The translations under genes and the position numbers were made by a program. From positions 1 to 64,000 of the forward strand of contig CM016926.1 of assembly GCA_006247105.1 (NCBI GenBank): a stretch of 64,000 bases of DNA. Direction: 5' to 3'. Each line of letters opens with the position of its first letter. Position 1 is the stretch's first letter. The stretch is from Giardia muris. Taxonomy: Eukaryota > Fornicata > Diplomonadida > Hexamitidae. The notes below the pieces were generated by a model, which saw nothing but the letters and a program-made list of their open reading frames with translations, was not told the origin of the DNA and did not search any database. This document shows positions 1 through 64,000 of this stretch, in pieces.

Positions 1-416
1 TGGCGTCGACCCGTGCACCTCACGCTCCTCGAACAGGCTCCAGTTCGTGGCACGGCCCCACGAGCTGGAGGGCGTGAACTCCGGACAGCCACTTCCGTCA
101 CGAGTCCGGGGCAGTGAGCAGCCGGCATTGGCTCACACAGCCATGCACGGCCTGGTGCCCTTCCCCTCTATCCATCCATGCCCTCAGACAGATCCGAGGA
201 GGCTGGCCCTCCTTCATGGAGACGGGTTGAGATCAACCGGGGCTCATGGTCGTCCTCTCGTCCCCTCCCGTGATCCCGTTCACTCCACTTGATCGAAGGA
301 CGATGACCGGGGCACTGGACGATGACTGTTGATCCCGGAGGCCCATAGGAGGACCGACGGGGACTCCTTCATCCGGCCGGGCCTTCCGACCTCCTGCCCC
401 TGCCTCCGGATGCAGG
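1..416. other. Flanking DNA with no supportable gene
   Basis: I see no convincing reading frame. The short open stretches on either strand have no domain, no Giardia-like composition and no recognisable start. The segment lies immediately beyond the likely original stop of the ankyrin/coiled-coil gene. No telomeric TAGGG repeats, rRNA or tRNA are visible. Confidence 0.5.
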
Positions 417-1951
417 TCATCCAGTGGGCGTTCCAAGGCCCTGGGGGTGGTTGGTGAGCCTGCCCCCGACAGCAGCGAGGTTCTGGAGGAGGATCCTCTT
501 CTCCTCCTCCACCTCCTCGAGGCGTCTCCGAAGGTCTTTCATGTCATGGCCCTCGGTCCTCAATTGGGTAACCTCCTTCTCGAAGACGAGGTTCTGGGCC
601 TTCTGGTCTGAAAGTGCTCTCTTGAGGTCCTCAGTGGTCTTGATGAGCTGCTCCTGAAGAGTCCCCTTCTCGGTGGTGAGGGAGTTGATGAGGCTCGGTT
701 CTGGTCAGAGGCCTTCTGGAGGTCCTCGTTCATCTTCGCATGCCTCTTGGACTCATCGATGGCATTGTCGAGCTGCTGTTTGAGGGAGGAGACTTCTGCA
801 GTTAGCTGATCGATCTGAGCCTTGTCCTGTCGTTCCCTGTCCTCGAACTGTTCGTGGAGGGCGTCATTCTCTTCGTTGGTCTTGGAGAGTTGGACTTTGA
901 GGGATGATATCTCTTGATTCATCTGGAAGAGCCTCTCCTCTGCTTCTTCTTGCGCCTTCTTGGAGGAGGATAGTTGCTCCTGGAGAGAAGTGTTCTCTGT
1001 GCGTAGGTGGGAGATCTTGTCGTCCTGCTTGAGTGTTGTGCTTTCCATCTCGGTGAGCTGATTCTTGAGAGAAGTGATCTCCCCCCTCGCCTCAGTAAGA
1101 CTCTTCTCGGCCTCCTGTGCTCTCTTGTTCAGGGCCTCGTTCAGCTCGTGATTCTTCTTGGCCTCTTCGTTGGCCTTCTGGAACTGTTGTTTGAGAGAGA
1201 AGTTTTCTTGATTAGATTGGGTTAGCCTCCTCTCTTTCTCATCTAGGGCATTCTTGGAAGAGGAGAGGTCTTTCTTGAGAGACTCGTTTTCAGTGGTGAG
1301 TTCGTTGACACGATCCCGGAGCCCAGGTACTTCACTGAGGTTATGTGGCGGGGGGATTCGCTCTGTGCCCTCGTTCTCGAGGAGCTGACGGACTCGGGTG
1401 AAGTTGCCTCCCTTTGAACTATTCTTTGCATGCCATTTGGCCGTGTGACCTTTGGAGTCCTTCATTCCCTGTTCGCATGGAAGAAGGAGCTCAACAACCT
1501 CGGGGTAGTTGAAGTAGGCTGCGAGCATGAGAGCCGTGGTTCCGGGGTGGAAGGTAACCCTATTATGAGCTGAAGTGAACTTCCATTCCTCTGTCGTCTG
1601 CTTCCCGGCCTCAGACAGGAGGAGCCGGACGGAGTCTGTATTGCCATTGGAGGCTGCTAGCATCAATGCGGTCCAGCTGTCGCCTTTCTGTTTTCCTACT
1701 TCATTCATAAGGAGAGGAATACAGTTGGCGTGGCCATCTCTTGCTGCATACATCAGTGCGGTCCACCCGTCATTTTCTTGTATCCCAATCTCCTTCTCGA
1801 GGAGGGGGATGCAATTGGCATGGCCTCCTCTTACTGCCCACATCAGGGCCGTCTTGCCATCTTCATCCTGCTTCCCGATCTGATTGAGGTTCCTTTTCAC
1901 GCCCTCGAGGTCCCCTCTCCCGGCCGCCTCCATCAAGTCTGTAACGGACAT
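417..1951 (-). pseudogene. Ankyrin-repeat/coiled-coil protein (Protein 21.1-like), frameshifted near its C-terminus
   Basis: The ATG at 1951 opens a protein of the Giardia ankyrin-only family (Protein 21.1 type), whose cellular role is unknown. Residues 1-195 are ankyrin repeats (recurring TALM-AA and IPLL patterns). Residues about 210-420 are a long heptad-rich coiled coil with repeated blocks such as EISSLK and EEAEERL. As it stands the frame ends at 560 with an Arg/Ser/Pro-rich tail (463 residues). Removing the effect of one missing base near 692 (a GCC/C run) lets the coiled coil continue (LTTEKGTLQEQL, then ELRR-like heptads) to a TGA at 417-419, so the odd tail is a frameshift product. 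Either a recent pseudogene or a sequencing error in a short C run. Its N-terminal 200 residues and its upstream 171 bp are an inverted copy of the gene at 31232. It is transcribed away from the VSP array. Confidence 0.72.
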
Positions 1952-2127
1952 TTTTGAACATCAAACATCCCCTTCACCAGCCTTCCACTGAGGCCCCCAT
2001 CCGACACTCCGGGCATCCAACCACTACCAACGACCTGCCCCGAGGACGGGAGGCCCACAGCTCTCCTCGGGGTGCTCTCGTCCCTGGATGAGCTCCCACT
2101 GGTCATCAGTCTCCCCTTATAGCCCCC
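1949..2127 (-). repeat. Left copy of a conserved upstream element (inverted repeat with 31056-31234)
   Basis: Read on the minus strand, a block beginning CTATAAGGGGAGACTGATGA and ending at the ankyrin-gene ATG matches the block upstream of the ankyrin-kinase gene at 31061-31234. The distance to the ATG is identical (171 bases) and I count about five mismatches by eye. Homology stops abruptly beyond position about 2127. The conserved CTATAAGGGG and the A-run just before the ATG could be promoter elements. This is much longer than the few tens of bases usual for Giardia promoters. Confidence 0.75.
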
Positions 2128-2688
2128 AACCCCCTGGTGAGGATCGGGCCCGTTCCCCTCTCGAGGACGAATGGTCTCTGACGAGAGCCGTGCCAGACAG
2201 AGAGAGGAGCCCACTGGCTTCCCGGGGACGGGTGCATCGATCTGGACGCCCCTCTGCTGTCGAGGGGATGCGAGATGGCGGGTCGGCCTTTTGAACCGGA
2301 GGAGAGGGAGCTGGGGCTCGGAAACATCCCCCACTCCTTTGATGGAGACATCGAGAGGGAAGGACGATCTCGATGAGGTCGGGGAGAGGAAGAAGGTGGC
2401 CGGACTGCACGGTGTGGCCGCACAGACTGCTTCCTCCTCTCAGAGGCGAACGAGGAAGGAGTGGACTCCCTCCCGGACCGCTCCCATGCTCCCAACATGC
2501 CACGACCACCCCGAGGTCGTCGAGCCCTCCTCCCCACGAGCGAGGAGTGGAGGACTCCGGGGGGCACGGGAATGGTGGTCTGGGGACAGGAGGCTCCTCA
2601 AGAGGGGACAGACCCATCCCCCTCCAGGGAGCCACCGACGTCCTTGGAGTCCGTCACAACTGGGGACGTCGGGGGAGTCAGGAACACT
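2128..2688. other. Intergenic/decayed DNA
   Basis: GC-rich sequence between the upstream element of the left ankyrin gene and the first recognisable ankyrin residues of the ankyrin-RING remnant. All frames are open over short distances because the DNA is GC-rich, but none gives a repeat, motif or plausible start. It may include an unrecognisable 5' end of the ankyrin-RING gene. Confidence 0.4.
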
Positions 2689-3323
2689 ACACGTGGGCAT
2701 CGAGACTCATGGGATGCAGCCCTGATGATGGCCGCCTCTCACGGACGCCCCCCATCTGTCCGCCTGCTCCTTCCACTCGAGGGGGGGCTGTTCAACAACC
2801 GGAAGGAGACGGCCCTGCTGCTTGCACTCCAGGAGGGCCGGGTCGAGTGCAAGACTCCTGGCGGACGAGGCGGCAGTCCACGAAGGGGACGGAAGAATGC
2901 ACATCGAGGGGATCCGAAGGCTTGTTCGGGAGTGGCCTGACTCACTCTTCAAGGACGTATCGAGCAGTTGCAGATGCCCTGGAGGAGGCGGTCATGCGGA
3001 AGGTACGGGAGAGGCTGGAGATGCTCAACCCGCACCACGTCCTTGCCCTCCTGTCCCCAATCGAGCAGTCGGAGGCCCGGGAGCTCGGAGAGATGGTCTG
3101 GTCGGCACTCTTCTGCGAGCCCGGAGCACTGGACGACGCCTTCTGTGAGGACGAAATGGTTGACGGGTGCGTCGTCTGCCTCTCACGCCAGAAGGACGCG
3201 ATCCTCCTTCCCTGCCGGCACCTCGTCGTCTGTGCGGACCGGATCGAGCACTGCTGTCCGTACTGCCGGGGGAAGGCCGACGAGGCCCTTGTCGTCGAGT
3301 ATCCTGAGTGGCCGGATGCGTAG
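2689..3323 (+). pseudogene. Ankyrin-RING finger protein remnant with two frameshifts
   Basis: Three plus-strand frames must be joined to recover one protein. From about 2700 one frame gives ankyrin-like sequence (AALMMAASHG, then VRLLLPLEGG). Near 2850 the homology moves to a second frame (ARLLADEAAVHEGDGRMHIE), and near 2960-2975 to a third, which runs helical (VADALEEAVMRKVRERLEML) into a C-terminal RING finger at 3168-3276. The ligands look complete for a C3HC4-type domain: CVVC, then LPCRHLVVC, then CCPYC. The stop is TAG at 3321-3323. RING proteins of this type are usually E3 ubiquitin ligases. Ankyrin-RING combinations fit the Protein 21.1-like families of Giardia. With two frameshifts it is most simply a pseudogene, and no convincing start is visible. 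Confidence 0.6.
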
Positions 3324-3418
3324 CCATATGACCCCCTCTCCGGTCCATCCAGATGAGCTGGAGGTCTATAATGAGCTCGATGTCACCTCTCGCTCCAGGT
3401 CTCCCCTTCACCATTCAC

Positions 3419-5310
3419 TCACTTCCCCCTGCATCCGAACCACCAACCGAGGAAGCCCCCGAGGCCTCCCAGCACCAGCAGGACGGCAATGACGATCCCC
3501 GCAATGGCGCCCCCAGAGAGCCCCGAGGAGCTGGAGGAGGGGACGGCACTGCACTTCCCGTCGGTCGGGGCACTCCCGTCCCAGCACGTGATGCAGGCCG
3601 AGGCGGAGCACGTCGTGCAGCCACTGGGGCAGGCCGTGCAGTCAGAGGAGGAGGTGACGGAGGTCGTGTTGTAGTACCCGAGACCGCAGGACGTGCAGGC
3701 GGTCGATGAAGTGCAGGCCCCACAACCGGCCGGACAGAGGGTGAAGACGCCATTGGAGAGGGGGAAGGGGGAGTTGGTGGCCTTTGTTGTGCACTTCCCA
3801 TCAGTGGCCGCTGAACAGAGCTTACTCCCGACCGAAGTCCCAGGATTGGTGGCCGCAGGATAGCAGCCCCCTCGAAGAGGAAGTAGGTCGTCGAACAGTT
3901 CTCGCACCTCGTGGCGGTCCCGTCGACAGGAGTCGTCCCGTCCGCCTTCTTGCAGACGTCGTTGGTGGCCGTCCTCGAGATGGTCGAACTGACCTCGAGG
4001 CACGTCCCGTCGATCGGAACACTTCCCTTCTTGCACTCCTTGCACACCAGGGCCTCCCCGACGAGAAGCTGGTTGCTCCTGGCACAGAGGCCCGTCTTGT
4101 CCGCATCGAAGGAGGAGAGGCAGGAGGAGTTGGAGAGCATGCATCCGTTGAGGCAGGACGTGCAGGAGAAGGACGTGGAGTAGGTGCAGGTGTCGCAGTT
4201 CGCCTTCCCGTTCGTCGCGTCCCCGCAGAGGTAGAGCTTGGTGTCCTTGAGGAAGGCGATGGAGGTCGAGGTCGAGCAGGTCCCGTCTGCCGTCCGAGTC
4301 GTCATTGCACTGCACAGCTTGTTCCCGGGCTCCTTTGACTGGTTGTAGCACCCCCCGTTGAAGAGGAAGTGGGTGCTCGAGGACCCACAGGAGTTGCAGA
4401 CCCCGACCTGAGTTCCATCTTGGCTCGTCGTGCATGAGCTGGTCTGATCGGCCTTCCCCCCTTCCACCTTTATACACCTCCCGTCGACGGGGGCGAGCCC
4501 CTTCCCGCACTTACCGCAGAGGACCTCGGACCAGCCCGGGACGGAGAAGGACTCGAGGCAGATCCCGAGGCTCTTGAGGCTCTCGGGGCTGAAGCAGCCG
4601 TCGTGGAAGAAGAGGCTCCCCTCCTTGCAGTCCGTGCACTTCCCGGCATTGGAGGCAGGGGTGCAGGAGGAGGCACTGTCCTTGGGGACGCACTTCCCGT
4701 TGACGGGGACGTGAGTGGCAGCATTGCACTCGAGACACACGAAGCTGGTCCCGATCTGCATGCAGCTCTTGCAGTTCTCGTCCGATGAGCAGCTGACGCA
4801 GGAGGTGATCGTTGGTGTCTCGAGGCTCTCCACGACAGGCCCGAACCCGGAGGCGCACTCCGTGCAGGTCGGCTTGTCGGCGGCGGGGGAGGTGCAGGTC
4901 TTGCAGTTGAGAACCCCGTTCGTCTTATCATCACAGGTGTAGAGGCCTGATGGGTTGGAGTTACTCCCCTTCACGAAGATGCCCGTCGCAGTATCAGCCC
5001 TCTCTGAGCACTGCCCTTTGGTGGCCGTCTTGCAGAGAGCAGCACCCTCTGTTCCTGCCTGGTTGTAGCACCCCCCGTAGAAGAGGAAGTAGGTCCCTGT
5101 ACATGCCGTGCAGACACCATTGGAACACGTGTTGCTCTCAATAGCCGAGCTGCACGTCCCGTCGATCGAGGCCTCGGTCGTGGTCGCGCACTCCTTGCAG
5201 ACCCTCCCCAGCGTCCCGAGGTCGAGGCAGCTCCCCGTCTTGCTGTCGCCTGATGTCTCTCCTTCCGTGCACGAGAGGACTCTCGCGTTCTTCCCTCCCC
5301 CCTTCACCAT
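3419..5310 (-). pseudogene. VSP unit 1, frameshifted
   Basis: Last unit of the array in the direction of reading and the only one with an internal frameshift. The frame opens at the junction ATG (5310) with MVKGGGKNARVLSC and no signal peptide, and runs in phase for about 480 codons. At 3867-3871 a run of five C (plus strand) replaces the six C found at the same place in unit 3 (7293-7298). This shifts the frame just after FLFEG, within the GGCY motif. The downstream sequence still encodes the normal C-terminal ectodomain, membrane helix and GCRGK tail in the new phase, ending with TGA at 3419-3421. It otherwise matches unit 3 closely. The one-base change in a homopolymer could be real decay or a sequencing artefact. 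Confidence 0.8.
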
Positions 5311-5317
5311 TCACTCA
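5299..5317 (-). repeat. VSP inter-unit junction element (representative copy)
   Basis: TGAGTGAATGGTGAAGGGG combines the TGA stop of one unit, the poly(A) signal AGTGAAT, and an ATG followed by a G-rich stretch that opens the next unit. Exact copies lie at 3403-3421, 5299-5317, 6829-6847, 8726-8744, 10276-10294, 11845-11863, 13745-13763, 16848-16866, 20326-20344, 22239-22257, 24239-24257, 26179-26197 and 28179-28197. Variants lie at about 15249-15270 and 18749-18763. The copy at 3403-3421 ends the array and is followed by unrelated sequence. The phase of the ATG relative to the VSP frame varies between copies, so it is probably not a functional start. Confidence 0.85.
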
Positions 5318-6840
5318 CTTCCCCCTGCACCCGAACCACCAACCGAGGAAGCCCCCGAGGCCTCCCAGGACCAGCAGGACGGCGATGACGATCCCCGCAA
5401 TGGCACCCCCAGAGAGCCCCGAAGAACTGGAGGAGGGGGGAGGGGGGCAGGCATTGTTGGTGGGAGTGGAGCCGTCCCAGCAGAGGGCGCACTTCCCATT
5501 TGGACAGGAGGTGCACCCACTGGGACAGGCCGTGCAGTCGGAGGGGCCGGTCACAGTAGAGTTGCTGTAGTACCCGAGACCGCAGGAGCTGCAGGCGGTC
5601 GAGGAGGTGCAGGCCCCGCACTCCTTCGGACAGGCCGTGAAGGCGCCTGAGGTCGTATTGAGGATGAAGGGGGCGTTGGAGGCGGGAGTAGTGCACTTCC
5701 CGTTGGAGGCCGCCGAGCAGAGGAGGCTCCCGACGGAGGAAGAGGAGGAAGACCCCGCGGCCGAGATGGGGTAGCACCCCCCGTTGAAGAGGAAGTAGTT
5801 GTTGGTGTTGACTGCCGTACTGATGCAGGCCCCGCACTTCGTGGCGGTGTCCGAGACCTTGTTCCCCTTCTCGTCGAGGCAGATGTTCTGACCTGCCCTC
5901 GTCGTCCCATTGTTGATCTGCTTGATCGGAAGACACTCCCCGTCGATCGGGACGAAGCCCCCCTTGCACTCGGTGCAGACGGTCGTGTTCCCGACGAGGA
6001 GCTGGCTTCCCAGGGCACAGACCTTGAGGTCCGCCGCCTTCTGGGGGGAGAGACACCCGCCCTGGTAGAAGAGGAACCCGTTCTTGCAGGACGAGCAGGT
6101 CCCGTCTGGGGGTGATGGAGTCGTGCAGACGTTCGAGTTCGTGGAGCAGTTCCCGTCGATGGGGACCTTCCCCGTTCCGCACTTCTCGCAGATGGTCGAG
6201 AAGCCCTGGTCGGCGCAGTCGGTGCAGTCTGCGGGGCAGGAGGTGCAGTTCGTGATGACGAGGGATGAGTCGTAGACGGGCCCGAACCCGGAGGCGCACT
6301 CGGAGCAGGCGGAGGAGGAGCACGTCTTGCAGTTCTGGACGGTGCAGGCCGTGCAGTTGACGGGGTCGGAAGTGGTGGTGGTGTTGGGGTAGAAGCCCTC
6401 GAGGCACGAGTTGCAGGTGAGGGCTGAGTTGGTCGAGTCGTAGGTGCAGGTGCTGCAGCCCGATGCCCCGTTTGTCGCATCGCTACAGAGGTAGAGCTTC
6501 CCGTCCTTGACGAAGGTGATGGCATCGGTAGTTGGAGCCGTCTTGCAGGTTCCGTTCTTTGCATCCTGGAGGGCGGAGCACAGCTTGTTCCCAGGCGCCT
6601 TGGTCTGGTCATAACAGCCCCCGTTGAACAGGAAGTAGTTCCCCGTTCCACATCCTGTGCAGGCACCATCAGCACAAGTAGCACCATTCCCAATCGTGGT
6701 GGCCGCATCAGTGTCACAGAGCCCGTTGACAGGGGCGGAGTTAGTGTTAGTCGAGACATCGCACTTCTTGCAGAACGTCCCCTCAACCCCCGGGATGGTG
6801 AAGGTCGAACCACCCCCGTCTCATCCTTCCCCTTCACCAT
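5315..6840 (-). pseudogene. VSP unit 2, open frame without start codon
   Basis: A 501-codon VSP frame is open from 6820 to the stop at 5315-5317. It is preceded by an in-frame TGA at 6821-6823. It contains no ATG, and the first GTG is only at 5554. The junction ATG at 6840 is out of phase and gives a non-VSP peptide. The ectodomain begins STFTIPGVEGTFCKKCD and carries YFLFNGGCY twice, many CXXC pairs, the Ser run, the membrane helix and the CRGK tail. It is nearly identical to unit 4 at an offset of 3427 bases, except for the first few codons. Confidence 0.8.
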
Positions 6841-6844
6841 TCAC

Positions 6845-8737
6845 TCACTTCCCCCTGCATCCGAACCACCAACCGAGGAAGCCCCCGAGGCCTCCCAGGA
6901 CCAGCAGGACGGCAATGACGATCCCCGCAATGGCGCCCCCCGAGAGCCCCGAGGAGCTGGAGGAGGGGACGGCACTGCACTTCCCGTCGGTCGGGGCACT
7001 CCCGTCCCAGCACGTGATGCAGGCCGAGGCGGAGCACGTCGTGCAGCCACTGGGGCAGGCCGTGCAGTCAGAGGAGGAGGTGACGGAGGTCGTGTTGTAG
7101 TACCCGAGACCGCAGGACGTGCAGGCGGTCGATGAAGTGCAGGCCCCACAACCGGCCGGACAGAGGGTGAAGACGCCATTGGAGAGGGGGAAGGGGGAGT
7201 TGGTGGCCTTTGTTGTGCACTTCCCATCAGTGGCCGCTGAACAGAGCTTACTCCCGACCGAAGTCCCAGGATTGGTGGCCGCAGGATAGCAGCCCCCCTC
7301 GAAGAGGAAGTAGGTCGTCGAACAGTTCTCGCACCTCGTGGCGGTCCCGTCGACAGGAGTCGTCCCGTCCGCCTTCTTGCAGACGTCGTTGGTGGCCGTC
7401 CTCGAGATGGTCGAACTGACCTCGAGGCACGTCCCGTCGATCGGAACACTTCCCTTCTTGCACTCCTTGCACACCAGGGCCTCCCCGACGAGAAGCTGGT
7501 TGCTCCTGGCACAGAGGCCCGTCTTGTCCGCATCGAAGGAGGAGAGGCAGGAGGAGTTGGAGAGCATGCATCCGTTGAGGCAGGACGTGCAGGAGAAGGA
7601 CGTGGAGTAGGTGCAGGTGTCGCAGTTCGCCTTCCCGTTCGTCGCGTCCCCGCAGAGGTAGAGCTTGGTGTCCTTGAGGAAGGCGATGGAGGTCGAGGTC
7701 GAGCAGGTCCCGTCTGCCGTCCGAGTCGTCATTGCACTGCACAGCTTGTTCCCGGGCTCCTTTGACTGGTTGTAGCACCCCCCGTTGAAGAGGAAGTGGG
7801 TGTTCGAGGACCCACAGGAGTTGCAGACCCCGACCTGAGTTCCATCTTGGCTCGTCGTGCATGAGCTGGTCTGATCGGCCTTCCCCCCTTCCACCTTTAT
7901 ACACCTCCCGTCGACGGGGGCGAGCCCCTTCCCGCACTTACCGCAGAGGACCTCGGACCAGCCCGGGACGGAGAAGGACTCGAGGCAGATCCCGAGGCTC
8001 TTGAGGCTCTCGGGGCTGAAGCAGCCGTCGTGGAAGAAGAGGCTCCCCTCCTTGCAGGCCGTGCACTTCCCGGAGTTGGCGTCCGGGGTGCAGGAGGAGG
8101 CACTGTCCTTGAGGACGCACTTCCCGTTGACGGGGACGTGAGTGGCAGCATTGCACTCGAGACACACGAAGCTGGTCCCGATCTGCATGCAGCTCTTGCA
8201 GTTCTCGTCCGATGAGCAGCTGACGCAGGAGGTGATCGTTGGTGTCTCGAGGCTCTCCACGACAGGCCCGAACCCGGAGGCGCACTCCGTGCAGGTCGGC
8301 TTGTCGGCGGCGGGGGAGGTGCAGGTCTTGCAGTTGAGAACCCCGTTCGTCTTATCATCACAGGTGTAGAGGCCTGATGGGTTGGAGTTACTCCCCTTCA
8401 CGAAGATGCCCGTCGCAGTATCAGCCCTCTCTGAGCACTGCCCTTTGGTGGCCGTCTTGCAGAGAGCAGCACCCTCTGTTCCTGCCTGGTTGTAGCACCC
8501 CCCGTAGAAGAGGAAGTAGGTCCCTGTACATGCCGTGCAGACACCATTGGAACACGTGTTGCTCTCAATAGCCGAGCTGCACGTCCCGTCGATCGAGGCC
8601 TCGGTCGTGGTCGCGCACTCCTTGCAGACCCTCCCCAGCGTCCCGAGGTCGAGGCAGCTCCCCGTCTTGCTGTCGCCTGATGTCTCTCCTTCCGTGCACG
8701 AGAGGACTCTCGCGTTCTTCCCTCCCCCCTTCACCAT
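6845..8737 (-). pseudogene. VSP unit 3, intact 630-codon frame lacking a signal peptide
   Basis: The frame runs unbroken from the junction ATG (8735-8737) to TGA at 6845-6847. It encodes 630 residues: a cysteine-rich ectodomain from KNARVLSCTEG, one Met-containing segment (KSCMQIGTSF), GGCY motifs, the C-terminal helix and the tail. The N-terminus MVKGGGK has no hydrophobic stretch, so the product could not enter the secretory pathway in the ordinary way. I therefore class it as pseudogenic or donor sequence even though the frame is intact. The 3.43 kb block of units 3+4 is a near-copy of units 1+2. Confidence 0.78.
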
Positions 8738-8741
8738 TCAC

Positions 8742-10287
8742 TCACTTCCCCCTGCACCCGAACCACCAACCGAGGAAGCCCCCGAGGCCTCCCAGGACCA
8801 GCAGGACGGCGATGACGATCCCCGCAATGGCACCCCCAGAGAGCCCCGAAGAACTGGAGGAGGGGGGAGGGGGGCAGGCATTGTTGGTGGGAGTGGAGCC
8901 GTCCCAGCAGAGGGCGCACTTCCCATTTGGACAGGAGGTGCACCCACTGGGACAGGCCGTGCAGTCGGAGGGGCCGGTCACAGTAGAGTTGCTGTAGTAC
9001 CCGAGACCGCAGGAGCTGCAGGCGGTCGAGGAGGTGCAGGCCCCGCACTCCTTCGGACAGGCCGTGAAGGCGCCTGAGGTCGTATTGAGGATGAAGGGGG
9101 CGTTGGAGGCGGGAGTAGTGCACTTCCCGTTGGAGGCCGCCGAGCAGAGGAGGCTCCCGACGGAGGAAGAGGAGGAAGACCCCGCGGCCGAGATGGGGTA
9201 GCACCCCCCGTTGAAGAGGAAGTAGTTGTTGGTGTTGACTGCCGTACTGATGCAGGCCCCGCACTTCGTGGCGGTGTCCGAGACCTTGTTCCCCTTCTCG
9301 TCGAGGCAGATGTTCTGACCTGCCCTCGTCGTCCCATTGTTGATCTGCTTGATCGGAAGACACTCCCCGTCGATCGGGACGAAGCCCCCCTTGCACTCGG
9401 TGCAGACGGTCGTGTTCCCGACGAGGAGCTGGCTTCCCAGGGCACAGACCTTGAGGTCCGCCGCCTTCTGGGGGGAGAGACACCCGCCCTGGTAGAAGAG
9501 GAACCCGTTCTTGCAGGACGAGCAGGTCCCGTCTGGGGGTGATGGAGTCGTGCAGACGTTCGAGTTCGTGGAGCAGTTCCCGTCGATGGGGACCTTCCCC
9601 GTTCCGCACTTCTCGCAGATGGTCGAGAAGCCCTGGTCGGCGCAGTCGGTGCAGTCTGCGGGGCAGGAGGTGCAGTTCGTGATGACGAGGGATGAGTCGT
9701 AGACGGGCCCGAACCCGGAGGCGCACTCGGAGCAGGCGGAGGAGGAGCACGTCTTGCAGTTCTGGACGGTGCAGGCCGTGCAGTTGACGGGGTCGGAAGT
9801 GGTGGTGGTGTTGGGGTAGAAGCCCTCGAGGCACGAGTTGCAGGTGAGGGCTGAGTTGGTCGAGTCGTAGGTGCAGGTGCTGCAGCCCGATGCCCCGTTT
9901 GTCGCATCGCTACAGAGGTAGAGCTTCCCGTCCTTGACGAAGGTGATGGCATCGGTAGTTGGAGCCGTCTTGCAGGTTCCGTTCTTTGTATCCTGGAGGG
10001 CGGAGCACAGCTTGTTCCCAGGCGCCTTGGTCTGGTCATAACAGCCCCCGTTGAACAGGAAGTAGTTCCCCGTTCCACATCCTGTGCAGGCACCATCAGC
10101 ACAAGTAGCACCATTCCCAATCGTGGTGGCCGCATCAGTGTCACAGAGCCCGTTGACAGGGGCGGAGCCAGTGTCAGTCGTGGCATCGCACTTCTTGCAG
10201 AACGTCCCCTCAACCCCTGGGATGGTGAAGGTCGAATCAGCTGCACACGTCCCCGCAGCTCGAGCCTTCACCTCCCCCCTTCACCAT
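8742..10287 (-). pseudogene. VSP unit 4, no in-frame ATG
   Basis: The VSP frame of 509 codons begins at a GTG (10271) reading KARAAGTCAADSTF, just after an in-frame TGA created by the junction. The junction ATG at 10287 is out of phase. Body and tail match unit 2 almost base for base, but the first 15 or so codons differ, so the 5' edge was exchanged separately. The stop is TGA at 8742-8744. A GTG start without promoter or signal peptide is not credible in Giardia. Confidence 0.8.
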
Positions 10288-10291
10288 TCAC

Positions 10292-11856
10292 TCACTTCCC
10301 CCTGCACCCGAACCACCAACCGAGGAAGCCCCCGAGGCCTCCCAGGACCAGCAGGACGGCGATGACGATCCCCGCAATGGCACCCCCCGAGAGCCCCGAG
10401 GAGCTGGAGGAGGGGGGAGAGGGGCAGGCATTGTTGGTGGGAGGGGACCCGTCCCAGCAGAGGGTGCACTTCCCATTTGGACAGGAGGTGCACCCACTGG
10501 GACAGGCCGTGCAGTCGGAGGGGCCGGTCACAGCAGTAGTGTTGTAGTACCCCACTGAGAGGCACTTGGTGCAGTCCGTCCCACTCGTGCAGGTGGCGCA
10601 CCCGGGGGCGCAGGAGACGAGGACGGTCCCATTGAGGTAGAGGCCCGAGTCAGCCTTGACAGCTGTGCAGACCCCATTAGAGGCCGTGGTGCAGGCGCTC
10701 TTCCCGACCTCCGTGGAGACGTTGTAGCAGCCCCCGTTGAGGAGGAAGAAGTTAGTGGTCGAGGCCCCGGTCACGTCCTGGCACTTCCCGCACCTCGTGG
10801 AGGACGCATCGAGGGCGCTTCCGTCCTCCTTCTGGCAGATCTGGGTCGCCCTCGTCACGTTCGTCGAGGCGACCAGAAGGCATTCTCCGTTGATCGGGAC
10901 GAAGCCCGGCTTGCACTCGGAGCAGACCGTCGTGTTCCCGACCAGGAACTGCTTCTCCTTCGCACAGACGCCCAGCTCGGCGGCCTTGAAGGTCGAGTAG
11001 CATCCCTCGAGGTAGGGGACGTATCCATTGAGGCAGGACGTGCAGGTGCCGGAGGAGTCGGTGCAGACCTTCTTGGTGGTCTCGTTTGCAGGAACACACC
11101 CCCCGTCGATCGGGGCCTGATCAGTCGGACACTCGGTGCAGACGAGCCCCGGACCGAGGTTGGTGCAGGAGGTGCAGTTCTTGGGACAGGAGTCGCAGGA
11201 CGTGATGGCAAGGGAGGAGTTGTAGGTCGGGCCGAAGGAGGGGAGGCAGACCTTGCAGGTCTTCTCGTCCGTGTCGCACGTCTTGCAGTTCTGGATGGTG
11301 CAGGCCTTGCAGGTCTTGTCGGCAAGGCCGAAGCCGGGGCTGCAGGCGGAGCAGGTGTTCTCAGCACTCACCTGGGCACAGTTGGAGCACTTGGTGGTGT
11401 CACTACAGGAGACGCAGCTCCCGTCCCCCTTGGGGAGGAAGCCACTGGCACAGGAGGTGCAGGTGACGGATGACTCGTAGGTGCAGGTGTTGCAGTTCGC
11501 CTTCCCGTTCGTGCTGTCACTGCAGAGGTAGAGGGTGTCACTCTTGACGAAGGTGACCGCGTCCTTGTCCGGGACGGCCGTGCACTTCCCCCCGGTGGCC
11601 GTCTTGCAGAGCTTGTTCCCGGGAGAGGCGTCCTTCTTGTAGCACCCACCATAGAAGAGGAAGTAGTTCCCCGTTCCACACGACTCACACGTGCCATCGG
11701 CAGTTGGGGACTTCTGAGTACAGTCACTGCCTGGAGTCCCACACTTCCCATTGATCGGGGCCTGACTCGTCTCACTGCACTTCTTGCAGAACTCTCCATC
11801 AACCCCCGGGATGGTGAAGGTCGAACCACCCCCGTCTCATCCTTCCCCTTCACCAT
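10292..11856 (-). pseudogene. VSP unit 5, no in-frame ATG
   Basis: About 514 codons are open from 11836 (after an in-frame TGA at 11837-11839) to TGA at 10292-10294. No ATG lies in phase and the first GTG is at 11371. The N-terminal third (FCKKCSETSQAPINGKC) is related to unit 7. The central block (KTCDTDEKTC, SFGPTYNSSLAITSCDSC, KNCTSC) and the C-terminal third (CLSVGYYNTT) are shared with units 7 and 10, and the central block also with unit 8. The tail is the common one. Confidence 0.78.
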
Positions 11857-11860
11857 TCAC

Positions 11861-13756
11861 TCACTTCCCCCTGCATCCGAACCACCAACCGAGGAAGCCC
11901 CCGAGGCCTCCCAGCACCAGCAGGACGGCGATGACGATCCCCGCAATGGCGCCCCCAGAGAGCCCCGAGGAGCTGGAGGAGGGGACGGCACTGCACTTCC
12001 CGTCGGTCGGAGCACTCCCGTCCCAGCACGTGATGCAGGCCGAGGCGGAGCACGTCGTGCAGCCACTGGGGCAGGCCGTGCAGTCAGAGGAGGAGGTGAC
12101 GGAGGTCGTGTTGTAGTACCCGAGACCGCAGGACGTGCAGGCGGTCGCGTTCGTGCAGGCCCCACAACCGGCCGGACAGAGGGTGAAGACGCCACTGGAG
12201 AGGGGGAAGGGGGAGCCATTGGCAGCAGTAGTGCACTGACCATTGGAGGCCGTTTGACACAGCTTGCTCCCGACGGAGTTCGAGGTCGTGGGGTAGCAGC
12301 CCCCCTCGAAGAGGAAGTAGCTGACGCTCCCAACAGTCGAACAGTTCTCGCACCTCGTGGCGGTCCCGTCGACAGGAGTCGTCCCGTCCGCCTTCTTGCA
12401 GACGTCGTTGGTGGCCGTCCTCGAGATGGTCGAACTGACCTCGAGGCACGTCCCGTCGATCGGAACACTTCCCTTCTTGCACTCCTTGCACACCAGGGCC
12501 TCCCCGACGAGAAGCTGGTTGCTCCTGGCACAGAGGCCCGTCTTGTCCGCATCGAAGGAGGAGAGGCAGGAGGAGTTGGAGAGCATGCATCCGTTGAGGC
12601 AGGACGTGCAGGAGAAGGACGTGGAGTAGGTGCAGGTGTCGCAGTTCGCCTTCCCGTTCGTCGCGTCCCCGCAGAGGTAGAGCTTGGTGTCCTTGAGGAA
12701 GGCGATGGAGGTCGGGGTCGAGCAGGTCCCGTCTGCCGCCCGAGTCGTCATTGCCGTGCACAGCTTGTTCCCGACCCCATCTGCCTGTTTGTAGCACCCC
12801 CCGTTGAAGAGGAAGTGGGTGTTCGAGGACCCACAGGAGTCGCAGACCCCGACCTGAGTTCCATCTTGGCTCGTCGTGCATGAGCTGGTCTGATCGGCCT
12901 TCCCCCCTTCCACCTTCAGACACCTCCCGTCGACGGGGGCGAGCCCCTTCCCGCACTTACCGCAGAGGACCTCGGACCAGCCCGGGACGGAGAAGGACTC
13001 GAGGCAGATCCCGAGGCTCTTGAGGCTCTCGGGGCTAAAGCAGCCGTCGTGGAAGAAGAGGCTCCCCTCCTTGCAGGCCGTGCACTTCCCGGCATTGGAG
13101 GCAGGGGTGCAGGAGGAGGCACTGTCCTTGAGGACGCACTTCCCGTTGACGGGGACGTGAGTGTCATCATTGCACTCGAGACACACGAAGCTGGTCCCGA
13201 TCTGCATGCAGCTCTTGCAGTTCTCGTCCGATGAGCAGCTGACGCAGGAGGTGATCGTTGGTGCCTCGAGGCTCTCCACGACAGGCCCGAACCCGGAGGC
13301 GCACTCCGTGCAGGTCGACTTGTCGGCGGCGGGGGAGGTGCAGGTCTTGCAGTTGAGAACCCCGTTCGTCTTATCATCACAGGTGTAGAGGCCTGATGGG
13401 TTGGAGTTACTCCCCTTCACGAAGATGCCCGTCGCAGTATCAGCCCTCTCTGAGCACTGCCCTTTGGTGGCCGTCTTGCAGAGAGCAGCACCCTCTGTTC
13501 CTGCCTGGTTGTAGCACCCCCCGTAGAAGAGGAAGTAGGTCCCTGTGCATGCCGTGCAGACACCATTGGAACACGTGTTGCTCCCGACGGTCGAGCTGCA
13601 CGTCCCGTCGATCGAGGCCTCGGTCGTGGTCGCGCACTCCTTGCAGACCCTCCCCAGCGTCCCGAGGTCGAGGCAGCTCCCCGTCTTGCTGTCGCCTGAT
13701 GTCTCTCCTTCCGTGCACGAGAGGACTCTCGCGTTCTTCCCTCCCCCCTTCACCAT
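11861..13756 (-). pseudogene. VSP unit 6, intact 631-codon frame lacking a signal peptide
   Basis: Unbroken frame from the junction ATG (13754-13756) to TGA at 11861-11863, of the same class as units 1 and 3. It differs from them near the C-terminus, where the cysteine-rich segment after CENCSTVGSVSYFLFEGG carries a different block (TTSNSVGSKLC, AANGSPFPLSSG) that resembles units 9, 11 and 13. That substitution is a likely conversion tract. N-terminus MVKGGGKNARVLSC, no hydrophobic leader. Confidence 0.78.
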
Positions 13757-13760
13757 TCAC

Positions 13761-15260
13761 TCACTTCCCCCTGCACCCGAACCACCAACCGAGGAAGCCC
13801 CCGAGGCCTCCCAGCACCAGCAGGACGGCGATGACGATCCCCGCAATGGCACCCCCAGAGAGCCCCGAGGAGCTGGAGGAGGGGGGAGGGGGGCAGGCAT
13901 CCTTGGTGGGGGCGGAGCCGTCCCAGCAGAGGTTGCACGTCCCATTTGGACAGGAGGTGCACCCACTGGGACAGGCCGTGCAGTCGGAGGGGCTGGTCAC
14001 AGTAGTGGAGTTGTAGTACCCCACTGAGAGGCACTTGGTGCAGTCCGTCCCACTCGTGCAGGTGGCGCACCCGGGGGCGCAGGAGGTGAGGACGGTCCCA
14101 TTGAGGTAGAGGCCCGAGTCAGCCTTGACAGCTGTGCAGACCCCACCAGAGGCCGTGGTGCAGGCGCTCTTCCCGACCTCCGTGGAGGCGTTGTAGCAGC
14201 CCCCGTTGAGGAGGAAGAAGTTAGTGGTCGTGGACCCGGTCACGTCCTGGCACTTCCCGCACCTCGTGGAGGACGCATCGAGGGCGCTTCCGTCCTCCTT
14301 CTGGCAGATCTGGGTCGCCCTCGTCACGTTCGTCGAGGCGACCAGAAGGCATTCTCCGTTGATCGGGACGAAGCCCGGCTTGCACTCGGAGCAGACCGTC
14401 GTGTTCCCGACCAGGAACTGCTTCTCCTTCGCACAGACGCCCAGCTCGGCGGCCTTGAAGGTCGAGTAGCATCCCTCGAGGTAGGGGACGTATCCATTGA
14501 GGCAGGACGTGCAGGTGCCGGAGGAGTCGGTGCAGACCTTCTTGGTGGTCTCGTTTGCAGGAACACACCCCCCGTCGATCGGGGCCTGATCAGTCGGACA
14601 CTCGGTGCAGACGAGCCCCGGACCGAGGTTGGTGCAGGAGGTGCAGTTCTTGGGACAGGAGTCGCAGGACGTGATGGCAAGGGAGGAGTTGTAGGTCGGG
14701 CCGAAGGAGGGGAGGCAGACCTTGCAGGTCTTCTCGTCCGTGTCGCACGTCTTGCAGTTCTGGATGGTACAGGCCTTGCAGGTCTTGCCAGTCTCTCCAA
14801 CAAGGCCAAAGCCGGGAAGGCAGGTCTGACAGGTGAAGGTGCTTGTATCCGAGGCGTAGGTGCATGTACCGCAGTTCTCTTTTCCTCCCGCATCTGTCGA
14901 GTTGTCACTGCAGAGGTAGAGAACCTCACTCTTGATGAAGGCGGGAGAGTTATCCTGGAGATCGGTGCACTTCCCAGCAACCACGGTCTTGCAGAGCTTG
15001 TTCCCGGGAGAGGTGTCCGTCTTGTAGCACCCACCATAGAAGAGGAAGTAGTCCGTACTTGAGTCTCCACACTTTGTACAGGCACCATTGGCACAAGTAG
15101 CACCCGAGACAGTATTAGTCGCCCCACACACCCCATCGATCGGGGCCTCCGACTCGGTCGAACACTTCTTGCAGAACTCTCCATCAACCCCCGGGATGGT
15201 GAACTTTGAGTTTGCCTCGCACTCTCCCGTGGCTCGAGCCTTCCCTCCCCCCTTCACCAT
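13761..15260 (-). pseudogene. VSP unit 7, intact 499-codon frame lacking a signal peptide
   Basis: The junction ATG (15258-15260) is in phase, giving MVKGGGKARATGECEANSKF and then a VSP ectodomain of the shorter class. Apart from the first residue I see no methionine in the frame. The centre (CKACTIQNCKTCDTDEKTC through CLSVGYYNST) is almost the same as in unit 5. The 5' third (STESEAPIDGVC, CANGACTKCG) is distinctive. The stop is TGA at 13761-13763. No signal peptide. Confidence 0.78.
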
Positions 15261-15267
15261 TCACCAT

Positions 15268-16859
15268 TTACTTCCCCCTACATCCGAACCACCAACCGAG
15301 GAAGCCCCCGAGACCCCCCAGGACCAGCAGGACGGCAATGACGATCCCCGCAATGGCACCCCCCGAGAGCCCCGAGGAGCTGGAGGAGGGGGGAGAGGGG
15401 CAGGTCCCATTGAAGGATGACCCGTCCCAGCAGGTCGTGCAGGCCGTCGTGTTGCATCCCGTGCAGCCCGAGTGGTAGATCGAGCACGCCTTGCAGTCGG
15501 GGGTGGCAGAAGCATTGGTGTTGGCGTTGTAGTACCCGAAGCCGCAGGACGTGCAGGTGACGGCACCGCTCGAGGAGGTGCAGGCTCCGCACCCCGGGAC
15601 CTTCGAGGAGCAGGAGGCGAGGACGTTGTTGTCGAGGTAGAGGCCCGAGGTGGTATTGACAGTCTTGCAGACCCCACCAGAGGCCGTGGTGCAGGCGCTC
15701 TTCCCGACCTCCGTGGAGGCGTTGTAGCAGCCCCCGTTGAGGAGGAAGAAGTTAGTGGTCGTGGACCCGGTCACGTCCTGGCACTTCCCGCACCTCGTGG
15801 AGGACGCATCGAGGGCGCTTCCGTCCTCCTTCTGGCAGATCTGGGTCGCCCTCGTCACGTTCGTCGAGGCGACCAGAAGGCATTCTCCGTTGATCGGGAC
15901 GAAGCCCGGCTTGCACTCGGAGCAGACCGTCGTGTTCCCGACCAGGAACTGCTTCTCCTTCGCACAGACGCCCAGCTCGGCGGCCTTGAAGGTCGAGTAG
16001 CATCCCTCGAGGTAGGGGACGTATCCATTGAGGCAGGACGTGCAGGTGCCGGAGGAGTCGGTGCAGACCTTGTCGTTCTTATCCACGCACGTCCCGTCGA
16101 TCGGGGCCTGACCAGTCGGACACTCGGTGCAGACGAGCCCCGGACCGAGGTTGGTGCAGGAGGTGCAGTTCTTGGGACAGGAGTCGCAGGACGTGATGGC
16201 AAGGGAGGAGTTGTAGGTCGGGCCGAAGGAGGGGAGGCAGGCCGAACAGGTCTTCTCGTCCGTGTCGCACGTCTTGCAGTTCTGGATGGTGCAGGCCTTG
16301 CAGGTCGAGCCGGCAAGAAGGCCGAAGCCGGGGCTGCAGGCGGAGCAGGTGTCGGCAGCACTCACCTGGGCACAGTTGGAGCACTTGGAGGTGTCACTGC
16401 ATGTCTCGCAGCTCCCGTCGGTCTTGGGGAGGTAGTCCTTGGCACAGGAGGTGCACTTGAAGGTCGAGTCGTATGTGCAGGTCTCGCAGTTCGCCTTCCC
16501 GTTCGTGCTGTCACTGCAGAGGTAGAGGATGTCACTCTTGACGAAGGTGACCGCGTCCTTGTCCGGGACGGCCGTGCACTTCCCGTTGGTGGCCGTCTTG
16601 CAGAGCTTGTTCCCGGGAGAGGTGTCCGTCTTGTAACAACCCCCGTTGAACAGGAAGTACGGATCTGGGCAGGCCGTGCAGGCACCACTACCACAAGTAG
16701 CACCATTCCCAATCGTGGTGGCCGCAGCAGTGTCACAGAGCCCGTTGACAGGGGCGGAGTTAGTGTTAGTCGAGACATCGCACTTCTTGCAGAACGTCCC
16801 CTCAACCCCTGGGATGGTGAAGGTCGAACCACCCCCGTCTCATCCTTCCCCTTCACCAT
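15268..16859 (-). pseudogene. VSP unit 8, no in-frame ATG, TAA stop
   Basis: About 523 codons are open from 16839 to TAA at 15268-15270, following an in-frame TGA at 16840-16842. The first GTG is at 16365. The unit is a mosaic. Its 5' edge (STFTIPGVEGTFCKKCDVSTNT) matches units 2 and 4, its middle matches units 5, 7 and 10, and its C-terminal segment (CSSKVPGCGACTSSSG, YNANTNASATPDCKAC) is found in no other unit here. The junction is also a variant: TAAATGGTGAATGGTGAAGG, with a duplicated ATGGTGAA and an AGTAAAT signal. Confidence 0.78.
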
Positions 16860-16863
16860 TCAC

Positions 16864-18756
16864 TCACTTCCCCCTGCATCCGAACCACCAACCGAGGAAG
16901 CCCCCGAGGCCTCCCAGCACCAGCAGGACGGCAATGACGATCCCCGCAATGGCACCCCCCGAGAGCCCCGAGGAGCTGGAGGAGGGGACGGCACTGCACT
17001 TCCCGTCGGTCGGAGCACTCCCGTCCCAGCACGTGATGCAGGCCGAGGCGGAGCACGTCGTGCAGCCACTGGGGCAGGCCGTGCAGTCAGAGGAGGAGGT
17101 GACGGAGGTCGTGTTGTAGTACCCGAGACCGCAGGACGTGCAGGCGGTCGCGTTCGTGCAGGCCCCACACCCGGCCGGACAGAGGGTGAAGACGCCTGAG
17201 GTCGTATTGAGAGGGAAGGGGGAGCCACTGGCAGCAGTAGTGCACTTCCCATTGGAGGCCGATGAGCACAGCTTGCTCCCGACGGAGTTCGAGGTCGTGG
17301 GATAGCAGCCCCCCTCGAAGAGGAAGTAGGTCGTCGAGCAGTTCTCGCACCTCGTGGCGGTCCCGTCGACAGGAGTCCCGTCGGCCTTCTTGCAGACGTC
17401 GTTGGTGGCCGTCCTCGAGATGGTCGAGCTGACCTCGAGGCACGTCCCGTCGATCGGAACACTTCCCTTCTTGCACTCCTTGCACACCAGGGCCTCCCCG
17501 ACGAGAAGCTGGTTGCTGTTGGCACAGAGGCCCGTCTTGTCCGCATCGAAGGAGGAGAGGCAGGAGGAGTTGGAGAGCATGCATCCGTTGAGGCAGGACG
17601 TGCAGGAGAAGGACCCGGAGTAGGTGCAGGTGTTGCAGTTCGCCTTCCCGTTCGTCGCGTCCCCGCAGAGGTAGAGCTTGGTGTCCTTGAGGAAGGCGAT
17701 GGAGGTCGGGGTCGAGCAGGTCCCGTCTGCCGCCCGAGTCGTCATTGCCGTGCACAGCTTGTTCCCGGGCTCCTTTGACTGGTTGTAGCACCCCCCGTTG
17801 AAGAGGAAGTGGGTGTTCGAGGACCCACAGGAGTCGCAGACCCCGACCTGAGTGTCCTTTTGGCTCGTCGTGCATGAGCTGGTCGGATCGGCCTTCCCCC
17901 CTTCCACCTTTATACACCTCCCGTCGACGGGGGCGAGCCCCTTCCCGCACTTACCGCAGAGGACCTCGGACCAGCCCGGGACGGAGAAGGACTCGAGGCA
18001 GATCCCGAGGCTCTTGAGGCTCTCGGGGCTGAAGCAGCCGTCGTGGAAGAAGAGGCTCCCCTCCTTGCAGGCCGTGCACTTCCCGGCATTGGAGGCAGGG
18101 GTGCAGGAGGAGGCACTGTCCTTGAGGACGCACTTCCCGTTGACGGGGACGTGAGTGTCATCATTGCACTCGAGACACACGAAGCTGGTCCCGATCTGCA
18201 TGCAGCTCTTGCAGTTCTTGTCCGATGAGCAGCTGACACAGGAGGTGATCGTTGGTGCATCGAGGCTCTCCACGACAGGCCCGAATCCGGAGGCGCACTC
18301 CGTGCAGGTCGGCTTGTCGGCGGCGGGGGAGGTGCAGGTCTTGCAGTTGGGAACCCCGTTCGTCTTATCATCACAGGTGTAGAGGCCTGAGGGGTTGGAC
18401 TCGCTCCCCTTCACGAAGATGCCCGTCGCAGTATCAGCCCTCTCTGAGCACTTCCCGTTCGATGCCGTCTGGCAGAGAGCAGCGCCCTCGCCTCCTGCCT
18501 GGTTGTAGCATCCCCCGTAGAAGAGGAAGTAGGTCCCTGTGCATGCCGTGCAGACACCAGTGGTTGTGTCCTTCGTACAATCATCGGCTGTTGGAGCCTT
18601 GCACGTCCCGTCGATCGAGGCCTGGTTCGTGTCACTGCACTCCTTGCAGACCTTCCCCAGTGTCCCGAGGTCGAGGCAGCTCCCCGTCTTGCAGTTGCCT
18701 GATGCCGTCCCTTCCGTACACGAGAGGACTCTCGCGTTCTTCCCTCCCCTCACCAT
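16864..18756 (-). pseudogene. VSP unit 9, intact 630-codon frame lacking a signal peptide
   Basis: Unbroken frame from the junction ATG (18754-18756) to TGA at 16864-16866. The start reads MVRGGKNARVLSCTEG because the junction is three bases shorter (ATGGTGAGGGGAGGG). The N-terminal insert (SDTNQASIDGTC, KAPTADDCTKDTTTGVC) is unlike units 1, 3 and 6 but related to unit 13. The rest is of the 630-residue class with the C-terminal block TTSNSVGSKLCSSASNG. No hydrophobic leader. Confidence 0.78.
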
Positions 18757-18760
18757 TCAC

Positions 18761-20337
18761 TCACTTCCCCCTGCACCCGAACCACCAACCGAGGAAGCCC
18801 CCGAGGCCTCCCAGCACCAGCAGGACGGCGATGACGATCCCCGCAATGGCACCCCCCGAGAGCCCCGAGGAGCTGGAGGAGGGGGGAGAGGGGCAGGCAT
18901 CCTTGGTGGGGGCGGAGCCGTCCCAGCAGAGGGTGCACGTCCCATTTGGACAGGAGGTGCACCCACTGGGACAGGCCGTGCAGTCGGAGGGGCCGGTCAC
19001 AGTAGTAGTGTTGTAGTACCCCACTGAGAGGCACTTGGTGCAGTCCGTCCCACTCGTGCAGGTGGCGCACCCGGGGGCGCAGGAGGTGAGGACGGTCCCA
19101 TTGAGGTAGAGGCCCGAGTCAGCCTTGACAGCTGTGCAGACCCCACCAGAGGCCGTGGTGCAGGCGCTCTTCCCGACCTCCGTGGAGGCGTTGTAGCAGC
19201 CCCCGTTGAGGAGGAAGAACTGAGTAGCCGGGGTCCCGGTCACGTCCTGGCACTTCCCGCACCTCGTGGAGGACGCGTCGGGGGCGCTTCCGTCCTCCTT
19301 CTGGCAGATCTGGGTCGCCCTCGTCACGTTCGTCGAGGCGACCAGAAGGCATTCTCCGTTGATCGGGACGAAGCCCGGCTTGCACTCGGAGCAGACCGTC
19401 GTGTTCCCGACCAGGAACTGCTTCTCCTTCGCACAGACGCCCAGCTCGGCGGCCTTGAAGGTCGAGTAGCATCCCTCGAGGTAGGGGACGTATCCATTGA
19501 GGCAGGACGTGCAGGTGCCGGAGGAGTCGGTGCAGACCTTCTTGGTGGTCTCGTTTGCAGGAACACACCCCCCGTCGATCGGGACCTGACCAGTCGGACA
19601 CTCGGTGCAGACGAGCCCCGGACCGAGGTTGGTGCAGGAGGTGCAGTTCTTGGGACAGGAGTCGCAGGACGTGATGGCAAGGGAGGAGTTGTAGGTCGGG
19701 CCGAAGGAGGGGAGGCAGGCCGAACAGGTCTTCTCGTCCGTGTCGCACGTCTTGCAGTTCTGGATGGTGCAGGCCTTGCAGGTCGAGCCGGCAAGAAGGC
19801 CGAAGCCGGGGCTGCAGGCGGAGCAGGTGTCGGCAGCACTCACCTGGGCACAGTTGGAGCACTTGGAGGTGTCACTGCATGTCTCGCAGCTCCCGTCGGT
19901 CTTGGGGAGGTAGTCCTTGGCACAGGAGGTGCACTTGAAGGTCGAGTCGTATGTGCAGGTCTCGCAGTTCGCCTTCCCGTTCGTGCTGTCACTGCAGAGG
20001 TAGAGGATGTCACTCTTGACGAAGGTGACCGCGTCCTTGTCCGGGACGGCCGTGCACTTCCCGTTGGTGGCCGTCTTGCAGAGCTTGTTCCCGGGAGAGG
20101 TGTCCGTCTTGTAACAACCCCCGTTGAACAGGAAGTACGGATCTGGGCAGGCCGTGCAGGCACCACTACCACAAGTAGCACCATTCCCAATCGTGGTGGC
20201 CGCAGCAGTGTCACAGAGCCCGTTGACAGGGGCGGAGTTAGTGTTAGTCGAGACATCGCACTTCTTGCAGAACGTCCCCTCAACCCCTGGGATGGTGAAG
20301 GTCGAACCACCCCCGTCTCATCCTTCCCCTTCACCAT
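18761..20337 (-). pseudogene. VSP unit 10, no in-frame ATG
   Basis: About 518 codons are open from 20317 to TGA at 18761-18763, after an in-frame TGA at 20318-20320. The first GTG is at 19843. The 5' 500 bases look the same as those of unit 8 at an offset of 3478, whereas the C-terminal third follows units 5 and 7 (CLSVGYYNTT) instead of unit 8. This makes it the clearest mosaic pair in the array. Confidence 0.78.
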
Positions 20338-20341
20338 TCAC

Positions 20342-22250
20342 TCACTTCCCCCTGCATCCGAACCACCAACCGAGGAAGCCCCCGAGGCCTCCCAGCACCA
20401 GCAGGACGGCAATGACGATCCCCGCAATGGCACCCCCCGAGAGCCCCGAGGAGCTGGAGGAGGGGACGGCACTGCACTTCCCGTCGGTCGGAGCACTCCC
20501 GTCCCAGCACGTGATGCAGGCCGAGGCGGAGCACGTCGTGCAGCCACTGGGGCAGGCCGTGCAGTCAGAGGAGGAGGTGACGGAGGTCGTGTTGTAGTAC
20601 CCGAGACCGCAGGACGTGCAGGCGGTCGCGTTCGTGCAGGCCCCACACCCGGCCGGACAGAGGGTGAAGACGCCTGAGGTCGTATTGAGAGGGAAGGGGG
20701 AGCCACTGGCAGCAGTAGTGCACTTCCCATTGGAGGCCGATGAGCACAGCTTGCTCCCGACGGAGTTCGAGGTCGTGGGATAGCAGCCCCCCTCGAAGAG
20801 GAAGTAGGTCGTCGAGCAGTTCTCGCACCTCGTGGCGGTCCCGTCGACAGGAGTCCCGTCGGCCTTCTTGCAGACGTCGTTGGTGGTCGTCCTCGAGATG
20901 GTCGAACTGACCTCGAGGCACGTCCCGTCGATCGGAACACTTCCCTTCTTGCACTCCTTGCACACCAGGGCCTCCCCGACGAGAAGCTGGTTGCTCCTGG
21001 CACAGAGGCCCGTCTTGTCCGCATCGAAGGAGGAGAGGCAGGAGGAGTTGGAGAGCATGCATCCGTTGAGGCAGGACGTGCAGGAGAAGGACCCGGAGTA
21101 GGTGCAGGTGTTGCAGTTCGCCTTCCCGTTCGTCGCGTCCCCGCAGAGGTAGAGCTTGGTGTCCTTGAGGAAGGCGATGGAGGTCGGGGTCGAGCAGGTC
21201 CCGTCTGCCGTCCGAGTCGTCATTGCCTTGCACAGCTTGTTCCCGGGCTCCTTTGACTGGTCGTAGCACCCCCCGTTGAAGAGGAAGTGGGTGCTCGAGG
21301 ACCCACAGGAGTTGCAGACCCCGACCTGAGTGTCCTTTTGGCTCGTCGTGCATGAGCTGGTCGGATCGGCCTTCCCCCCTTCCACCTTTATACACCTCCC
21401 GTCGACGGGGGCGAGCCCCTTCCCGCACTTACCGCAGAGGACCTCGGACCAGCCCGGGACGGAGAAGGACTCGAGGCAGATCCCGAGGCTCTTGAGGCTC
21501 TCGGGGCTAAAGCAGCCGTCGTGGAAGAAGAGGCTCCCCTCCTTGCAGGCCGTGCACTTCCCGGCATTGGAGGCAGGGGTGCAGGAGGAGGCACTGTCCT
21601 TGAGGACGCACTTCCCGTCGACGGGGACGTGAGTGGCAGCATTGCACTCGAGACACACGAAGCTGGTCCCGATCTGCATGCAGCTCTTGCAGTTCTCGTT
21701 CGATGAGCAGTTGACGCAGGAGGTGATCGTTGGTGCATCGAGGCTCTCCACGACAGGCCCGAACCCGGAGGCGCACTCCGTGCAGGTCGGCTTGTCGGCG
21801 GCGGGGGAGGTGCAGGTCTTGCAGTTGGGAACCCCGTTCGTCTCGTCATCACAGGTGTAGAGGCCTGTTGGAGCATCCTTGCTCCCCTTCACGAAGATGC
21901 CTGCCGTAGTATCAGCCCTCTTTGAGCACTGCCCTTTGGTGGCCGTCTTGCAGAGAGCCTGCCCCTTTCCAGCTGTCTGAGTGCTGTAGCAGCCCCCGTA
22001 GAAGAGGAAGTTGTTGGCTGCATTCCCGCACGAGCTGCACGTCCCGTTGTTCGCATTGACACAATCGTTCCCACTGGTCGAGGTGCACTCCCCGTCGATT
22101 GGGAACTCAGCAGCTCGAGTCGTGGTCGCGCACTCCTTGCAGACCTTCCCCAGCGTCCCGAGGTCGAGGCAGCTCCCCGTCTTGCAGTTGCCTGATGCCG
22201 TCCCTTCCGTACACGAGAGGTCTCTCGCGTTCTTCCCTCCCCTTCACCAT
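20342..22250 (-). pseudogene. VSP unit 11, no in-frame ATG
   Basis: About 633 codons are open from 22243 to TGA at 20342-20344. An in-frame TGA lies at 22244-22246 and the first GTG at 21892. The junction ATG (22250) is out of phase. The 5' segment is distinctive (RAAEFPIDGECTSTSGNDC, FLFYGGCYSTQTAGKG). From FVKGSKDAPTGLYTC on it follows units 9 and 13. Standard helix and CRGK tail. Confidence 0.78.
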
Positions 22251-22254
22251 TCAC

Positions 22255-24250
22255 TCACTTCCCCCTGCACCCGAACCACCAACCGAGGAAGCCCCCGAGG
22301 CCTCCCAGCACCAGCAGGACGGCAATGACGATTCCCGCAATGGCACCCCCCGAGAGCCCCGAGAAGGACGAAGAAGACCCCGAGACGCTGTCGGGAGCAC
22401 AGACCGAGGGAGTGCCGGTCGGGGCCTGTCCGTTCGCACAGAGGGTGCAGGCGGTGGCTCCTGTGCACCCCACGCAGTTATCGATGACCGTCGAGCAAGC
22501 CTTGCAGGAGTTGGAGTCGGAGTAGTGTCCGAAGACACAGCCTCCGGTGCACGTCTTCCCGTCTGTTCCGCAGTCATTGCATCCATTCGAGCAGGGGACG
22601 AAGCCCTTTGAGCCGTCCTTGTAGAAGCCGGAGTTCGAGGCGGGCGTCGTGCAGCCTCCATTGTTGTCGGCCGTGGTGCAGACTTTCTGACCGAGTGTGT
22701 CATCGGTCGAGTAGCACCCCCCGTTGAGGAGGAAGTACTTCCCGTTGCTGTCATTGCACCCCGAGCAGGCCGTCCTCCCCCCGTTGGGGACGCAGTTCGA
22801 CTCTCCCAACCGGGACGACGGGAGGGCCGTGCAGGTCCCGTTGATGGGGACGCTTCCGGTCGGACACTCGGAACAGACGAGGCTCTCCCCGATAAGGAAG
22901 GTCTTCCCGTCCGCACAGAGCCCGAAGGCGCCCGAGTTCCGAGGGCTGTAGCAACCACCGCTGGCCGGCATGAATCCCCCCTTGCAGCCCGAACAGACCC
23001 CATTCGAGGCTGTGCAGACCCCGGCGTATCCTGTCGCCTTCTCGCACCTCCCGTTGATCGGAACGTCGTTCGTTCCGCACTTCGTCGCCACGGCCCGGCC
23101 CCCGAGAAGCGCGCAGGTCACAACTCCTTGCAGGCCCCCGTCCTCGAGGCAGGACAGGAGGCTCGTCCCGTTCAGATAGAGGCCATCTCCGGGCTTGGTG
23201 CAGAGGCCCCCGGAGGCGGACGAGCACTGGTCGGAGTATGTAGTGGTCGTGTAGCAGCCCCCCTTGAAGAGGAAGTGGGTGTCGGCACACTTCGTGCAGG
23301 CGCCCCCGCTCTTCTCGGTGCATGCAGTAGCGCTCTCTGTGCACGCCTCGTCGACGGGATACTTCCCCGTCTTGCACTGGGAGCAGACGACCTTCGTCCC
23401 GAAGGCGGCGTACTTCTCGCAGTCCTGAACCCCGTCGTGCTGGAGACATCCGATGATCTCCGTCCCCCTCTTGACCGTCAGGGCGTCGTTCCCGCAGGCC
23501 GTGCACTGAACCCCTCCGTCCTTGGCCGTGCATGTCTGACAATTCTCGACACCTCCTGGGGCCGTCGAGCAACTGAGGCAGGCCGATGAGGCGATGACGA
23601 AGCCATCGAGACAGACTGAACAGGAGGAGGCCGTGCACGTCTTGCAGCCCGAGGAGCAGGCCTTGCATGATTTGTCGGTCGAGTCGAGGAAGTAGCCAGA
23701 CTTGCACTCTGAGCAGGCGGAGGAGGAGCACGTCTTGCAATTGGTGTCGGTGCAAGCTGTGCATGTATTGCTATCGAAGTAGTAGCCCTCGTCACAAGAG
23801 TCGCAGTGAGTGGCCGAGGTCGAGCACGTCTTGCAGGTCGAGTCGCAGAGAGAGCAAGCATCAGTCGTCGCAGTCGCAGCAGCATTGGGGAAGAGCCCGT
23901 CTCCGCACGTCGTGCACTTGAAGGTGTCAGTGGCATCCGTTGCCGTGCAGACGGGGCTGCCGGCCTTAGCCTCGTAGCAGCCCCCCTGGAAGAGGACGAA
24001 GGCGTCTCCGCACTTCCCGCACTTCGTTGCACTGTCCTCAAGCTCAGTGCTGGCATCCTTCTTGCATGCTGCTTTAGTAGTGTCGTCCACTGCTGCGCAG
24101 TTTCCATTGATGGGGACGTTCCCCGCATCGCACTCCGTGCAGACCTGCGTGCTCCCGAACTTCAGGCACTTGTTCGTTCCGCAGTTCGTTATGGCAGGAC
24201 TGCAGGCAGCCAGAGCGGGAGCGGCTCGAGCCTTCCCTCCCCTTCACCAT
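22255..24250 (-). pseudogene. VSP unit 12, long class, no in-frame junction ATG
   Basis: About 662 codons are open from 24243 to TGA at 22255-22257. An in-frame TGA lies at 24244-24246 and the first GTG at 24090. The frame begins ARAAPALAACSPAITNCG, which looks like the tail end of a signal peptide and cleavage site and suggests that truncation fell inside the leader. The ectodomain is a different class, with closely packed CKTC repeats (DSTCKTCSTSATHCDSC, TNCKTCSSSACSEC) and GGCY motifs. The Ser run is shorter before the common membrane helix. Nearly identical to unit 14. Confidence 0.78.
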
Positions 24251-24254
24251 TCAC

Positions 24255-26190
24255 TCACTTCCCCCTGCATCCGAACCACCAACCGAGGAAGCCCCCGAGA
24301 CCTCCCAGGACCAGCAGGACGGCAATGACGATCCCCGCAATGGCACCCCCCGAGAGCCCCGAGGAGCTGGAGGAGGGGACGGCACTGCACTTCCCGTCGG
24401 TCGGAGCACTCCCGTCCCAGCACGTGATGCAGGCCGAGGCGGAGCACGTCGTGCAGCCACTGGGGCAGGCCGTGCAGTCAGAGGAGGAGGCGACGGAGGT
24501 CGTGTTGTAGTACCCGAGACCGCAGGACGTGCAGGCGGTCGCGTTCGTGCAGGCCCCACACCCGGCCGGACAGAGGGTGAAGACGCCTGAGGTCGTATTG
24601 AGAGGGAAGGGGGAGCCACTGGCAGCAGTAGTGCACTTCCCATTGGAGGCCGATGAGCACAGCTTGCTCCCGACGGAGTTCGAGGTCGTGGGATAGCAGC
24701 CCCCCTCGAAGAGGAAGTAGCTGACGCTCCCAACAGTCGAACAGTTCTCGCACCTCGTGGCGGTCCCGTCGACAGGAGTCGTCCCGTCGGCCTTCATGCA
24801 GACGTCGTTGGTGGTCGTCCTCGAGATGGTCGAGCTGACCTCGAGGCACGTCCCGTCGATCGGAACACTTCCCTTCTTGCACTCCTTGCACACCAGGGCC
24901 TCCCCGACGAGAAGCTGGTTGCTCCTGGCACAGAGGCCCGTCTTGTCCGCATCGAAGGAGGAGAGGCAGGAGGAGTTGGAGAGCATGCATCCGTTGAGGC
25001 AGGACGTGCAGGAGAAGGACCCGGAGTAGGTGCAGGTGTTGCAGTTCGCCTTCCCGTTCGTCGCGTCCCCGCAGAGGTAGAGCTTCTTGTCCTTGAGGAA
25101 GGCGATGGAGGTCGAGGTCGAGCAGGTCCCGTCTGCCGCCCGAGTCGTCATTGCCGTGCACAGCTTGTTCCCGGGCTCCTTTGACTGGTTGTAGCACCCC
25201 CCGTTGAAGAGGAAGTGGGTGCTCGAGGACCCACAGGAGTTGCAGACCCCGACCTGAGTGTCCTTTTGGCTCGTCGTGCATGAGCTGGTCGGATCGGCCT
25301 TCCCCCCTTCCACCTTTATACACCTCCCGTCGACGGGGGCGAGCCCCTTCCCGCACTTACCGCAGAGGACCTCGGACCAGCCCGGGACGGAGAAGGACTC
25401 GAGGCAGATCCCGAGGCTCTTGAGGCTCTCGGGGCTAAAGCAGCCGTCGTGGAAGAAGAGGCTCCCCTCCTTGCAGGCCGTGCACTTCCCGGCATTGGAG
25501 GCAGGGGTGCAGGAGGAGGCACTGTCCTTGAGGACGCACTTCCCGTCGACGGGGACGTGAGTGGCAGCATTGCACTCGAGACACACGAAGCTGGTCCCGA
25601 TCTGCATGCAGCTCTTGCAGTTCTTGTCCGATGAGCAGCTGACACAGGAGGTGATCGTTGGTGCATCGAGGCTCTCCACGACAGGCCCGAATCCGGAGGC
25701 GCACTCCGTGCAGGTCGGCTTGTCGGCGGCGGGGGAGGTGCAGGTCTTGCAGTTGGGAACCCCGTTCGTCTCGTCATCACAGGTGTAGAGGCCTGTTGGA
25801 GCATCCTTGCTCCCCTTCACGAAGATGCCTGCCGTAGTATCAGCCCTCTCTGAGCACTTCCCGTTCGATGCCGTCTTGCAGAGAGCAGCGCCCTCGCCTC
25901 CACTGGCCTGGTTGTAGCACCCCCCGTAGAAGAGGAAGTAGGTGTTGGAGCCCCCAGTGACCGATGCAGTGCAGTCCGTGCAGGCCCCATTGTTGCCCTT
26001 CGTACAATGATCCGTCGCCTCTGTTGGGGCCTTGCACGTCCCGTCGATCGAGGCCTCGTTCGCGGTCGCGCACTCCTTGCAGACCTTCCCCAGCGTCCCG
26101 AGGTCGAGGCAGCTCCCCGTCTTGCAGTTGCCTGATGCCGTCCCTTCCGTACACGTGAGGTCCCTCGCGTTCTTCCCTCCCCTTCACCAT
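24255..26190 (-). pseudogene. VSP unit 13, no in-frame ATG
   Basis: About 642 codons are open from 26183 to TGA at 24255-24257, with TGA at 26184-26186 in phase upstream and the first GTG at 25820. The 5' segment differs from unit 11 by an insertion of nine codons (EATDHCTKGNNGACTDC, VTGGSNTYFLFYGG). The remainder is close to unit 11, so units 13+14 are a copy of units 11+12 with one exchanged 5' block. Confidence 0.78.
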
Positions 26191-26194
26191 TCAC

Positions 26195-28190
26195 TCACTT
26201 CCCCCTGCATCCGAACCACCAACCGAGGAAGCCCCCGAGACCTCCCAGGACCAGCAGGACGGCGATGACGATCCCCGCAATGGCACCCCCCGAGAGCCCC
26301 GAGGAGGACGAAGAAGACCCCGAGACGCTGTCGGGAGCACAGACCGAGGGAGTGCCGGTCGGGGCCTGTCCGTTCGCACAGAGGGTGCAGGCGGTGGCTC
26401 CTGTGCACCCCACGCAGTTATCGATGACCGTCGAGCAAGCCTTGCAGGAGTTGGAGTCGGAGTAGTGTCCGAAGACACAGCCTCCGGTGCACGTCTTCCC
26501 GTCTGTTCCGCAGTCATTGCATCCATTCGAGCAGGGGACGAGGCCCTTCGAGCCGTCCTTGTAGAAGCCGGAGTTCGAGGCGGGCGTCGTGCAGCCTCCA
26601 TTGTTGTCGGCCGTGGTGCAGACCTTCTGACCGAGTGTGTCATCGGTCGAGTAGCACCCCCCGTTGAGGAGGAAGTACTTCCCGTTGCTGTCATTGCACC
26701 CCGAGCAGGCCGTCCTCCCCCCGTTGGGGACGCAGTTCGACTCTCCCAACCGGGACGACGGGAGGGCCGTGCAGGTCCCGTTGATGGGGACGCTTCCAGT
26801 CGGACACTCGGAACAGACGAGGCTCTCCCCGATAAGGAAGGTCTTCCCGTCCGCACAGAGCCCGAAGGCGTCCGAGTTCCGAGGGCTGTAGCAACCACCG
26901 CTGGCCGGCATGAAGCCCCCCTTGCAGCCCGAGCAGACCCCACTCGAGGCTGTGCAGACCCCGGCGTATCCTGTCGCCTTCTCGCACCTCCCGTTGATCG
27001 GAACGTCGTTCGTTCCGCACTTCGTCGCCACGGCCCGGCCCCCGAGAAGCGCGCAGGTCACAACTCCTTGCAGGCCCCCGTCCTCGAGGCAGGACAGGAG
27101 GCTCGTCCCGTTCAGATAGAGGCCATCTCCGGGCTTGGTGCAGAGGCCCCCGGAGGCGGACGAGCACTGGTCGGAGTATGTAGTGGTCGTGTAGCAGCCC
27201 CCCTTGAAGAGGAAGTGGGTGTCGGCACACTTCGTGCAGGCGCCCCCGCTCTTCTCGGTGCATGCAGTAGCGCTCTCTGTGCACGCCTCGTCGACGGGAT
27301 ACTTCCCCGTCTTGCACTGGGAGCAGACGACCTTCGTCCCGAAGGCGGCGTACTTCTCGCAGTCCTGAACCCCGTCGTGCTGGAGACATCCGATGATCTC
27401 CGTCCCCCTCTTGACCGTCAGGGCGTCGTTCCCGCAGGCCGTGCACTGAACCCCTCCGTCCTTGGCCGTGCATGTCTGACAATTCTCGACACCTCCTGGG
27501 GCCGTCGAGCAACTGAGGCAGGCCGATGAGGCGATGACGAAGCCATCGAGACAGACTGAACAGGAGGAGGCCGTGCACGTCTTGCAGCCCGAGGAGCAGG
27601 CCTTGCATGATTTGTCGGTCGAGTCGAGGAAGTAGCCAGACTTGCACTCTGAGCAGGCGGAGGAGGAGCACGTCTTGCAATTGGTGTCGGTGCAAGCTGT
27701 GCATGTATTGCTATCGAAGTAGTAGCCCTCGTCACAAGAGTCGCAGTGAGTGGCCGAGGTCGAGCACGTCTTGCAGGTCGAGTCGCAGAGAGAGCAAGCA
27801 TCAGTCGTCGCAGTCGCAGCAGCATTGGGGAAGAGCCCGTCTCCGCACGTCGTGCACTTGAAGGTGTCAGTGGCATCCGTTGCCGTGCAGACGGGGCTGC
27901 CGGCCTTAGCCTCGTAGCAGCCCCCCTGGAAGAGGACGAAGGCGTCTCCGCACTTCCCGCACTTCGTTGCACTGTCCTCAAGCTCAGTGCTGGCATCCTT
28001 CTTGCATGCTGCTTTAGTAGTGTCGTCCACTGCTGCGCAGTTTCCATTGATGGGGACGTTCCCCGCATCGCACTCCGTGCAGACCTGCGTGCTCCCGAAC
28101 TTCAGGCACTTGTTCGTTCCGCAGTTCGTTATGGCAGGACTGCAGGCAGCCAGAGCGGGAGCGGCTCGAGCCTTCCCTCCCCTTCACCAT
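26195..28190 (-). pseudogene. VSP unit 14, long class, no in-frame junction ATG
   Basis: About 662 codons are open from 28183 to TGA at 26195-26197, with an in-frame TGA at 28184-28186. It is the copy of unit 12 at an offset of 3940 bases. The few differences I see are scattered single bases, for example in the CRPGGF/CKGGF region near 26910 and the Ser run near 26300. The leader-like edge ARAAPALAAC is present here too. Confidence 0.78.
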
Positions 28191-28194
28191 TCAC

Positions 28195-29724
28195 TCACTT
28201 CCCCCTGCATCCGAACCACCAACCGAGGAAGCCCCCGAGACCTCCCAGGACCAGCAGGACGGCAATGACGATCCCCGCAATGGCACCCCCCGAGAGCCCC
28301 GAGGAGCTGGAGGAGGGGGGAGGGGGGCAGACATCGTTGGTGGGAGTGGAGCCGTCCCAGCAGAGGGTGCACTTGTCGGCAGTGCACGTCGTGCAGCCCG
28401 AGATGACCGAGGAGCACGCCTTGCAGGTCGTGGTGGCCCCGCTCGTCTCCGCGACGTACCCGAAGGTGCAGGCGGTGCAGGTGGTGGAGGAGGTGCACTG
28501 GCAGCCCCCGGGGCACTGGACGATGTTCCCGTTGTCGAGGTAGAAGCCCGAGTCAGTCTTGACAGCTGTGCAGTTCCCGGTCTTGACGTCGTTCGGATCG
28601 CAGATGGCGCCCCCAACAGTCCCGGCCGCGTCGTAGCAGCCCCCGTTCAGGAGGAAGTAGTTGGTCCCGGCGCACTTCTCGCACTTCGTGGCAGAGGTCC
28701 CGACCTTCGTCCCGCTCCCATCGAGGCAGATGTTGGTGTTCGCCAGCCTCGTCCCCGTGTTCACCATCTTCAGGGGCGTGCAGGTCCCGTCGAGGGGCAC
28801 GGAGCCCTTCCCACACTCCTTGCAGACGCTGACCTGTCCGACGACGAACTGGTTGCTCTTGGAGCAGAGGCCGATGGTGGCCGCCTTCTCGGGACTGAGG
28901 CAGATCCCGAAGTAGTCCATGAAGCCGTTCTTGCAGCCCCCGTTCGTCACGACGGCCCCGACGATCGGATCCGTGCTCTTCAGACAGGTCCCGTCGATGG
29001 GGGTGTAGCCCGTCTCGCAGCCCGTGCAGATGAGCCCGAGCCCGAGGTCGACACAGCTCGTGCAGTTGGAGTGGATGGTCGAGCAGTTCGAGGTGCAGGC
29101 CTCGAAGCCGTCGAAGTTCGCGTTCGCCTTCCCCCCGAGGCCCGGCTTGCAGGCCGTGCAGATCTTCTCGTCTGTGTCGCACGTCTTGCAGTTGGTGACG
29201 GTGCAGACCTCGCATGTATCGGTGTCGAGCTTGTACCCGGCAGAGCATTTGGAGCAGGCGTTCCCGGCATCAGCAGCGACGTCGCAGTTGGTGCACTTGG
29301 GGTCAGTGCAGGAGACGCAGGTCCCGTCAGCTTTCGGAAGGAAGTTCTCGTTGCACGTCAAGCACTTCGTGTTGTCGTCGTTGCACGTCTGACAGTTCTG
29401 GATGGTGCACGCAGAGGGAGGAGTTGGAGTCGGAGTCGAGGCCACACAGTTCGACTTGTCATCTGAGAGGGTGAAGCCGGGGTTGCAGGAAGCACACTTG
29501 TTGTCAGAACTCGCCGTGGCACAGTTGGTGCAGGCGGCACAGGAGTAGCAGTTGGAGCCGTCCGAGTCCTTGAGGTAGCCGTCGTTGCAGGTGTCGCACT
29601 TCGTGTCATCACCACTGACGCATGCCTGACAGTTCTGTACAGTGCACGTCGTCCTCGCCCTTGTGCACTCCCCCGTTCCGGCTCCTTCCGTGCACGTGAG
29701 GTCTCTCGCGTTCTTCACCTCCAT
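28195..29724 (-). pseudogene. VSP unit 15, 5'-most unit of the array
   Basis: This unit heads the array. The frame to TGA at 28195-28197 is intact. The first plausible start is an ATG at 29722-29724 (MEVKNARDLTCTEG), giving 509 residues, again with no hydrophobic leader. Homology to the 5' edge of other units begins at GTGAAGAACGCGAGAG. Upstream the same frame stays open for about 88 codons but encodes unremarkable, leaderless sequence. Ectodomain features peculiar to it are VQNCQACVSGDDTKC, a Pro/Thr stretch (STPTPTPPSAC) and CTSSTTCTAC. No promoter-like element is obvious upstream. Confidence 0.75.
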
Positions 29725-31055
29725 CGAGCCCTCGAGGACGTCGATCTCCGGTACTGCCCTCCCGGAGGAGCGGTCGATCGTCCCGAGCATTGCGGGTCGT
29801 CTGGGCTCAGACCTCAGGCATGACGATCCCATTGGGTGGTGCGAAGACCGATCCTCCTGGAGCGGACCTGGTTGGGAGCTGCTGGATGGTCCTGAGTTGT
29901 GTGGTCTTGCACTAAGGTCTGGGATGAGAGGGGAGGGGCCTGTCAGGCTGCGGTCGAGGAGGCGGGCTCTATGACGACTCCTCACCAAGTCCTCTCCCCA
30001 TCTGTCGGCAGGACTCCGAGCTCCTGGACGTCTGGTGCGTCCTCCCAGTGGTCCCGTCCCTGAGCCACGGTCTGAAGGGCGTGAGGAGCCACAAACCGGG
30101 CCCTGCTCGAAGTCCTTCGTTCGTCAACGATCTGCAGGACAGGCCTCCTCTCGTGGCCAGGATCACACGTCCACGACCTCTTCCATATCTCCTCGGATGC
30201 TCCCGTCCCTCCAAACTCATACTTGGTGGGCAACGAGGACAGACAGCACGGCCTTCTTGTCGTCCCCTGCCCCGAGGGAAGGCTCGAAGTGGTCATGATG
30301 GGGACTGCTTCTCGACTTCCGGAGAGGAGTAGTGGACGAGGTATCCCGACGTCATGCCTCTTCGACTCCTCGAACGAGCCAGGACTGAGAGTCCTCACGA
30401 AGGTCACGACCTCGAGGAGGAGCGGGGAGAGTCGTCTGTAATCCCAGAGCCACGGGCCGAGATGAGTCGACAGGAAGGGACGTCCGTCATCCAGCACAAG
30501 GGCCCTGGCCTCTCGATCCCAAGGACCTTGCAGGCACGGTTCCCGGTGCTCGTCGTGTGGTCCCATCTGAAGAACTGAGTCATGAGACACCCGTTGATGG
30601 AACAGGGGTGATGAGGACTGCAGTGTGACGGGAGGTGCCCACAAGGACGCCGTAGAGTGGATGGACGAGCCGCCTCGTGCAGGAATGGGGCCACGGGACG
30701 GGCCACCGGTGTGGAAGGACGGACGGGAGAGGGGAGCAGCAGGTCGTCATCAGGCCGGGCAGTCTGGAAGGACTGAAGAGCATCGTAGGCACCACTGGTT
30801 CCGGACAGCAGTGATGACTTCTGGTGCAGGACGGGTCGTTGTCGTCCCAGGCCGTGAGCCCGCCCACATTGGATGACTCCGGCTCCTCCTTGGCAGAGAT
30901 GGGACGTGTCCCTCCCCAACGGCCAGGGAGAGAGGACGAGCATAAGTCGGGGGCGTCTCCCTTCTGAGTCTGGATGCGAGTTGCACGTCAGCCAGCTTGG
31001 ACCCACGCCTCCTCGGATGGGCCGGGAGGCTCTCCGCCCCGTCATTGAGTGGGTG
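29725..31055. other. Array-to-core flank with no supportable gene
   Basis: About 1.3 kb of GC-rich sequence upstream of VSP unit 15 and of the ankyrin-kinase gene (the two are divergent). Long frames exist on both strands, but they overlap one another, start at TTG or GTG, and show no motif, repeat or hydrophobic segment. It is where a promoter for the array would have to lie. I see no AT-rich initiator close to unit 15. Confidence 0.5.
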
Positions 31056-31234
31056 GGGGGCTATAAGGGGAGACTGATGACCAGTGGGAGCTCATCCAGG
31101 GACGAGAGCACCCCGAGGAGAGCTGTGGGCCTCCCGTCCTCGGGGCAGGTAGGTGGTAGTGGTTGGATGCCCAGAGTGTCAGATGGGAGCCTCAGTGGAA
31201 GGCTGGTGAAGGGGATGTTTGATGTTCAAAAATG
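31056..31234 (+). repeat. Right copy of the conserved upstream element (inverted repeat with 1949-2127)
   Basis: From CTATAAGGGG at 31061 to the ATG at 31232 this matches the reverse complement of 1951-2122 with about five mismatches and no gaps. Both copies place CTATAAGGGG 171 bases before the ATG and end TTTGATGTTCAAAAATG. Conservation here is higher than in the ankyrin coding sequence that follows. It is probably the promoter/leader of this ankyrin family, or a recent conversion tract. A short upstream open frame starting at the ATG near 31077 is kept in both copies but its residues are not specially conserved. Confidence 0.75.
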
Positions 31235-33166
31235 TCCCTTACAGATTTGATGGGGGCGGCCATGTTTGGCAACCTCGAGGACGTGAAAAGGAACCTCAAT
31301 CAGGTCGGGAAGAAGGACGAAGATGGATGGACGGCCCTGATGTACGCAACAAGACAAGGCCACTCTGATTGCATTCCTCTACTCGAGGGAGAGATTGGAA
31401 TGCAGAACAACAGTGGACGGACTGCATTGATGAAGGCCGTAGAAGAAAACCACACAGACTGTGTCCGCCTCCTCCTCTCAGAGGCCGGGAAGCAGACGAC
31501 AGAGGAATGGAAGTTCACTTCAGCTCGTAATAGGGTTATCTTCCACCCTGGAACCACGGCTCTCATGATGGCCGCCTGGATGAATCATATCGATTGCATC
31601 CCCCTCCTTGAAAGGGAAGTCGGGATGGAGGACGACGATGGACGAACCGCACTGATGTATGCTGCCCGCAATGGCCAAGTAGATTCTGTCAAACTCCTTC
31701 TTTCTGAAGCTGGGAAACAGACGACGAAGGAATGGTGGGTTTTTCCCCCCGAAACGACGGCCCTCATGCTCGCGACCTACTTCAACCACTCCGAGATCGT
31801 CCAAGTCCTCCTCCCTTATGAGCAGGGAATGGAGGACTCCAAAGGGCGCACAGCCGAGTGGTATGCATACAATAGTTCGTGGGGAGGTAACTTCACTCGA
31901 GTCCGCAAGCTCCTCGAGAACGAGGGTTCAGAACGACTCCCCCCACCAAGTCCTGGACTAACCAATCAGGAACGTATCAACGAACCCATAGCTGAGAACG
32001 AATCTCTCGAGAATCCGCCTACTAGAACTGAAGAGTCTCTCATCTCATCCGCCATCCAGGGGGACCTCAACACACTCCGAAGGCACCTCGACCAGGCGGG
32101 ACAGAAGGACTCCTCAGGCATGACGGCCCTGATGCACGCCGCCTCCCGAGGCCAGACCGAGGTCGTCCGCCTCCTCCGGCCCCTCGAGGCCCGCCTCCAG
32201 GACGGGAGGGGATGGACGGCCCTGATGCATGCAGTGGGGAGAGGACACGAGGAGTGCGCCGGCCTCCTCCTCCTGGAGAGGGACCTGAAGGACGGGGAGG
32301 GCAGGACGGCAGAGGACGTCGCCAACGGCCTTCCCGATGGGAAGAAGAAGATCACGCCTCTCCTCAGAAAGAAGGTCCAGCTCCCCGACCTTCCCGATGA
32401 GCTCTCGTCCTTCCAGCTTACGGGGAGGCTCGGAAGGGGGGCCTTCGGGACCGTCTTCTCCGCCTGGTCCGAGGATCACGGGAACTGCGCCCTGAAGGTC
32501 GTCGAGTACGAGGAGATGGAGAGGACGATCGTCGACTCCCTCCGAAGGGAGATGGGGACCATTCCCTCCCTCGAGCACCCCCACGCCCTCCGCTACCACC
32601 GGGTGCACGACGACCCGGACAACGGGACCGCCTACCTCGTGATGGAGTGGTGCTCCGGGACGCTCCTCGACGAGGTCCGGGGGCGCGGGGAGAGGGGAGA
32701 GCCCTTCAGGGACGAGGAGGTGTGGAGATGCCTTCGGGAGATGGCGAGCGGTCTTGCCTACCTCCACGAGAGGGGGCTCGTCCACAGAGACCTGAAGCCG
32801 GGGAACATCTTCCTTGCTCCAAATGGAAGGCTCGTCCTCGCAGACTTCGGACTCGTTCGAGATGCCGCCAGGTCTCGCCGGATGAGTACGGTCGCAGGGA
32901 CGGAGCTCTACATGGCCCCTGAGCTCTATGATCCGGAGCCGCAGTACTCCTTCCCGGTCGACGTCTGGGCCCTGGGGGTGATTGGATATGAGTTGTGCAC
33001 TGGGAGGCTTCCCTTCTCCAATGTGTTTGCTATCTCTGAGGAAGAGCCCCCAGTCATCGAGGGAAGGGGTGAGCTTGCTGTCCTCATCTCCCAGATGCTC
33101 TCGAAGGATCCCAAAGACCGTCCGGCAGCACGGGAGGTCCTCAAGGAGGCGGAGGGTCACGATTGA
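31232..33166 (+). CDS. Ankyrin-repeat protein kinase (ankyrin N-terminal, kinase C-terminal)
   Basis: 644 residues from ATG at 31232. Residues 1-235 are ankyrin repeats homologous to the left-flank gene at 1951. Residues 236-265 are a linker. Residues 266-385 are a second ankyrin block that begins as if it were another protein's N-terminus (LISSAIQGDLNTLRRHL). Residues about 395-644 are a protein kinase domain with all key elements: Gly loop GRGAFG (401-406), Lys422 in ALKVV, an alpha-C Glu near 440, HRDLKPGN (Asp520, Asn525), DFG (538-540) and APE (562-564). It is therefore predicted active as a Ser/Thr kinase. Giardia NEK kinases normally carry the kinase first and ankyrins after, so the order here is unusual and suggests fusion of two ankyrin-family genes. 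Substrates unknown. The A-run before the ATG fits a Giardia initiator. The stop TGA is at 33164-33166. Confidence 0.85.
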   Translation: MSLTDLMGAAMFGNLEDVKRNLNQVGKKDEDGWTALMYATRQGHSDCIPLLEGEIGMQNNSGRTALMKAVEENHTDCVRLLLSEAGKQTTEEWKFTSARNRVIFHPGTTALMMAAWMNHIDCIPLLEREVGMEDDDGRTALMYAARNGQVDSVKLLLSEAGKQTTKEWWVFPPETTALMLATYFNHSEIVQVLLPYEQGMEDSKGRTAEWYAYNSSWGGNFTRVRKLLENEGSERLPPPSPGLTNQERINEPIAENESLENPPTRTEESLISSAIQGDLNTLRRHLDQAGQKDSSGMTALMHAASRGQTEVVRLLRPLEARLQDGRGWTALMHAVGRGHEECAGLLLLERDLKDGEGRTAEDVANGLPDGKKKITPLLRKKVQLPDLPDELSSFQLTGRLGRGAFGTVFSAWSEDHGNCALKVVEYEEMERTIVDSLRREMGTIPSLEHPHALRYHRVHDDPDNGTAYLVMEWCSGTLLDEVRGRGERGEPFRDEEVWRCLREMASGLAYLHERGLVHRDLKPGNIFLAPNGRLVLADFGLVRDAARSRRMSTVAGTELYMAPELYDPEPQYSFPVDVWALGVIGYELCTGRLPFSNVFAISEEEPPVIEGRGELAVLISQMLSKDPKDRPAAREVLKEAEGHD

Positions 33167-33480
33167 GCAGGCTGACGTGTTGAAGACACGAACTCTGATC
33201 CTCAGGCCGGTCCTGACGTATCATCCACTCAGTCAGGACTGGGTCGACAAGAACGACCGTATTGCTTTCTCTTTTCAGTGGATTCTTACATGCTCCTGTA
33301 AAGAGAAGCTTGAAAGGCCCTAGTGAGGCAGTACCATAGTTGTCACGCCTTGTAGTAAAGTAGTATGGAGAGTTCTTTCTGAAAACCTGATCCAGCCTTT
33401 ATGTGATAGAGTGATACTCTCTGAGATCAGTCTTGGACCGTGAGACGATAATCTTGTGCTCCTAATCGGCTACTCGATCA
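33167..33480. other. Boundary DNA, possible gene fragments
   Basis: No gene I can support. One frame overlapping the kinase 3' end stays open to about 33323 and reads YHPLSQDWVDKNDRIAFSFQ, which looks protein-like, but it has no start and no family I recognise. Base composition drops here from the GC-rich array to a level like the core genes. Confidence 0.35.
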
Positions 33481-33483
33481 TAA

Positions 33484-34023
33484 GCTCCCCAACCCACAGT
33501 TCCAGATATTCTCGACAGTGTCAAATTGCAAGCACCACACAAGAGCACTGGTCTTACGCACGTTACTCCACACAGAACTTGTGAAGTACATAGAATTCTC
33601 GTGGGTACAACTTCATGTAGAAATGGAACGGGGATCAAACCCACACTACAAGCTTCTTCCGGAACTGGGAGAAGTAGTAAAGCCTCACGAAGGTCAGTAC
33701 CGACAGATGTTGCGGACTCATCTTTTCGTATAAGCGCAGAACCGAGGCGGCTATCAACGGAGTATCTATACTTTTGTCCTCCAGCAGGACTTCATAAGTA
33801 CTTCGGACATCCTGCTGAGTTCTTGGTCCTGCAGACCGAGACTTGTCAGAGGACGGACCTGTATACTTGTTATGGAGATGAGTGTCTGGGGATTGACCAG
33901 TACCGGATAGCCCCGGCTCTCGATAGCAGCGGAGGCACCGTCACATTCCACGCATATATGGAAAGCATCGAAGACGTGTCCTCTGATGCTATGAATACAT
34001 ACCTCACAGTATGTGGATCATAG
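33484..34023 (+). CDS. Unrecognised cysteine-containing open frame, no ATG at its 5' end
   Basis: The frame is open from just after TAA at 33481-33483 to TAG-type termination at 34021-34023, about 179 codons. It contains no ATG until near the C-terminus (MESIEDVSSDAMN). The first alternative start is TTG at 33526. The C-terminal half is protein-like (STEYLYFCPPAGLHKYFG, TCYGDECLGIDQYRIAP, GTVTFHAYME, TYLTVCG), with spaced cysteines and alternating hydrophobic residues suggesting a beta-rich extracellular domain. I do not recognise the family. It may be the 3' end of a truncated secreted or surface-protein gene stranded at the array/core boundary. A spliced gene is possible but I find no Giardia-type splice signals that fit. 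Confidence 0.35.
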   Translation, partial: APQPTVPDILDSVKLQAPHKSTGLTHVTPHRTCEVHRILVGTTSCRNGTGIKPTLQASSGTGRSSKASRRSVPTDVADSSFRISAEPRRLSTEYLYFCPPAGLHKYFGHPAEFLVLQTETCQRTDLYTCYGDECLGIDQYRIAPALDSSGGTVTFHAYMESIEDVSSDAMNTYLTVCGS

Positions 34024-34195
34024 AGAGGCCAAGCTCGCTGAGCCATGAGGAGGGTCAAGACAGTCTGGGATCGGACTTAATCCCAGTCTTCGACTTCACA
34101 CAACAATCACGCTTTCTCAGATGGTATGAGAGGCCCTGGTAAGAATAGCCCGTAGTCCGAGGGCCCTACGCGAATCCTCCGTGACCCCCCGGCGA

Positions 34196-34266
34196 GCATC
34201 GATGGTTTAGGGGTAGAATGCTTGCTTGCCAAGCAAGAGACCCGGGTCCGAGTCCCGGTCGATGCA
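34196..34266 (+). tRNA. tRNA-Gly(GCC)
   Basis: A 71-base cloverleaf with perfect acceptor pairing (GCATCGA with TCGATGC, discriminator A), D arm GTTT/GAAT with loop AGGGGTA, anticodon stem CTTGC/GCAAG with loop TTGCCAA (anticodon GCC), and T stem CCGGG/CCCGG. It decodes GGC/GGU. The T loop reads TCCGAGT, so the usual U at position 55 is C, which also changes the internal B box from GGTTCGA to GGTCCGA. No intron and no encoded CCA. It ends 5 bases from the stop of the opposite-strand gene. Confidence 0.93.
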
Positions 34267-34271
34267 CTCTT

Positions 34272-37200
34272 TCACTCACGCATCTGACGCGCCAAGACTC
34301 GAACCGCCTCGAGTATACGAGGTCCGCAGACGGCCTCTAGTGCTGCATGTATTTGTGCGAGGGTATTCTGATTCGGAGGAGTTCCCAGAACGGTCACAAC
34401 CATAGAGGGTGGGGCATCTCGCTTCCCCCCTTTAGGGGCAACCGGTTCTTCTAATATGGGGCTATTCTGAACATTTATCAGATAAGGCTTTCTATTAGCA
34501 AGAAATGCAGGGTCTGAGCCCGAGTAAACTGTTGTGATGCCCGTCTGCGTCTGTAAAACAAGCGTCCGACGCATCTGCTCTGGAGCCTCCTTTCCGCCTG
34601 TGGGCTTGGCTGCTTTTTCAACGGGTTGTTGGAAGGCATTGAAGTCAACGACAACACCATCATTCCAGGCCGTTTCAAGAGATAATAGGTGACTAGCCAA
34701 TATTGTTCCAGGATGATCGTTCACCTGTGTAAGACGATCAGTGATATGCTTCTGCAGTGAGTTTCGAAGCGTGGTGACAAGGTCGATAACTGGGGAGGTC
34801 TGGCCTCGGCTTAACATTTCGCAGAGACTTGTCAATTTGTCCAGACACCAAAGGAGTGTCACCTTACTACCAAAGATGGACGATATGGTGGCTGTAGAAG
34901 TCAGGTCCGAAATTAGAATAAGAAGGAGAGAGATCTCCGTTTTTGTGAAGAGTTGCTCCATGAATCCCGCTTCTAATACGGTCAGAGAAATGCTTTCTGG
35001 ATTGCTGGGCGGGTTAATCACTAGTTCTGGATTCAGGACTCCCACGATATATAATAGGACATCTTTAAGATCCGTTCTTTTAGGTTGCTGTAAAGTAAAG
35101 ACCCCATTACCGCCCAAGCTATTTGAAAGGATGGGAGGAAGGCTAGAAGTATCAGTCATGGTTGTAGGTGCCTCAGTACGGTCGAAATACTCGGTGCAAC
35201 TAATTGTATCGAGCACCGTCGTTCCTAACTTCATGACGACCGCCAAAGCGCGAGCAAGACAGGCTTGACGGAAACTTCCGAGAAGACGTGCGGCAACGAG
35301 GGCGGGCTGAACGCCCTGAAGTGCAAATGGGGAAGTCTCCTCTGGAAGCTTTGCAGATGCCTGCTTCTTTTCTGCCACATGTAAGTCCGCATTCTCCTTG
35401 TAGGTACAACCTTCTTGGAGCGAGACCACTAGTCTGGTCGAGGGGGCATAATTATTACGGTCAGGAGTAAGGACAAAAGGTCCTTCGGTACAAACTAATC
35501 TCAGTAATTGAGTACTGTACTCGCTGGAATTCATAATAGCATCCTGCAGAGTGGTGACCACACGCTCCATGTCGTCTGCAGGCGGCTTATAGCCCAAGAC
35601 GTCGAGAACCGTTGCCATTCTCAAAGTGGCATAGCCCGTATCGATAAGAGCCTTATTCCCCATGAAGATCAGCATATCTGGATGAACACACTGGTTTCGA
35701 GGGTCCCGGCAAAACGTGGTCGGAGACACGGTGAATGCTCCAAAGGTTGCTGTCGTCTCGGCAAGCCACATGGCGACGATCCTATCCTTAATGAAGTCCC
35801 CCTGAGCGATGTCCTGAATCTCCTCAGGAATGGTAAGCACGACATACACCAATCTTTCAATGGCGAGTGCAAGGATAAGTCGTAATTCCCTGAGCAGACG
35901 ACTCTCTGGTGCCCAACGACTGAGTATGTCTAGACATACCGTGATGATGACCGCCGCTAACTCGGCACGCTTGCCCGAGAGGGTCATGAGCGTCGCCTGA
36001 ACGATTGAAAGGTCATTGGATGTCTTCGCAGACTCAAGTGAAATCCTTGGCATCCCTAAGAAGATGAAGGCACTTGTGAGATACATCCTTAAGGAGGTAA
36101 GGCAAAGGACTTCCACCATCGGGCGCCTGCTAAATATGCGCTCTGCGAAGTCGAGCGTCTCCAGTGCCGCATCATACAATGATGCAAGCTGTGCGGGATT
36201 GGCATCCACTGGAACGCAGAGATTGTGTGTTAGAACAAATTGGAAATCATCGGAGAAGAAGGAGCCGAAAGAGAAGCCAGGAGCACATATGAAGAGCAAG
36301 TGGTAAGCCAGAAGGTCAACGAAGTGAAGGGGAGTGCAAAGGGACGTTGGTTGTGGCGTTCCTTCCATATGCTCGCTAGCCGTGGGTACTTTGTATTCCT
36401 GATCCTGTGACCCGAAGACTAGGGTACATTGGCAGGAGAGAATACACTCCATTATTGTACAAACTGTTGCCACATTCTGCTGAAGGAAAAATGAGTCCAT
36501 ATATAGTCGAATACCACCTCCTCGTCGATAGTCTTGTAAGATCTTTCGCAACGGTGAGGGAGGTGAATCATCTGGGCTTGCCAATTGCTGACACGGCTCA
36601 AGCCCAACGATTTGCCTCTTATGTGCATGCTTCTCTTCGAGTTTAAATACTTGATCTTTCTCATAATAATCAAAGAGGATTTCTAGTAACTGGCACCATG
36701 AAGTTAAGTCGTGGCGTAGAAGGATCTGCACAGAGGTCATGGTACGCAGATATAAGTCTAGACAGAGGGGATGCAAAGAAAGGGACAAGAACTGCTGCGG
36801 AGATAGTGTTTCTGTGTCGGCGGCCTTAATATGTAGGCAGGGGCCTACGTTCTGGCCGATTTGTGAGATGTGGATACTAATACTCTTAATAATCGTTTTA
36901 GCAGCCAACGAGTAAGAGGCCGGATCGTAGAGCAGACGAATGCGTAGTAGATGGCTATATGCCTCACGAACCCTTCCCTCGGCGACATTGAGGAGTGCTT
37001 TGAGGAGGGAGAGTGGGATGTACATCTGGGTTACATATTGCACCACATCCTCCGGAAGTGGTTGGATCTGCTCGCCATCCTCAGATGACTCACAGCGACG
37101 AAGACGATATGGAGTGGAGGTCAGAATCGTTGCCTCTAAGTCTTCTGTGCATACAATTCCTCGTTGCACAAGCGCTGTGCCCGACTTGATCGATCCCCAT

Positions 37201-40200
37201 AGAACATTGCAGCATGAGAAGACGATGAGATTTGTATTGATGGCCCCGACGATAGTTAAGCCAGAAGGCTTCTGCGCTGTAAGGGCGCAAAACTCGACGA
37301 AGCCATCAAAAAGGGGGTCTGAGAGGGACATAGCCTCCAGAGCAGGTACCATCAATGACCAAACGTCATTACAACTAAAGGCGCGAAACCAGGCTATGCA
37401 GGCCTGGACGGAAAGCAAGATGTGTGAAAATGACCGCCAGGTAAGCTTGTTGATACAGGCAAGACACGTCTGCAGAAGAAGCACAACGTAGAGGGTAATG
37501 ACGCTTGTATACGGAATGTGCAACTCTGGGGAGGGCTCTACATCGCGTGGCCCACGACGAGCACTTTGGGGTCGGCATCGGAATGTGCACTGCTGAGAGA
37601 CTACGTAGTGTATATGGGCACAGAGCGTCAGGAGAAGAGAGTCGGCAAATGGGGTGACAAATCGGCTACCAACCTCTGCTATTGACTGCGAAATGCCTCT
37701 CCCATTTGATTTGGGTGAAGTTAGGGCAGCAGAACACTCGCGTAGGATGGCCAGGACGTCCAGCTCACTATATTGCTGCTTGGCGGTGATAAAAGTGGTC
37801 CCACACTGCAATGCGTACCTTTGCATTACTAGCGTGTAGATCTGGGCATATTCTATATCGCGCTCGGTAATCTTCTCTATGTAGAAGAGTCGCGTGAACC
37901 AAATCACGAGTAAACGGGCGAGAAGCTCTATATCGGATAACGATTCGGGGCTGAGGGAGATAGTAGGCTTGATAGACTCCTCCTTCTTCCCTCCCTTTGC
38001 GGTGGTTTCCTTCGTTGGGGAAGGAGGTGTAGGCTCCTGTAATATGGTGGCACATAGCTGATGGATGTTATCGATCATTTCAACCAAATCCGCGTCGTGC
38101 TCATCCTCCTGATATAAGCCCAATTGGATAATGGCATCATATTTGGAAGCGAAAAAGCGACGTGAATAAAGAGGCCCTTCTGGTGTATCAGCAAGACCTG
38201 GAAGCAAGTGCTCAAAAAGGTCAAGCAGATAGACCACATCGCTTGCCACCGTCAAGTACCCTCCCTCAGGGGTATCCTGGATCTCAAGAAGCGATTGAAG
38301 TGCGAAAAGAAGGAAGTCTGCCATATTGGAGTCGGAAAGAGTGAGGCTAGCTAGGAGGCCTCGAAAAGTGTCCTGGTACGTATTGTCGAGTAGTGTAAAC
38401 GTGAGATATTGACAGGCTAGGGTGTATGAGGAGGTGACGCACATACGCATATGGACGAAGATGGCCCGCACCTTTTCTAGCTGCATAGCACGCATGAGGA
38501 CATCAACGCACGTCGAGATAAGTGCCTGCTGCCATTTTAGCGTATGAAGGACAGTCTTCGGGGGAGTGATATTAGTCGTCATCTGACGCGTCTCAAGAAA
38601 GGCTGGAATTCCATTTGTGCAGAGAGGTAAGTCTGCTGGTGTTTGCAAGAGCAGAAGCTTTTCCATCGGGGCGGTCGTGGTGGCCTCAAAGGAAGTACGT
38701 TGAGTGGCTAGCATTGTCCGATAGAGGTCTGTTAACGACTCCGCGTCCCTCAATGTCTTGTCTTCATCTCCTCCCTCTGTCCCTTCGCATAGAGAGGAAT
38801 ATATTTCAAATAGGGCGTCGGATATGTCGATAAATTGGACGTTGAAGATACGATCGCAAAACCTCTGTATACGAGTTGAGAGCGAGGCTAAGTGACGCGT
38901 CCGAAGTGCGTACGAGAGGGATCCCGTAGAAGCCTCATGGAGAACAGTTTTGGCCAAGTCGAGCATGCCTTGCAAAACCGGAGTGAGAGCATCCATGAGA
39001 GTGGTCCTATCCATCTTCTCTGGCTGCAGCTCCAAGGGACAGAAGTAGGTGCTAAACGTCGCAAGCCTGAGATTGGTGAGCAACTGCTGGCGAGCGAGCG
39101 CAGCGTTCAGGTTCAACCCGGTCTGTACAACATAGTCTGTGTCCAATAAGGCGAGTGTGTTTCTTGCAAACCCTAAAACCGATTTGAACGTGGAGCTGGT
39201 GAAAACCTCGGGTTTGAAGCGAAGAGAGTAATCAATGGGAGTCGCAACCCGCAAAGCCGCTAAGGTAACGTCCGTCAATAGCGCGACAGTCACATTTGCA
39301 GGGTCTCCAAAGTACTTCTGAAGACTCAGACCCACCATGTCTATTGTTGGCGGAGGCGTCTCCCCCTTCTTTTCAGCTTGTGTAGCTTGAGCGGCATACT
39401 CGGACGTGGGAATACGAAGCACGGCGCTATTCAGATCCAGGAGTGTCGCAATATATGCTTGTAGGCAGATGGGGCTGAATGGAGCGCCCTTCACAAGCTC
39501 AAACATGTGGGCAAGAACGGAGAGATAGGTGACGACCTGCAACGTGGGCAGTTCTAAAAGGGGCTTGACTGCTGGAAGCTGGAGAGGTAGGGATACGGCC
39601 GTAAAGAGGGCTGCTTTGCTTGGGTCAGGCATTGGAAGGAGGTCCATTGCAATTGCAGCTAAGACAAGAGAGCTAATAGCTGCGCCCTGCAATGGGACAT
39701 AGGTCAGGCTTTTCCCAGGGATATCGTACCGAAAGATAGGCTTTTGCTCGATCAGATCCAAACACTGACCAATCTGCTTATGAATCCCGACGTACTGTGC
39801 TGCGGCCGTTGTGATCAAAGCCGTCGAGCCGTTGGGGGTCAGCTTGAAGGAGTAGGGCAAGGTAGATGCCTCCCGAAGCCATATCCGTGAGAGGATACAG
39901 AAGGAACAATAGCCCATAATTGCGGCTCTATCGTCCTGCAAAAGCTTCCCACTATGCTTTGGCGTGTGGTAAATGGCGGTGAGTGCGGCCATAAGCGCCA
40001 TATGGTTTGCACAGACGAAGGTCGGTTGCATCCGAATGGCCTCTGACAAGGCCGGTGTGAGTCCAGCACTCTCCAATAGGCAATCGTCCTGTCGATCCCT
40101 TCGAGGGGAGTCGGGATGAGACTCATCCGTACCACTGAACTGGCTATAGTCGGTTAAAGAAACGGCCTGTATTCCTTGGGAGAGAGCCTGGAAGATACGA

Positions 40201-41546
40201 GTACAAACATGTGTGAGAGTAAGGAGGTCTTTGGCGAGCTTAGCATAAAGGGCTGAACCGCTTCTAGTGATCGAGTCCAACGTTGGTGGAAGACGTTCAA
40301 CACCTGTTAGAAGCTTAGAGGCGGCCAACAACTTCTCAGATGGAGGCTCACGCTTACCAATGGTATCTTGTAGCACGGCTATACACTGATCGAGAAGGTC
40401 CTTCTTTCCACGAAGATGTTCCAAGGCTCGGCCGGAACTTCCCAGAAGGTCTTGCAAGGATGTAACAATGAGTGGGGGGATCATGAAACGATGAAACTGG
40501 TACAACTGCAACAGGGCGTCCAAAGACTCGGTGATCCGCTCCAAAACTTGTATAAGGGTACCGACTACTCCATCCAGTATCTTTCTGGCCTCCTCAGCGT
40601 TCTCAAAACTCTCCTTATTGAACTCCAGGCTATCCACTGGGTTCTTCCCTTTTATTACGGCCTTTGAAGGATCCTGCGTGTTCTCAAACGTATATAAGGG
40701 GCTACGGGTCAAATAAGCGAAGAGATCTTCGAAGGAAGCTTGAAACACCCGTACAAACCCAGCCAGACAAGACAAAATGGTTGGAACTCCGACGTGCAAG
40801 TCGGTGGGTAACGCATTAAGAACCACGGGGCTTATCTCGTGACCCGCGATGCTGGCCTCTGTAAAACGAAGGCCAATGTTCCAAAGGATCGGATCGAGCA
40901 TTGTGAGATGCTTACAGAGCACTTCCACAAACGCCCCGGTAGCGAAGTATTGCTGGAGGGCAAGCTCGAAGCATGTCGTGGGAGTGATATGGTTGACGAG
41001 GATGGCACGAAAGGCTAGCTCGACGCACATATCCATTATGGTAGGTAAGGATGGTATGGATGCGTTTAGAACGGCTCGTGACGTTGCATACGAAATCCCC
41101 AAAAGGAGAAACAAACGAACTGAACGGAACTGATCTGTCTCAGTCTTCTTGTCACAAGTGGCAAAGAAATAAGCTTCTCGAGTCAATATCTTATCCTGGG
41201 CAATGAGTTGCAATTGAAATGAGGCTCCTGATGTGGGAGCTTCTTTTTCCTTCCGTTGTGGAGTCTTTGCAGATGTCTTTGTATTCGTAGAGATTGGTTG
41301 CGTCTGATTTGCCGTTCCAGTGGTATCTACCGGGGGGATGGGATCTCGACCTGTTATCACATGAAGAACTGGTGGGACGACATTTCCAATGACCTCGGGA
41401 TCATCCGAACGCATGATTTGACAGACACTCGGGATATGGGAGTAGAGGGCGTGGGGCGCCCTCTTCCCGACTTCCAGGTCCCTACGCATCCCGCTGAGCC
41501 ACGTCACGAAGTCCTCGGGGACATTTCGATACTCTGCTGGAAACAT
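34272..41546 (-). CDS. Very large conserved-hypothetical protein (2424 residues)
   Basis: Unbroken frame. An ATG at 41585 would give 2437 residues but overlaps the divergent gene at 41576. The ATG at 41546 (MFPAEYRNVPEDFVTWLSG) gives 2424 residues and a 29-base AT-rich gap, so I prefer it. The protein is mostly predicted helix with many leucine-rich helical pairs and no signal peptide. It has short low-complexity linkers (TTGTANQTQPISTNTKTSAK near residue 100; a Lys/Glu-rich stretch KETTAKGGKKEESIK around residue 1190). I recognise no catalytic motif. Size, helical-repeat character and a flagellated host make an axonemal scaffold (CFAP46/CFAP54-like) conceivable, but nothing in the sequence proves it. 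The TGA at 34272-34274 overlaps AGTGAAA, an imperfect poly(A) signal, so its transcript must end inside the tRNA gene on the other strand. Confidence 0.8.
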   Translation of the reverse strand: MFPAEYRNVPEDFVTWLSGMRRDLEVGKRAPHALYSHIPSVCQIMRSDDPEVIGNVVPPVLHVITGRDPIPPVDTTGTANQTQPISTNTKTSAKTPQRKEKEAPTSGASFQLQLIAQDKILTREAYFFATCDKKTETDQFRSVRLFLLLGISYATSRAVLNASIPSLPTIMDMCVELAFRAILVNHITPTTCFELALQQYFATGAFVEVLCKHLTMLDPILWNIGLRFTEASIAGHEISPVVLNALPTDLHVGVPTILSCLAGFVRVFQASFEDLFAYLTRSPLYTFENTQDPSKAVIKGKNPVDSLEFNKESFENAEEARKILDGVVGTLIQVLERITESLDALLQLYQFHRFMIPPLIVTSLQDLLGSSGRALEHLRGKKDLLDQCIAVLQDTIGKREPPSEKLLAASKLLTGVERLPPTLDSITRSGSALYAKLAKDLLTLTHVCTRIFQALSQGIQAVSLTDYSQFSGTDESHPDSPRRDRQDDCLLESAGLTPALSEAIRMQPTFVCANHMALMAALTAIYHTPKHSGKLLQDDRAAIMGYCSFCILSRIWLREASTLPYSFKLTPNGSTALITTAAAQYVGIHKQIGQCLDLIEQKPIFRYDIPGKSLTYVPLQGAAISSLVLAAIAMDLLPMPDPSKAALFTAVSLPLQLPAVKPLLELPTLQVVTYLSVLAHMFELVKGAPFSPICLQAYIATLLDLNSAVLRIPTSEYAAQATQAEKKGETPPPTIDMVGLSLQKYFGDPANVTVALLTDVTLAALRVATPIDYSLRFKPEVFTSSTFKSVLGFARNTLALLDTDYVVQTGLNLNAALARQQLLTNLRLATFSTYFCPLELQPEKMDRTTLMDALTPVLQGMLDLAKTVLHEASTGSLSYALRTRHLASLSTRIQRFCDRIFNVQFIDISDALFEIYSSLCEGTEGGDEDKTLRDAESLTDLYRTMLATQRTSFEATTTAPMEKLLLLQTPADLPLCTNGIPAFLETRQMTTNITPPKTVLHTLKWQQALISTCVDVLMRAMQLEKVRAIFVHMRMCVTSSYTLACQYLTFTLLDNTYQDTFRGLLASLTLSDSNMADFLLFALQSLLEIQDTPEGGYLTVASDVVYLLDLFEHLLPGLADTPEGPLYSRRFFASKYDAIIQLGLYQEDEHDADLVEMIDNIHQLCATILQEPTPPSPTKETTAKGGKKEESIKPTISLSPESLSDIELLARLLVIWFTRLFYIEKITERDIEYAQIYTLVMQRYALQCGTTFITAKQQYSELDVLAILRECSAALTSPKSNGRGISQSIAEVGSRFVTPFADSLLLTLCAHIHYVVSQQCTFRCRPQSARRGPRDVEPSPELHIPYTSVITLYVVLLLQTCLACINKLTWRSFSHILLSVQACIAWFRAFSCNDVWSLMVPALEAMSLSDPLFDGFVEFCALTAQKPSGLTIVGAINTNLIVFSCCNVLWGSIKSGTALVQRGIVCTEDLEATILTSTPYRLRRCESSEDGEQIQPLPEDVVQYVTQMYIPLSLLKALLNVAEGRVREAYSHLLRIRLLYDPASYSLAAKTIIKSISIHISQIGQNVGPCLHIKAADTETLSPQQFLSLSLHPLCLDLYLRTMTSVQILLRHDLTSWCQLLEILFDYYEKDQVFKLEEKHAHKRQIVGLEPCQQLASPDDSPPSPLRKILQDYRRGGGIRLYMDSFFLQQNVATVCTIMECILSCQCTLVFGSQDQEYKVPTASEHMEGTPQPTSLCTPLHFVDLLAYHLLFICAPGFSFGSFFSDDFQFVLTHNLCVPVDANPAQLASLYDAALETLDFAERIFSRRPMVEVLCLTSLRMYLTSAFIFLGMPRISLESAKTSNDLSIVQATLMTLSGKRAELAAVIITVCLDILSRWAPESRLLRELRLILALAIERLVYVVLTIPEEIQDIAQGDFIKDRIVAMWLAETTATFGAFTVSPTTFCRDPRNQCVHPDMLIFMGNKALIDTGYATLRMATVLDVLGYKPPADDMERVVTTLQDAIMNSSEYSTQLLRLVCTEGPFVLTPDRNNYAPSTRLVVSLQEGCTYKENADLHVAEKKQASAKLPEETSPFALQGVQPALVAARLLGSFRQACLARALAVVMKLGTTVLDTISCTEYFDRTEAPTTMTDTSSLPPILSNSLGGNGVFTLQQPKRTDLKDVLLYIVGVLNPELVINPPSNPESISLTVLEAGFMEQLFTKTEISLLLILISDLTSTATISSIFGSKVTLLWCLDKLTSLCEMLSRGQTSPVIDLVTTLRNSLQKHITDRLTQVNDHPGTILASHLLSLETAWNDGVVVDFNAFQQPVEKAAKPTGGKEAPEQMRRTLVLQTQTGITTVYSGSDPAFLANRKPYLINVQNSPILEEPVAPKGGKRDAPPSMVVTVLGTPPNQNTLAQIHAALEAVCGPRILEAVRVLARQMRE

Positions 41547-41575
41547 GGTCACAAAGAGCAAGAAATGAAAATTCG
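41547..41575. promoter_or_regulatory. 29-bp divergent intergenic region
   Basis: The two starts (ATG at 41546 minus strand, 41576 plus strand) are separated by an A-rich segment (ACAAAGAGCAAGAAATGAAA on the plus strand). Short AT-rich tracts at the start codon act as Giardia core promoters and give bidirectional transcription, so this segment probably serves both genes. Confidence 0.5.
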
Positions 41576-41938
41576 ATGACCTCATTCTCTCACACTCTAG
41601 AACCCGGGCTCAAGCGGGACTGGGACGACAGGAATCTGCGGTTGGCCGAGGAGAGCGAGCTGGACTTCGGTAGTCTTTCAGCACGCGAGGTTGACACTCC
41701 AGACCCACTCTATGAGCCACAACTACAAGATCAAGGAGAGGATGATTACGCCCACGAGATCCCGTGGGCTAGTGAGTACCTTGAGGGCTCCGTGAGCGCC
41801 TATAGCCTCCTTTACAGCATCAATTCTGGGAAATTCCAAGCATTCTGCTTAACTTCCTCCTCGCATGTCTCCTTAGATACAGACCGCTCCTCATCTCCCG
41901 GGAGCGCCCCCTGGCATCCCGTGGATGCCCAAGAGTAA
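41576..41938 (+). CDS. Small hypothetical protein (120 residues)
   Basis: ATG at 41576, TAA at 41936-41938. The protein is acidic in its first half (DWDDRNLRLAEESELDFG, QDQGEDDYAHEIPW) and Ser-rich at the end, with no membrane segment and no motif I know. AGTAAAG overlaps the stop, like the AGTRAAY signals of neighbouring genes, which supports a real gene. It converges on the phosphofructokinase gene, with 14 bases between the stop codons. A lineage-specific protein is likely. Confidence 0.6.
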   Translation: MTSFSHTLEPGLKRDWDDRNLRLAEESELDFGSLSAREVDTPDPLYEPQLQDQGEDDYAHEIPWASEYLEGSVSAYSLLYSINSGKFQAFCLTSSSHVSLDTDRSSSPGSAPWHPVDAQE

Positions 41939-41943
41939 AGCCT

Positions 41944-41950
41944 ATTCACT
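41944..41950 (-). promoter_or_regulatory. Poly(A) signal AGTGAAT of the phosphofructokinase gene
   Basis: On the minus strand, AAGTAAGTAGTGAAT follows the last codon. The perfect AGTRAAY match lies 2 bases beyond the TAA stop. It falls inside the 14-base gap to the convergent gene, so the two 3' ends must overlap. Confidence 0.7.
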
Positions 41951-41952
41951 AC

Positions 41953-43587
41953 TTACTTCTTAGCCTCCTCTAGAAGGGTGATCGTTGGACGAGCACAGAC
42001 GGCAACTCCGTCAGCGGAATTGGCCGAGACGAGCTGGATGGGCCCGGGGCTCTGGTAGTCGTCCTCCTTTAGCCACTTCTCGCGATTCGCGACGAGTAAC
42101 CTGAAGGGATTTCCTTTGAGGTCCGTCATCTGCTTCATAATGACGGGGACCGGACTTCCATGCCTCATCTCGACGTTCATCAAGCAAGTGAGCGGAAGCC
42201 CAATCGGCTGCCACTCGGCAGGAGGCTTAGCAAGATGGCGAAGAGATGCCATGTAGCCCGTCTTTCCGTTGCAGCCCAGAACCGCCGCAACAGACCCGAG
42301 ACCATAACAAAGCGAAGAGTCGAAGTCGGACGGGGCGGTGCAGCGGCCCTCGTACCCGAAGAAGTGATAAAGGGGCGAGAACTTGAAGCTAGCTCCGCGA
42401 GCCTTGAGAACCTCCTGGACGCCAGCGACGAGGAACTTCTCGGTCTCGATCTGCGAGATCGCGATATTCCCATGAGGATCGCGGTCGAGAAGAAGCTGAG
42501 AACGGATTCCTGGTGGGATCGAAAGGAACGTCTTACGCAGAGCATCTGGGAGCTTCGCCGCAACGGCATCGGCTGTGAGCTCGCCCTCCCACGTCGGAAG
42601 GAGCTTGTTATTCAGGTGGTTGAAGAGCTCGTTATTCTCGGGGATGAACTCAATAAGACCTTCAGGGATCAAGCAAACGCCATAATGCTTCCCGGCGTTC
42701 GCACGGGTCGTGATGCAGTCCGCCAGGTACTCAAAGAGTTGCTTCGAGGTGTACTTCTTCTCAAGGATCTCCTCACCAATGAGACAAACGTTAGCATGCG
42801 TCTGAAGCCCGCATTCGAGGGTAATGTGGGAGGCTGAACGGCCCATCAAGCGGATGAAATGCCAATACTTCTTCGCACTGAGACAATCGAAGCAGATGTT
42901 CCCAATGAGCTCGGAATAGACCTTTGTGGCGCTATCGAAGCCGAACGAGCACTCGATCCCCTTGGTCGAGAAGAGATCGCGGTCGATCGTCTTCGGAACT
43001 CCGACGACGCAAGTCTTGAGCCCACGCTTGATGAAGTCCTCGGCAAGAAGACATGCATTCGTGTTACTGTCGTCCCCCCCAATGATGCAAAGCATATCGA
43101 GGCCATGGGACTCGGAGGTCTTCGCGGCGGCGTCGAAGTCCGCGGGCTTCGCGATCTTGTCACGCCCACTACCGATGGCATGGAACCCACCCATGTTGCG
43201 GAAGGGTGCCAGGAACTCAGCCGTCAACTCGACATAATCGTTAGTCATGAGACCCTTAGGACCGTTCTTGAAGCCAAGCAGGGTGGACTTGGGGGCGATT
43301 TGTTGGAGCTTATCGTAAAGCCCACAAAGGACGTTGTGTCCGCCAGGAGCTTGGCCACCGGAGAAGATGACCCCGACCTTCTTGGGAGGGAGCGATTGAG
43401 AGGCCTCCGAAGACGGTTGGATGTCAAGAAGAGGAAGGTACGTCGTCTTCGGGAAGAGCCTCGCAATCTCCGCCTCGTCGGCGATGGGAGCCGTCTTTTC
43501 CCCGGTATGGAGCTGGTAGTTCGCCCCGTGAAGGCACGACGGGAGGATGGGCTTCGTTTGGCGACGATAAAGCTCAAACTGTGACAT
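41953..43587 (-). CDS. PFP: Pyrophosphate-fructose-6-phosphate 1-phosphotransferase (PPi-PFK)
   Basis: Catalyses reversible phosphorylation of fructose 6-phosphate by pyrophosphate in cytosolic glycolysis, which spares ATP in this anaerobe. The 544 residues from ATG at 43587 match the usual length of the long, plant-like PFP of Giardia. Motifs in order: [10 protein letters not shown] (76-85); GGDDSN (170-175), whose second Asp is the hallmark of PPi rather than ATP use; PKTIDRD (198-204) with the catalytic Asp region; MGRSASH (248-254) and IPEG near residue 307 for sugar-phosphate binding. No targeting signal. The AAGAAAAGAAAAG tract just upstream of the ATG is the likely promoter/initiator. 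The coatomer gene ends 39 bases upstream on the same strand. Composition is like neighbouring housekeeping genes. Confidence 0.96.
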
Positions 43588-43626
43588 CGACTTTTCTTTT
43601 CTTTGGCAGAACCTTCAATGTGAATC

Positions 43627-46503
43627 TCATTTATCAAGAACGACGTCGACCATCCTAGGCCCTTCAGCGAGTGCGCGCTTCCAGGCCAGAAGAAGCTCCG
43701 GCTCCTTCTCCTTCAGGCCATGCGTCCGGGCGTAGATGTATGGTATGAAGGGATGTACGGGCTGCGCCTTAAGCGCGGTGAGTGCTGCATCGTCATCTCC
43801 TAGAAGGACCGCGATCCGATATGCTAGAGATGGGTCTGTACACCGTCCAGCTATAGCTCCTAGTCTATCCGCATCCCCAAGGATATAAGCACATAGTGCC
43901 GCCATGGGAAGGTCTACGATGTTCTCATAGATCGTACATGCATCTTCAAGAAGTCCAGCACGGAAAGCCTTTTCCGCCAGTTGGTTAGTCGCCTGGACAT
44001 CCGTAAGTAGATGTTCCTCACGCGCTACCGTGACCATCGCGTCGATACGTCCAACATGTGCCGCCAGTGCATATTTCTGCGGTCCAGTAAGTCCTTCAGC
44101 GACCCTTTCGAACTCCATCCCGGCATCAACTAGAAGCGTGCTTGCCAATAGGACATTGTCGGTCAACTCAGAACAGCGTCCTAATGCCTCCTCGAGCCGA
44201 CCATCCTTGATCAATTGCCGTATTTCGAGGATTGTCCCATCGATATATGCCCTCATTAGACAAAGCTCTCCATCTGGGCCTTGATGGGTACAGACCGCTA
44301 CAATCTCTTCCGTCTTACCCTTCTGAGTGAGCCCCATGATCCCAGCTATATCTGCGGCACCAGGAATTGCGATGACTTCAGGTGTGATGTTACTGTCCTC
44401 ATTAGAGTTCAAAAGATCACTCAACAGATGATGATACAATGCTCCACTCATACGTTCAAGCGCTAGGCCTTCTGCGCTCTCGGCTGAGGCTATGGTGTAG
44501 ACTACTGAGGAACTACTATGATTGAAGGCTAACGAGCTGACGCTATGCGGGATGATATGAATCAACGTGACGGCATCATCTATCCCATCTCCGGTCTCAT
44601 TTGACGCCGACTCTGCTACTTGCATGACATGCGCCCAATTCAAGGCGAGGATATACGTCTCATCCTGCGAGATCAAAGCAAGAATGTCACCAGCTGCATT
44701 CCATACAACACGCTTGGCCACCACATTGATCTGGCAAACCAAAGACATTGATCTGCGCCAATCAAAAAGGGTGACATGTTCCGGTGCTGCCACACAGAGT
44801 AAAGGTCCGCTAAAAACGGCTTCGATCATATGGTTTAAGCGAAGAGTACAAACGTCTACGTTATCCGCAATGCTACGTACCGTCAACTTTCGCCGTTTCT
44901 CATCCACGAAGCAGAATAGACCCTTCTCCTCATTCTTGGTATCAATCCCCTTGTAATAAGTATCCTTCTTAGGTATATCAAAGCCCTTATCCGCCACCGT
45001 GAAACCATTCGGATCTATGTCTCTTGCAAGGGCGATGAAGGAGGCCGCCCCCGAATACTTCCGTTTCAATGTCATTAAGGATACAAGTGAGTATTGATTC
45101 TGGTTAGCCACCAATAAGAAGCGTCCTTTCGCGGCAAATTCCAAGGTGCGAACCGGAGAAACGAGCTCGGATGCGGGAAGAACCGTCCATTGAGAGTTCT
45201 GATAAAGAGAAACGGTATCACTCGATGTAAGCCCTATCATGGCAAGCATCTCTCCATCTTTCTCGACAGCCGTGACCACCCCTGAGATTGCCATCTTGAT
45301 ACCCTTGTCGTTCGGCAAGGCCGTCATAGAATATGCCAAACGTGCATCTCCGTATTGTAGGAAGGCGCTCCCTTGATCACACCCCACACCTAGAATTGTG
45401 TCAGCTCCCGATGTAATGGTTCCTATTGACCAAATGCGACCCTGACTACAAGTCACGGAATGAACAATGGTCATGGAACTCATGCTAATGACTCGAAGAT
45501 AGGCGTCCTCGGAGCCGGCTATCACCAACCCAGCAAGGGGAAGGTACAAAAGTGTCGTCACTGGCCCTTGGAACTCATCAAAAGTTCGGACGATCGTTCG
45601 AGAATATGTGTCCCAAATCTGTACGATCCCATCTTCTAGTGCCGTCGCAATGAATTGTAACCCACCGGTATGATAAGGATTAACGCCATCGCCGAGAAGG
45701 CTACTCTCACACCAACACGTCGCATTGACGGATCCTCCAACGCCTTGGAGCGTAAACAAAGCCTTATGCGTACCGTGAGGCATCAACATCTCTCTTACTC
45801 CCTCCCCACTCGACCCAATGATCTCTCCAATCTTGGCCTGGATCTTCCGTGCCGTGACGTTTGCATATGCTAGAGCCGTACTAAGGAGTGTCCCGTCGTT
45901 CTCGGAGAAGGGCCCAGCTTCCATTTGAGCGATCCCAATGGCTGGTAAATCCGGAAGGACTGTAGCCTGTTTGCGATAGTTTGTGATATCATGGAACAAC
46001 CCAACGTCCCAGGCCTTAACGGTTCCATCCATGGACGATGAGATCAAGCGCGTACCTGGAGGGTCAAGAGAAAGAGAGGTGACGGCATAGGTGTGGCCTT
46101 GGAGTTCTCCCTCCAAGTTAATTTGAGGCCCTACCGTCCACACGCGTATCACCCCATCATTCCCACCAGTGATGATGATACTTGTCTCTGGGATGGCCAC
46201 AATGCAACGGACCCCGCCATTGTGTGCCACGACACGCATACGAACCTGGAGAGTTGAGCCATCACACACGCGAAGGTATCCATCATCGGACCCCGTGGCG
46301 AGGCCGGCCGAGGTGAAGGTGACTGCACGAACGGGAAGCTCGGAAAGCTGGGAGCTACGAAGAGTCTTAGAATACCTCCAATCGACGAGCTCGAGGACCC
46401 CGGTATGAAGACCCATGGCCGCAACAGTCCGGAGCGGGGAGAACGCTACGCTCTTGACTCGGGCGGAATGGATGACGGCGAGAGTCTTTGTTGGAGTGAA
46501 CAT
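43627..46503 (-). CDS. COPB2: Coatomer subunit beta-prime (COPI coat)
   Basis: Forms part of the COPI vesicle coat for Golgi-to-ER and intra-Golgi transport; in Giardia it would act in encystation and surface-protein traffic. The ATG at 46503 (MFTPTKTLAVIHSARVKSVA) gives 958 residues, close to the family's 900-1000. The first 300 or so residues are WD40 repeats with beta-prime-like wording (LPVRAVTF, GHTYAVTSLSLDPPGTRLIS, GSEDAYLRV, GRIWSIGT). A second propeller follows, then a C-terminal alpha-solenoid (AFRAGLLEDACTIYENIVDL, AALCAYILGDADRLGAIAGR). An ATG at 46515 is possible but would overlap the divergent gene. A still longer frame to 46677 is spurious. The TGA stop is at 43627-43629. Start spacing to the divergent gene is only 5 bases. 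Confidence 0.88.
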   Translation of the reverse strand: MFTPTKTLAVIHSARVKSVAFSPLRTVAAMGLHTGVLELVDWRYSKTLRSSQLSELPVRAVTFTSAGLATGSDDGYLRVCDGSTLQVRMRVVAHNGGVRCIVAIPETSIIITGGNDGVIRVWTVGPQINLEGELQGHTYAVTSLSLDPPGTRLISSSMDGTVKAWDVGLFHDITNYRKQATVLPDLPAIGIAQMEAGPFSENDGTLLSTALAYANVTARKIQAKIGEIIGSSGEGVREMLMPHGTHKALFTLQGVGGSVNATCWCESSLLGDGVNPYHTGGLQFIATALEDGIVQIWDTYSRTIVRTFDEFQGPVTTLLYLPLAGLVIAGSEDAYLRVISMSSMTIVHSVTCSQGRIWSIGTITSGADTILGVGCDQGSAFLQYGDARLAYSMTALPNDKGIKMAISGVVTAVEKDGEMLAMIGLTSSDTVSLYQNSQWTVLPASELVSPVRTLEFAAKGRFLLVANQNQYSLVSLMTLKRKYSGAASFIALARDIDPNGFTVADKGFDIPKKDTYYKGIDTKNEEKGLFCFVDEKRRKLTVRSIADNVDVCTLRLNHMIEAVFSGPLLCVAAPEHVTLFDWRRSMSLVCQINVVAKRVVWNAAGDILALISQDETYILALNWAHVMQVAESASNETGDGIDDAVTLIHIIPHSVSSLAFNHSSSSVVYTIASAESAEGLALERMSGALYHHLLSDLLNSNEDSNITPEVIAIPGAADIAGIMGLTQKGKTEEIVAVCTHQGPDGELCLMRAYIDGTILEIRQLIKDGRLEEALGRCSELTDNVLLASTLLVDAGMEFERVAEGLTGPQKYALAAHVGRIDAMVTVAREEHLLTDVQATNQLAEKAFRAGLLEDACTIYENIVDLPMAALCAYILGDADRLGAIAGRCTDPSLAYRIAVLLGDDDAALTALKAQPVHPFIPYIYARTHGLKEKEPELLLAWKRALAEGPRMVDVVLDK

Positions 46504-46508
46504 TTTTG
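46504..46508. promoter_or_regulatory. 5-bp divergent intergenic region
   Basis: The sequence TTTTG is all that separates the coatomer ATG (46501-46503, minus) from the Hip-like ATG (46509, plus). If both starts are right, each gene's core promoter must lie inside the other's coding sequence or 5' end. Confidence 0.6.
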
Positions 46509-47357
46509 ATGTCATCGGATTCAGACATTCCCGAGCTTGAGGCCGTATACGCTTCAGAGGAGCTGAGATCCTTGTATATCGACTACGGAAGCCTATCCCT
46601 AGGCGACCCCGAAGCCCCCTTGGCCGAGGACGCGTTTGAACGTGCGATGGAGTTGAGAAGTCGTGCACTTGAGGCAACCGAGCCGAACGAAGCGGTTCTC
46701 CTCATCACCGACGCAATCAAGCTTTGTCCGACGTCTGGGATGATGCTTTGTACGCGAGCTCGTTTACTCTACGACATCGGGGAATTGACACCCGCATTAC
46801 GCGATCTAGATGTGGCCGTACAAAGAGCTCCCAACCATGCGGCCTCCTATCGGCTAAGAGGGAGATGTCTTGCCCACCTTTGCCGCTACAATCAAGCGGT
46901 GGAGAGCCTAAGTATGGCACAAAAGCTCGACTATTGTCCCGAGATTGAGAAGACGTTGAGGGATTGCCAAGGAAAGGTCCAGGAACTAAGGGCAGAGGAG
47001 CAAAAGGAACGCGAACGCTTTGAGGCCGTCCGCAAAGAAGCTGAGGCACGACAAGAACGAGCACGCCAGGAATCGTTCAAGGATAGGCTCTATGCAGAGG
47101 TTGATGCCGCTAAACAAAGGGGGTCGCTTCCAGAAGGGTTTCAGATCCTCGACAACATGCGACGAGAAGCGACCTCGTTGAGTGATGAGATGGCTAAAAA
47201 GCTTCTTGAGAACTCCGAGACTTCAGCCGCGATGGATGACCCGGAGTTCGCGAGGAAGCTCGATGAGATGGCGAAGAACCCCGCCACCTGTGCTGAGCAC
47301 ATGAAGGACCCCGAGTTTGCGAGGGCGTTCATGGGAATTGTCAACTGCTTCAAGTGA
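46509..47357 (+). CDS. Hip/ST13-like Hsp70-interacting co-chaperone
   Basis: Hip binds the Hsp70 ATPase domain through TPRs and stabilises the ADP state. Here 282 residues start at ATG 46509 (MSSDSDIPELEAVYASEELR); a TTG three bases earlier can be ignored. TPR motifs span about 49-147 (AVLLITDAIKLCPTSGMMLC, ALRDLDVAVQRAPNHAASYR, NQAVESLSMAQKLD). A highly charged helix (153-200) follows, and the C-terminus (242-281) has a DP/STI1-type repeat with paired DDPEFARKL and KDPEFARAF. The Gly-rich GGMP segment of animal Hip is absent, so it is shorter than the usual 370 or so residues. Other TPR/STI1 co-chaperones are possible. The stop TGA (47355-47357) lies within AGTGAAC (47353-47359), a perfect poly(A) signal. 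Confidence 0.75.
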   Translation: MSSDSDIPELEAVYASEELRSLYIDYGSLSLGDPEAPLAEDAFERAMELRSRALEATEPNEAVLLITDAIKLCPTSGMMLCTRARLLYDIGELTPALRDLDVAVQRAPNHAASYRLRGRCLAHLCRYNQAVESLSMAQKLDYCPEIEKTLRDCQGKVQELRAEEQKERERFEAVRKEAEARQERARQESFKDRLYAEVDAAKQRGSLPEGFQILDNMRREATSLSDEMAKKLLENSETSAAMDDPEFARKLDEMAKNPATCAEHMKDPEFARAFMGIVNCFK

Positions 47358-47359
47358 AC
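47353..47359 (+). promoter_or_regulatory. Poly(A) signal AGTGAAC overlapping a stop codon
   Basis: AGTGAAC matches AGTRAAY and contains the TGA stop of the Hip-like gene. The 58-base gap to the next gene holds the 3' UTR and the next promoter, ending in an AT-rich initiator (GGAATAAAATAAG) before ATG 47416. Confidence 0.7.
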
Positions 47360-47415
47360 GAGGGAGCCATAATTGCACACCTGTCCACTCTTTTTGATAA
47401 GAGGAATAAAATAAG

Positions 47416-49311
47416 ATGCCTCCTGACTTCCCAAAGAGGTTTTCTGTCCTAGAGGAGACCGAGAAGTCCGATTTCTTCATCGTGTATCTTGTGTATGATA
47501 ACATCTTGAAGCGCGAGATTGAAATCAAGGCGGTCGACTTGGACCGTATTGCTGGGACCGATATCAGAGTGAGTCAAGGCTTAAGGCGTGAGGCAGAGCT
47601 ACATACCCGCCTCAACAACCTGCACATCGTCAGGTGCTACTTCGCCGACGACTTTGAAAGAGAGGATAAGCTTTTCTTGGGGTTGGAGCAGACCAATGGT
47701 AGCTTGAAGGATGAGCTTACAAAGCGCAGGAGGAAAAGGCCCGATGGGGATGCTAATCCCTATCTGGAGGAAGAAGTTTGGAACTATATTGTACAAATCA
47801 CGGAAGGTCTGAAGTACCTTCATGACCTGGATAATGGCGTCAAGGTCATCGTCCATAGAGACCTAAAGCCCGAGAACATCAGAATCAGCGAGGATAGCGA
47901 CGGGCGTAGTGTCCTGAAGATTGGAGGCTTTAGTTGTGCCAGAGGGATGGGTGGTTCAACTTTCGCGAGCACCCGTTTCGGAAAGACAGATTATAATGCT
48001 CCCGAGACGTGGCAAACCAATACAAACACAATGCGTGACTACAGCGTGTCCGTTGACATTTGGTCCTTAGGCTGCATAGCTTATGAGCTCTGCACCCTTA
48101 AGAGACCAGAACTGCTCAAGACGGATCAAATTGAGGACTTGGCTGACCCCGAAATTGAGCTTCCGGCCGGGTTCGGTGAGGAGATGAGGACGTTCATCAG
48201 GAATTGCCTCCGTATCAATGGCAATGAACGTTGGACCGCAGAGGATGCTTTTAGGTATGCATATAATATGGTCACTTATGGGACATCCGAGCATGCGGAG
48301 GAACAGGTCCACGTCGATGTCCACAAGATCCGTGAGGCTATAAGGAGGGATGATTGGGCTAGCCTGAATACTAGCGCCCTTACTGGCTGCACAAACGACG
48401 AGATGACCGACTTCATCGAGGATGCGATGAGAGGTGGCTATTCTAACGCACTTTCTGAGCTTTGTATGACCTCCTATACCCTTGGTTTGATCCCTCAAGT
48501 CAGATATGTCCGACGGGCCGACTTCCCAATGCCAGAGAACTTCAACCTCGTCCTCAAGAATGGAGACGTGGAACGGCCCGACGAAGATAGCTATGGGTAC
48601 GTTGGAGAGTACAAGAATGCCAGGGGGAGGAATAAGAGGGGTACAGCCCTCATCCTGGCCGCGTTCAGGAAGCAGAGTACCAATCTTCACAACCTCCTGT
48701 GCGAGATGGGACATGTGGTTGACGGCGTTACGGCTCTTGAGGCCGCAATGATGGGAGGTATACCCGATAGCGTCATGTATCTCTTACCCGAGCTTTCTAT
48801 GACACAGTTGACACCACTGATGTGTTATGCTGCGGCAGGTTCTACAAAGCGTGTACGCGACCTATTACTTCGCCGAGATGAGGCAAAGGTTGGGATGGGA
48901 GGTGCGAGGAGTGGTTTGACAGCATTGATGTATGCCGCAATGCATAACCAATATGAGACCGTGAACCTGCTTATCCCCTACGAGGTGATGAAGACCTCGT
49001 CCACTGGTGCCACAGCTTTAATGCAAGCGGCAAGGTATGGGAACGCAGACGTAGTAAGGCTTCTTATCCCCCACGAGAAGCGTATGAGGGATTCCTATGG
49101 CTATACTGCGTTCATTAACGCGGCGAGAGGAGGCCATCTCGAGGTTATGGACGAGCTGTACGAGTACGAGGGAGATATGACGCCTCCAAACCAGACCTTT
49201 GAGGACCTTATCCTTTCCGAGATCAGGGAGTTCCAGGCGATACGGAAGACGAGGATCGTGGTGGCGCTGCAGGCGTCTCTCGACTGGTTTAGGAACAAGG
49301 GGATCTGTTAA
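47416..49311 (+). CDS. NEK-ankyrin pseudokinase
   Basis: 631 residues with the typical Giardia NEK layout, kinase domain (about 8-290) followed by ankyrin repeats (about 400-585). The protein keeps Lys38 (EIEIKAV), HRDLKPEN (Asp149, Asn154) and NAPET (194-198). It lacks any glycine-rich loop (residues 11-26 contain no Gly), and the DFG is replaced by GFS (171-173), so the magnesium-binding Asp is missing. It should be catalytically dead or severely impaired. Many Giardia NEKs are like this and are thought to act as localisation scaffolds at flagella, basal bodies and disc structures. The ankyrin part reads GTALILAAFRKQ, LTALMYAAMHNQ, ATALMQAARYGN, YTAFINAARGGH. ATG at 47416 follows an A/T-rich tract. 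The stop TAA is at 49309-49311. Confidence 0.85.
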   Translation: MPPDFPKRFSVLEETEKSDFFIVYLVYDNILKREIEIKAVDLDRIAGTDIRVSQGLRREAELHTRLNNLHIVRCYFADDFEREDKLFLGLEQTNGSLKDELTKRRRKRPDGDANPYLEEEVWNYIVQITEGLKYLHDLDNGVKVIVHRDLKPENIRISEDSDGRSVLKIGGFSCARGMGGSTFASTRFGKTDYNAPETWQTNTNTMRDYSVSVDIWSLGCIAYELCTLKRPELLKTDQIEDLADPEIELPAGFGEEMRTFIRNCLRINGNERWTAEDAFRYAYNMVTYGTSEHAEEQVHVDVHKIREAIRRDDWASLNTSALTGCTNDEMTDFIEDAMRGGYSNALSELCMTSYTLGLIPQVRYVRRADFPMPENFNLVLKNGDVERPDEDSYGYVGEYKNARGRNKRGTALILAAFRKQSTNLHNLLCEMGHVVDGVTALEAAMMGGIPDSVMYLLPELSMTQLTPLMCYAAAGSTKRVRDLLLRRDEAKVGMGGARSGLTALMYAAMHNQYETVNLLIPYEVMKTSSTGATALMQAARYGNADVVRLLIPHEKRMRDSYGYTAFINAARGGHLEVMDELYEYEGDMTPPNQTFEDLILSEIREFQAIRKTRIVVALQASLDWFRNKGIC

Positions 49312-49333
49312 AGGTAAATGGCTGAATAGAAAA

Positions 49334-50755
49334 ATGCTTTCCATTACCACGTCGATTAATGACGTCAAGGTCTATAACGTGACTCCGGGGAAGTCCGTGC
49401 CGTCCTTTCTAAGCAAGAAGGAGCAGCAGCGCTTACAAGAATCAAAGGATGACCAACCTCACCTCGATATCATACAAGAGCTTGCATTTCCTACTCTTTC
49501 AACCAAGGCGCGCTTCTCACCTGACGGCCGGTACCTTGGGGCGATCGGCTGCTACCCTCCGATGCTTCGGCTCTACGACTTGAATCAAACGGCCTTGAAG
49601 GTTCAAAGGAATACTTGTTCTGAGATCATTGACTTTCAATTTTTATCATCCGACTATCAGCTCATCGCACTCATCGAAGGAGATCGGAACGTCGAGTTCC
49701 ATAACAAGGGTGGTCATGTCTGTAAGTTACGTGTGCCTCGTACTCCACGATGTACCGCGTTTGACCCACATACCCCACAACTGGTTATTGGTGGCATTGG
49801 CCCAGATATTTATCGAATCGATTTACAAGAAGGACGATTTAGAACCACCTGGACCCTCCCTCAGAAGTTAGACTCCGAAGGCTTTGGTATCAATGCACTT
49901 GCCTATTCACTTGACACTTGTCTCACTTTTGCCGTTGACCCCATTTCCTTGACCGTCTATGACGCTCGGACTCGAGGTGGAATAGTCTCTGCCATTCAAC
50001 TTCCGGATGAAGGGACTGCCATTGCTGTAGATGCAACCGGTTTACGTGTCGCTGTTGGGTTAGCGACGTCAGATATACTCCTCTATGATATTCGGTCTGC
50101 GGTCCCACTTCAAACCTTCACACATCATTCTGACCTCCCAATCCATTCGCTTGAGTTTCATATAAGTCATTCGACCAAAACCTTGCTCTCAGCAGATTCG
50201 CGTTCTATTCGGATGTTTAGATATGAGACTATTGGAGAGGAGAGAAATGGAAGCCTTTTCTGTACGATAGAACCAGAAGTGACAATGAACTCTTTTGTCA
50301 CCTTCCCAGGTTCCGGTCTCATTCTTGTGCCTTCCGAGGACATGTCTGTAGGGGCCTTCTATGTCCCAGAACTTGGTCCCGCGCCCACCTTTGCGGCCTT
50401 CCTGGATAACCTCGCCGCAGAGCTTGGGCGTGCAACGCAGCACAGTGCGTACGAAGACTTTTACTTTATCAGCCGTGAGGAGCTTTCAAGCCTGAACCTG
50501 GAAAGTCTTATCGACTCACCATTATGTGTACCGTACATGCACGGTTATTATATCGGAAAGGCCCTGTATAATCGTGCACGTGTCGTGATGAACCCTGAGG
50601 AGTATAAGGAACTACCGGTGAAAGAGCAGAAGGAGGCCATTGGAACCAGACCTAAGATTAGAGAGAAGAAGAATCAATCAAAACAAACATCTCAAACAAA
50701 GCCGACCCAGGAGAAGGTATCCTCTCATGACAACATATTGGATCTGTTCACTTAG
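49334..50755 (+). CDS. NOL10: Nucleolar WD40 ribosome-biogenesis factor (NOL10/Enp2)
   Basis: Enp2/NOL10 is an SSU-processome-associated protein needed for 18S rRNA maturation in the nucleolus. 473 residues from ATG 49334 (MLSITTSINDVKVYNVTPGK), 22 bases after the pseudokinase stop. A longer frame from 49199 lies in that gene and is spurious. Family-specific wording is conserved throughout: KSVPSFLSKKEQQRLQ at the N-terminus; PTLSTKARFSPDGRYL; DLPIHSL; LSADSRSIRMF; SGLILVPSEDMSVGAFYVPE; LGPAPTFAAFLDNL; YMHGYYIGKALYNRARVVMNP. The C-terminus is short and Lys/Gln-rich, so it is more compact than yeast (about 700) or human (688) proteins, as is common in Giardia. The stop TAG (50753-50755) shares two bases with the stop of the convergent gene. 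Confidence 0.92.
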   Translation: MLSITTSINDVKVYNVTPGKSVPSFLSKKEQQRLQESKDDQPHLDIIQELAFPTLSTKARFSPDGRYLGAIGCYPPMLRLYDLNQTALKVQRNTCSEIIDFQFLSSDYQLIALIEGDRNVEFHNKGGHVCKLRVPRTPRCTAFDPHTPQLVIGGIGPDIYRIDLQEGRFRTTWTLPQKLDSEGFGINALAYSLDTCLTFAVDPISLTVYDARTRGGIVSAIQLPDEGTAIAVDATGLRVAVGLATSDILLYDIRSAVPLQTFTHHSDLPIHSLEFHISHSTKTLLSADSRSIRMFRYETIGEERNGSLFCTIEPEVTMNSFVTFPGSGLILVPSEDMSVGAFYVPELGPAPTFAAFLDNLAAELGRATQHSAYEDFYFISREELSSLNLESLIDSPLCVPYMHGYYIGKALYNRARVVMNPEEYKELPVKEQKEAIGTRPKIREKKNQSKQTSQTKPTQEKVSSHDNILDLFT

Positions 50756-53700
50756 GCAGTATCATGACATACGACCTTACTCACCCCAGCTGGTGGGACG
50801 TACTTCTTGAAGCCACTAACGACATCCCAGATGAATAATACATCCTTCGTTTCAACCATAAGTTGCCCACGCGCCTGGCTACTCCCAGGGGCGCAAGTGA
50901 TGCGGATCTGTGTCGTCTTCGGGTTATTGACGGCGACATTCGGGGCAGGCTCAAGAATCCCCGAGGCTGGCGAGACGGAGAACCGTTCCGACGAGGTCGG
51001 ACTGAAGAACGCCTTAAATTCCGTATAGACGTTGTAAATGTTCGTGATATGTAACGTGTACGAGCCCTCCGAGTTACTTCCTGCAAGCTCAACCGTGATG
51101 ACAGATTCCGGCTTCGGAGAGTTTGCAACTAGTTGTAGTGGAAGCTTGTAACGTCCACTGTTCCTTACCGCGATGATTAGGTTGACGTCGCATGCAAAAG
51201 GCTTCATTGGAGAGAAAACCACCGTCAATTGCGATGAGGCATTGATGGCGGGTAACGTCTGTGGTATCCGACTCGATGACTGCAAGGCTGATGTCGCCGG
51301 CTTATAGCTGAAGGTCACAGACCTTTGTGCAATTGGAAAGACCGTATCGGTCTTCATAGTCTTCAGATTGATGGGCTCGACAAAAAGCTGAAGGTCACTT
51401 GCAGGATACTTGGATATCGACTCGAATGGGACGGACTTCGTCGTTGAAACACTGTTCCGCGCCGCACACGAGAGGAAGGCGAAGGTCTCGTTGAGAGTGA
51501 TCTCTGCTATCGCCTCGATAGGGTAGACGAAGGTATAGACCTCGGTATTTGCGAGCATTTCCGCAATCGTCGACTCCCCCATCCGTAAGAGGTCGGCGGT
51601 ATCGATTCCAGCCTCCGTATCCTTCAATTGTTGTACTCGGACCCGTAACTTCGCCCGAACGGCCTTAAGAGAGCGAGGGGAGAATGTGAACGGAATCTGA
51701 ACATCACATAGTGGTTGAAGGATCAACTCAGGTCGGATATTGAATTGAAGGTCTTGTGTATTTTCATATTCGAGGCAAACAAGAGAACTTGTCAGGAATG
51801 GATTCTTGAAATTGACGACACCGGCGTTGCTTGAGTTAACATTAGCGTATATCCGAGTCACGGTCTGTTCCTTCGGCATCTGACCGAACCCATGGAAGAT
51901 GAAGCGATACTCACTATGAAGGACTCCATTGCTATCCACACCCGAAAGGTAGAACTCGGCATCTTCGGGAGCATTGATTTTCGTGGGCCGATAGTTAATT
52001 CGAATAACCTCCTGGCTTGAGGGTGCAACGGTGCAGGTCTGTTTCGGCTGGGATGTGAAGGCATTGTGGTTGGTGTTCTCGATCGTGAAGAGAAGAACGG
52101 TATGTAGGTTCGGGTTCTCGATGATGATCTTACTCGTCGTGTGCTGTGAAAGAAGAGAATGCATCGTCTCCTCCTTAATGGCGATCTCGTCGCACGTAAT
52201 CACCAACTCGTACCAGAACTCCCCAAGTTCCATCGAGTTGAAGATGAGTACGCCCTTTAAGGTGCCACGGCAGGTGGGTTTGGCACTCAAAACGAAGTTC
52301 TGGGTGGCGCCCGGCTCTATCTGCATTCGTGGATTGTAGGAAACGATATGGGGTGGGATATTGATCACGTCCACGGAAAGGTTTGCATAGGCATCCTCCC
52401 GAGTATTACGGATCAGTAGCTCATGTTGTTTGAACGTGTTGGTTGCCGCCTTGATTTCAATGACCCCACTACATTCGCGTGGCTTGACGAGAAGTAGAAC
52501 GTCATACCACTCGTAGGTATTTAGAGCCGTATTCTTCACGAAGAGAACGTTTCTGGACTGACCAGAACATGGTGAGAACCCTCGAACCTCAACACGGCCA
52601 GACTCGCCAGGACGTAATTCAAGAGCAGTAGTGTCGATAGAGAAGACGTTCTTCTTGTCTTGCAAATAGATCTGATACTTACAAGGCATAGTCCCCATAG
52701 CAGAGGTGGGAGAATAACTGATGGTTAGGGTGGAAGTGACCGGTTCCATCGCTACGGTCTCAAGAGTGATGGTTCCTGAGGCCAAGGGCTCAGTCCCGCT
52801 GCATTTAAGAGTGTACTCGTCGGTGATTATATCCTGCGTCACATTCTTGATGACAAGCCGTGCGGTGAATGACATGATCCACGAGGGTGAGAAGTCGATC
52901 GTCGTAAAGGGAGTATCTCCGGGCTCGACGGTAAGCGTGACTGGCACACCATCCTGAAGCTGACGTCCATTGATTCGTAGATACCCAATGTTCTTGCTTT
53001 GCCCAACTCCATGACTAGTAGCCGTCAATGACATCTGAGCTGGGACGTCCGTATTGTTTCGGATGGGGATCTTCTGGACCACAGTCTCGCGTGCAGGAGT
53101 CACCATCTCCATCTGAATCTCCTCCTGTTTCTTAAGAAGACTTAAATAGATGATCGCTTGCCTAGTGAAGGTATCTGTGGCCAAGAGCAGACGATAAGCA
53201 TGTACCCCGGGCTCGGGTTTAGCCGCCGGTTGGTATTGTAAGGTGAGAACACGAGTTTCAGGGTTAATCTTCGATGTCAAAGAAAGGGTACTCTTCGGGT
53301 CACGCTTCTTGATCTTTTGCTTCTCATCTTGGTCCTGGATCGGGTAAAGGCCATAATTGACGAAACGATGACGACCATCGGAGGTGAGGAGTTCCGAAAG
53401 GTCCAAGGAGAAGGCGCGATTCTCCTGGACGAGAGTGCTGAGGTTGTACGTTTGAGAAACGTCAGGTAGGATTGAATATCCACGAAGCTCATACATGAAG
53501 GTGCCCAGGTTAGCGTCCTCGAAGAAGATTGAGGCGACATAGGCTCCCGGATGCGTTGGTGCGTAGTATAAATTCATAGATTGGCGGTTCCGTGCTCGAA
53601 TCTTCAAGATGCGCTCGTTAGTCTTGAAGGCTATAGGCGATGTCTCAACACCACAGAGGGGTTCGGTCGCAGGCTCGATCGGGTGTCTTCCTTGCGTTTG

Positions 53701-56700
53701 CGACTTCGATAATTGTGCAGCTAATGGTTCCATATAATTAAAGGTCCGTTTTGGCTTACGGGCGACTGTATTGAGCGATGTGGCATCCAAGGCGACGAAC
53801 TTCTCCACAATTCGGATCTGATAGGAGGCATCAACCCCATTCTTATTCTCAACATCAATGGAGATCTTCGCTTGTTGTTGACAGCGAGATTCCACCTCAT
53901 ATACCTTGACCGGGACGCTATCATTCGTGTCAATGACAAGCATAACAAACGTTGGCGCTTGGAACGTTCCAGAAGGAGAGGTATGAGATTCATACGATGG
54001 TCGAAGCCCAACAAGTGCAGCACATTGCTTGGCGAACCGAGGAGTCATCTTGATCGTTAGAGTACCCGAAAGACGTGGTTCCACCGTTAACAACGGAGTA
54101 CTAAGTCGAATCTCGCAGCTCACCCCACCTACCGCAGCATCATCTCGACGCGGATATAGAAGGCTCGTCCGATACTTGATGACCGCGTTCTTGGCCGTAT
54201 TAGCAACCTCCAATGGTTGCGATACCGTATCTCCAAGGCTGGCAACAATTCGAAGGGTTTTGTCTGGGATGAAAGACGGTAGGATCTGATAAAGAAGGGT
54301 GGCGAGAAGCTGGTGGTTCGTCGCCACGGCGGTCACGTATGCAGAATTGTGCGCGTAATTAACCAGAGTCGAGCTAGTAAGATACAAGCCGGACTGAACC
54401 ATAACAATGTTGAATTCGAAGCGCAAGAATTGCTCGATCTCACCCCACAAGGCGGCTCTGGCGGCCTCCAAGCTATTGAAGAGCCTCTCTGTTATTGGCT
54501 CGGTCCGGATACGTAAGGTGAGGATGTCAGAGACCGTGAAGTCTGTCGACTCGTCAATATAAGCCTTGGCTATTTGTGTGGCAACGGTTAAGAGGGTTTC
54601 CACGCGCTGGGTAAGGCCCTCAGCATAGGGATAGTGGCTCAAAATCGTAAGAGCTATTTCCAATCCGGAGAAGAGGGCAGATGGATCATGTGGGATATAG
54701 AAGGGATCTCTCATGGGAGCTGAGGATGGTGGAGCTGACATGCTCTCATTAAGACGACTCTCATTTGGAGTAGGGTTTGCGCTCAAAGCTAAGGACCGCC
54801 GTGTAATATTCTTCCTCATGGAACTGTTGATCGACCCAACCTTCCGTTCTTTTATCTCGGTAGTTTCTGGTACATACTCACGTAAGATCACGACCTTCTG
54901 AAACTCCGTCCCATAGAGCATGAACGACGTGTGGTAAGCAAGGAAGAGCATCAGGTTGTTATCCTCTCGTTCTCCCACCTTTTTGCAAAAGTCACCCCAC
55001 TTTCGATAGAAGTCAGCGACAGGTTCACGCTCACAGACCTGGCGGAAGATCCCCTTTCGAAGCCCGAATTCACAGGCCTCGTTTGTGATCCAGACGCGAT
55101 GTCTCTTGAGGGCGGCATCAAAGCCCTTAGGACTTCTAGTCGTACTAAGGACATAGATGCGGATGAGCTCACTGATCACGAAGTACCAAGCGGTCCGATG
55201 TGAGAGTTCGTGAACCACCTGCATGAGGTCGAGAATAATCGTGCTGTTGGTCTGGCTGATCATTGGAGAAGCTAGTTGCGGCTCGAAGTCATAAGTATCC
55301 TCCTCTTCGGTGGAATCGGTGCTATAAGTGTATGCGTTTCTTGCCATCTTCGCAATCGTCCAGCTGCAGTGCAAAAGGAAGTCCTGCTTCCCCAGCAGGA
55401 GCTCACAAGGAAGGTTGGTGAGCATCGCCCCGTTAATCTTGAGCGAGGTGAGCAACTCGTCATAACAAGAGAAAAGAAAGTCGATTCGCTTCTTGGGGAT
55501 CGAAGGTAGGTTCTGGACGAGCTTGCTGTCTATCTTTAGCGTCTTGCGCATCAATGTACATGCCCAGATGAGGAAGGGGTTAGTCTTCCCGACGGACGCG
55601 GTGAACTGCTGCGGAAATGGAAGGTTCATGTTCAGACGGAGGTTGAGCAGCAAGCATAAGACCTGCGTCATGAACGAGATGTTGATCATACTTTCAAGAG
55701 AGTACCCAATCATGTCGGGAATGACCTTGATATATGGGGTAAGACATGACTCGGAACTTGTCCCTACCGAGCGGAAGAGGAAATGCCAATAGAAGGAGAG
55801 TCTGTGGTGCGCATTAGGGTATCGTGGGTATTCTGTCGTTGCAAACGGCCCTATAAGTAACCGTTGAACAAGCTCCAGATTAAGACGACCCTTTTCACGC
55901 TGTCCACCACTTGACTTGCCTGTCAGCTGCGTTCGCGACGTACTCGGTGGTTGATTTGAACGCCCAGTCAACGCTCCTGATGTATCGGCTTGGACCGTAC
56001 TATTAATAATTGAGACGTGACCAAGAACCTCCTTGAAGTTGCTGCATAGAGGGGTGGCACCATATTGTCCCCAAAGGTCCTTTCCTAAGGATAGCTCGTT
56101 GAAGGTCTCCTCAAGTCCCATACTCTTCGAATAATCGCTGAACTCTATCAAGCTCTTACAACCGATACTCTCCAAGGCCAGAATGATGTGCTTATTTAGC
56201 CCGTAGTGGCGTAAAAGCGGGTCGTTCTCATCTGCTTGACAGATCGCGGCAAGCTGACGATAACTATGATAAACTCCAAACTCAGGTGCATCAAGAGAGT
56301 ATGGATCTACGCCTCGAGGGACAAGAGTAAAAGATGGTTCGCAAAGGGCACTTGTAGGTGGCCCTGAGTCATGCAAGATCCTCTTATAGTTCGTTCGCAT
56401 ATAATCCTTAAGGAGATATGGCTCATTTGCACAGTTCCCGTTGATTGTGAGGCCATAGGGTATCCCTTCGTCATCACAAATGACACAACGGCTTGAGAAG
56501 CTCATTGGGACGACGCTGACGAAGCTAATGATGACGGGAAGAAGCCTAATCATGTGGTTAATGGTGTTTCCAAGAGGCCAGATGACACTGAACGCGATCT
56601 TTGAGAGCTCCGGCGGGAAGTTGATGGTCAAACGCGCATTATGCTTATACCCCAGGTTCCGGATGTAGAAGATGCAACGCGAGGGCATGCAGACGGCGGT

Positions 56701-59700
56701 GTTCGGGAAGATGAGGGGATTGGCGGAAAAGACAAGCGTCCTGAAGACCGCTACGCTACGGAGGTGAATGGTTAGATAGGGACTATTCACGAAGCCTCGG
56801 TTACAGAAGAAGGCGAGTTCTGGATCCTGATGCGTCCCTTCTCCCTCAATGGGAATATCCTCATCTTGTCGTACCAGCTCCCTATAATATAGCTTGAGAG
56901 TGGCATGGTGTACACCCACCTTTGTTGGTGAGAAGAAGACTCGGAAGGAGATGTTATCGTACGCCTGGATACGACCAAAAGACTGATTGAGAGAGTAGAG
57001 CTTGTTCGAGAGGAGTCGATCATCGTAATCTGTGACGAGGATGACGAAGAGAACGATACGATTCGATTGGTTTGAGATGTTAATGTCCTGGAAATAAAGG
57101 CCGGAAGGTGCCATCTGTGAGATAAACGGAAGCTCAACCACGAGGTCCTTAGCCACACCCGAACCCGACCCGGTGGTCACGTGACTAGCGTCATGTGTAT
57201 CCGTGTGAATTGTACTGGATTGGCTCATCCCAACGTCGACTCCTAGGCCGAGGAAGTTCAAGATGTTCCTATAAAGGTCTTGGAACATTGGAGGCCGGGC
57301 TGACATCCCTTGCTTGTAGGCACTATCCGCAATCTTGATCCCGAAGTTTATGAGAGGTGTGGCCGCCATCAGAACCGCCGAGTGGACGCTATACGATAGG
57401 ATCAGGGTGTTCTTAAGCTCCTGATTGCGATAATAGGCGGAAAGAAGGTTCCGACCCTCACCCTCCGGAGAGGTTTGAACGATGTGCATATCGCGCTCCG
57501 TCAAAGCGTCGGAGGTCGCATCTGACGTCTGAGGATGGAGATCCTTGAAGGTGATATCCGCTGCGTTCGTTAGAATTGACGAGTATGGAGTCTGCCCAAG
57601 AATGTAGAAGAAGACACAATCCCGTACTTGACTAAGCTGTTCTGTCGCAACGACGGAGAGGATGACCGTGGTTGTCCCTCCCGGTGGCAAATAAACATGC
57701 ATGACCTTATTGGAGTCCGAGCCGAGTCCGAAGCAATTACCAAGCTGTGAAAGCACTCGGAGCTTTCCTGAGCCATCGGGGTCAGGGATCTCGTTGCTAT
57801 TGATCAAAAGGGCCATCAGGGTCTGGTAATCAATACTTCTGAGATGAGGGAAGATGGGCAAGTTGTGCCGCTTCGCCAATTGGTCAATCAGCTTATCTTG
57901 TGCCCGTAACAATGTCTCAGTCACACCTTCCCCGGTATCCTCGATATGTGAGGCAAGAGTAAGCTCTCGATCCTGCGGGCGCTGAAGTGATGTTGTCCGC
58001 TTCATCGATTGGGCGTCACTAAGGATCCGAAAGCGCTCAAGAAGGTCGGTACGAGTGATGAGAGTGCTGACTACCGAATGTGAAGTCGTTGAGTCGTCGG
58101 TTCCAATGTCCGTCAAACTAACAAACTTTGCTAGAGTACAGTCGATAAAGAAGTCGGCCGCCACTCGTCCGTGGTTAGAAATCTGGAGCTTCTTGAGCGT
58201 GGGGATGCTCTGCGTGACCCCAGCTGAGAAGTCGATATGCGAGGGACGGATGACAAGCGGTGACTCGAAGGTAGGTGTAGTAGACTCTTGTTCAGGCTGG
58301 ATAGTGTTTTGGAAGGACACGCTCCGGCCAGTACGCGAAACAACCCTTCCACTCCTCCCCGTAGGAGCGCCAGCCAGCGTATTCGACTCGCTGAGAGGTG
58401 TCTTTCTTGAACGAGTCACATCACGAGAGGCATTCTGAGACTGGTTCCGCTGTGGTGATGTAACCCGTGTGACGGTGGTTGTTGATCCAGGCGATTGAGC
58501 AACCGAGAGTGACGGACCCGTATCCATAACTTCTGTGACGATGATATGCGGCGCCTCTACAATCGCATGGATCGGAAGGTCTATCTTCTCGCCTCCAATG
58601 ATACGGAAACTGATCTTCGAGTCGATCTTCCCCAAGCACATCGCCGTAAGGCTGATCTGAATCTGGAGGCTCTCCTCCGGCGCCAATCGTCCCCGTGGAA
58701 TCTCAACGTCAATATTGTTTGCCGAGAGATCAACCGATGAAGTTCTAACAAGACCTCCCTCGATTAGCTCGAAATAGCACTCCGCCTCCGAACTCTTATT
58801 GATGAGCGTACAGACTCCATGAACTACTTTCCCGATGTTGATTAGCCCGTAGTCAAGGCCCTTCTCGACGAAGGATGCACGCCCAGGAGCAAGACGTGCC
58901 ATTATTGGGACATATTGCGGCGCTCCCTTTGCTGCTTGTAAAGTTAGGATTGCGGTGCTGATCTCAGCATTGGTCGGTTGCCATAGCAATGATATTGTAC
59001 GTGTTGTATCATTCTCAAAGCCTTCAATAAGCCGCGTGTTCACCATGAAGGCTTCGTTGCCGGTTGAACCGCTATTTGGCCTATGCGTCCGGGAATTTTT
59101 ACGGACCGTGCTATGGGCGGCCGATACGATACTGGAGTGGCGTTCTCCATCCACTACTGAAGTCTTAGCACTCTGCACTAGGGCGGTCGATGCCACCGGG
59201 ATGAACTCTCCGTTGCTCACTGCGGTCCGCGAAAAGACCCCGTTGGGGGCAACATTCAATGCAACAGCGGTGGCCGAGGTCCCCACGTTAGTGAGGACAA
59301 GCTCGCGCTCGATCTTCTTAGAATACACGTTCGTCGGGTTCAAGTCGAAGAAGACGATGTCGTTGAGCATCTGCATCGTGATTTGCGAGGGGCCTGCTGG
59401 GACGTCTTGTCCTTGCCCCCGTTCTCTATCCTTCGAGCTCAGAGACACCTTGAGTAATACATTAGCATACTTAGAAAGCAGCTCCCGTGCCTCCGTGATT
59501 GTAGAATAAGACTTCACGTTGAGGCGAAGCGAGGGCTGTTCGATTCGCGCCTTGAACGTGAGGAGCCCGTATTCCCCATCATTGACGAAGACTCGAATTG
59601 TATCTGTGTATTGACTCGCCAGGTGCTTGAAGAAGAGCGAGATCGGGAAGCCCGCCATTGCCCCCGGTGGAATGTACTGCACGCATGGATCGACGGCGAT

Positions 59701-62310
59701 TTTGGTAATCCGATGGGGTGCAACAGTAGGAGCCGACTCTCCACGAGCCTCGGAGGAGGTGATTTCAGTTGGAAGAGTTGCTCCTGGGGTGAAGTCTTCG
59801 GAAAAGCTATCCTCTACCAGTTCTGTCTCTCGCCGTTTTGCGATCTCCTGATCATAGATCTGTTGGGATGTCGTTAAGGAGACCTTGATATGTACCTTTA
59901 GGTCGTTAGCGATTTTGAAGTAGCGTACCATTCGGGTTCCAACCGTAACGGTCTCGAAATCGAATTCCATTGGCCCGGTTGAGATGAGGGCCAACTCCCG
60001 TGCTGTCAGTTTCTTGATCATCTGTTGAAACCGTAAGATATCTAAGTTATCGTAGTTATCGGGTCCGAATAGCTTCACTGGTGCAAGAAGGTCATTGGAA
60101 AGTGTGGACCGCTTCTTTGGTTGTACCATAAGGGCAACGGACTCCGTGTTGGAGTCCAACTTGGCGAGTTCCTCTTGGACCTTAGACTTGAGGCGCTTGT
60201 TCTTGTAGTTACTGTCGTAGTCGTTCTTCCCATAGTTATCGGCCATACCAAGGTCGAGGACGTCGTTATATGCTGAGATCCGCTCGAATGGCTTCTGAGT
60301 TTTTGTTTGAGCCACAAGTCTATTATCTTGCAGCTCATACTTCGCGTCATCACTCTCGCTCGAATCAGTACTGGGGTCAAGGTACCGTTTGGTATAATTA
60401 CGCATTTCCTTGCGGGCCTTTCCATCCGAGCTTTCTGGCTGAACCATCTTCAGCCTATTAGCCATGTATGTCTTATCACACGCCAAGCTCTTCTCGAACT
60501 TAAGTTTCTGAAGTTCAGTAGCGGTCATGAGTTGAGGCTTTCCAAGTCCAGGATCTTTAACGAGACGAGAGTTCGCGGTATCAAGTATGGCGCGTGTGTT
60601 CTGTATGCGTTGACGAAGTGCCTTATCCTTATTCGTGACTAGGTTAACCGTTACCTGATAAAACTCCGTATTTCCAAGGTAGACGTACATGTAATCGTTG
60701 AACAGGGTGGAGGACTTCGGAAGGAAGAAGAGCTGGAAGATCCGGGCCTCTTTCGGCTGAAGCGTTACCGTCAGTTCGTTATGATTAAGGGGGTCTCCAA
60801 TATGGAAAGCCGAAGGAGCCTTAATGGTGATTCTGAGAGGGTCGAGAGACATGTTCTTAACTGTGAACGGATGTGACTGCCCGGACTCTGTGAACCGAAT
60901 AAGGTTGTCCGAGACGGAGACTAGAGGGCGCGTCGCCAACGCGCTGACACTAAAGAAGGACGTCCCGACAAACATTCGATGAAGATTCTCCACTGAGCAG
61001 CGCGTGCGTACCTCGAAAACGTACGACACGTTGTCGAGGTTGTATCTGAAGAGGTAGAACTCTGAACCCAAGCGTTTCAAGTCTTCAAGAGGCATCTTCT
61101 CGACAAGAGTGGCGTCGAAGGCGGCACCGTCAAAGTCGGTTGTCGTCCCGACCTGCTTTCCGAGCATTCCGAAGATGCGTGACCAGTCCGAAAGAAGAGT
61201 ATTCGTCATGAAGCGACAAAGGCGTTCTATCTTCAAAAGGTCCAACTTCGGCGCGAAGGTGATCTCCAACTCGATCTTCTCGCCTGGTTTTAACGTCCCC
61301 GTAGCAGGTGTGACCGTAATGAAGTCTGTTGCTGGGTCATCCGATTGAACAGGGCCGGAACCAGCCGAGTTCAAATCGCAAAGTGCCTTCCGTTCGCGCA
61401 CCTCGACCTGGAACTCAAAGCACATGGTGTAGGGAGAGATATTCTGTGCCACTATACGCCGACTAGTGCTCTCCTGGTACTTTGCATTGCAACGCCAAGT
61501 TTCTAGGGGAACAAGGCGACGTGCATGTGCGTGCGGGTCCTTGGGATCTGCACCCACCGTCTCATAGATGGCATCATTGGCGTTCCCGGGGATCGTGGCA
61601 AGCGGGTTTGTGCCATCGATATCATCAGCATATTGAAAGTAGATCAAACTTGGCTCAACAACGCAGCAGCTTACATTTAATAAAGACTGATGGCCATATT
61701 GATCCTTGATTAAGACGACTCCACGGTACGTCCCGGTTGTTTCGCATTGGATCGTTAAGCTCACCGTCTTCTTCCCACCCATCGGGACCACACCTGTCGA
61801 CGTATTAAAGCCAAGCATCTGCTTCAGTGAAGGTGTCTTGCTGGTGACCTGCTGTTCCTGTTCAAAGGCGGCATCGTTAACCTCAAGGTTGAAGGTGGCA
61901 TCCTCCGTCCCTGAGTTGGCGAGGGTGAGCGTGCGCGAAATGGGGTATCCTGGGATCAGGTTACCGAAGTCTAGGGTCTCGACGGTGGGAGCTAAGTGTG
62001 GACGGCAACGTTCTGCAAACAAGGGCACTTCGATCTCCTCATTCGGAGTGTAGATGAGTATTGAGTCATGGAATTCTGGTTTGCTCTCGTCCTTCGAATA
62101 GAAGGAGACATGGACGGTCTGAGTCAATCCTGGAGGCAACTGTGATGTGACTTCTGCCTGGAGCTTAAAGACACCGGTCTGGGGGCCCTGCATCCGCACC
62201 TTGATCGAGAGGGAGGTGGTATTGACGATCCGTAGCGGGAGTGTGACCGCGCGTCCGGGGGCGACGCCAAGGAACTCCAACTTTGGAGGACGGATTGAGA
62301 CCCCGTGCAT
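50752..62310 (-). CDS. Giant ASH/MSP-domain axonemal protein, CFAP47-like
   Basis: 3852 residues in one unbroken frame from ATG 62308-62310 to TAA 50752-50754. Repeated Ig-like/ASH (PapD-like) modules run through the protein: FLGVAPGRAVTLPLRIVNTT at the start, LDFGNLIPGYPISRTLTLAN, VTPATGTLKPGEKIELEITF, and near the end LQPLCDVQIPFTFSPRSLKA. Around residues 2170-2330 a helical segment (FLIWACTLMRKTL, LLLGKQDFLLHCSW) interrupts them where CFAP47 has a calponin-homology region. This points to CFAP47, a central-apparatus or axoneme protein, longer here than the human 3187. HYDIN is the main alternative because it is also built from such modules. A Ser/Arg-rich linker (about residues 1270-1330) is low complexity. 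The coiled-coil gene upstream ends just 2 bases before this ATG. Confidence 0.72.
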   Translation of the reverse strand: MHGVSIRPPKLEFLGVAPGRAVTLPLRIVNTTSLSIKVRMQGPQTGVFKLQAEVTSQLPPGLTQTVHVSFYSKDESKPEFHDSILIYTPNEEIEVPLFAERCRPHLAPTVETLDFGNLIPGYPISRTLTLANSGTEDATFNLEVNDAAFEQEQQVTSKTPSLKQMLGFNTSTGVVPMGGKKTVSLTIQCETTGTYRGVVLIKDQYGHQSLLNVSCCVVEPSLIYFQYADDIDGTNPLATIPGNANDAIYETVGADPKDPHAHARRLVPLETWRCNAKYQESTSRRIVAQNISPYTMCFEFQVEVRERKALCDLNSAGSGPVQSDDPATDFITVTPATGTLKPGEKIELEITFAPKLDLLKIERLCRFMTNTLLSDWSRIFGMLGKQVGTTTDFDGAAFDATLVEKMPLEDLKRLGSEFYLFRYNLDNVSYVFEVRTRCSVENLHRMFVGTSFFSVSALATRPLVSVSDNLIRFTESGQSHPFTVKNMSLDPLRITIKAPSAFHIGDPLNHNELTVTLQPKEARIFQLFFLPKSSTLFNDYMYVYLGNTEFYQVTVNLVTNKDKALRQRIQNTRAILDTANSRLVKDPGLGKPQLMTATELQKLKFEKSLACDKTYMANRLKMVQPESSDGKARKEMRNYTKRYLDPSTDSSESDDAKYELQDNRLVAQTKTQKPFERISAYNDVLDLGMADNYGKNDYDSNYKNKRLKSKVQEELAKLDSNTESVALMVQPKKRSTLSNDLLAPVKLFGPDNYDNLDILRFQQMIKKLTARELALISTGPMEFDFETVTVGTRMVRYFKIANDLKVHIKVSLTTSQQIYDQEIAKRRETELVEDSFSEDFTPGATLPTEITSSEARGESAPTVAPHRITKIAVDPCVQYIPPGAMAGFPISLFFKHLASQYTDTIRVFVNDGEYGLLTFKARIEQPSLRLNVKSYSTITEARELLSKYANVLLKVSLSSKDRERGQGQDVPAGPSQITMQMLNDIVFFDLNPTNVYSKKIERELVLTNVGTSATAVALNVAPNGVFSRTAVSNGEFIPVASTALVQSAKTSVVDGERHSSIVSAAHSTVRKNSRTHRPNSGSTGNEAFMVNTRLIEGFENDTTRTISLLWQPTNAEISTAILTLQAAKGAPQYVPIMARLAPGRASFVEKGLDYGLINIGKVVHGVCTLINKSSEAECYFELIEGGLVRTSSVDLSANNIDVEIPRGRLAPEESLQIQISLTAMCLGKIDSKISFRIIGGEKIDLPIHAIVEAPHIIVTEVMDTGPSLSVAQSPGSTTTVTRVTSPQRNQSQNASRDVTRSRKTPLSESNTLAGAPTGRSGRVVSRTGRSVSFQNTIQPEQESTTPTFESPLVIRPSHIDFSAGVTQSIPTLKKLQISNHGRVAADFFIDCTLAKFVSLTDIGTDDSTTSHSVVSTLITRTDLLERFRILSDAQSMKRTTSLQRPQDRELTLASHIEDTGEGVTETLLRAQDKLIDQLAKRHNLPIFPHLRSIDYQTLMALLINSNEIPDPDGSGKLRVLSQLGNCFGLGSDSNKVMHVYLPPGGTTTVILSVVATEQLSQVRDCVFFYILGQTPYSSILTNAADITFKDLHPQTSDATSDALTERDMHIVQTSPEGEGRNLLSAYYRNQELKNTLILSYSVHSAVLMAATPLINFGIKIADSAYKQGMSARPPMFQDLYRNILNFLGLGVDVGMSQSSTIHTDTHDASHVTTGSGSGVAKDLVVELPFISQMAPSGLYFQDINISNQSNRIVLFVILVTDYDDRLLSNKLYSLNQSFGRIQAYDNISFRVFFSPTKVGVHHATLKLYYRELVRQDEDIPIEGEGTHQDPELAFFCNRGFVNSPYLTIHLRSVAVFRTLVFSANPLIFPNTAVCMPSRCIFYIRNLGYKHNARLTINFPPELSKIAFSVIWPLGNTINHMIRLLPVIISFVSVVPMSFSSRCVICDDEGIPYGLTINGNCANEPYLLKDYMRTNYKRILHDSGPPTSALCEPSFTLVPRGVDPYSLDAPEFGVYHSYRQLAAICQADENDPLLRHYGLNKHIILALESIGCKSLIEFSDYSKSMGLEETFNELSLGKDLWGQYGATPLCSNFKEVLGHVSIINSTVQADTSGALTGRSNQPPSTSRTQLTGKSSGGQREKGRLNLELVQRLLIGPFATTEYPRYPNAHHRLSFYWHFLFRSVGTSSESCLTPYIKVIPDMIGYSLESMINISFMTQVLCLLLNLRLNMNLPFPQQFTASVGKTNPFLIWACTLMRKTLKIDSKLVQNLPSIPKKRIDFLFSCYDELLTSLKINGAMLTNLPCELLLGKQDFLLHCSWTIAKMARNAYTYSTDSTEEEDTYDFEPQLASPMISQTNSTIILDLMQVVHELSHRTAWYFVISELIRIYVLSTTRSPKGFDAALKRHRVWITNEACEFGLRKGIFRQVCEREPVADFYRKWGDFCKKVGEREDNNLMLFLAYHTSFMLYGTEFQKVVILREYVPETTEIKERKVGSINSSMRKNITRRSLALSANPTPNESRLNESMSAPPSSAPMRDPFYIPHDPSALFSGLEIALTILSHYPYAEGLTQRVETLLTVATQIAKAYIDESTDFTVSDILTLRIRTEPITERLFNSLEAARAALWGEIEQFLRFEFNIVMVQSGLYLTSSTLVNYAHNSAYVTAVATNHQLLATLLYQILPSFIPDKTLRIVASLGDTVSQPLEVANTAKNAVIKYRTSLLYPRRDDAAVGGVSCEIRLSTPLLTVEPRLSGTLTIKMTPRFAKQCAALVGLRPSYESHTSPSGTFQAPTFVMLVIDTNDSVPVKVYEVESRCQQQAKISIDVENKNGVDASYQIRIVEKFVALDATSLNTVARKPKRTFNYMEPLAAQLSKSQTQGRHPIEPATEPLCGVETSPIAFKTNERILKIRARNRQSMNLYYAPTHPGAYVASIFFEDANLGTFMYELRGYSILPDVSQTYNLSTLVQENRAFSLDLSELLTSDGRHRFVNYGLYPIQDQDEKQKIKKRDPKSTLSLTSKINPETRVLTLQYQPAAKPEPGVHAYRLLLATDTFTRQAIIYLSLLKKQEEIQMEMVTPARETVVQKIPIRNNTDVPAQMSLTATSHGVGQSKNIGYLRINGRQLQDGVPVTLTVEPGDTPFTTIDFSPSWIMSFTARLVIKNVTQDIITDEYTLKCSGTEPLASGTITLETVAMEPVTSTLTISYSPTSAMGTMPCKYQIYLQDKKNVFSIDTTALELRPGESGRVEVRGFSPCSGQSRNVLFVKNTALNTYEWYDVLLLVKPRECSGVIEIKAATNTFKQHELLIRNTREDAYANLSVDVINIPPHIVSYNPRMQIEPGATQNFVLSAKPTCRGTLKGVLIFNSMELGEFWYELVITCDEIAIKEETMHSLLSQHTTSKIIIENPNLHTVLLFTIENTNHNAFTSQPKQTCTVAPSSQEVIRINYRPTKINAPEDAEFYLSGVDSNGVLHSEYRFIFHGFGQMPKEQTVTRIYANVNSSNAGVVNFKNPFLTSSLVCLEYENTQDLQFNIRPELILQPLCDVQIPFTFSPRSLKAVRAKLRVRVQQLKDTEAGIDTADLLRMGESTIAEMLANTEVYTFVYPIEAIAEITLNETFAFLSCAARNSVSTTKSVPFESISKYPASDLQLFVEPINLKTMKTDTVFPIAQRSVTFSYKPATSALQSSSRIPQTLPAINASSQLTVVFSPMKPFACDVNLIIAVRNSGRYKLPLQLVANSPKPESVITVELAGSNSEGSYTLHITNIYNVYTEFKAFFSPTSSERFSVSPASGILEPAPNVAVNNPKTTQIRITCAPGSSQARGQLMVETKDVLFIWDVVSGFKKYVPPAGVSKVVCHDTA

Positions 62311-62312
62311 TT

Positions 62313-63428
62313 TTACTTCCCTATATCAAGGTCGAAGTCTATCCTGGCGGCAAGCCTTCCTACGCGCTCCTCCTCACGTTCCTTGCTTTCCAGCTTCCGC
62401 CGGAGTATGGCCGCCTCGAAGGCGCCCTCCATCCCGTCGCTGGGGCCGGGGGCACCAACTATGCGCCTAGTCGCGTTAGAGAAGCGTTGAATGATCTCCT
62501 TCTGTTGTTCTATGACGTGTTTCAGTTCTGTGATGGTCTCTTCATAAGATGCCACAGAGCCTTTGTTAGAGGTAGGGGCTTCACGATGTGCTGATTTCCG
62601 CGTAAAATCAAGAAGTTCGTGGAACTTAGACGTGATCAGGTTGTAGTTCTCAAAGGAGGTGGGGGCTTTGTCATAGATAGAGCTATCTTCAACTAGCCAA
62701 TAGCAGAAGTCACGGGCTGCTGTATCCATCTCACGAAGGCACTGCTGTATGGTTTTGGTGGTACCAGGACCAGAACCACGGGTTTTCTCGTCGCGTGACT
62801 TTCCTTGGTGGTCTGCATCCATAAGCATTGCTAAAAGAGCATCATCTCGTGCGATCATGACGCCAGTATTGCCATTTCCGGCGTTCTGATAAGAGCGAAT
62901 TCGATCCTTCAAGGCTTCGTTTTCTCTTTCAAGCTTCCTCTTCATATGTTCCAGTTGATCGCATCTACGGACAAGATCCTTATTATCCCGCGTCGCAGAT
63001 GCAAGATCTTGATCTGCTCGAAGCTTATCTCTGTGGACTTCACCCTCTTTACGGACCTGTTGCGCCTTCGTATGTTCAAGTGCACGTAGCTCCTTCTCGT
63101 GCTCCTCCTTTAGCTTGCTGATCATAGACTTGTAAGTACGATTTGTATCGAGTAAACGGCTTGTTTCATCAGTTAATCTTCGAGCCTCTGCATGGTCCTT
63201 TTGAAGGGCGAGTAGGACCTTATGGACGCCATTGACGGTGTTGATGATGGCATCGACGTCCATTGTTGGACTCAATTGAAGTAGAGTGGCGTTGGTGGTT
63301 CCGATGAGGTTACCAGCCATCGTCACGAGTTGACGTGAACATGGGACAATGGCCACCGGGCCATCACAAAAGGAGGCCGATTGACTCCTCTCGAGCCCCA
63401 TCCCATCCAAGTATTGCACGAGTTCCAT
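62313..63428 (-). CDS. Coiled-coil protein (371 residues)
   Basis: The frame opens at a GTG (63434), but ATG 63428 (MELVQYLDGMGLERSQSASF) is the sensible start. The stop is TAA at 62313-62315. The N-terminal 80 residues are globular, and about 80-180 form a long charged coiled coil (SKLKEEHEKELRALEHTKAQ, DQLEHMKRKLERENEALKDR). A helical middle segment (FCYWLVEDSSIYDKAPTSFE) and a second coiled coil (ETITELKHVIEQQKEIIQRF, RRKLESKEREEERVGRLAAR) follow. The layout faintly recalls SSX2IP/ADIP-type centrosomal proteins, but I would not assign it. A cytoskeletal or basal-body role is only an inference. 16 bases separate it from the membrane-protein gene upstream. Confidence 0.72.
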   Translation of the reverse strand: MELVQYLDGMGLERSQSASFCDGPVAIVPCSRQLVTMAGNLIGTTNATLLQLSPTMDVDAIINTVNGVHKVLLALQKDHAEARRLTDETSRLLDTNRTYKSMISKLKEEHEKELRALEHTKAQQVRKEGEVHRDKLRADQDLASATRDNKDLVRRCDQLEHMKRKLERENEALKDRIRSYQNAGNGNTGVMIARDDALLAMLMDADHQGKSRDEKTRGSGPGTTKTIQQCLREMDTAARDFCYWLVEDSSIYDKAPTSFENYNLITSKFHELLDFTRKSAHREAPTSNKGSVASYEETITELKHVIEQQKEIIQRFSNATRRIVGAPGPSDGMEGAFEAAILRRKLESKEREEERVGRLAARIDFDLDIGK

Positions 63429-63444
63429 ACTCACCCCTAAAGAT

Positions 63445-64000
63445 TTAATTGAAGAATGGAATCCCTTCCATTCTATCGTTCAATCCGGCATCGGACCTCG
63501 TACTCATCCCATCGAGCCCCTTTTCCGTATCATCCTTGAAGGGGGTAGTCGACGAGCTCTGTTTCAATCGACGGGAGGGGATAAAGGCTTCGAGGACTAA
63601 CAACGAAGCTAAGAAGAAACCAAGAAGAGTCGTGTTGTAACAGATGATGAGTACATCTGGGAAGATAACGAAGACAGTGTCCAGAACGAGAAGTAGGATG
63701 AACCAAGGAGTGATGAACGACATCAACAAGAGATATGGCCGCTCCATTGTGGCACGATTTGCCCAAAGCAATCCCAAGTAGGTCAGAAGAATACTACAGA
63801 CGACTAGATACCCAACGATCCCAATAATGTTCAAGACAGACGTAAAAGTATCGAGTCCAAGATAGCGTCGAATAAGTTGTGAGACGGTCAATAGGAAGGA
63901 GGAGACGGTGACAGCTACACATTGTACCACGATGAGAACTAACCTTCTTTTCGCCGTTCGATAGTGCACCTCCTCCAATAGACGATGAAGGTGTAGACTA
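63445..64000 (-). CDS. Four-helix membrane protein, 5' end outside the window
   Basis: TAA at 63445-63447. The frame is open to the window edge with no ATG in phase, so the N-terminus lies beyond 64000. Four hydrophobic segments are clear: VLIVVQCVAVTVSSFLL; VLNIIGIVGYLVVCSILLTY; YLLLMSFITPWFILLLVLDT; LIICYNTTLLGFFLASLLVL. A Ser/Thr/Asp-rich, probably cytosolic tail of about 45 residues follows (SSSTTPFKDDTEKGLDGMST). I do not recognise the family. Tetraspan proteins of this size are common and no diagnostic motif is visible. Confidence 0.65.
   Translation of the reverse strand, partial: SLHLHRLLEEVHYRTAKRRLVLIVVQCVAVTVSSFLLTVSQLIRRYLGLDTFTSVLNIIGIVGYLVVCSILLTYLGLLWANRATMERPYLLLMSFITPWFILLLVLDTVFVIFPDVLIICYNTTLLGFFLASLLVLEAFIPSRRLKQSSSTTPFKDDTEKGLDGMSTRSDAGLNDRMEGIPFFN

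Follow-up and report, generated by a model that had tools for sequence, protein, structure and literature searches.

The window analysed here is the whole 64,000-nucleotide stretch at bases 1-64000 of contig C2 of the Giardia muris genome assembly (9.74 Mb, 52 contigs). Between positions 3,419 and 29,724, on the minus strand, it carries an array of 15 head-to-tail VSP units, all without a signal peptide (SP). The features are as follows, L034 and L058 being SP-bearing VSP loci elsewhere in the genome.

2,110-3,418, no strand: telomere-side flank module; 100% identity among C2-left, C2-right, C5-left and five unplaced contigs, 89-99% elsewhere
3,419-5,314, minus: U1, alpha class, telomere-most; reading frame interrupted near the middle; identity to U3 at 1886 of 1896 aligned bases, with a single-base gap in addition
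5,290-5,314, minus: sample junction between U2 and U1; the TGA stop is followed by 25 bases, with an ATG, then an altered hinge and NAR-type body start
5,315-6,844, minus: U2, beta2 class; open, 501 aa; edge without in-frame ATG
6,845-8,741, minus: U3, alpha class; open, 630 aa; in-frame ATG in the bases after the upstream unit's stop
8,742-10,291, minus: U4, beta2 class; open, 512 aa; 194-bp tract, 99%, with L058
10,292-11,860, minus: U5, beta class; open, 514 aa; 685-bp tract, 97%, with L034
11,861-13,760, minus: U6, alpha class; open, 631 aa; junction-derived in-frame ATG
13,761-15,267, minus: U7, beta class; open, 499 aa; 722-bp tract, 98%, with L034
15,268-16,863, minus: U8, beta class; open, 523 aa; TAA stop; 1308-bp tract, 97%, with L058
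16,864-18,760, minus: U9, alpha class; open, 630 aa; junction-derived in-frame ATG
18,761-20,341, minus: U10, beta class; open, 518 aa; 682-bp tract, 98%, with L034
20,342-22,254, minus: U11, alpha class; open, 633 aa
22,255-24,254, minus: U12, gamma class; open, 662 aa; 99.3% identity to U14
24,255-26,194, minus: U13, alpha class; open, 642 aa
26,195-28,194, minus: U14, gamma class; open, 662 aa
28,195-29,712, minus: U15, delta body, array head (5'-most unit); bounded on its 5' side by the hinge, 29,722-29,713
29,713-29,722, minus: 10-base hinge, GGAGGTGAAG at 17 of 22 head places and GGGGGTGAAG at the other five
29,713-29,787, minus: post-signal-peptide module, 75 bp, LGTIDRSSGRAVPEIDVLEGSMEVK; the hydrophobic leader normally upstream is missing here
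29,800-31,200, no strand: centromere-side flank; 95-97% identity beside the left-end array heads of C1, C3, C4 and C5 and at some internal places

Each unit represents a mature VSP that starts at or close to the hinge, which directly follows the leader, and ends with the stop. The Pfam VSP family (PF03302) matched all four units scanned of the 15 (E 4e-19 to 2e-39), and the window units combine a CXXC ectodomain with GGCY, a membrane span and the (G)CRGK tail, the 14 open units holding 18-24 CXXC and 1-4 GGCY each. The tail reads GCRGK in all 15 units and is followed by the standard TGA in 14 and by TAA in U8. In 14 units the frame runs uninterrupted between the 5' edge and the tail stop, over 499-662 aa (the 521 aa measured for U15 include a short upstream margin), and such long frames are not due to chance, since an ORF of at least 480 codons arose in one of 600 dinucleotide shuffles of three units. 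The initial annotation had described 15 consecutive long, intact cysteine-rich frames; the array is confirmed, but the broken frame of U1 had been missed. A dimer duplication, U1-U2 / U3-U4, is visible within the array. An Rfam scan of bases 1-34000 gave no match at the gathering threshold.

What the units lack is the N-terminal signal peptide of a VSP, the window holding only a post-leader remnant at 29759-29787. A search allowing up to three mismatches located 27 leaders, none of them inside the window; all 27 begin ATGTT, which is absent from the first 40 bases of all 58 cassettes. (The mismatch-tolerant search gives the fair count, the 24/24 obtained with a pattern script being true by construction.) Moreover, the best 10-residue Kyte-Doolittle mean in the first 45 aa was 0.37-1.74 for 57 silent units, a set that takes in 14 of the 15 window units (U1 excluded), versus 2.41-3.06 for 18 distinct SP-bearing VSPs. 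With edges at or near the post-leader hinge and no hydrophobic leader, the units do begin just after the signal-peptide region, as had been proposed. In-frame ATGs stand at the 5' edge of U1, U3, U6, U7 and U9, in each case within the bases after the preceding unit's stop, and also of U15. The other nine units have none; the ten given previously are reached if the ATG of U15 is left uncounted.

The hinge is the point where array heads switch from a constant leader-side module to the body, and cassettes start at or near it. Neighbouring units adjoin via 22-35 bases, made up of the bases following the upstream stop and then an edge at or near the hinge. The units have no leader or start of the complete-VSP type because they are fused head to tail through the bases after the preceding stop. 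At the U2-to-U1 junction the TGA stop is overlapped by AGTGAA, which we take to be a form of the Giardia poly(A) signal. As far as the literature searched shows, supplements aside, the junction architecture and the 10-base hinge are new.

Interior cassettes are open in 56 of 57 cases (13 of 14 in the window, 43 of 43 elsewhere), a count that covers the window and the loci sampled, excluding C1-right beyond 2,768,900, C3-right beyond 1,278,800, most of C4-right, C5-right and unplaced contigs. Genome-wide, 70 matches to the alpha class were scored, with 65 near full length and 61 stop-free; a TGA lies inside four alpha copies. In a neutral simulation of 24 alpha units, a mean of 21.5 or 23.7 acquired a stop (minimum over 60 runs 15 or 21), against none observed, and a tree-free test likewise found no stop where 9.5-20.7 were expected among at least 732 mutations. 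The ratio dN/dS between units, which the initial annotation had proposed as a check, is about 0.6: 0.60 for alpha, 0.66 for beta (two of whose 16 members are SP-bearing) and 0.56 for beta2, compared with neutral calibration means of 0.93-1.15. These sets exclude U1 (not open) and L057 (too short to its first stop), count SP-bearing duplicates once and yield no ratio for single-member groups. In twelve recent silent pairs, 201 of 331 changes were nonsynonymous versus 75% expected (p 8e-9). Changes imported by conversion could explain part of the constraint in these pairs. The units are thus under constraint, and the earlier view that they are not in simple decay holds, frames being kept far better than under the neutral model and dN/dS lying well below 1. 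This retention of cassettes is new in print as far as our searches show, supplements aside.

Outside array interiors, most SP-less copies are open as well (21 of 24, some being only short 3' pieces; 6 cut rows of 30 were dropped), so that frame retention is not special to arrays. The claim of special maintenance of arrays was accordingly dropped: the cassettes are not separated from heads and solitary copies (21/24 uncut copies open). On unplaced contigs, 8 of 20 units among those listed have open frames below 450 aa, a figure in which truncation and frame breaks are not distinguished. Gap runs divisible and not divisible by three numbered 481/542, 694/619, 273/221 and 182/251 across four classes (60 pairs per class, or all 28 and all 15 pairs in two smaller ones), divergent stretches being over-gapped.

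The units are also mosaic. Identical runs beyond chance after correction occur in 107 of 275 alpha pairs and 88 of 120 beta pairs, and such runs do not give the direction of exchange; within the alpha unit, synonymous divergence falls from about 0.28 to 0.03. Comparison with SP-bearing VSPs used 24 of the 27 loci found (19 distinct), each with its last 250 bases trimmed and L057 entered with its first 140 bases only. Body tracts of at least 100 bp and at least 95% identity with readable SP-bearing VSPs were found in five of the 15 window units (U4, U5, U7, U8 and U10), which is new as far as the literature searched shows, supplements aside. These partners belong to the VSPs at array heads and have leader type C; chromosome-central VSPs are not among them. 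No SP-bearing body partner was found in these tests for U2, U12, U14 or U15, the match of U15 being confined to the constant leader-side module. The whole body of L057, an SP-bearing alpha copy whose sequence is full of one-base gaps, agrees with the six alpha units of the window at 96-97% of non-gap columns. The initial annotation regarded the units as gene-conversion donors for expressed VSPs and named an absence of shared tracts as evidence against this. Tract-wise exchange among copies is strong, and five units share tracts with readable SP-bearing VSPs; for the rest the link is limited to the poor-quality L057 or missing. Overall the earlier interpretation is supported in part.

The opposite end of the chromosome provides a further clue. 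Three assembled head versions (on C2, C6 and C7) have identical sampled upstream and signal-peptide DNA, and their bodies differ from the hinge on; the upstream DNA of the chromosome 2 right-end head is present only on these contigs. The C7 body is open over 566 aa and is at most 98% identical to its nearest other place among 40 of 297 candidates scored, and therefore is not a collapse of assembled copies. Such assembled head versions with different bodies are new as far as the searched literature shows, supplements aside. The C6 and C7 versions could, however, be separate chromosome ends and not versions of one locus.

The array is probably, in our view, a reservoir of silent VSP bodies. The architecture may have arisen as a tandem duplication whose endpoints, the hinge and the 3' flank, share a 4-base match (GGAG); it would then have spread and diversified through unequal exchange and segmental conversion between chromosome ends. 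Constraint would act because, from time to time, a body comes to lie behind a leader and promoter; this is suggested by the opposite chromosome end, where an apparent single locus carries three different bodies behind identical leader DNA. Since the window head has no leader, donation by the window array would presumably occur only by ectopic exchange. The reported lack of psiVSP transcription in three life stages (PMC7641422) also counts for a reservoir. Against it weigh the few window units that share body tracts with readable SP-bearing VSPs, the poor sequence quality of the alpha partner L057, the mostly open SP-less copies outside array interiors, the frames below 450 aa among the listed units on unplaced contigs, and the possibility that the C6 and C7 heads are separate ends. 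More tentatively, and with somewhat less than even confidence, we suggest that the SP-bearing right-end head is a recombinational expression site, in which silent bodies are placed behind a constant promoter and leader at the 10-base hinge, partly via array contraction. Coat variation would then involve DNA rearrangement in addition to a choice between intact genes, the sequenced population would contain three coexisting versions of the site, and headless arrays like that of the window would be second-line donors.

Concerted evolution alone is an unlikely alternative: the arrays would be by-products of subtelomeric duplication, kept alike and readable by fresh copies from functional genes, with no donor role. 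It agrees with the identical subtelomeric flanks of 1.0-1.3 kb that several ends have in common, with the drop in alpha synonymous divergence within the unit (as homogenisation would give), with the open SP-less copies outside interiors and with the U1-U2 / U3-U4 duplication. However, the loci read contain a single SP-bearing relative of alpha, the commonest class, and the quality of that copy is poor, so a constantly refreshing functional source is not evident; recent silent pairs are constrained too, though imported differences could account for this. That the units are ordinary pseudogenes, neutral relics in decay, is highly improbable. In favour of decay, leader and start are missing, the U1 frame is broken, TGA occurs in four alpha copies, and 8 of the 20 listed units on unplaced contigs have short frames; the open cassettes, the dN/dS and the missing stops already contradict such a history.

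Expression in place, through a junction ATG, read-through or a spliced-on leader, is scarcely credible. Some cassettes elsewhere continue the upstream unit's frame and five window units have an in-frame junction ATG, but the ATGTT that opens every leader located is found at the start of no cassette, a hydrophobic leader is absent, and PMC7641422 gives essentially no psiVSP transcription and only three cis- and five trans-introns. For the right-end head, assembly chimeras or different chromosome ends, and hence no switching, appear somewhat unlikely. When aligned with alpha units, the C6 body has 36-37 gap runs whose length is not a multiple of three, a sign of poor consensus, the contigs are short and flanks are widely common to different ends; set against this are the open, distinct C7 body and the restriction of the upstream DNA to C2, C6 and C7.

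Both the class of array and the donor idea are already in print. Xu et al. (2020; PMC7641422) described telomere-adjacent silent psiVSP arrays in G. muris, as the initial annotation had stated, and Adam et al. (2010; PMC2996952) proposed a recombination-cassette role for G. lamblia arrays, Giardia antigenic variation being described there as epigenetic switching among genes. The defined hinge and the candidate three-bodied site make this older hypothesis testable by long reads. The arrays were published as pseudogenes; in the tests presented here the units examined are constrained coding sequence, and the array fits a silent spare-parts store for variation of the parasite's coat.

The VSG archive of Trypanosoma brucei likewise consists of silent telomeric or subtelomeric donor arrays, but most of its VSGs are frame-damaged, whereas 56 of 57 G. 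muris cassettes are open. A comparison with that archive is drawn in PMC7641422. The psiVSP linear array defined there (more than three SP-less tandem VSPs with tails toward the contig end) describes the window, whose 15 minus-strand units point their tails toward base 1 of C2, and the array is very probably among the 17 reported. Those arrays are reported to be transcriptionally silent, and VSP exchange was inferred there from phylogeny; frame retention, selection tests, the hinge and junctions and differing head bodies were not found in that report, supplements aside. In the linear vsp arrays of G. lamblia, a start element precedes 12 of 25 first genes and none downstream, and spacers can be tiny or absent, but they average 60 bp and reach 241 (PMC2996952). 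Telomere bias is not apparent in that species according to PMC7641422, a table in which lists 133 complete VSPs for G. lamblia versus 26 for G. muris. As in a silent-cassette system, the leaderless cassettes of G. muris are homologous to the body of complete genes. The Borrelia vls locus (PMC11499132, PMC9604149) similarly has contiguous promoterless cassettes, often with long open frames, near a telomere and feeding one expression site. It differs in being bacterial, in cassettes that match only the central region of vlsE, in the head-to-head placement of vlsE and array, in that conversion is established there, and in the high dN/dS cited for its cassettes, compared with about 0.6 in the G. 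muris units.

The Giardia muris assembly is 9.74 Mb in size, and at the start of its contig C2 the window (bases 1-64000) carries 15 VSP units head to tail from 3,419 to 29,722 on the minus strand, with their tails facing the contig end. The units (U1 nearest the contig end, U15 the array head) are 1.5-2.0 kb long; each starts behind the position of the signal peptide (SP) and ends 3' with a membrane span and a GCRGK stop. G+C content is 62-64% across the array and 49-56% past 34 kb. The units fall into five body classes, whose names were coined in this analysis.

Body classes of the VSP units in the window
alpha: U1, U3, U6, U9, U11, U13; minus strand
beta: U5, U7, U8, U10; minus strand
beta2: U2, U4; minus strand
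gamma: U12, U14; minus strand
delta: U15; minus strand

U1-U2 and U3-U4 form a duplicated dimer (identities 99.5% and 98.8%). Among the 15 units the frame is broken in U1 alone, and because unplaced contig C46 carries the same flank next to an open alpha copy with 99% identity to U3, this break may represent one version or a consensus error.

Cassettes, the leaderless units of array interiors, were open from edge to tail in 56 of 57 cases (13/14 in the window, 43/43 at the other loci fetched). Genome-wide, 70 alpha matches were scored out of 438 candidates; of the 65 that were near full length, 61 had no stop and four had one TGA, U1 being one of the five outside this set. Across the groups with most members, four in number and two of them including SP-bearing sequences, the dN/dS ratio was 0.56-0.66, and it exceeded 1 in none of 276 alpha pairs; neutral calibration gave means of 0.93-1.15, with individual replicates from 0.60 to 1.88. 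Under neutral tree simulation an average of 21.5 or 23.7 of 24 alpha units acquired stops, and a tree-free bound of at least 732 mutations predicts 9.5-20.7 stops where none was observed in 24 open units, U1 having been excluded beforehand for its frameshift. In the twelve closest silent pairs (<4% apart, no unit reused) 201 of 331 changes were nonsynonymous versus 75% expected (p 8e-9), a deficit of which changes imported by conversion could form part. Decay of the cassettes is contradicted by the open frames, the dN/dS values and the absent stops. Of 24 heads and solitary SP-less copies that were uncut, 21 are likewise open over their VSP part, which counts against a special role of arrays, and the frames below 450 aa in 8/20 units on unplaced contigs, counted among the matches listed, count against general openness.

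Almost every unit stop is followed directly by GTGAATGGTGAAGGGG or a near variant and then by the next unit. The distance from stop to body start is 19-28 bases in 37/57 cassettes and 35-36 in the other 20/57 (22-28 or 35 within the window). In many VSPs, both solitary and complete ones, the 3' flank opens with this same post-stop stretch and continues GGGGAGACCTGG. In array heads the body is preceded by a constant module of 75 bases that ends in a 10-base hinge; the hinge reads GGAGGTGAAG in 17/22 head places and GGGGGTGAAG in 5/22. A plain join, GGGGAG-GTGAAG, is retained in 5/57 cassettes, and most of the remainder either appear to be small-indel derivatives of it or, where they have the beta edge, start about ten bases or more inside that point. 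Since GGAG is common to both ends of the junction (hinge side and 3' flank side), the simplest origin of the arrays would be tandem duplication at this 4-base match. Where a unit has an ATG, it lies in the bases behind the preceding unit's stop; ATGTT, the start of all 27 leaders found, occurs within the first 40 bases of 0/58 cassettes.

Identical runs beyond chance, after Bonferroni correction, linked 107/275 alpha pairs, 88/120 beta pairs, 28/28 beta2 pairs and 15/15 pairs of a group comprising three complete units of A-type and three silent ones, and 0/2 pairs in a small group around VSP locus L039; the partners include units of different chromosomes. Pairwise synonymous difference among alpha units ran, 5' to 3', 0.28, 0.19, 0.03, 0.07, 0.09, 0.13. 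When tracts of at least 100 bp at 95% outside the conserved tail were sought against 19 distinct SP-bearing sequences, U4, U5, U7, U8 and U10 had body tracts in common with them; the 104-bp match of U15 lies mostly inside the constant module, and no SP-bearing body partner was found among the 19 for U2, U12, U14 or U15. The SP-bearing alpha copy L057, represented by 140 bases in this test, has a body that agrees with the six alpha units in 96-97% of non-gap columns and with L046-155 in 98%, in alignments with many one-base gaps. Chromosome-central VSPs share tracts with cassettes elsewhere (for instance L059 and L011, 160 bp at 100%). The unit at 2373 of L051 (G000:C1:2759000-2768900) is alpha-like at its N-terminus and beta-like thereafter, with the changeover placed by eye at a GGCY motif; GGCY may therefore be a point of exchange.

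The 27 leader places comprise 15 of type A, nine of type B and three of type C; the type C post-leader module occurs at 58 places, three of them with the leader. Reading of 22 head places showed 11 combinations of upstream context (four contexts plus an odd one) with body class (alpha, beta, gamma or delta, called by short motifs); upstream DNA and body have therefore been exchanged about the hinge. The window head has a context ending CGCAATG, without leader, and its centromere-side flank has copies of 95-97% identity next to the array heads at the left ends of C1, C3, C4 and C5. The telomere-side flank (window 2110-3418) is 100% identical at C2-left, C2-right and C5-left and on unplaced C7, C32, C33, C44 and C46, and 89-99% identical elsewhere; homogenisation of this flank from end to end is strong. 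It holds, by eye, a RING-like reading frame near 3150-3323. An open frame at 31223-33166 appears, by eye from the translation, to encode ankyrin repeats and a kinase, and the bases upstream of it have an inverted copy at 1983-2135, which precedes an ankyrin-like gene located at the end of the contig. Judged from at least 30 bases of immediately downstream sequence, 8/24 SP-bearing VSPs (L021, L034, L039, L051, L054, L056, L057, L058) precede the edge of a silent cassette that has their orientation; complete genes thus frequently stand at the head of cassette arrays, short or long. Unplaced contigs C6, C10, C32-C35, C44 and C46 (G000) repeat parts of the main arrays, either as versions of ends or as poor consensus.

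The array head at the right end of the window's chromosome, C2:2370154, joins leader C to a beta body that is open (L034, 553 aa). The 1,154 bases upstream match C6 and C7 at 100%, with no further copies in the assembly, and a second probe starting 4.5 kb further upstream hit these three places again with unchanged spacing, C6 differing by one base; the comparison comprises these two probes, which lie 3.3 kb apart. The three heads are identical from start codon to hinge, past which the body is beta in C2, alpha in C6 and a different beta in C7 (566 aa, 82% identical to that of C2). The closest body found for the C7 head is cassette 7 of the C2 right-end array (98%), the next C7 unit is identical over its first 386 bases to cassette 8, and the C7 3' flank is identical to that of the C2 right end. 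The C7 head may have become linked to a body resembling cassette 7, the intervening cassettes being lost, or the reverse expansion may have taken place. When aligned to alpha units, the C6 body shows 36-37 gap runs whose lengths are not multiples of three (2-7 in the open units compared), which leaves its frame uncertain; the drop in quality at the point where C6 diverges from the other two would be consistent with its being a rare version covered by few reads. Judged by its sequence, the right-end head of C2 is a candidate expression site.

Taken together, we think it rather probable that the array is a silent reservoir of bodies, constrained through their circulation behind leaders, which would jointly account for the open frames, dN/dS, mosaicism and head versions. 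The poor quality of the alpha partner L057 and the four partnerless units weaken this reading. Homogenisation alone, with no donor role, is a real rival, albeit one we regard as fairly unlikely.

Telomeric arrays of silent, SP-less psiVSPs undergoing exchange are a stated result of PMC7641422, and PMC2996952 already contains the idea of recombination cassettes. Relative to the literature found, the retention of frames, the selection tests, the hinge and the head versions appear to be new.
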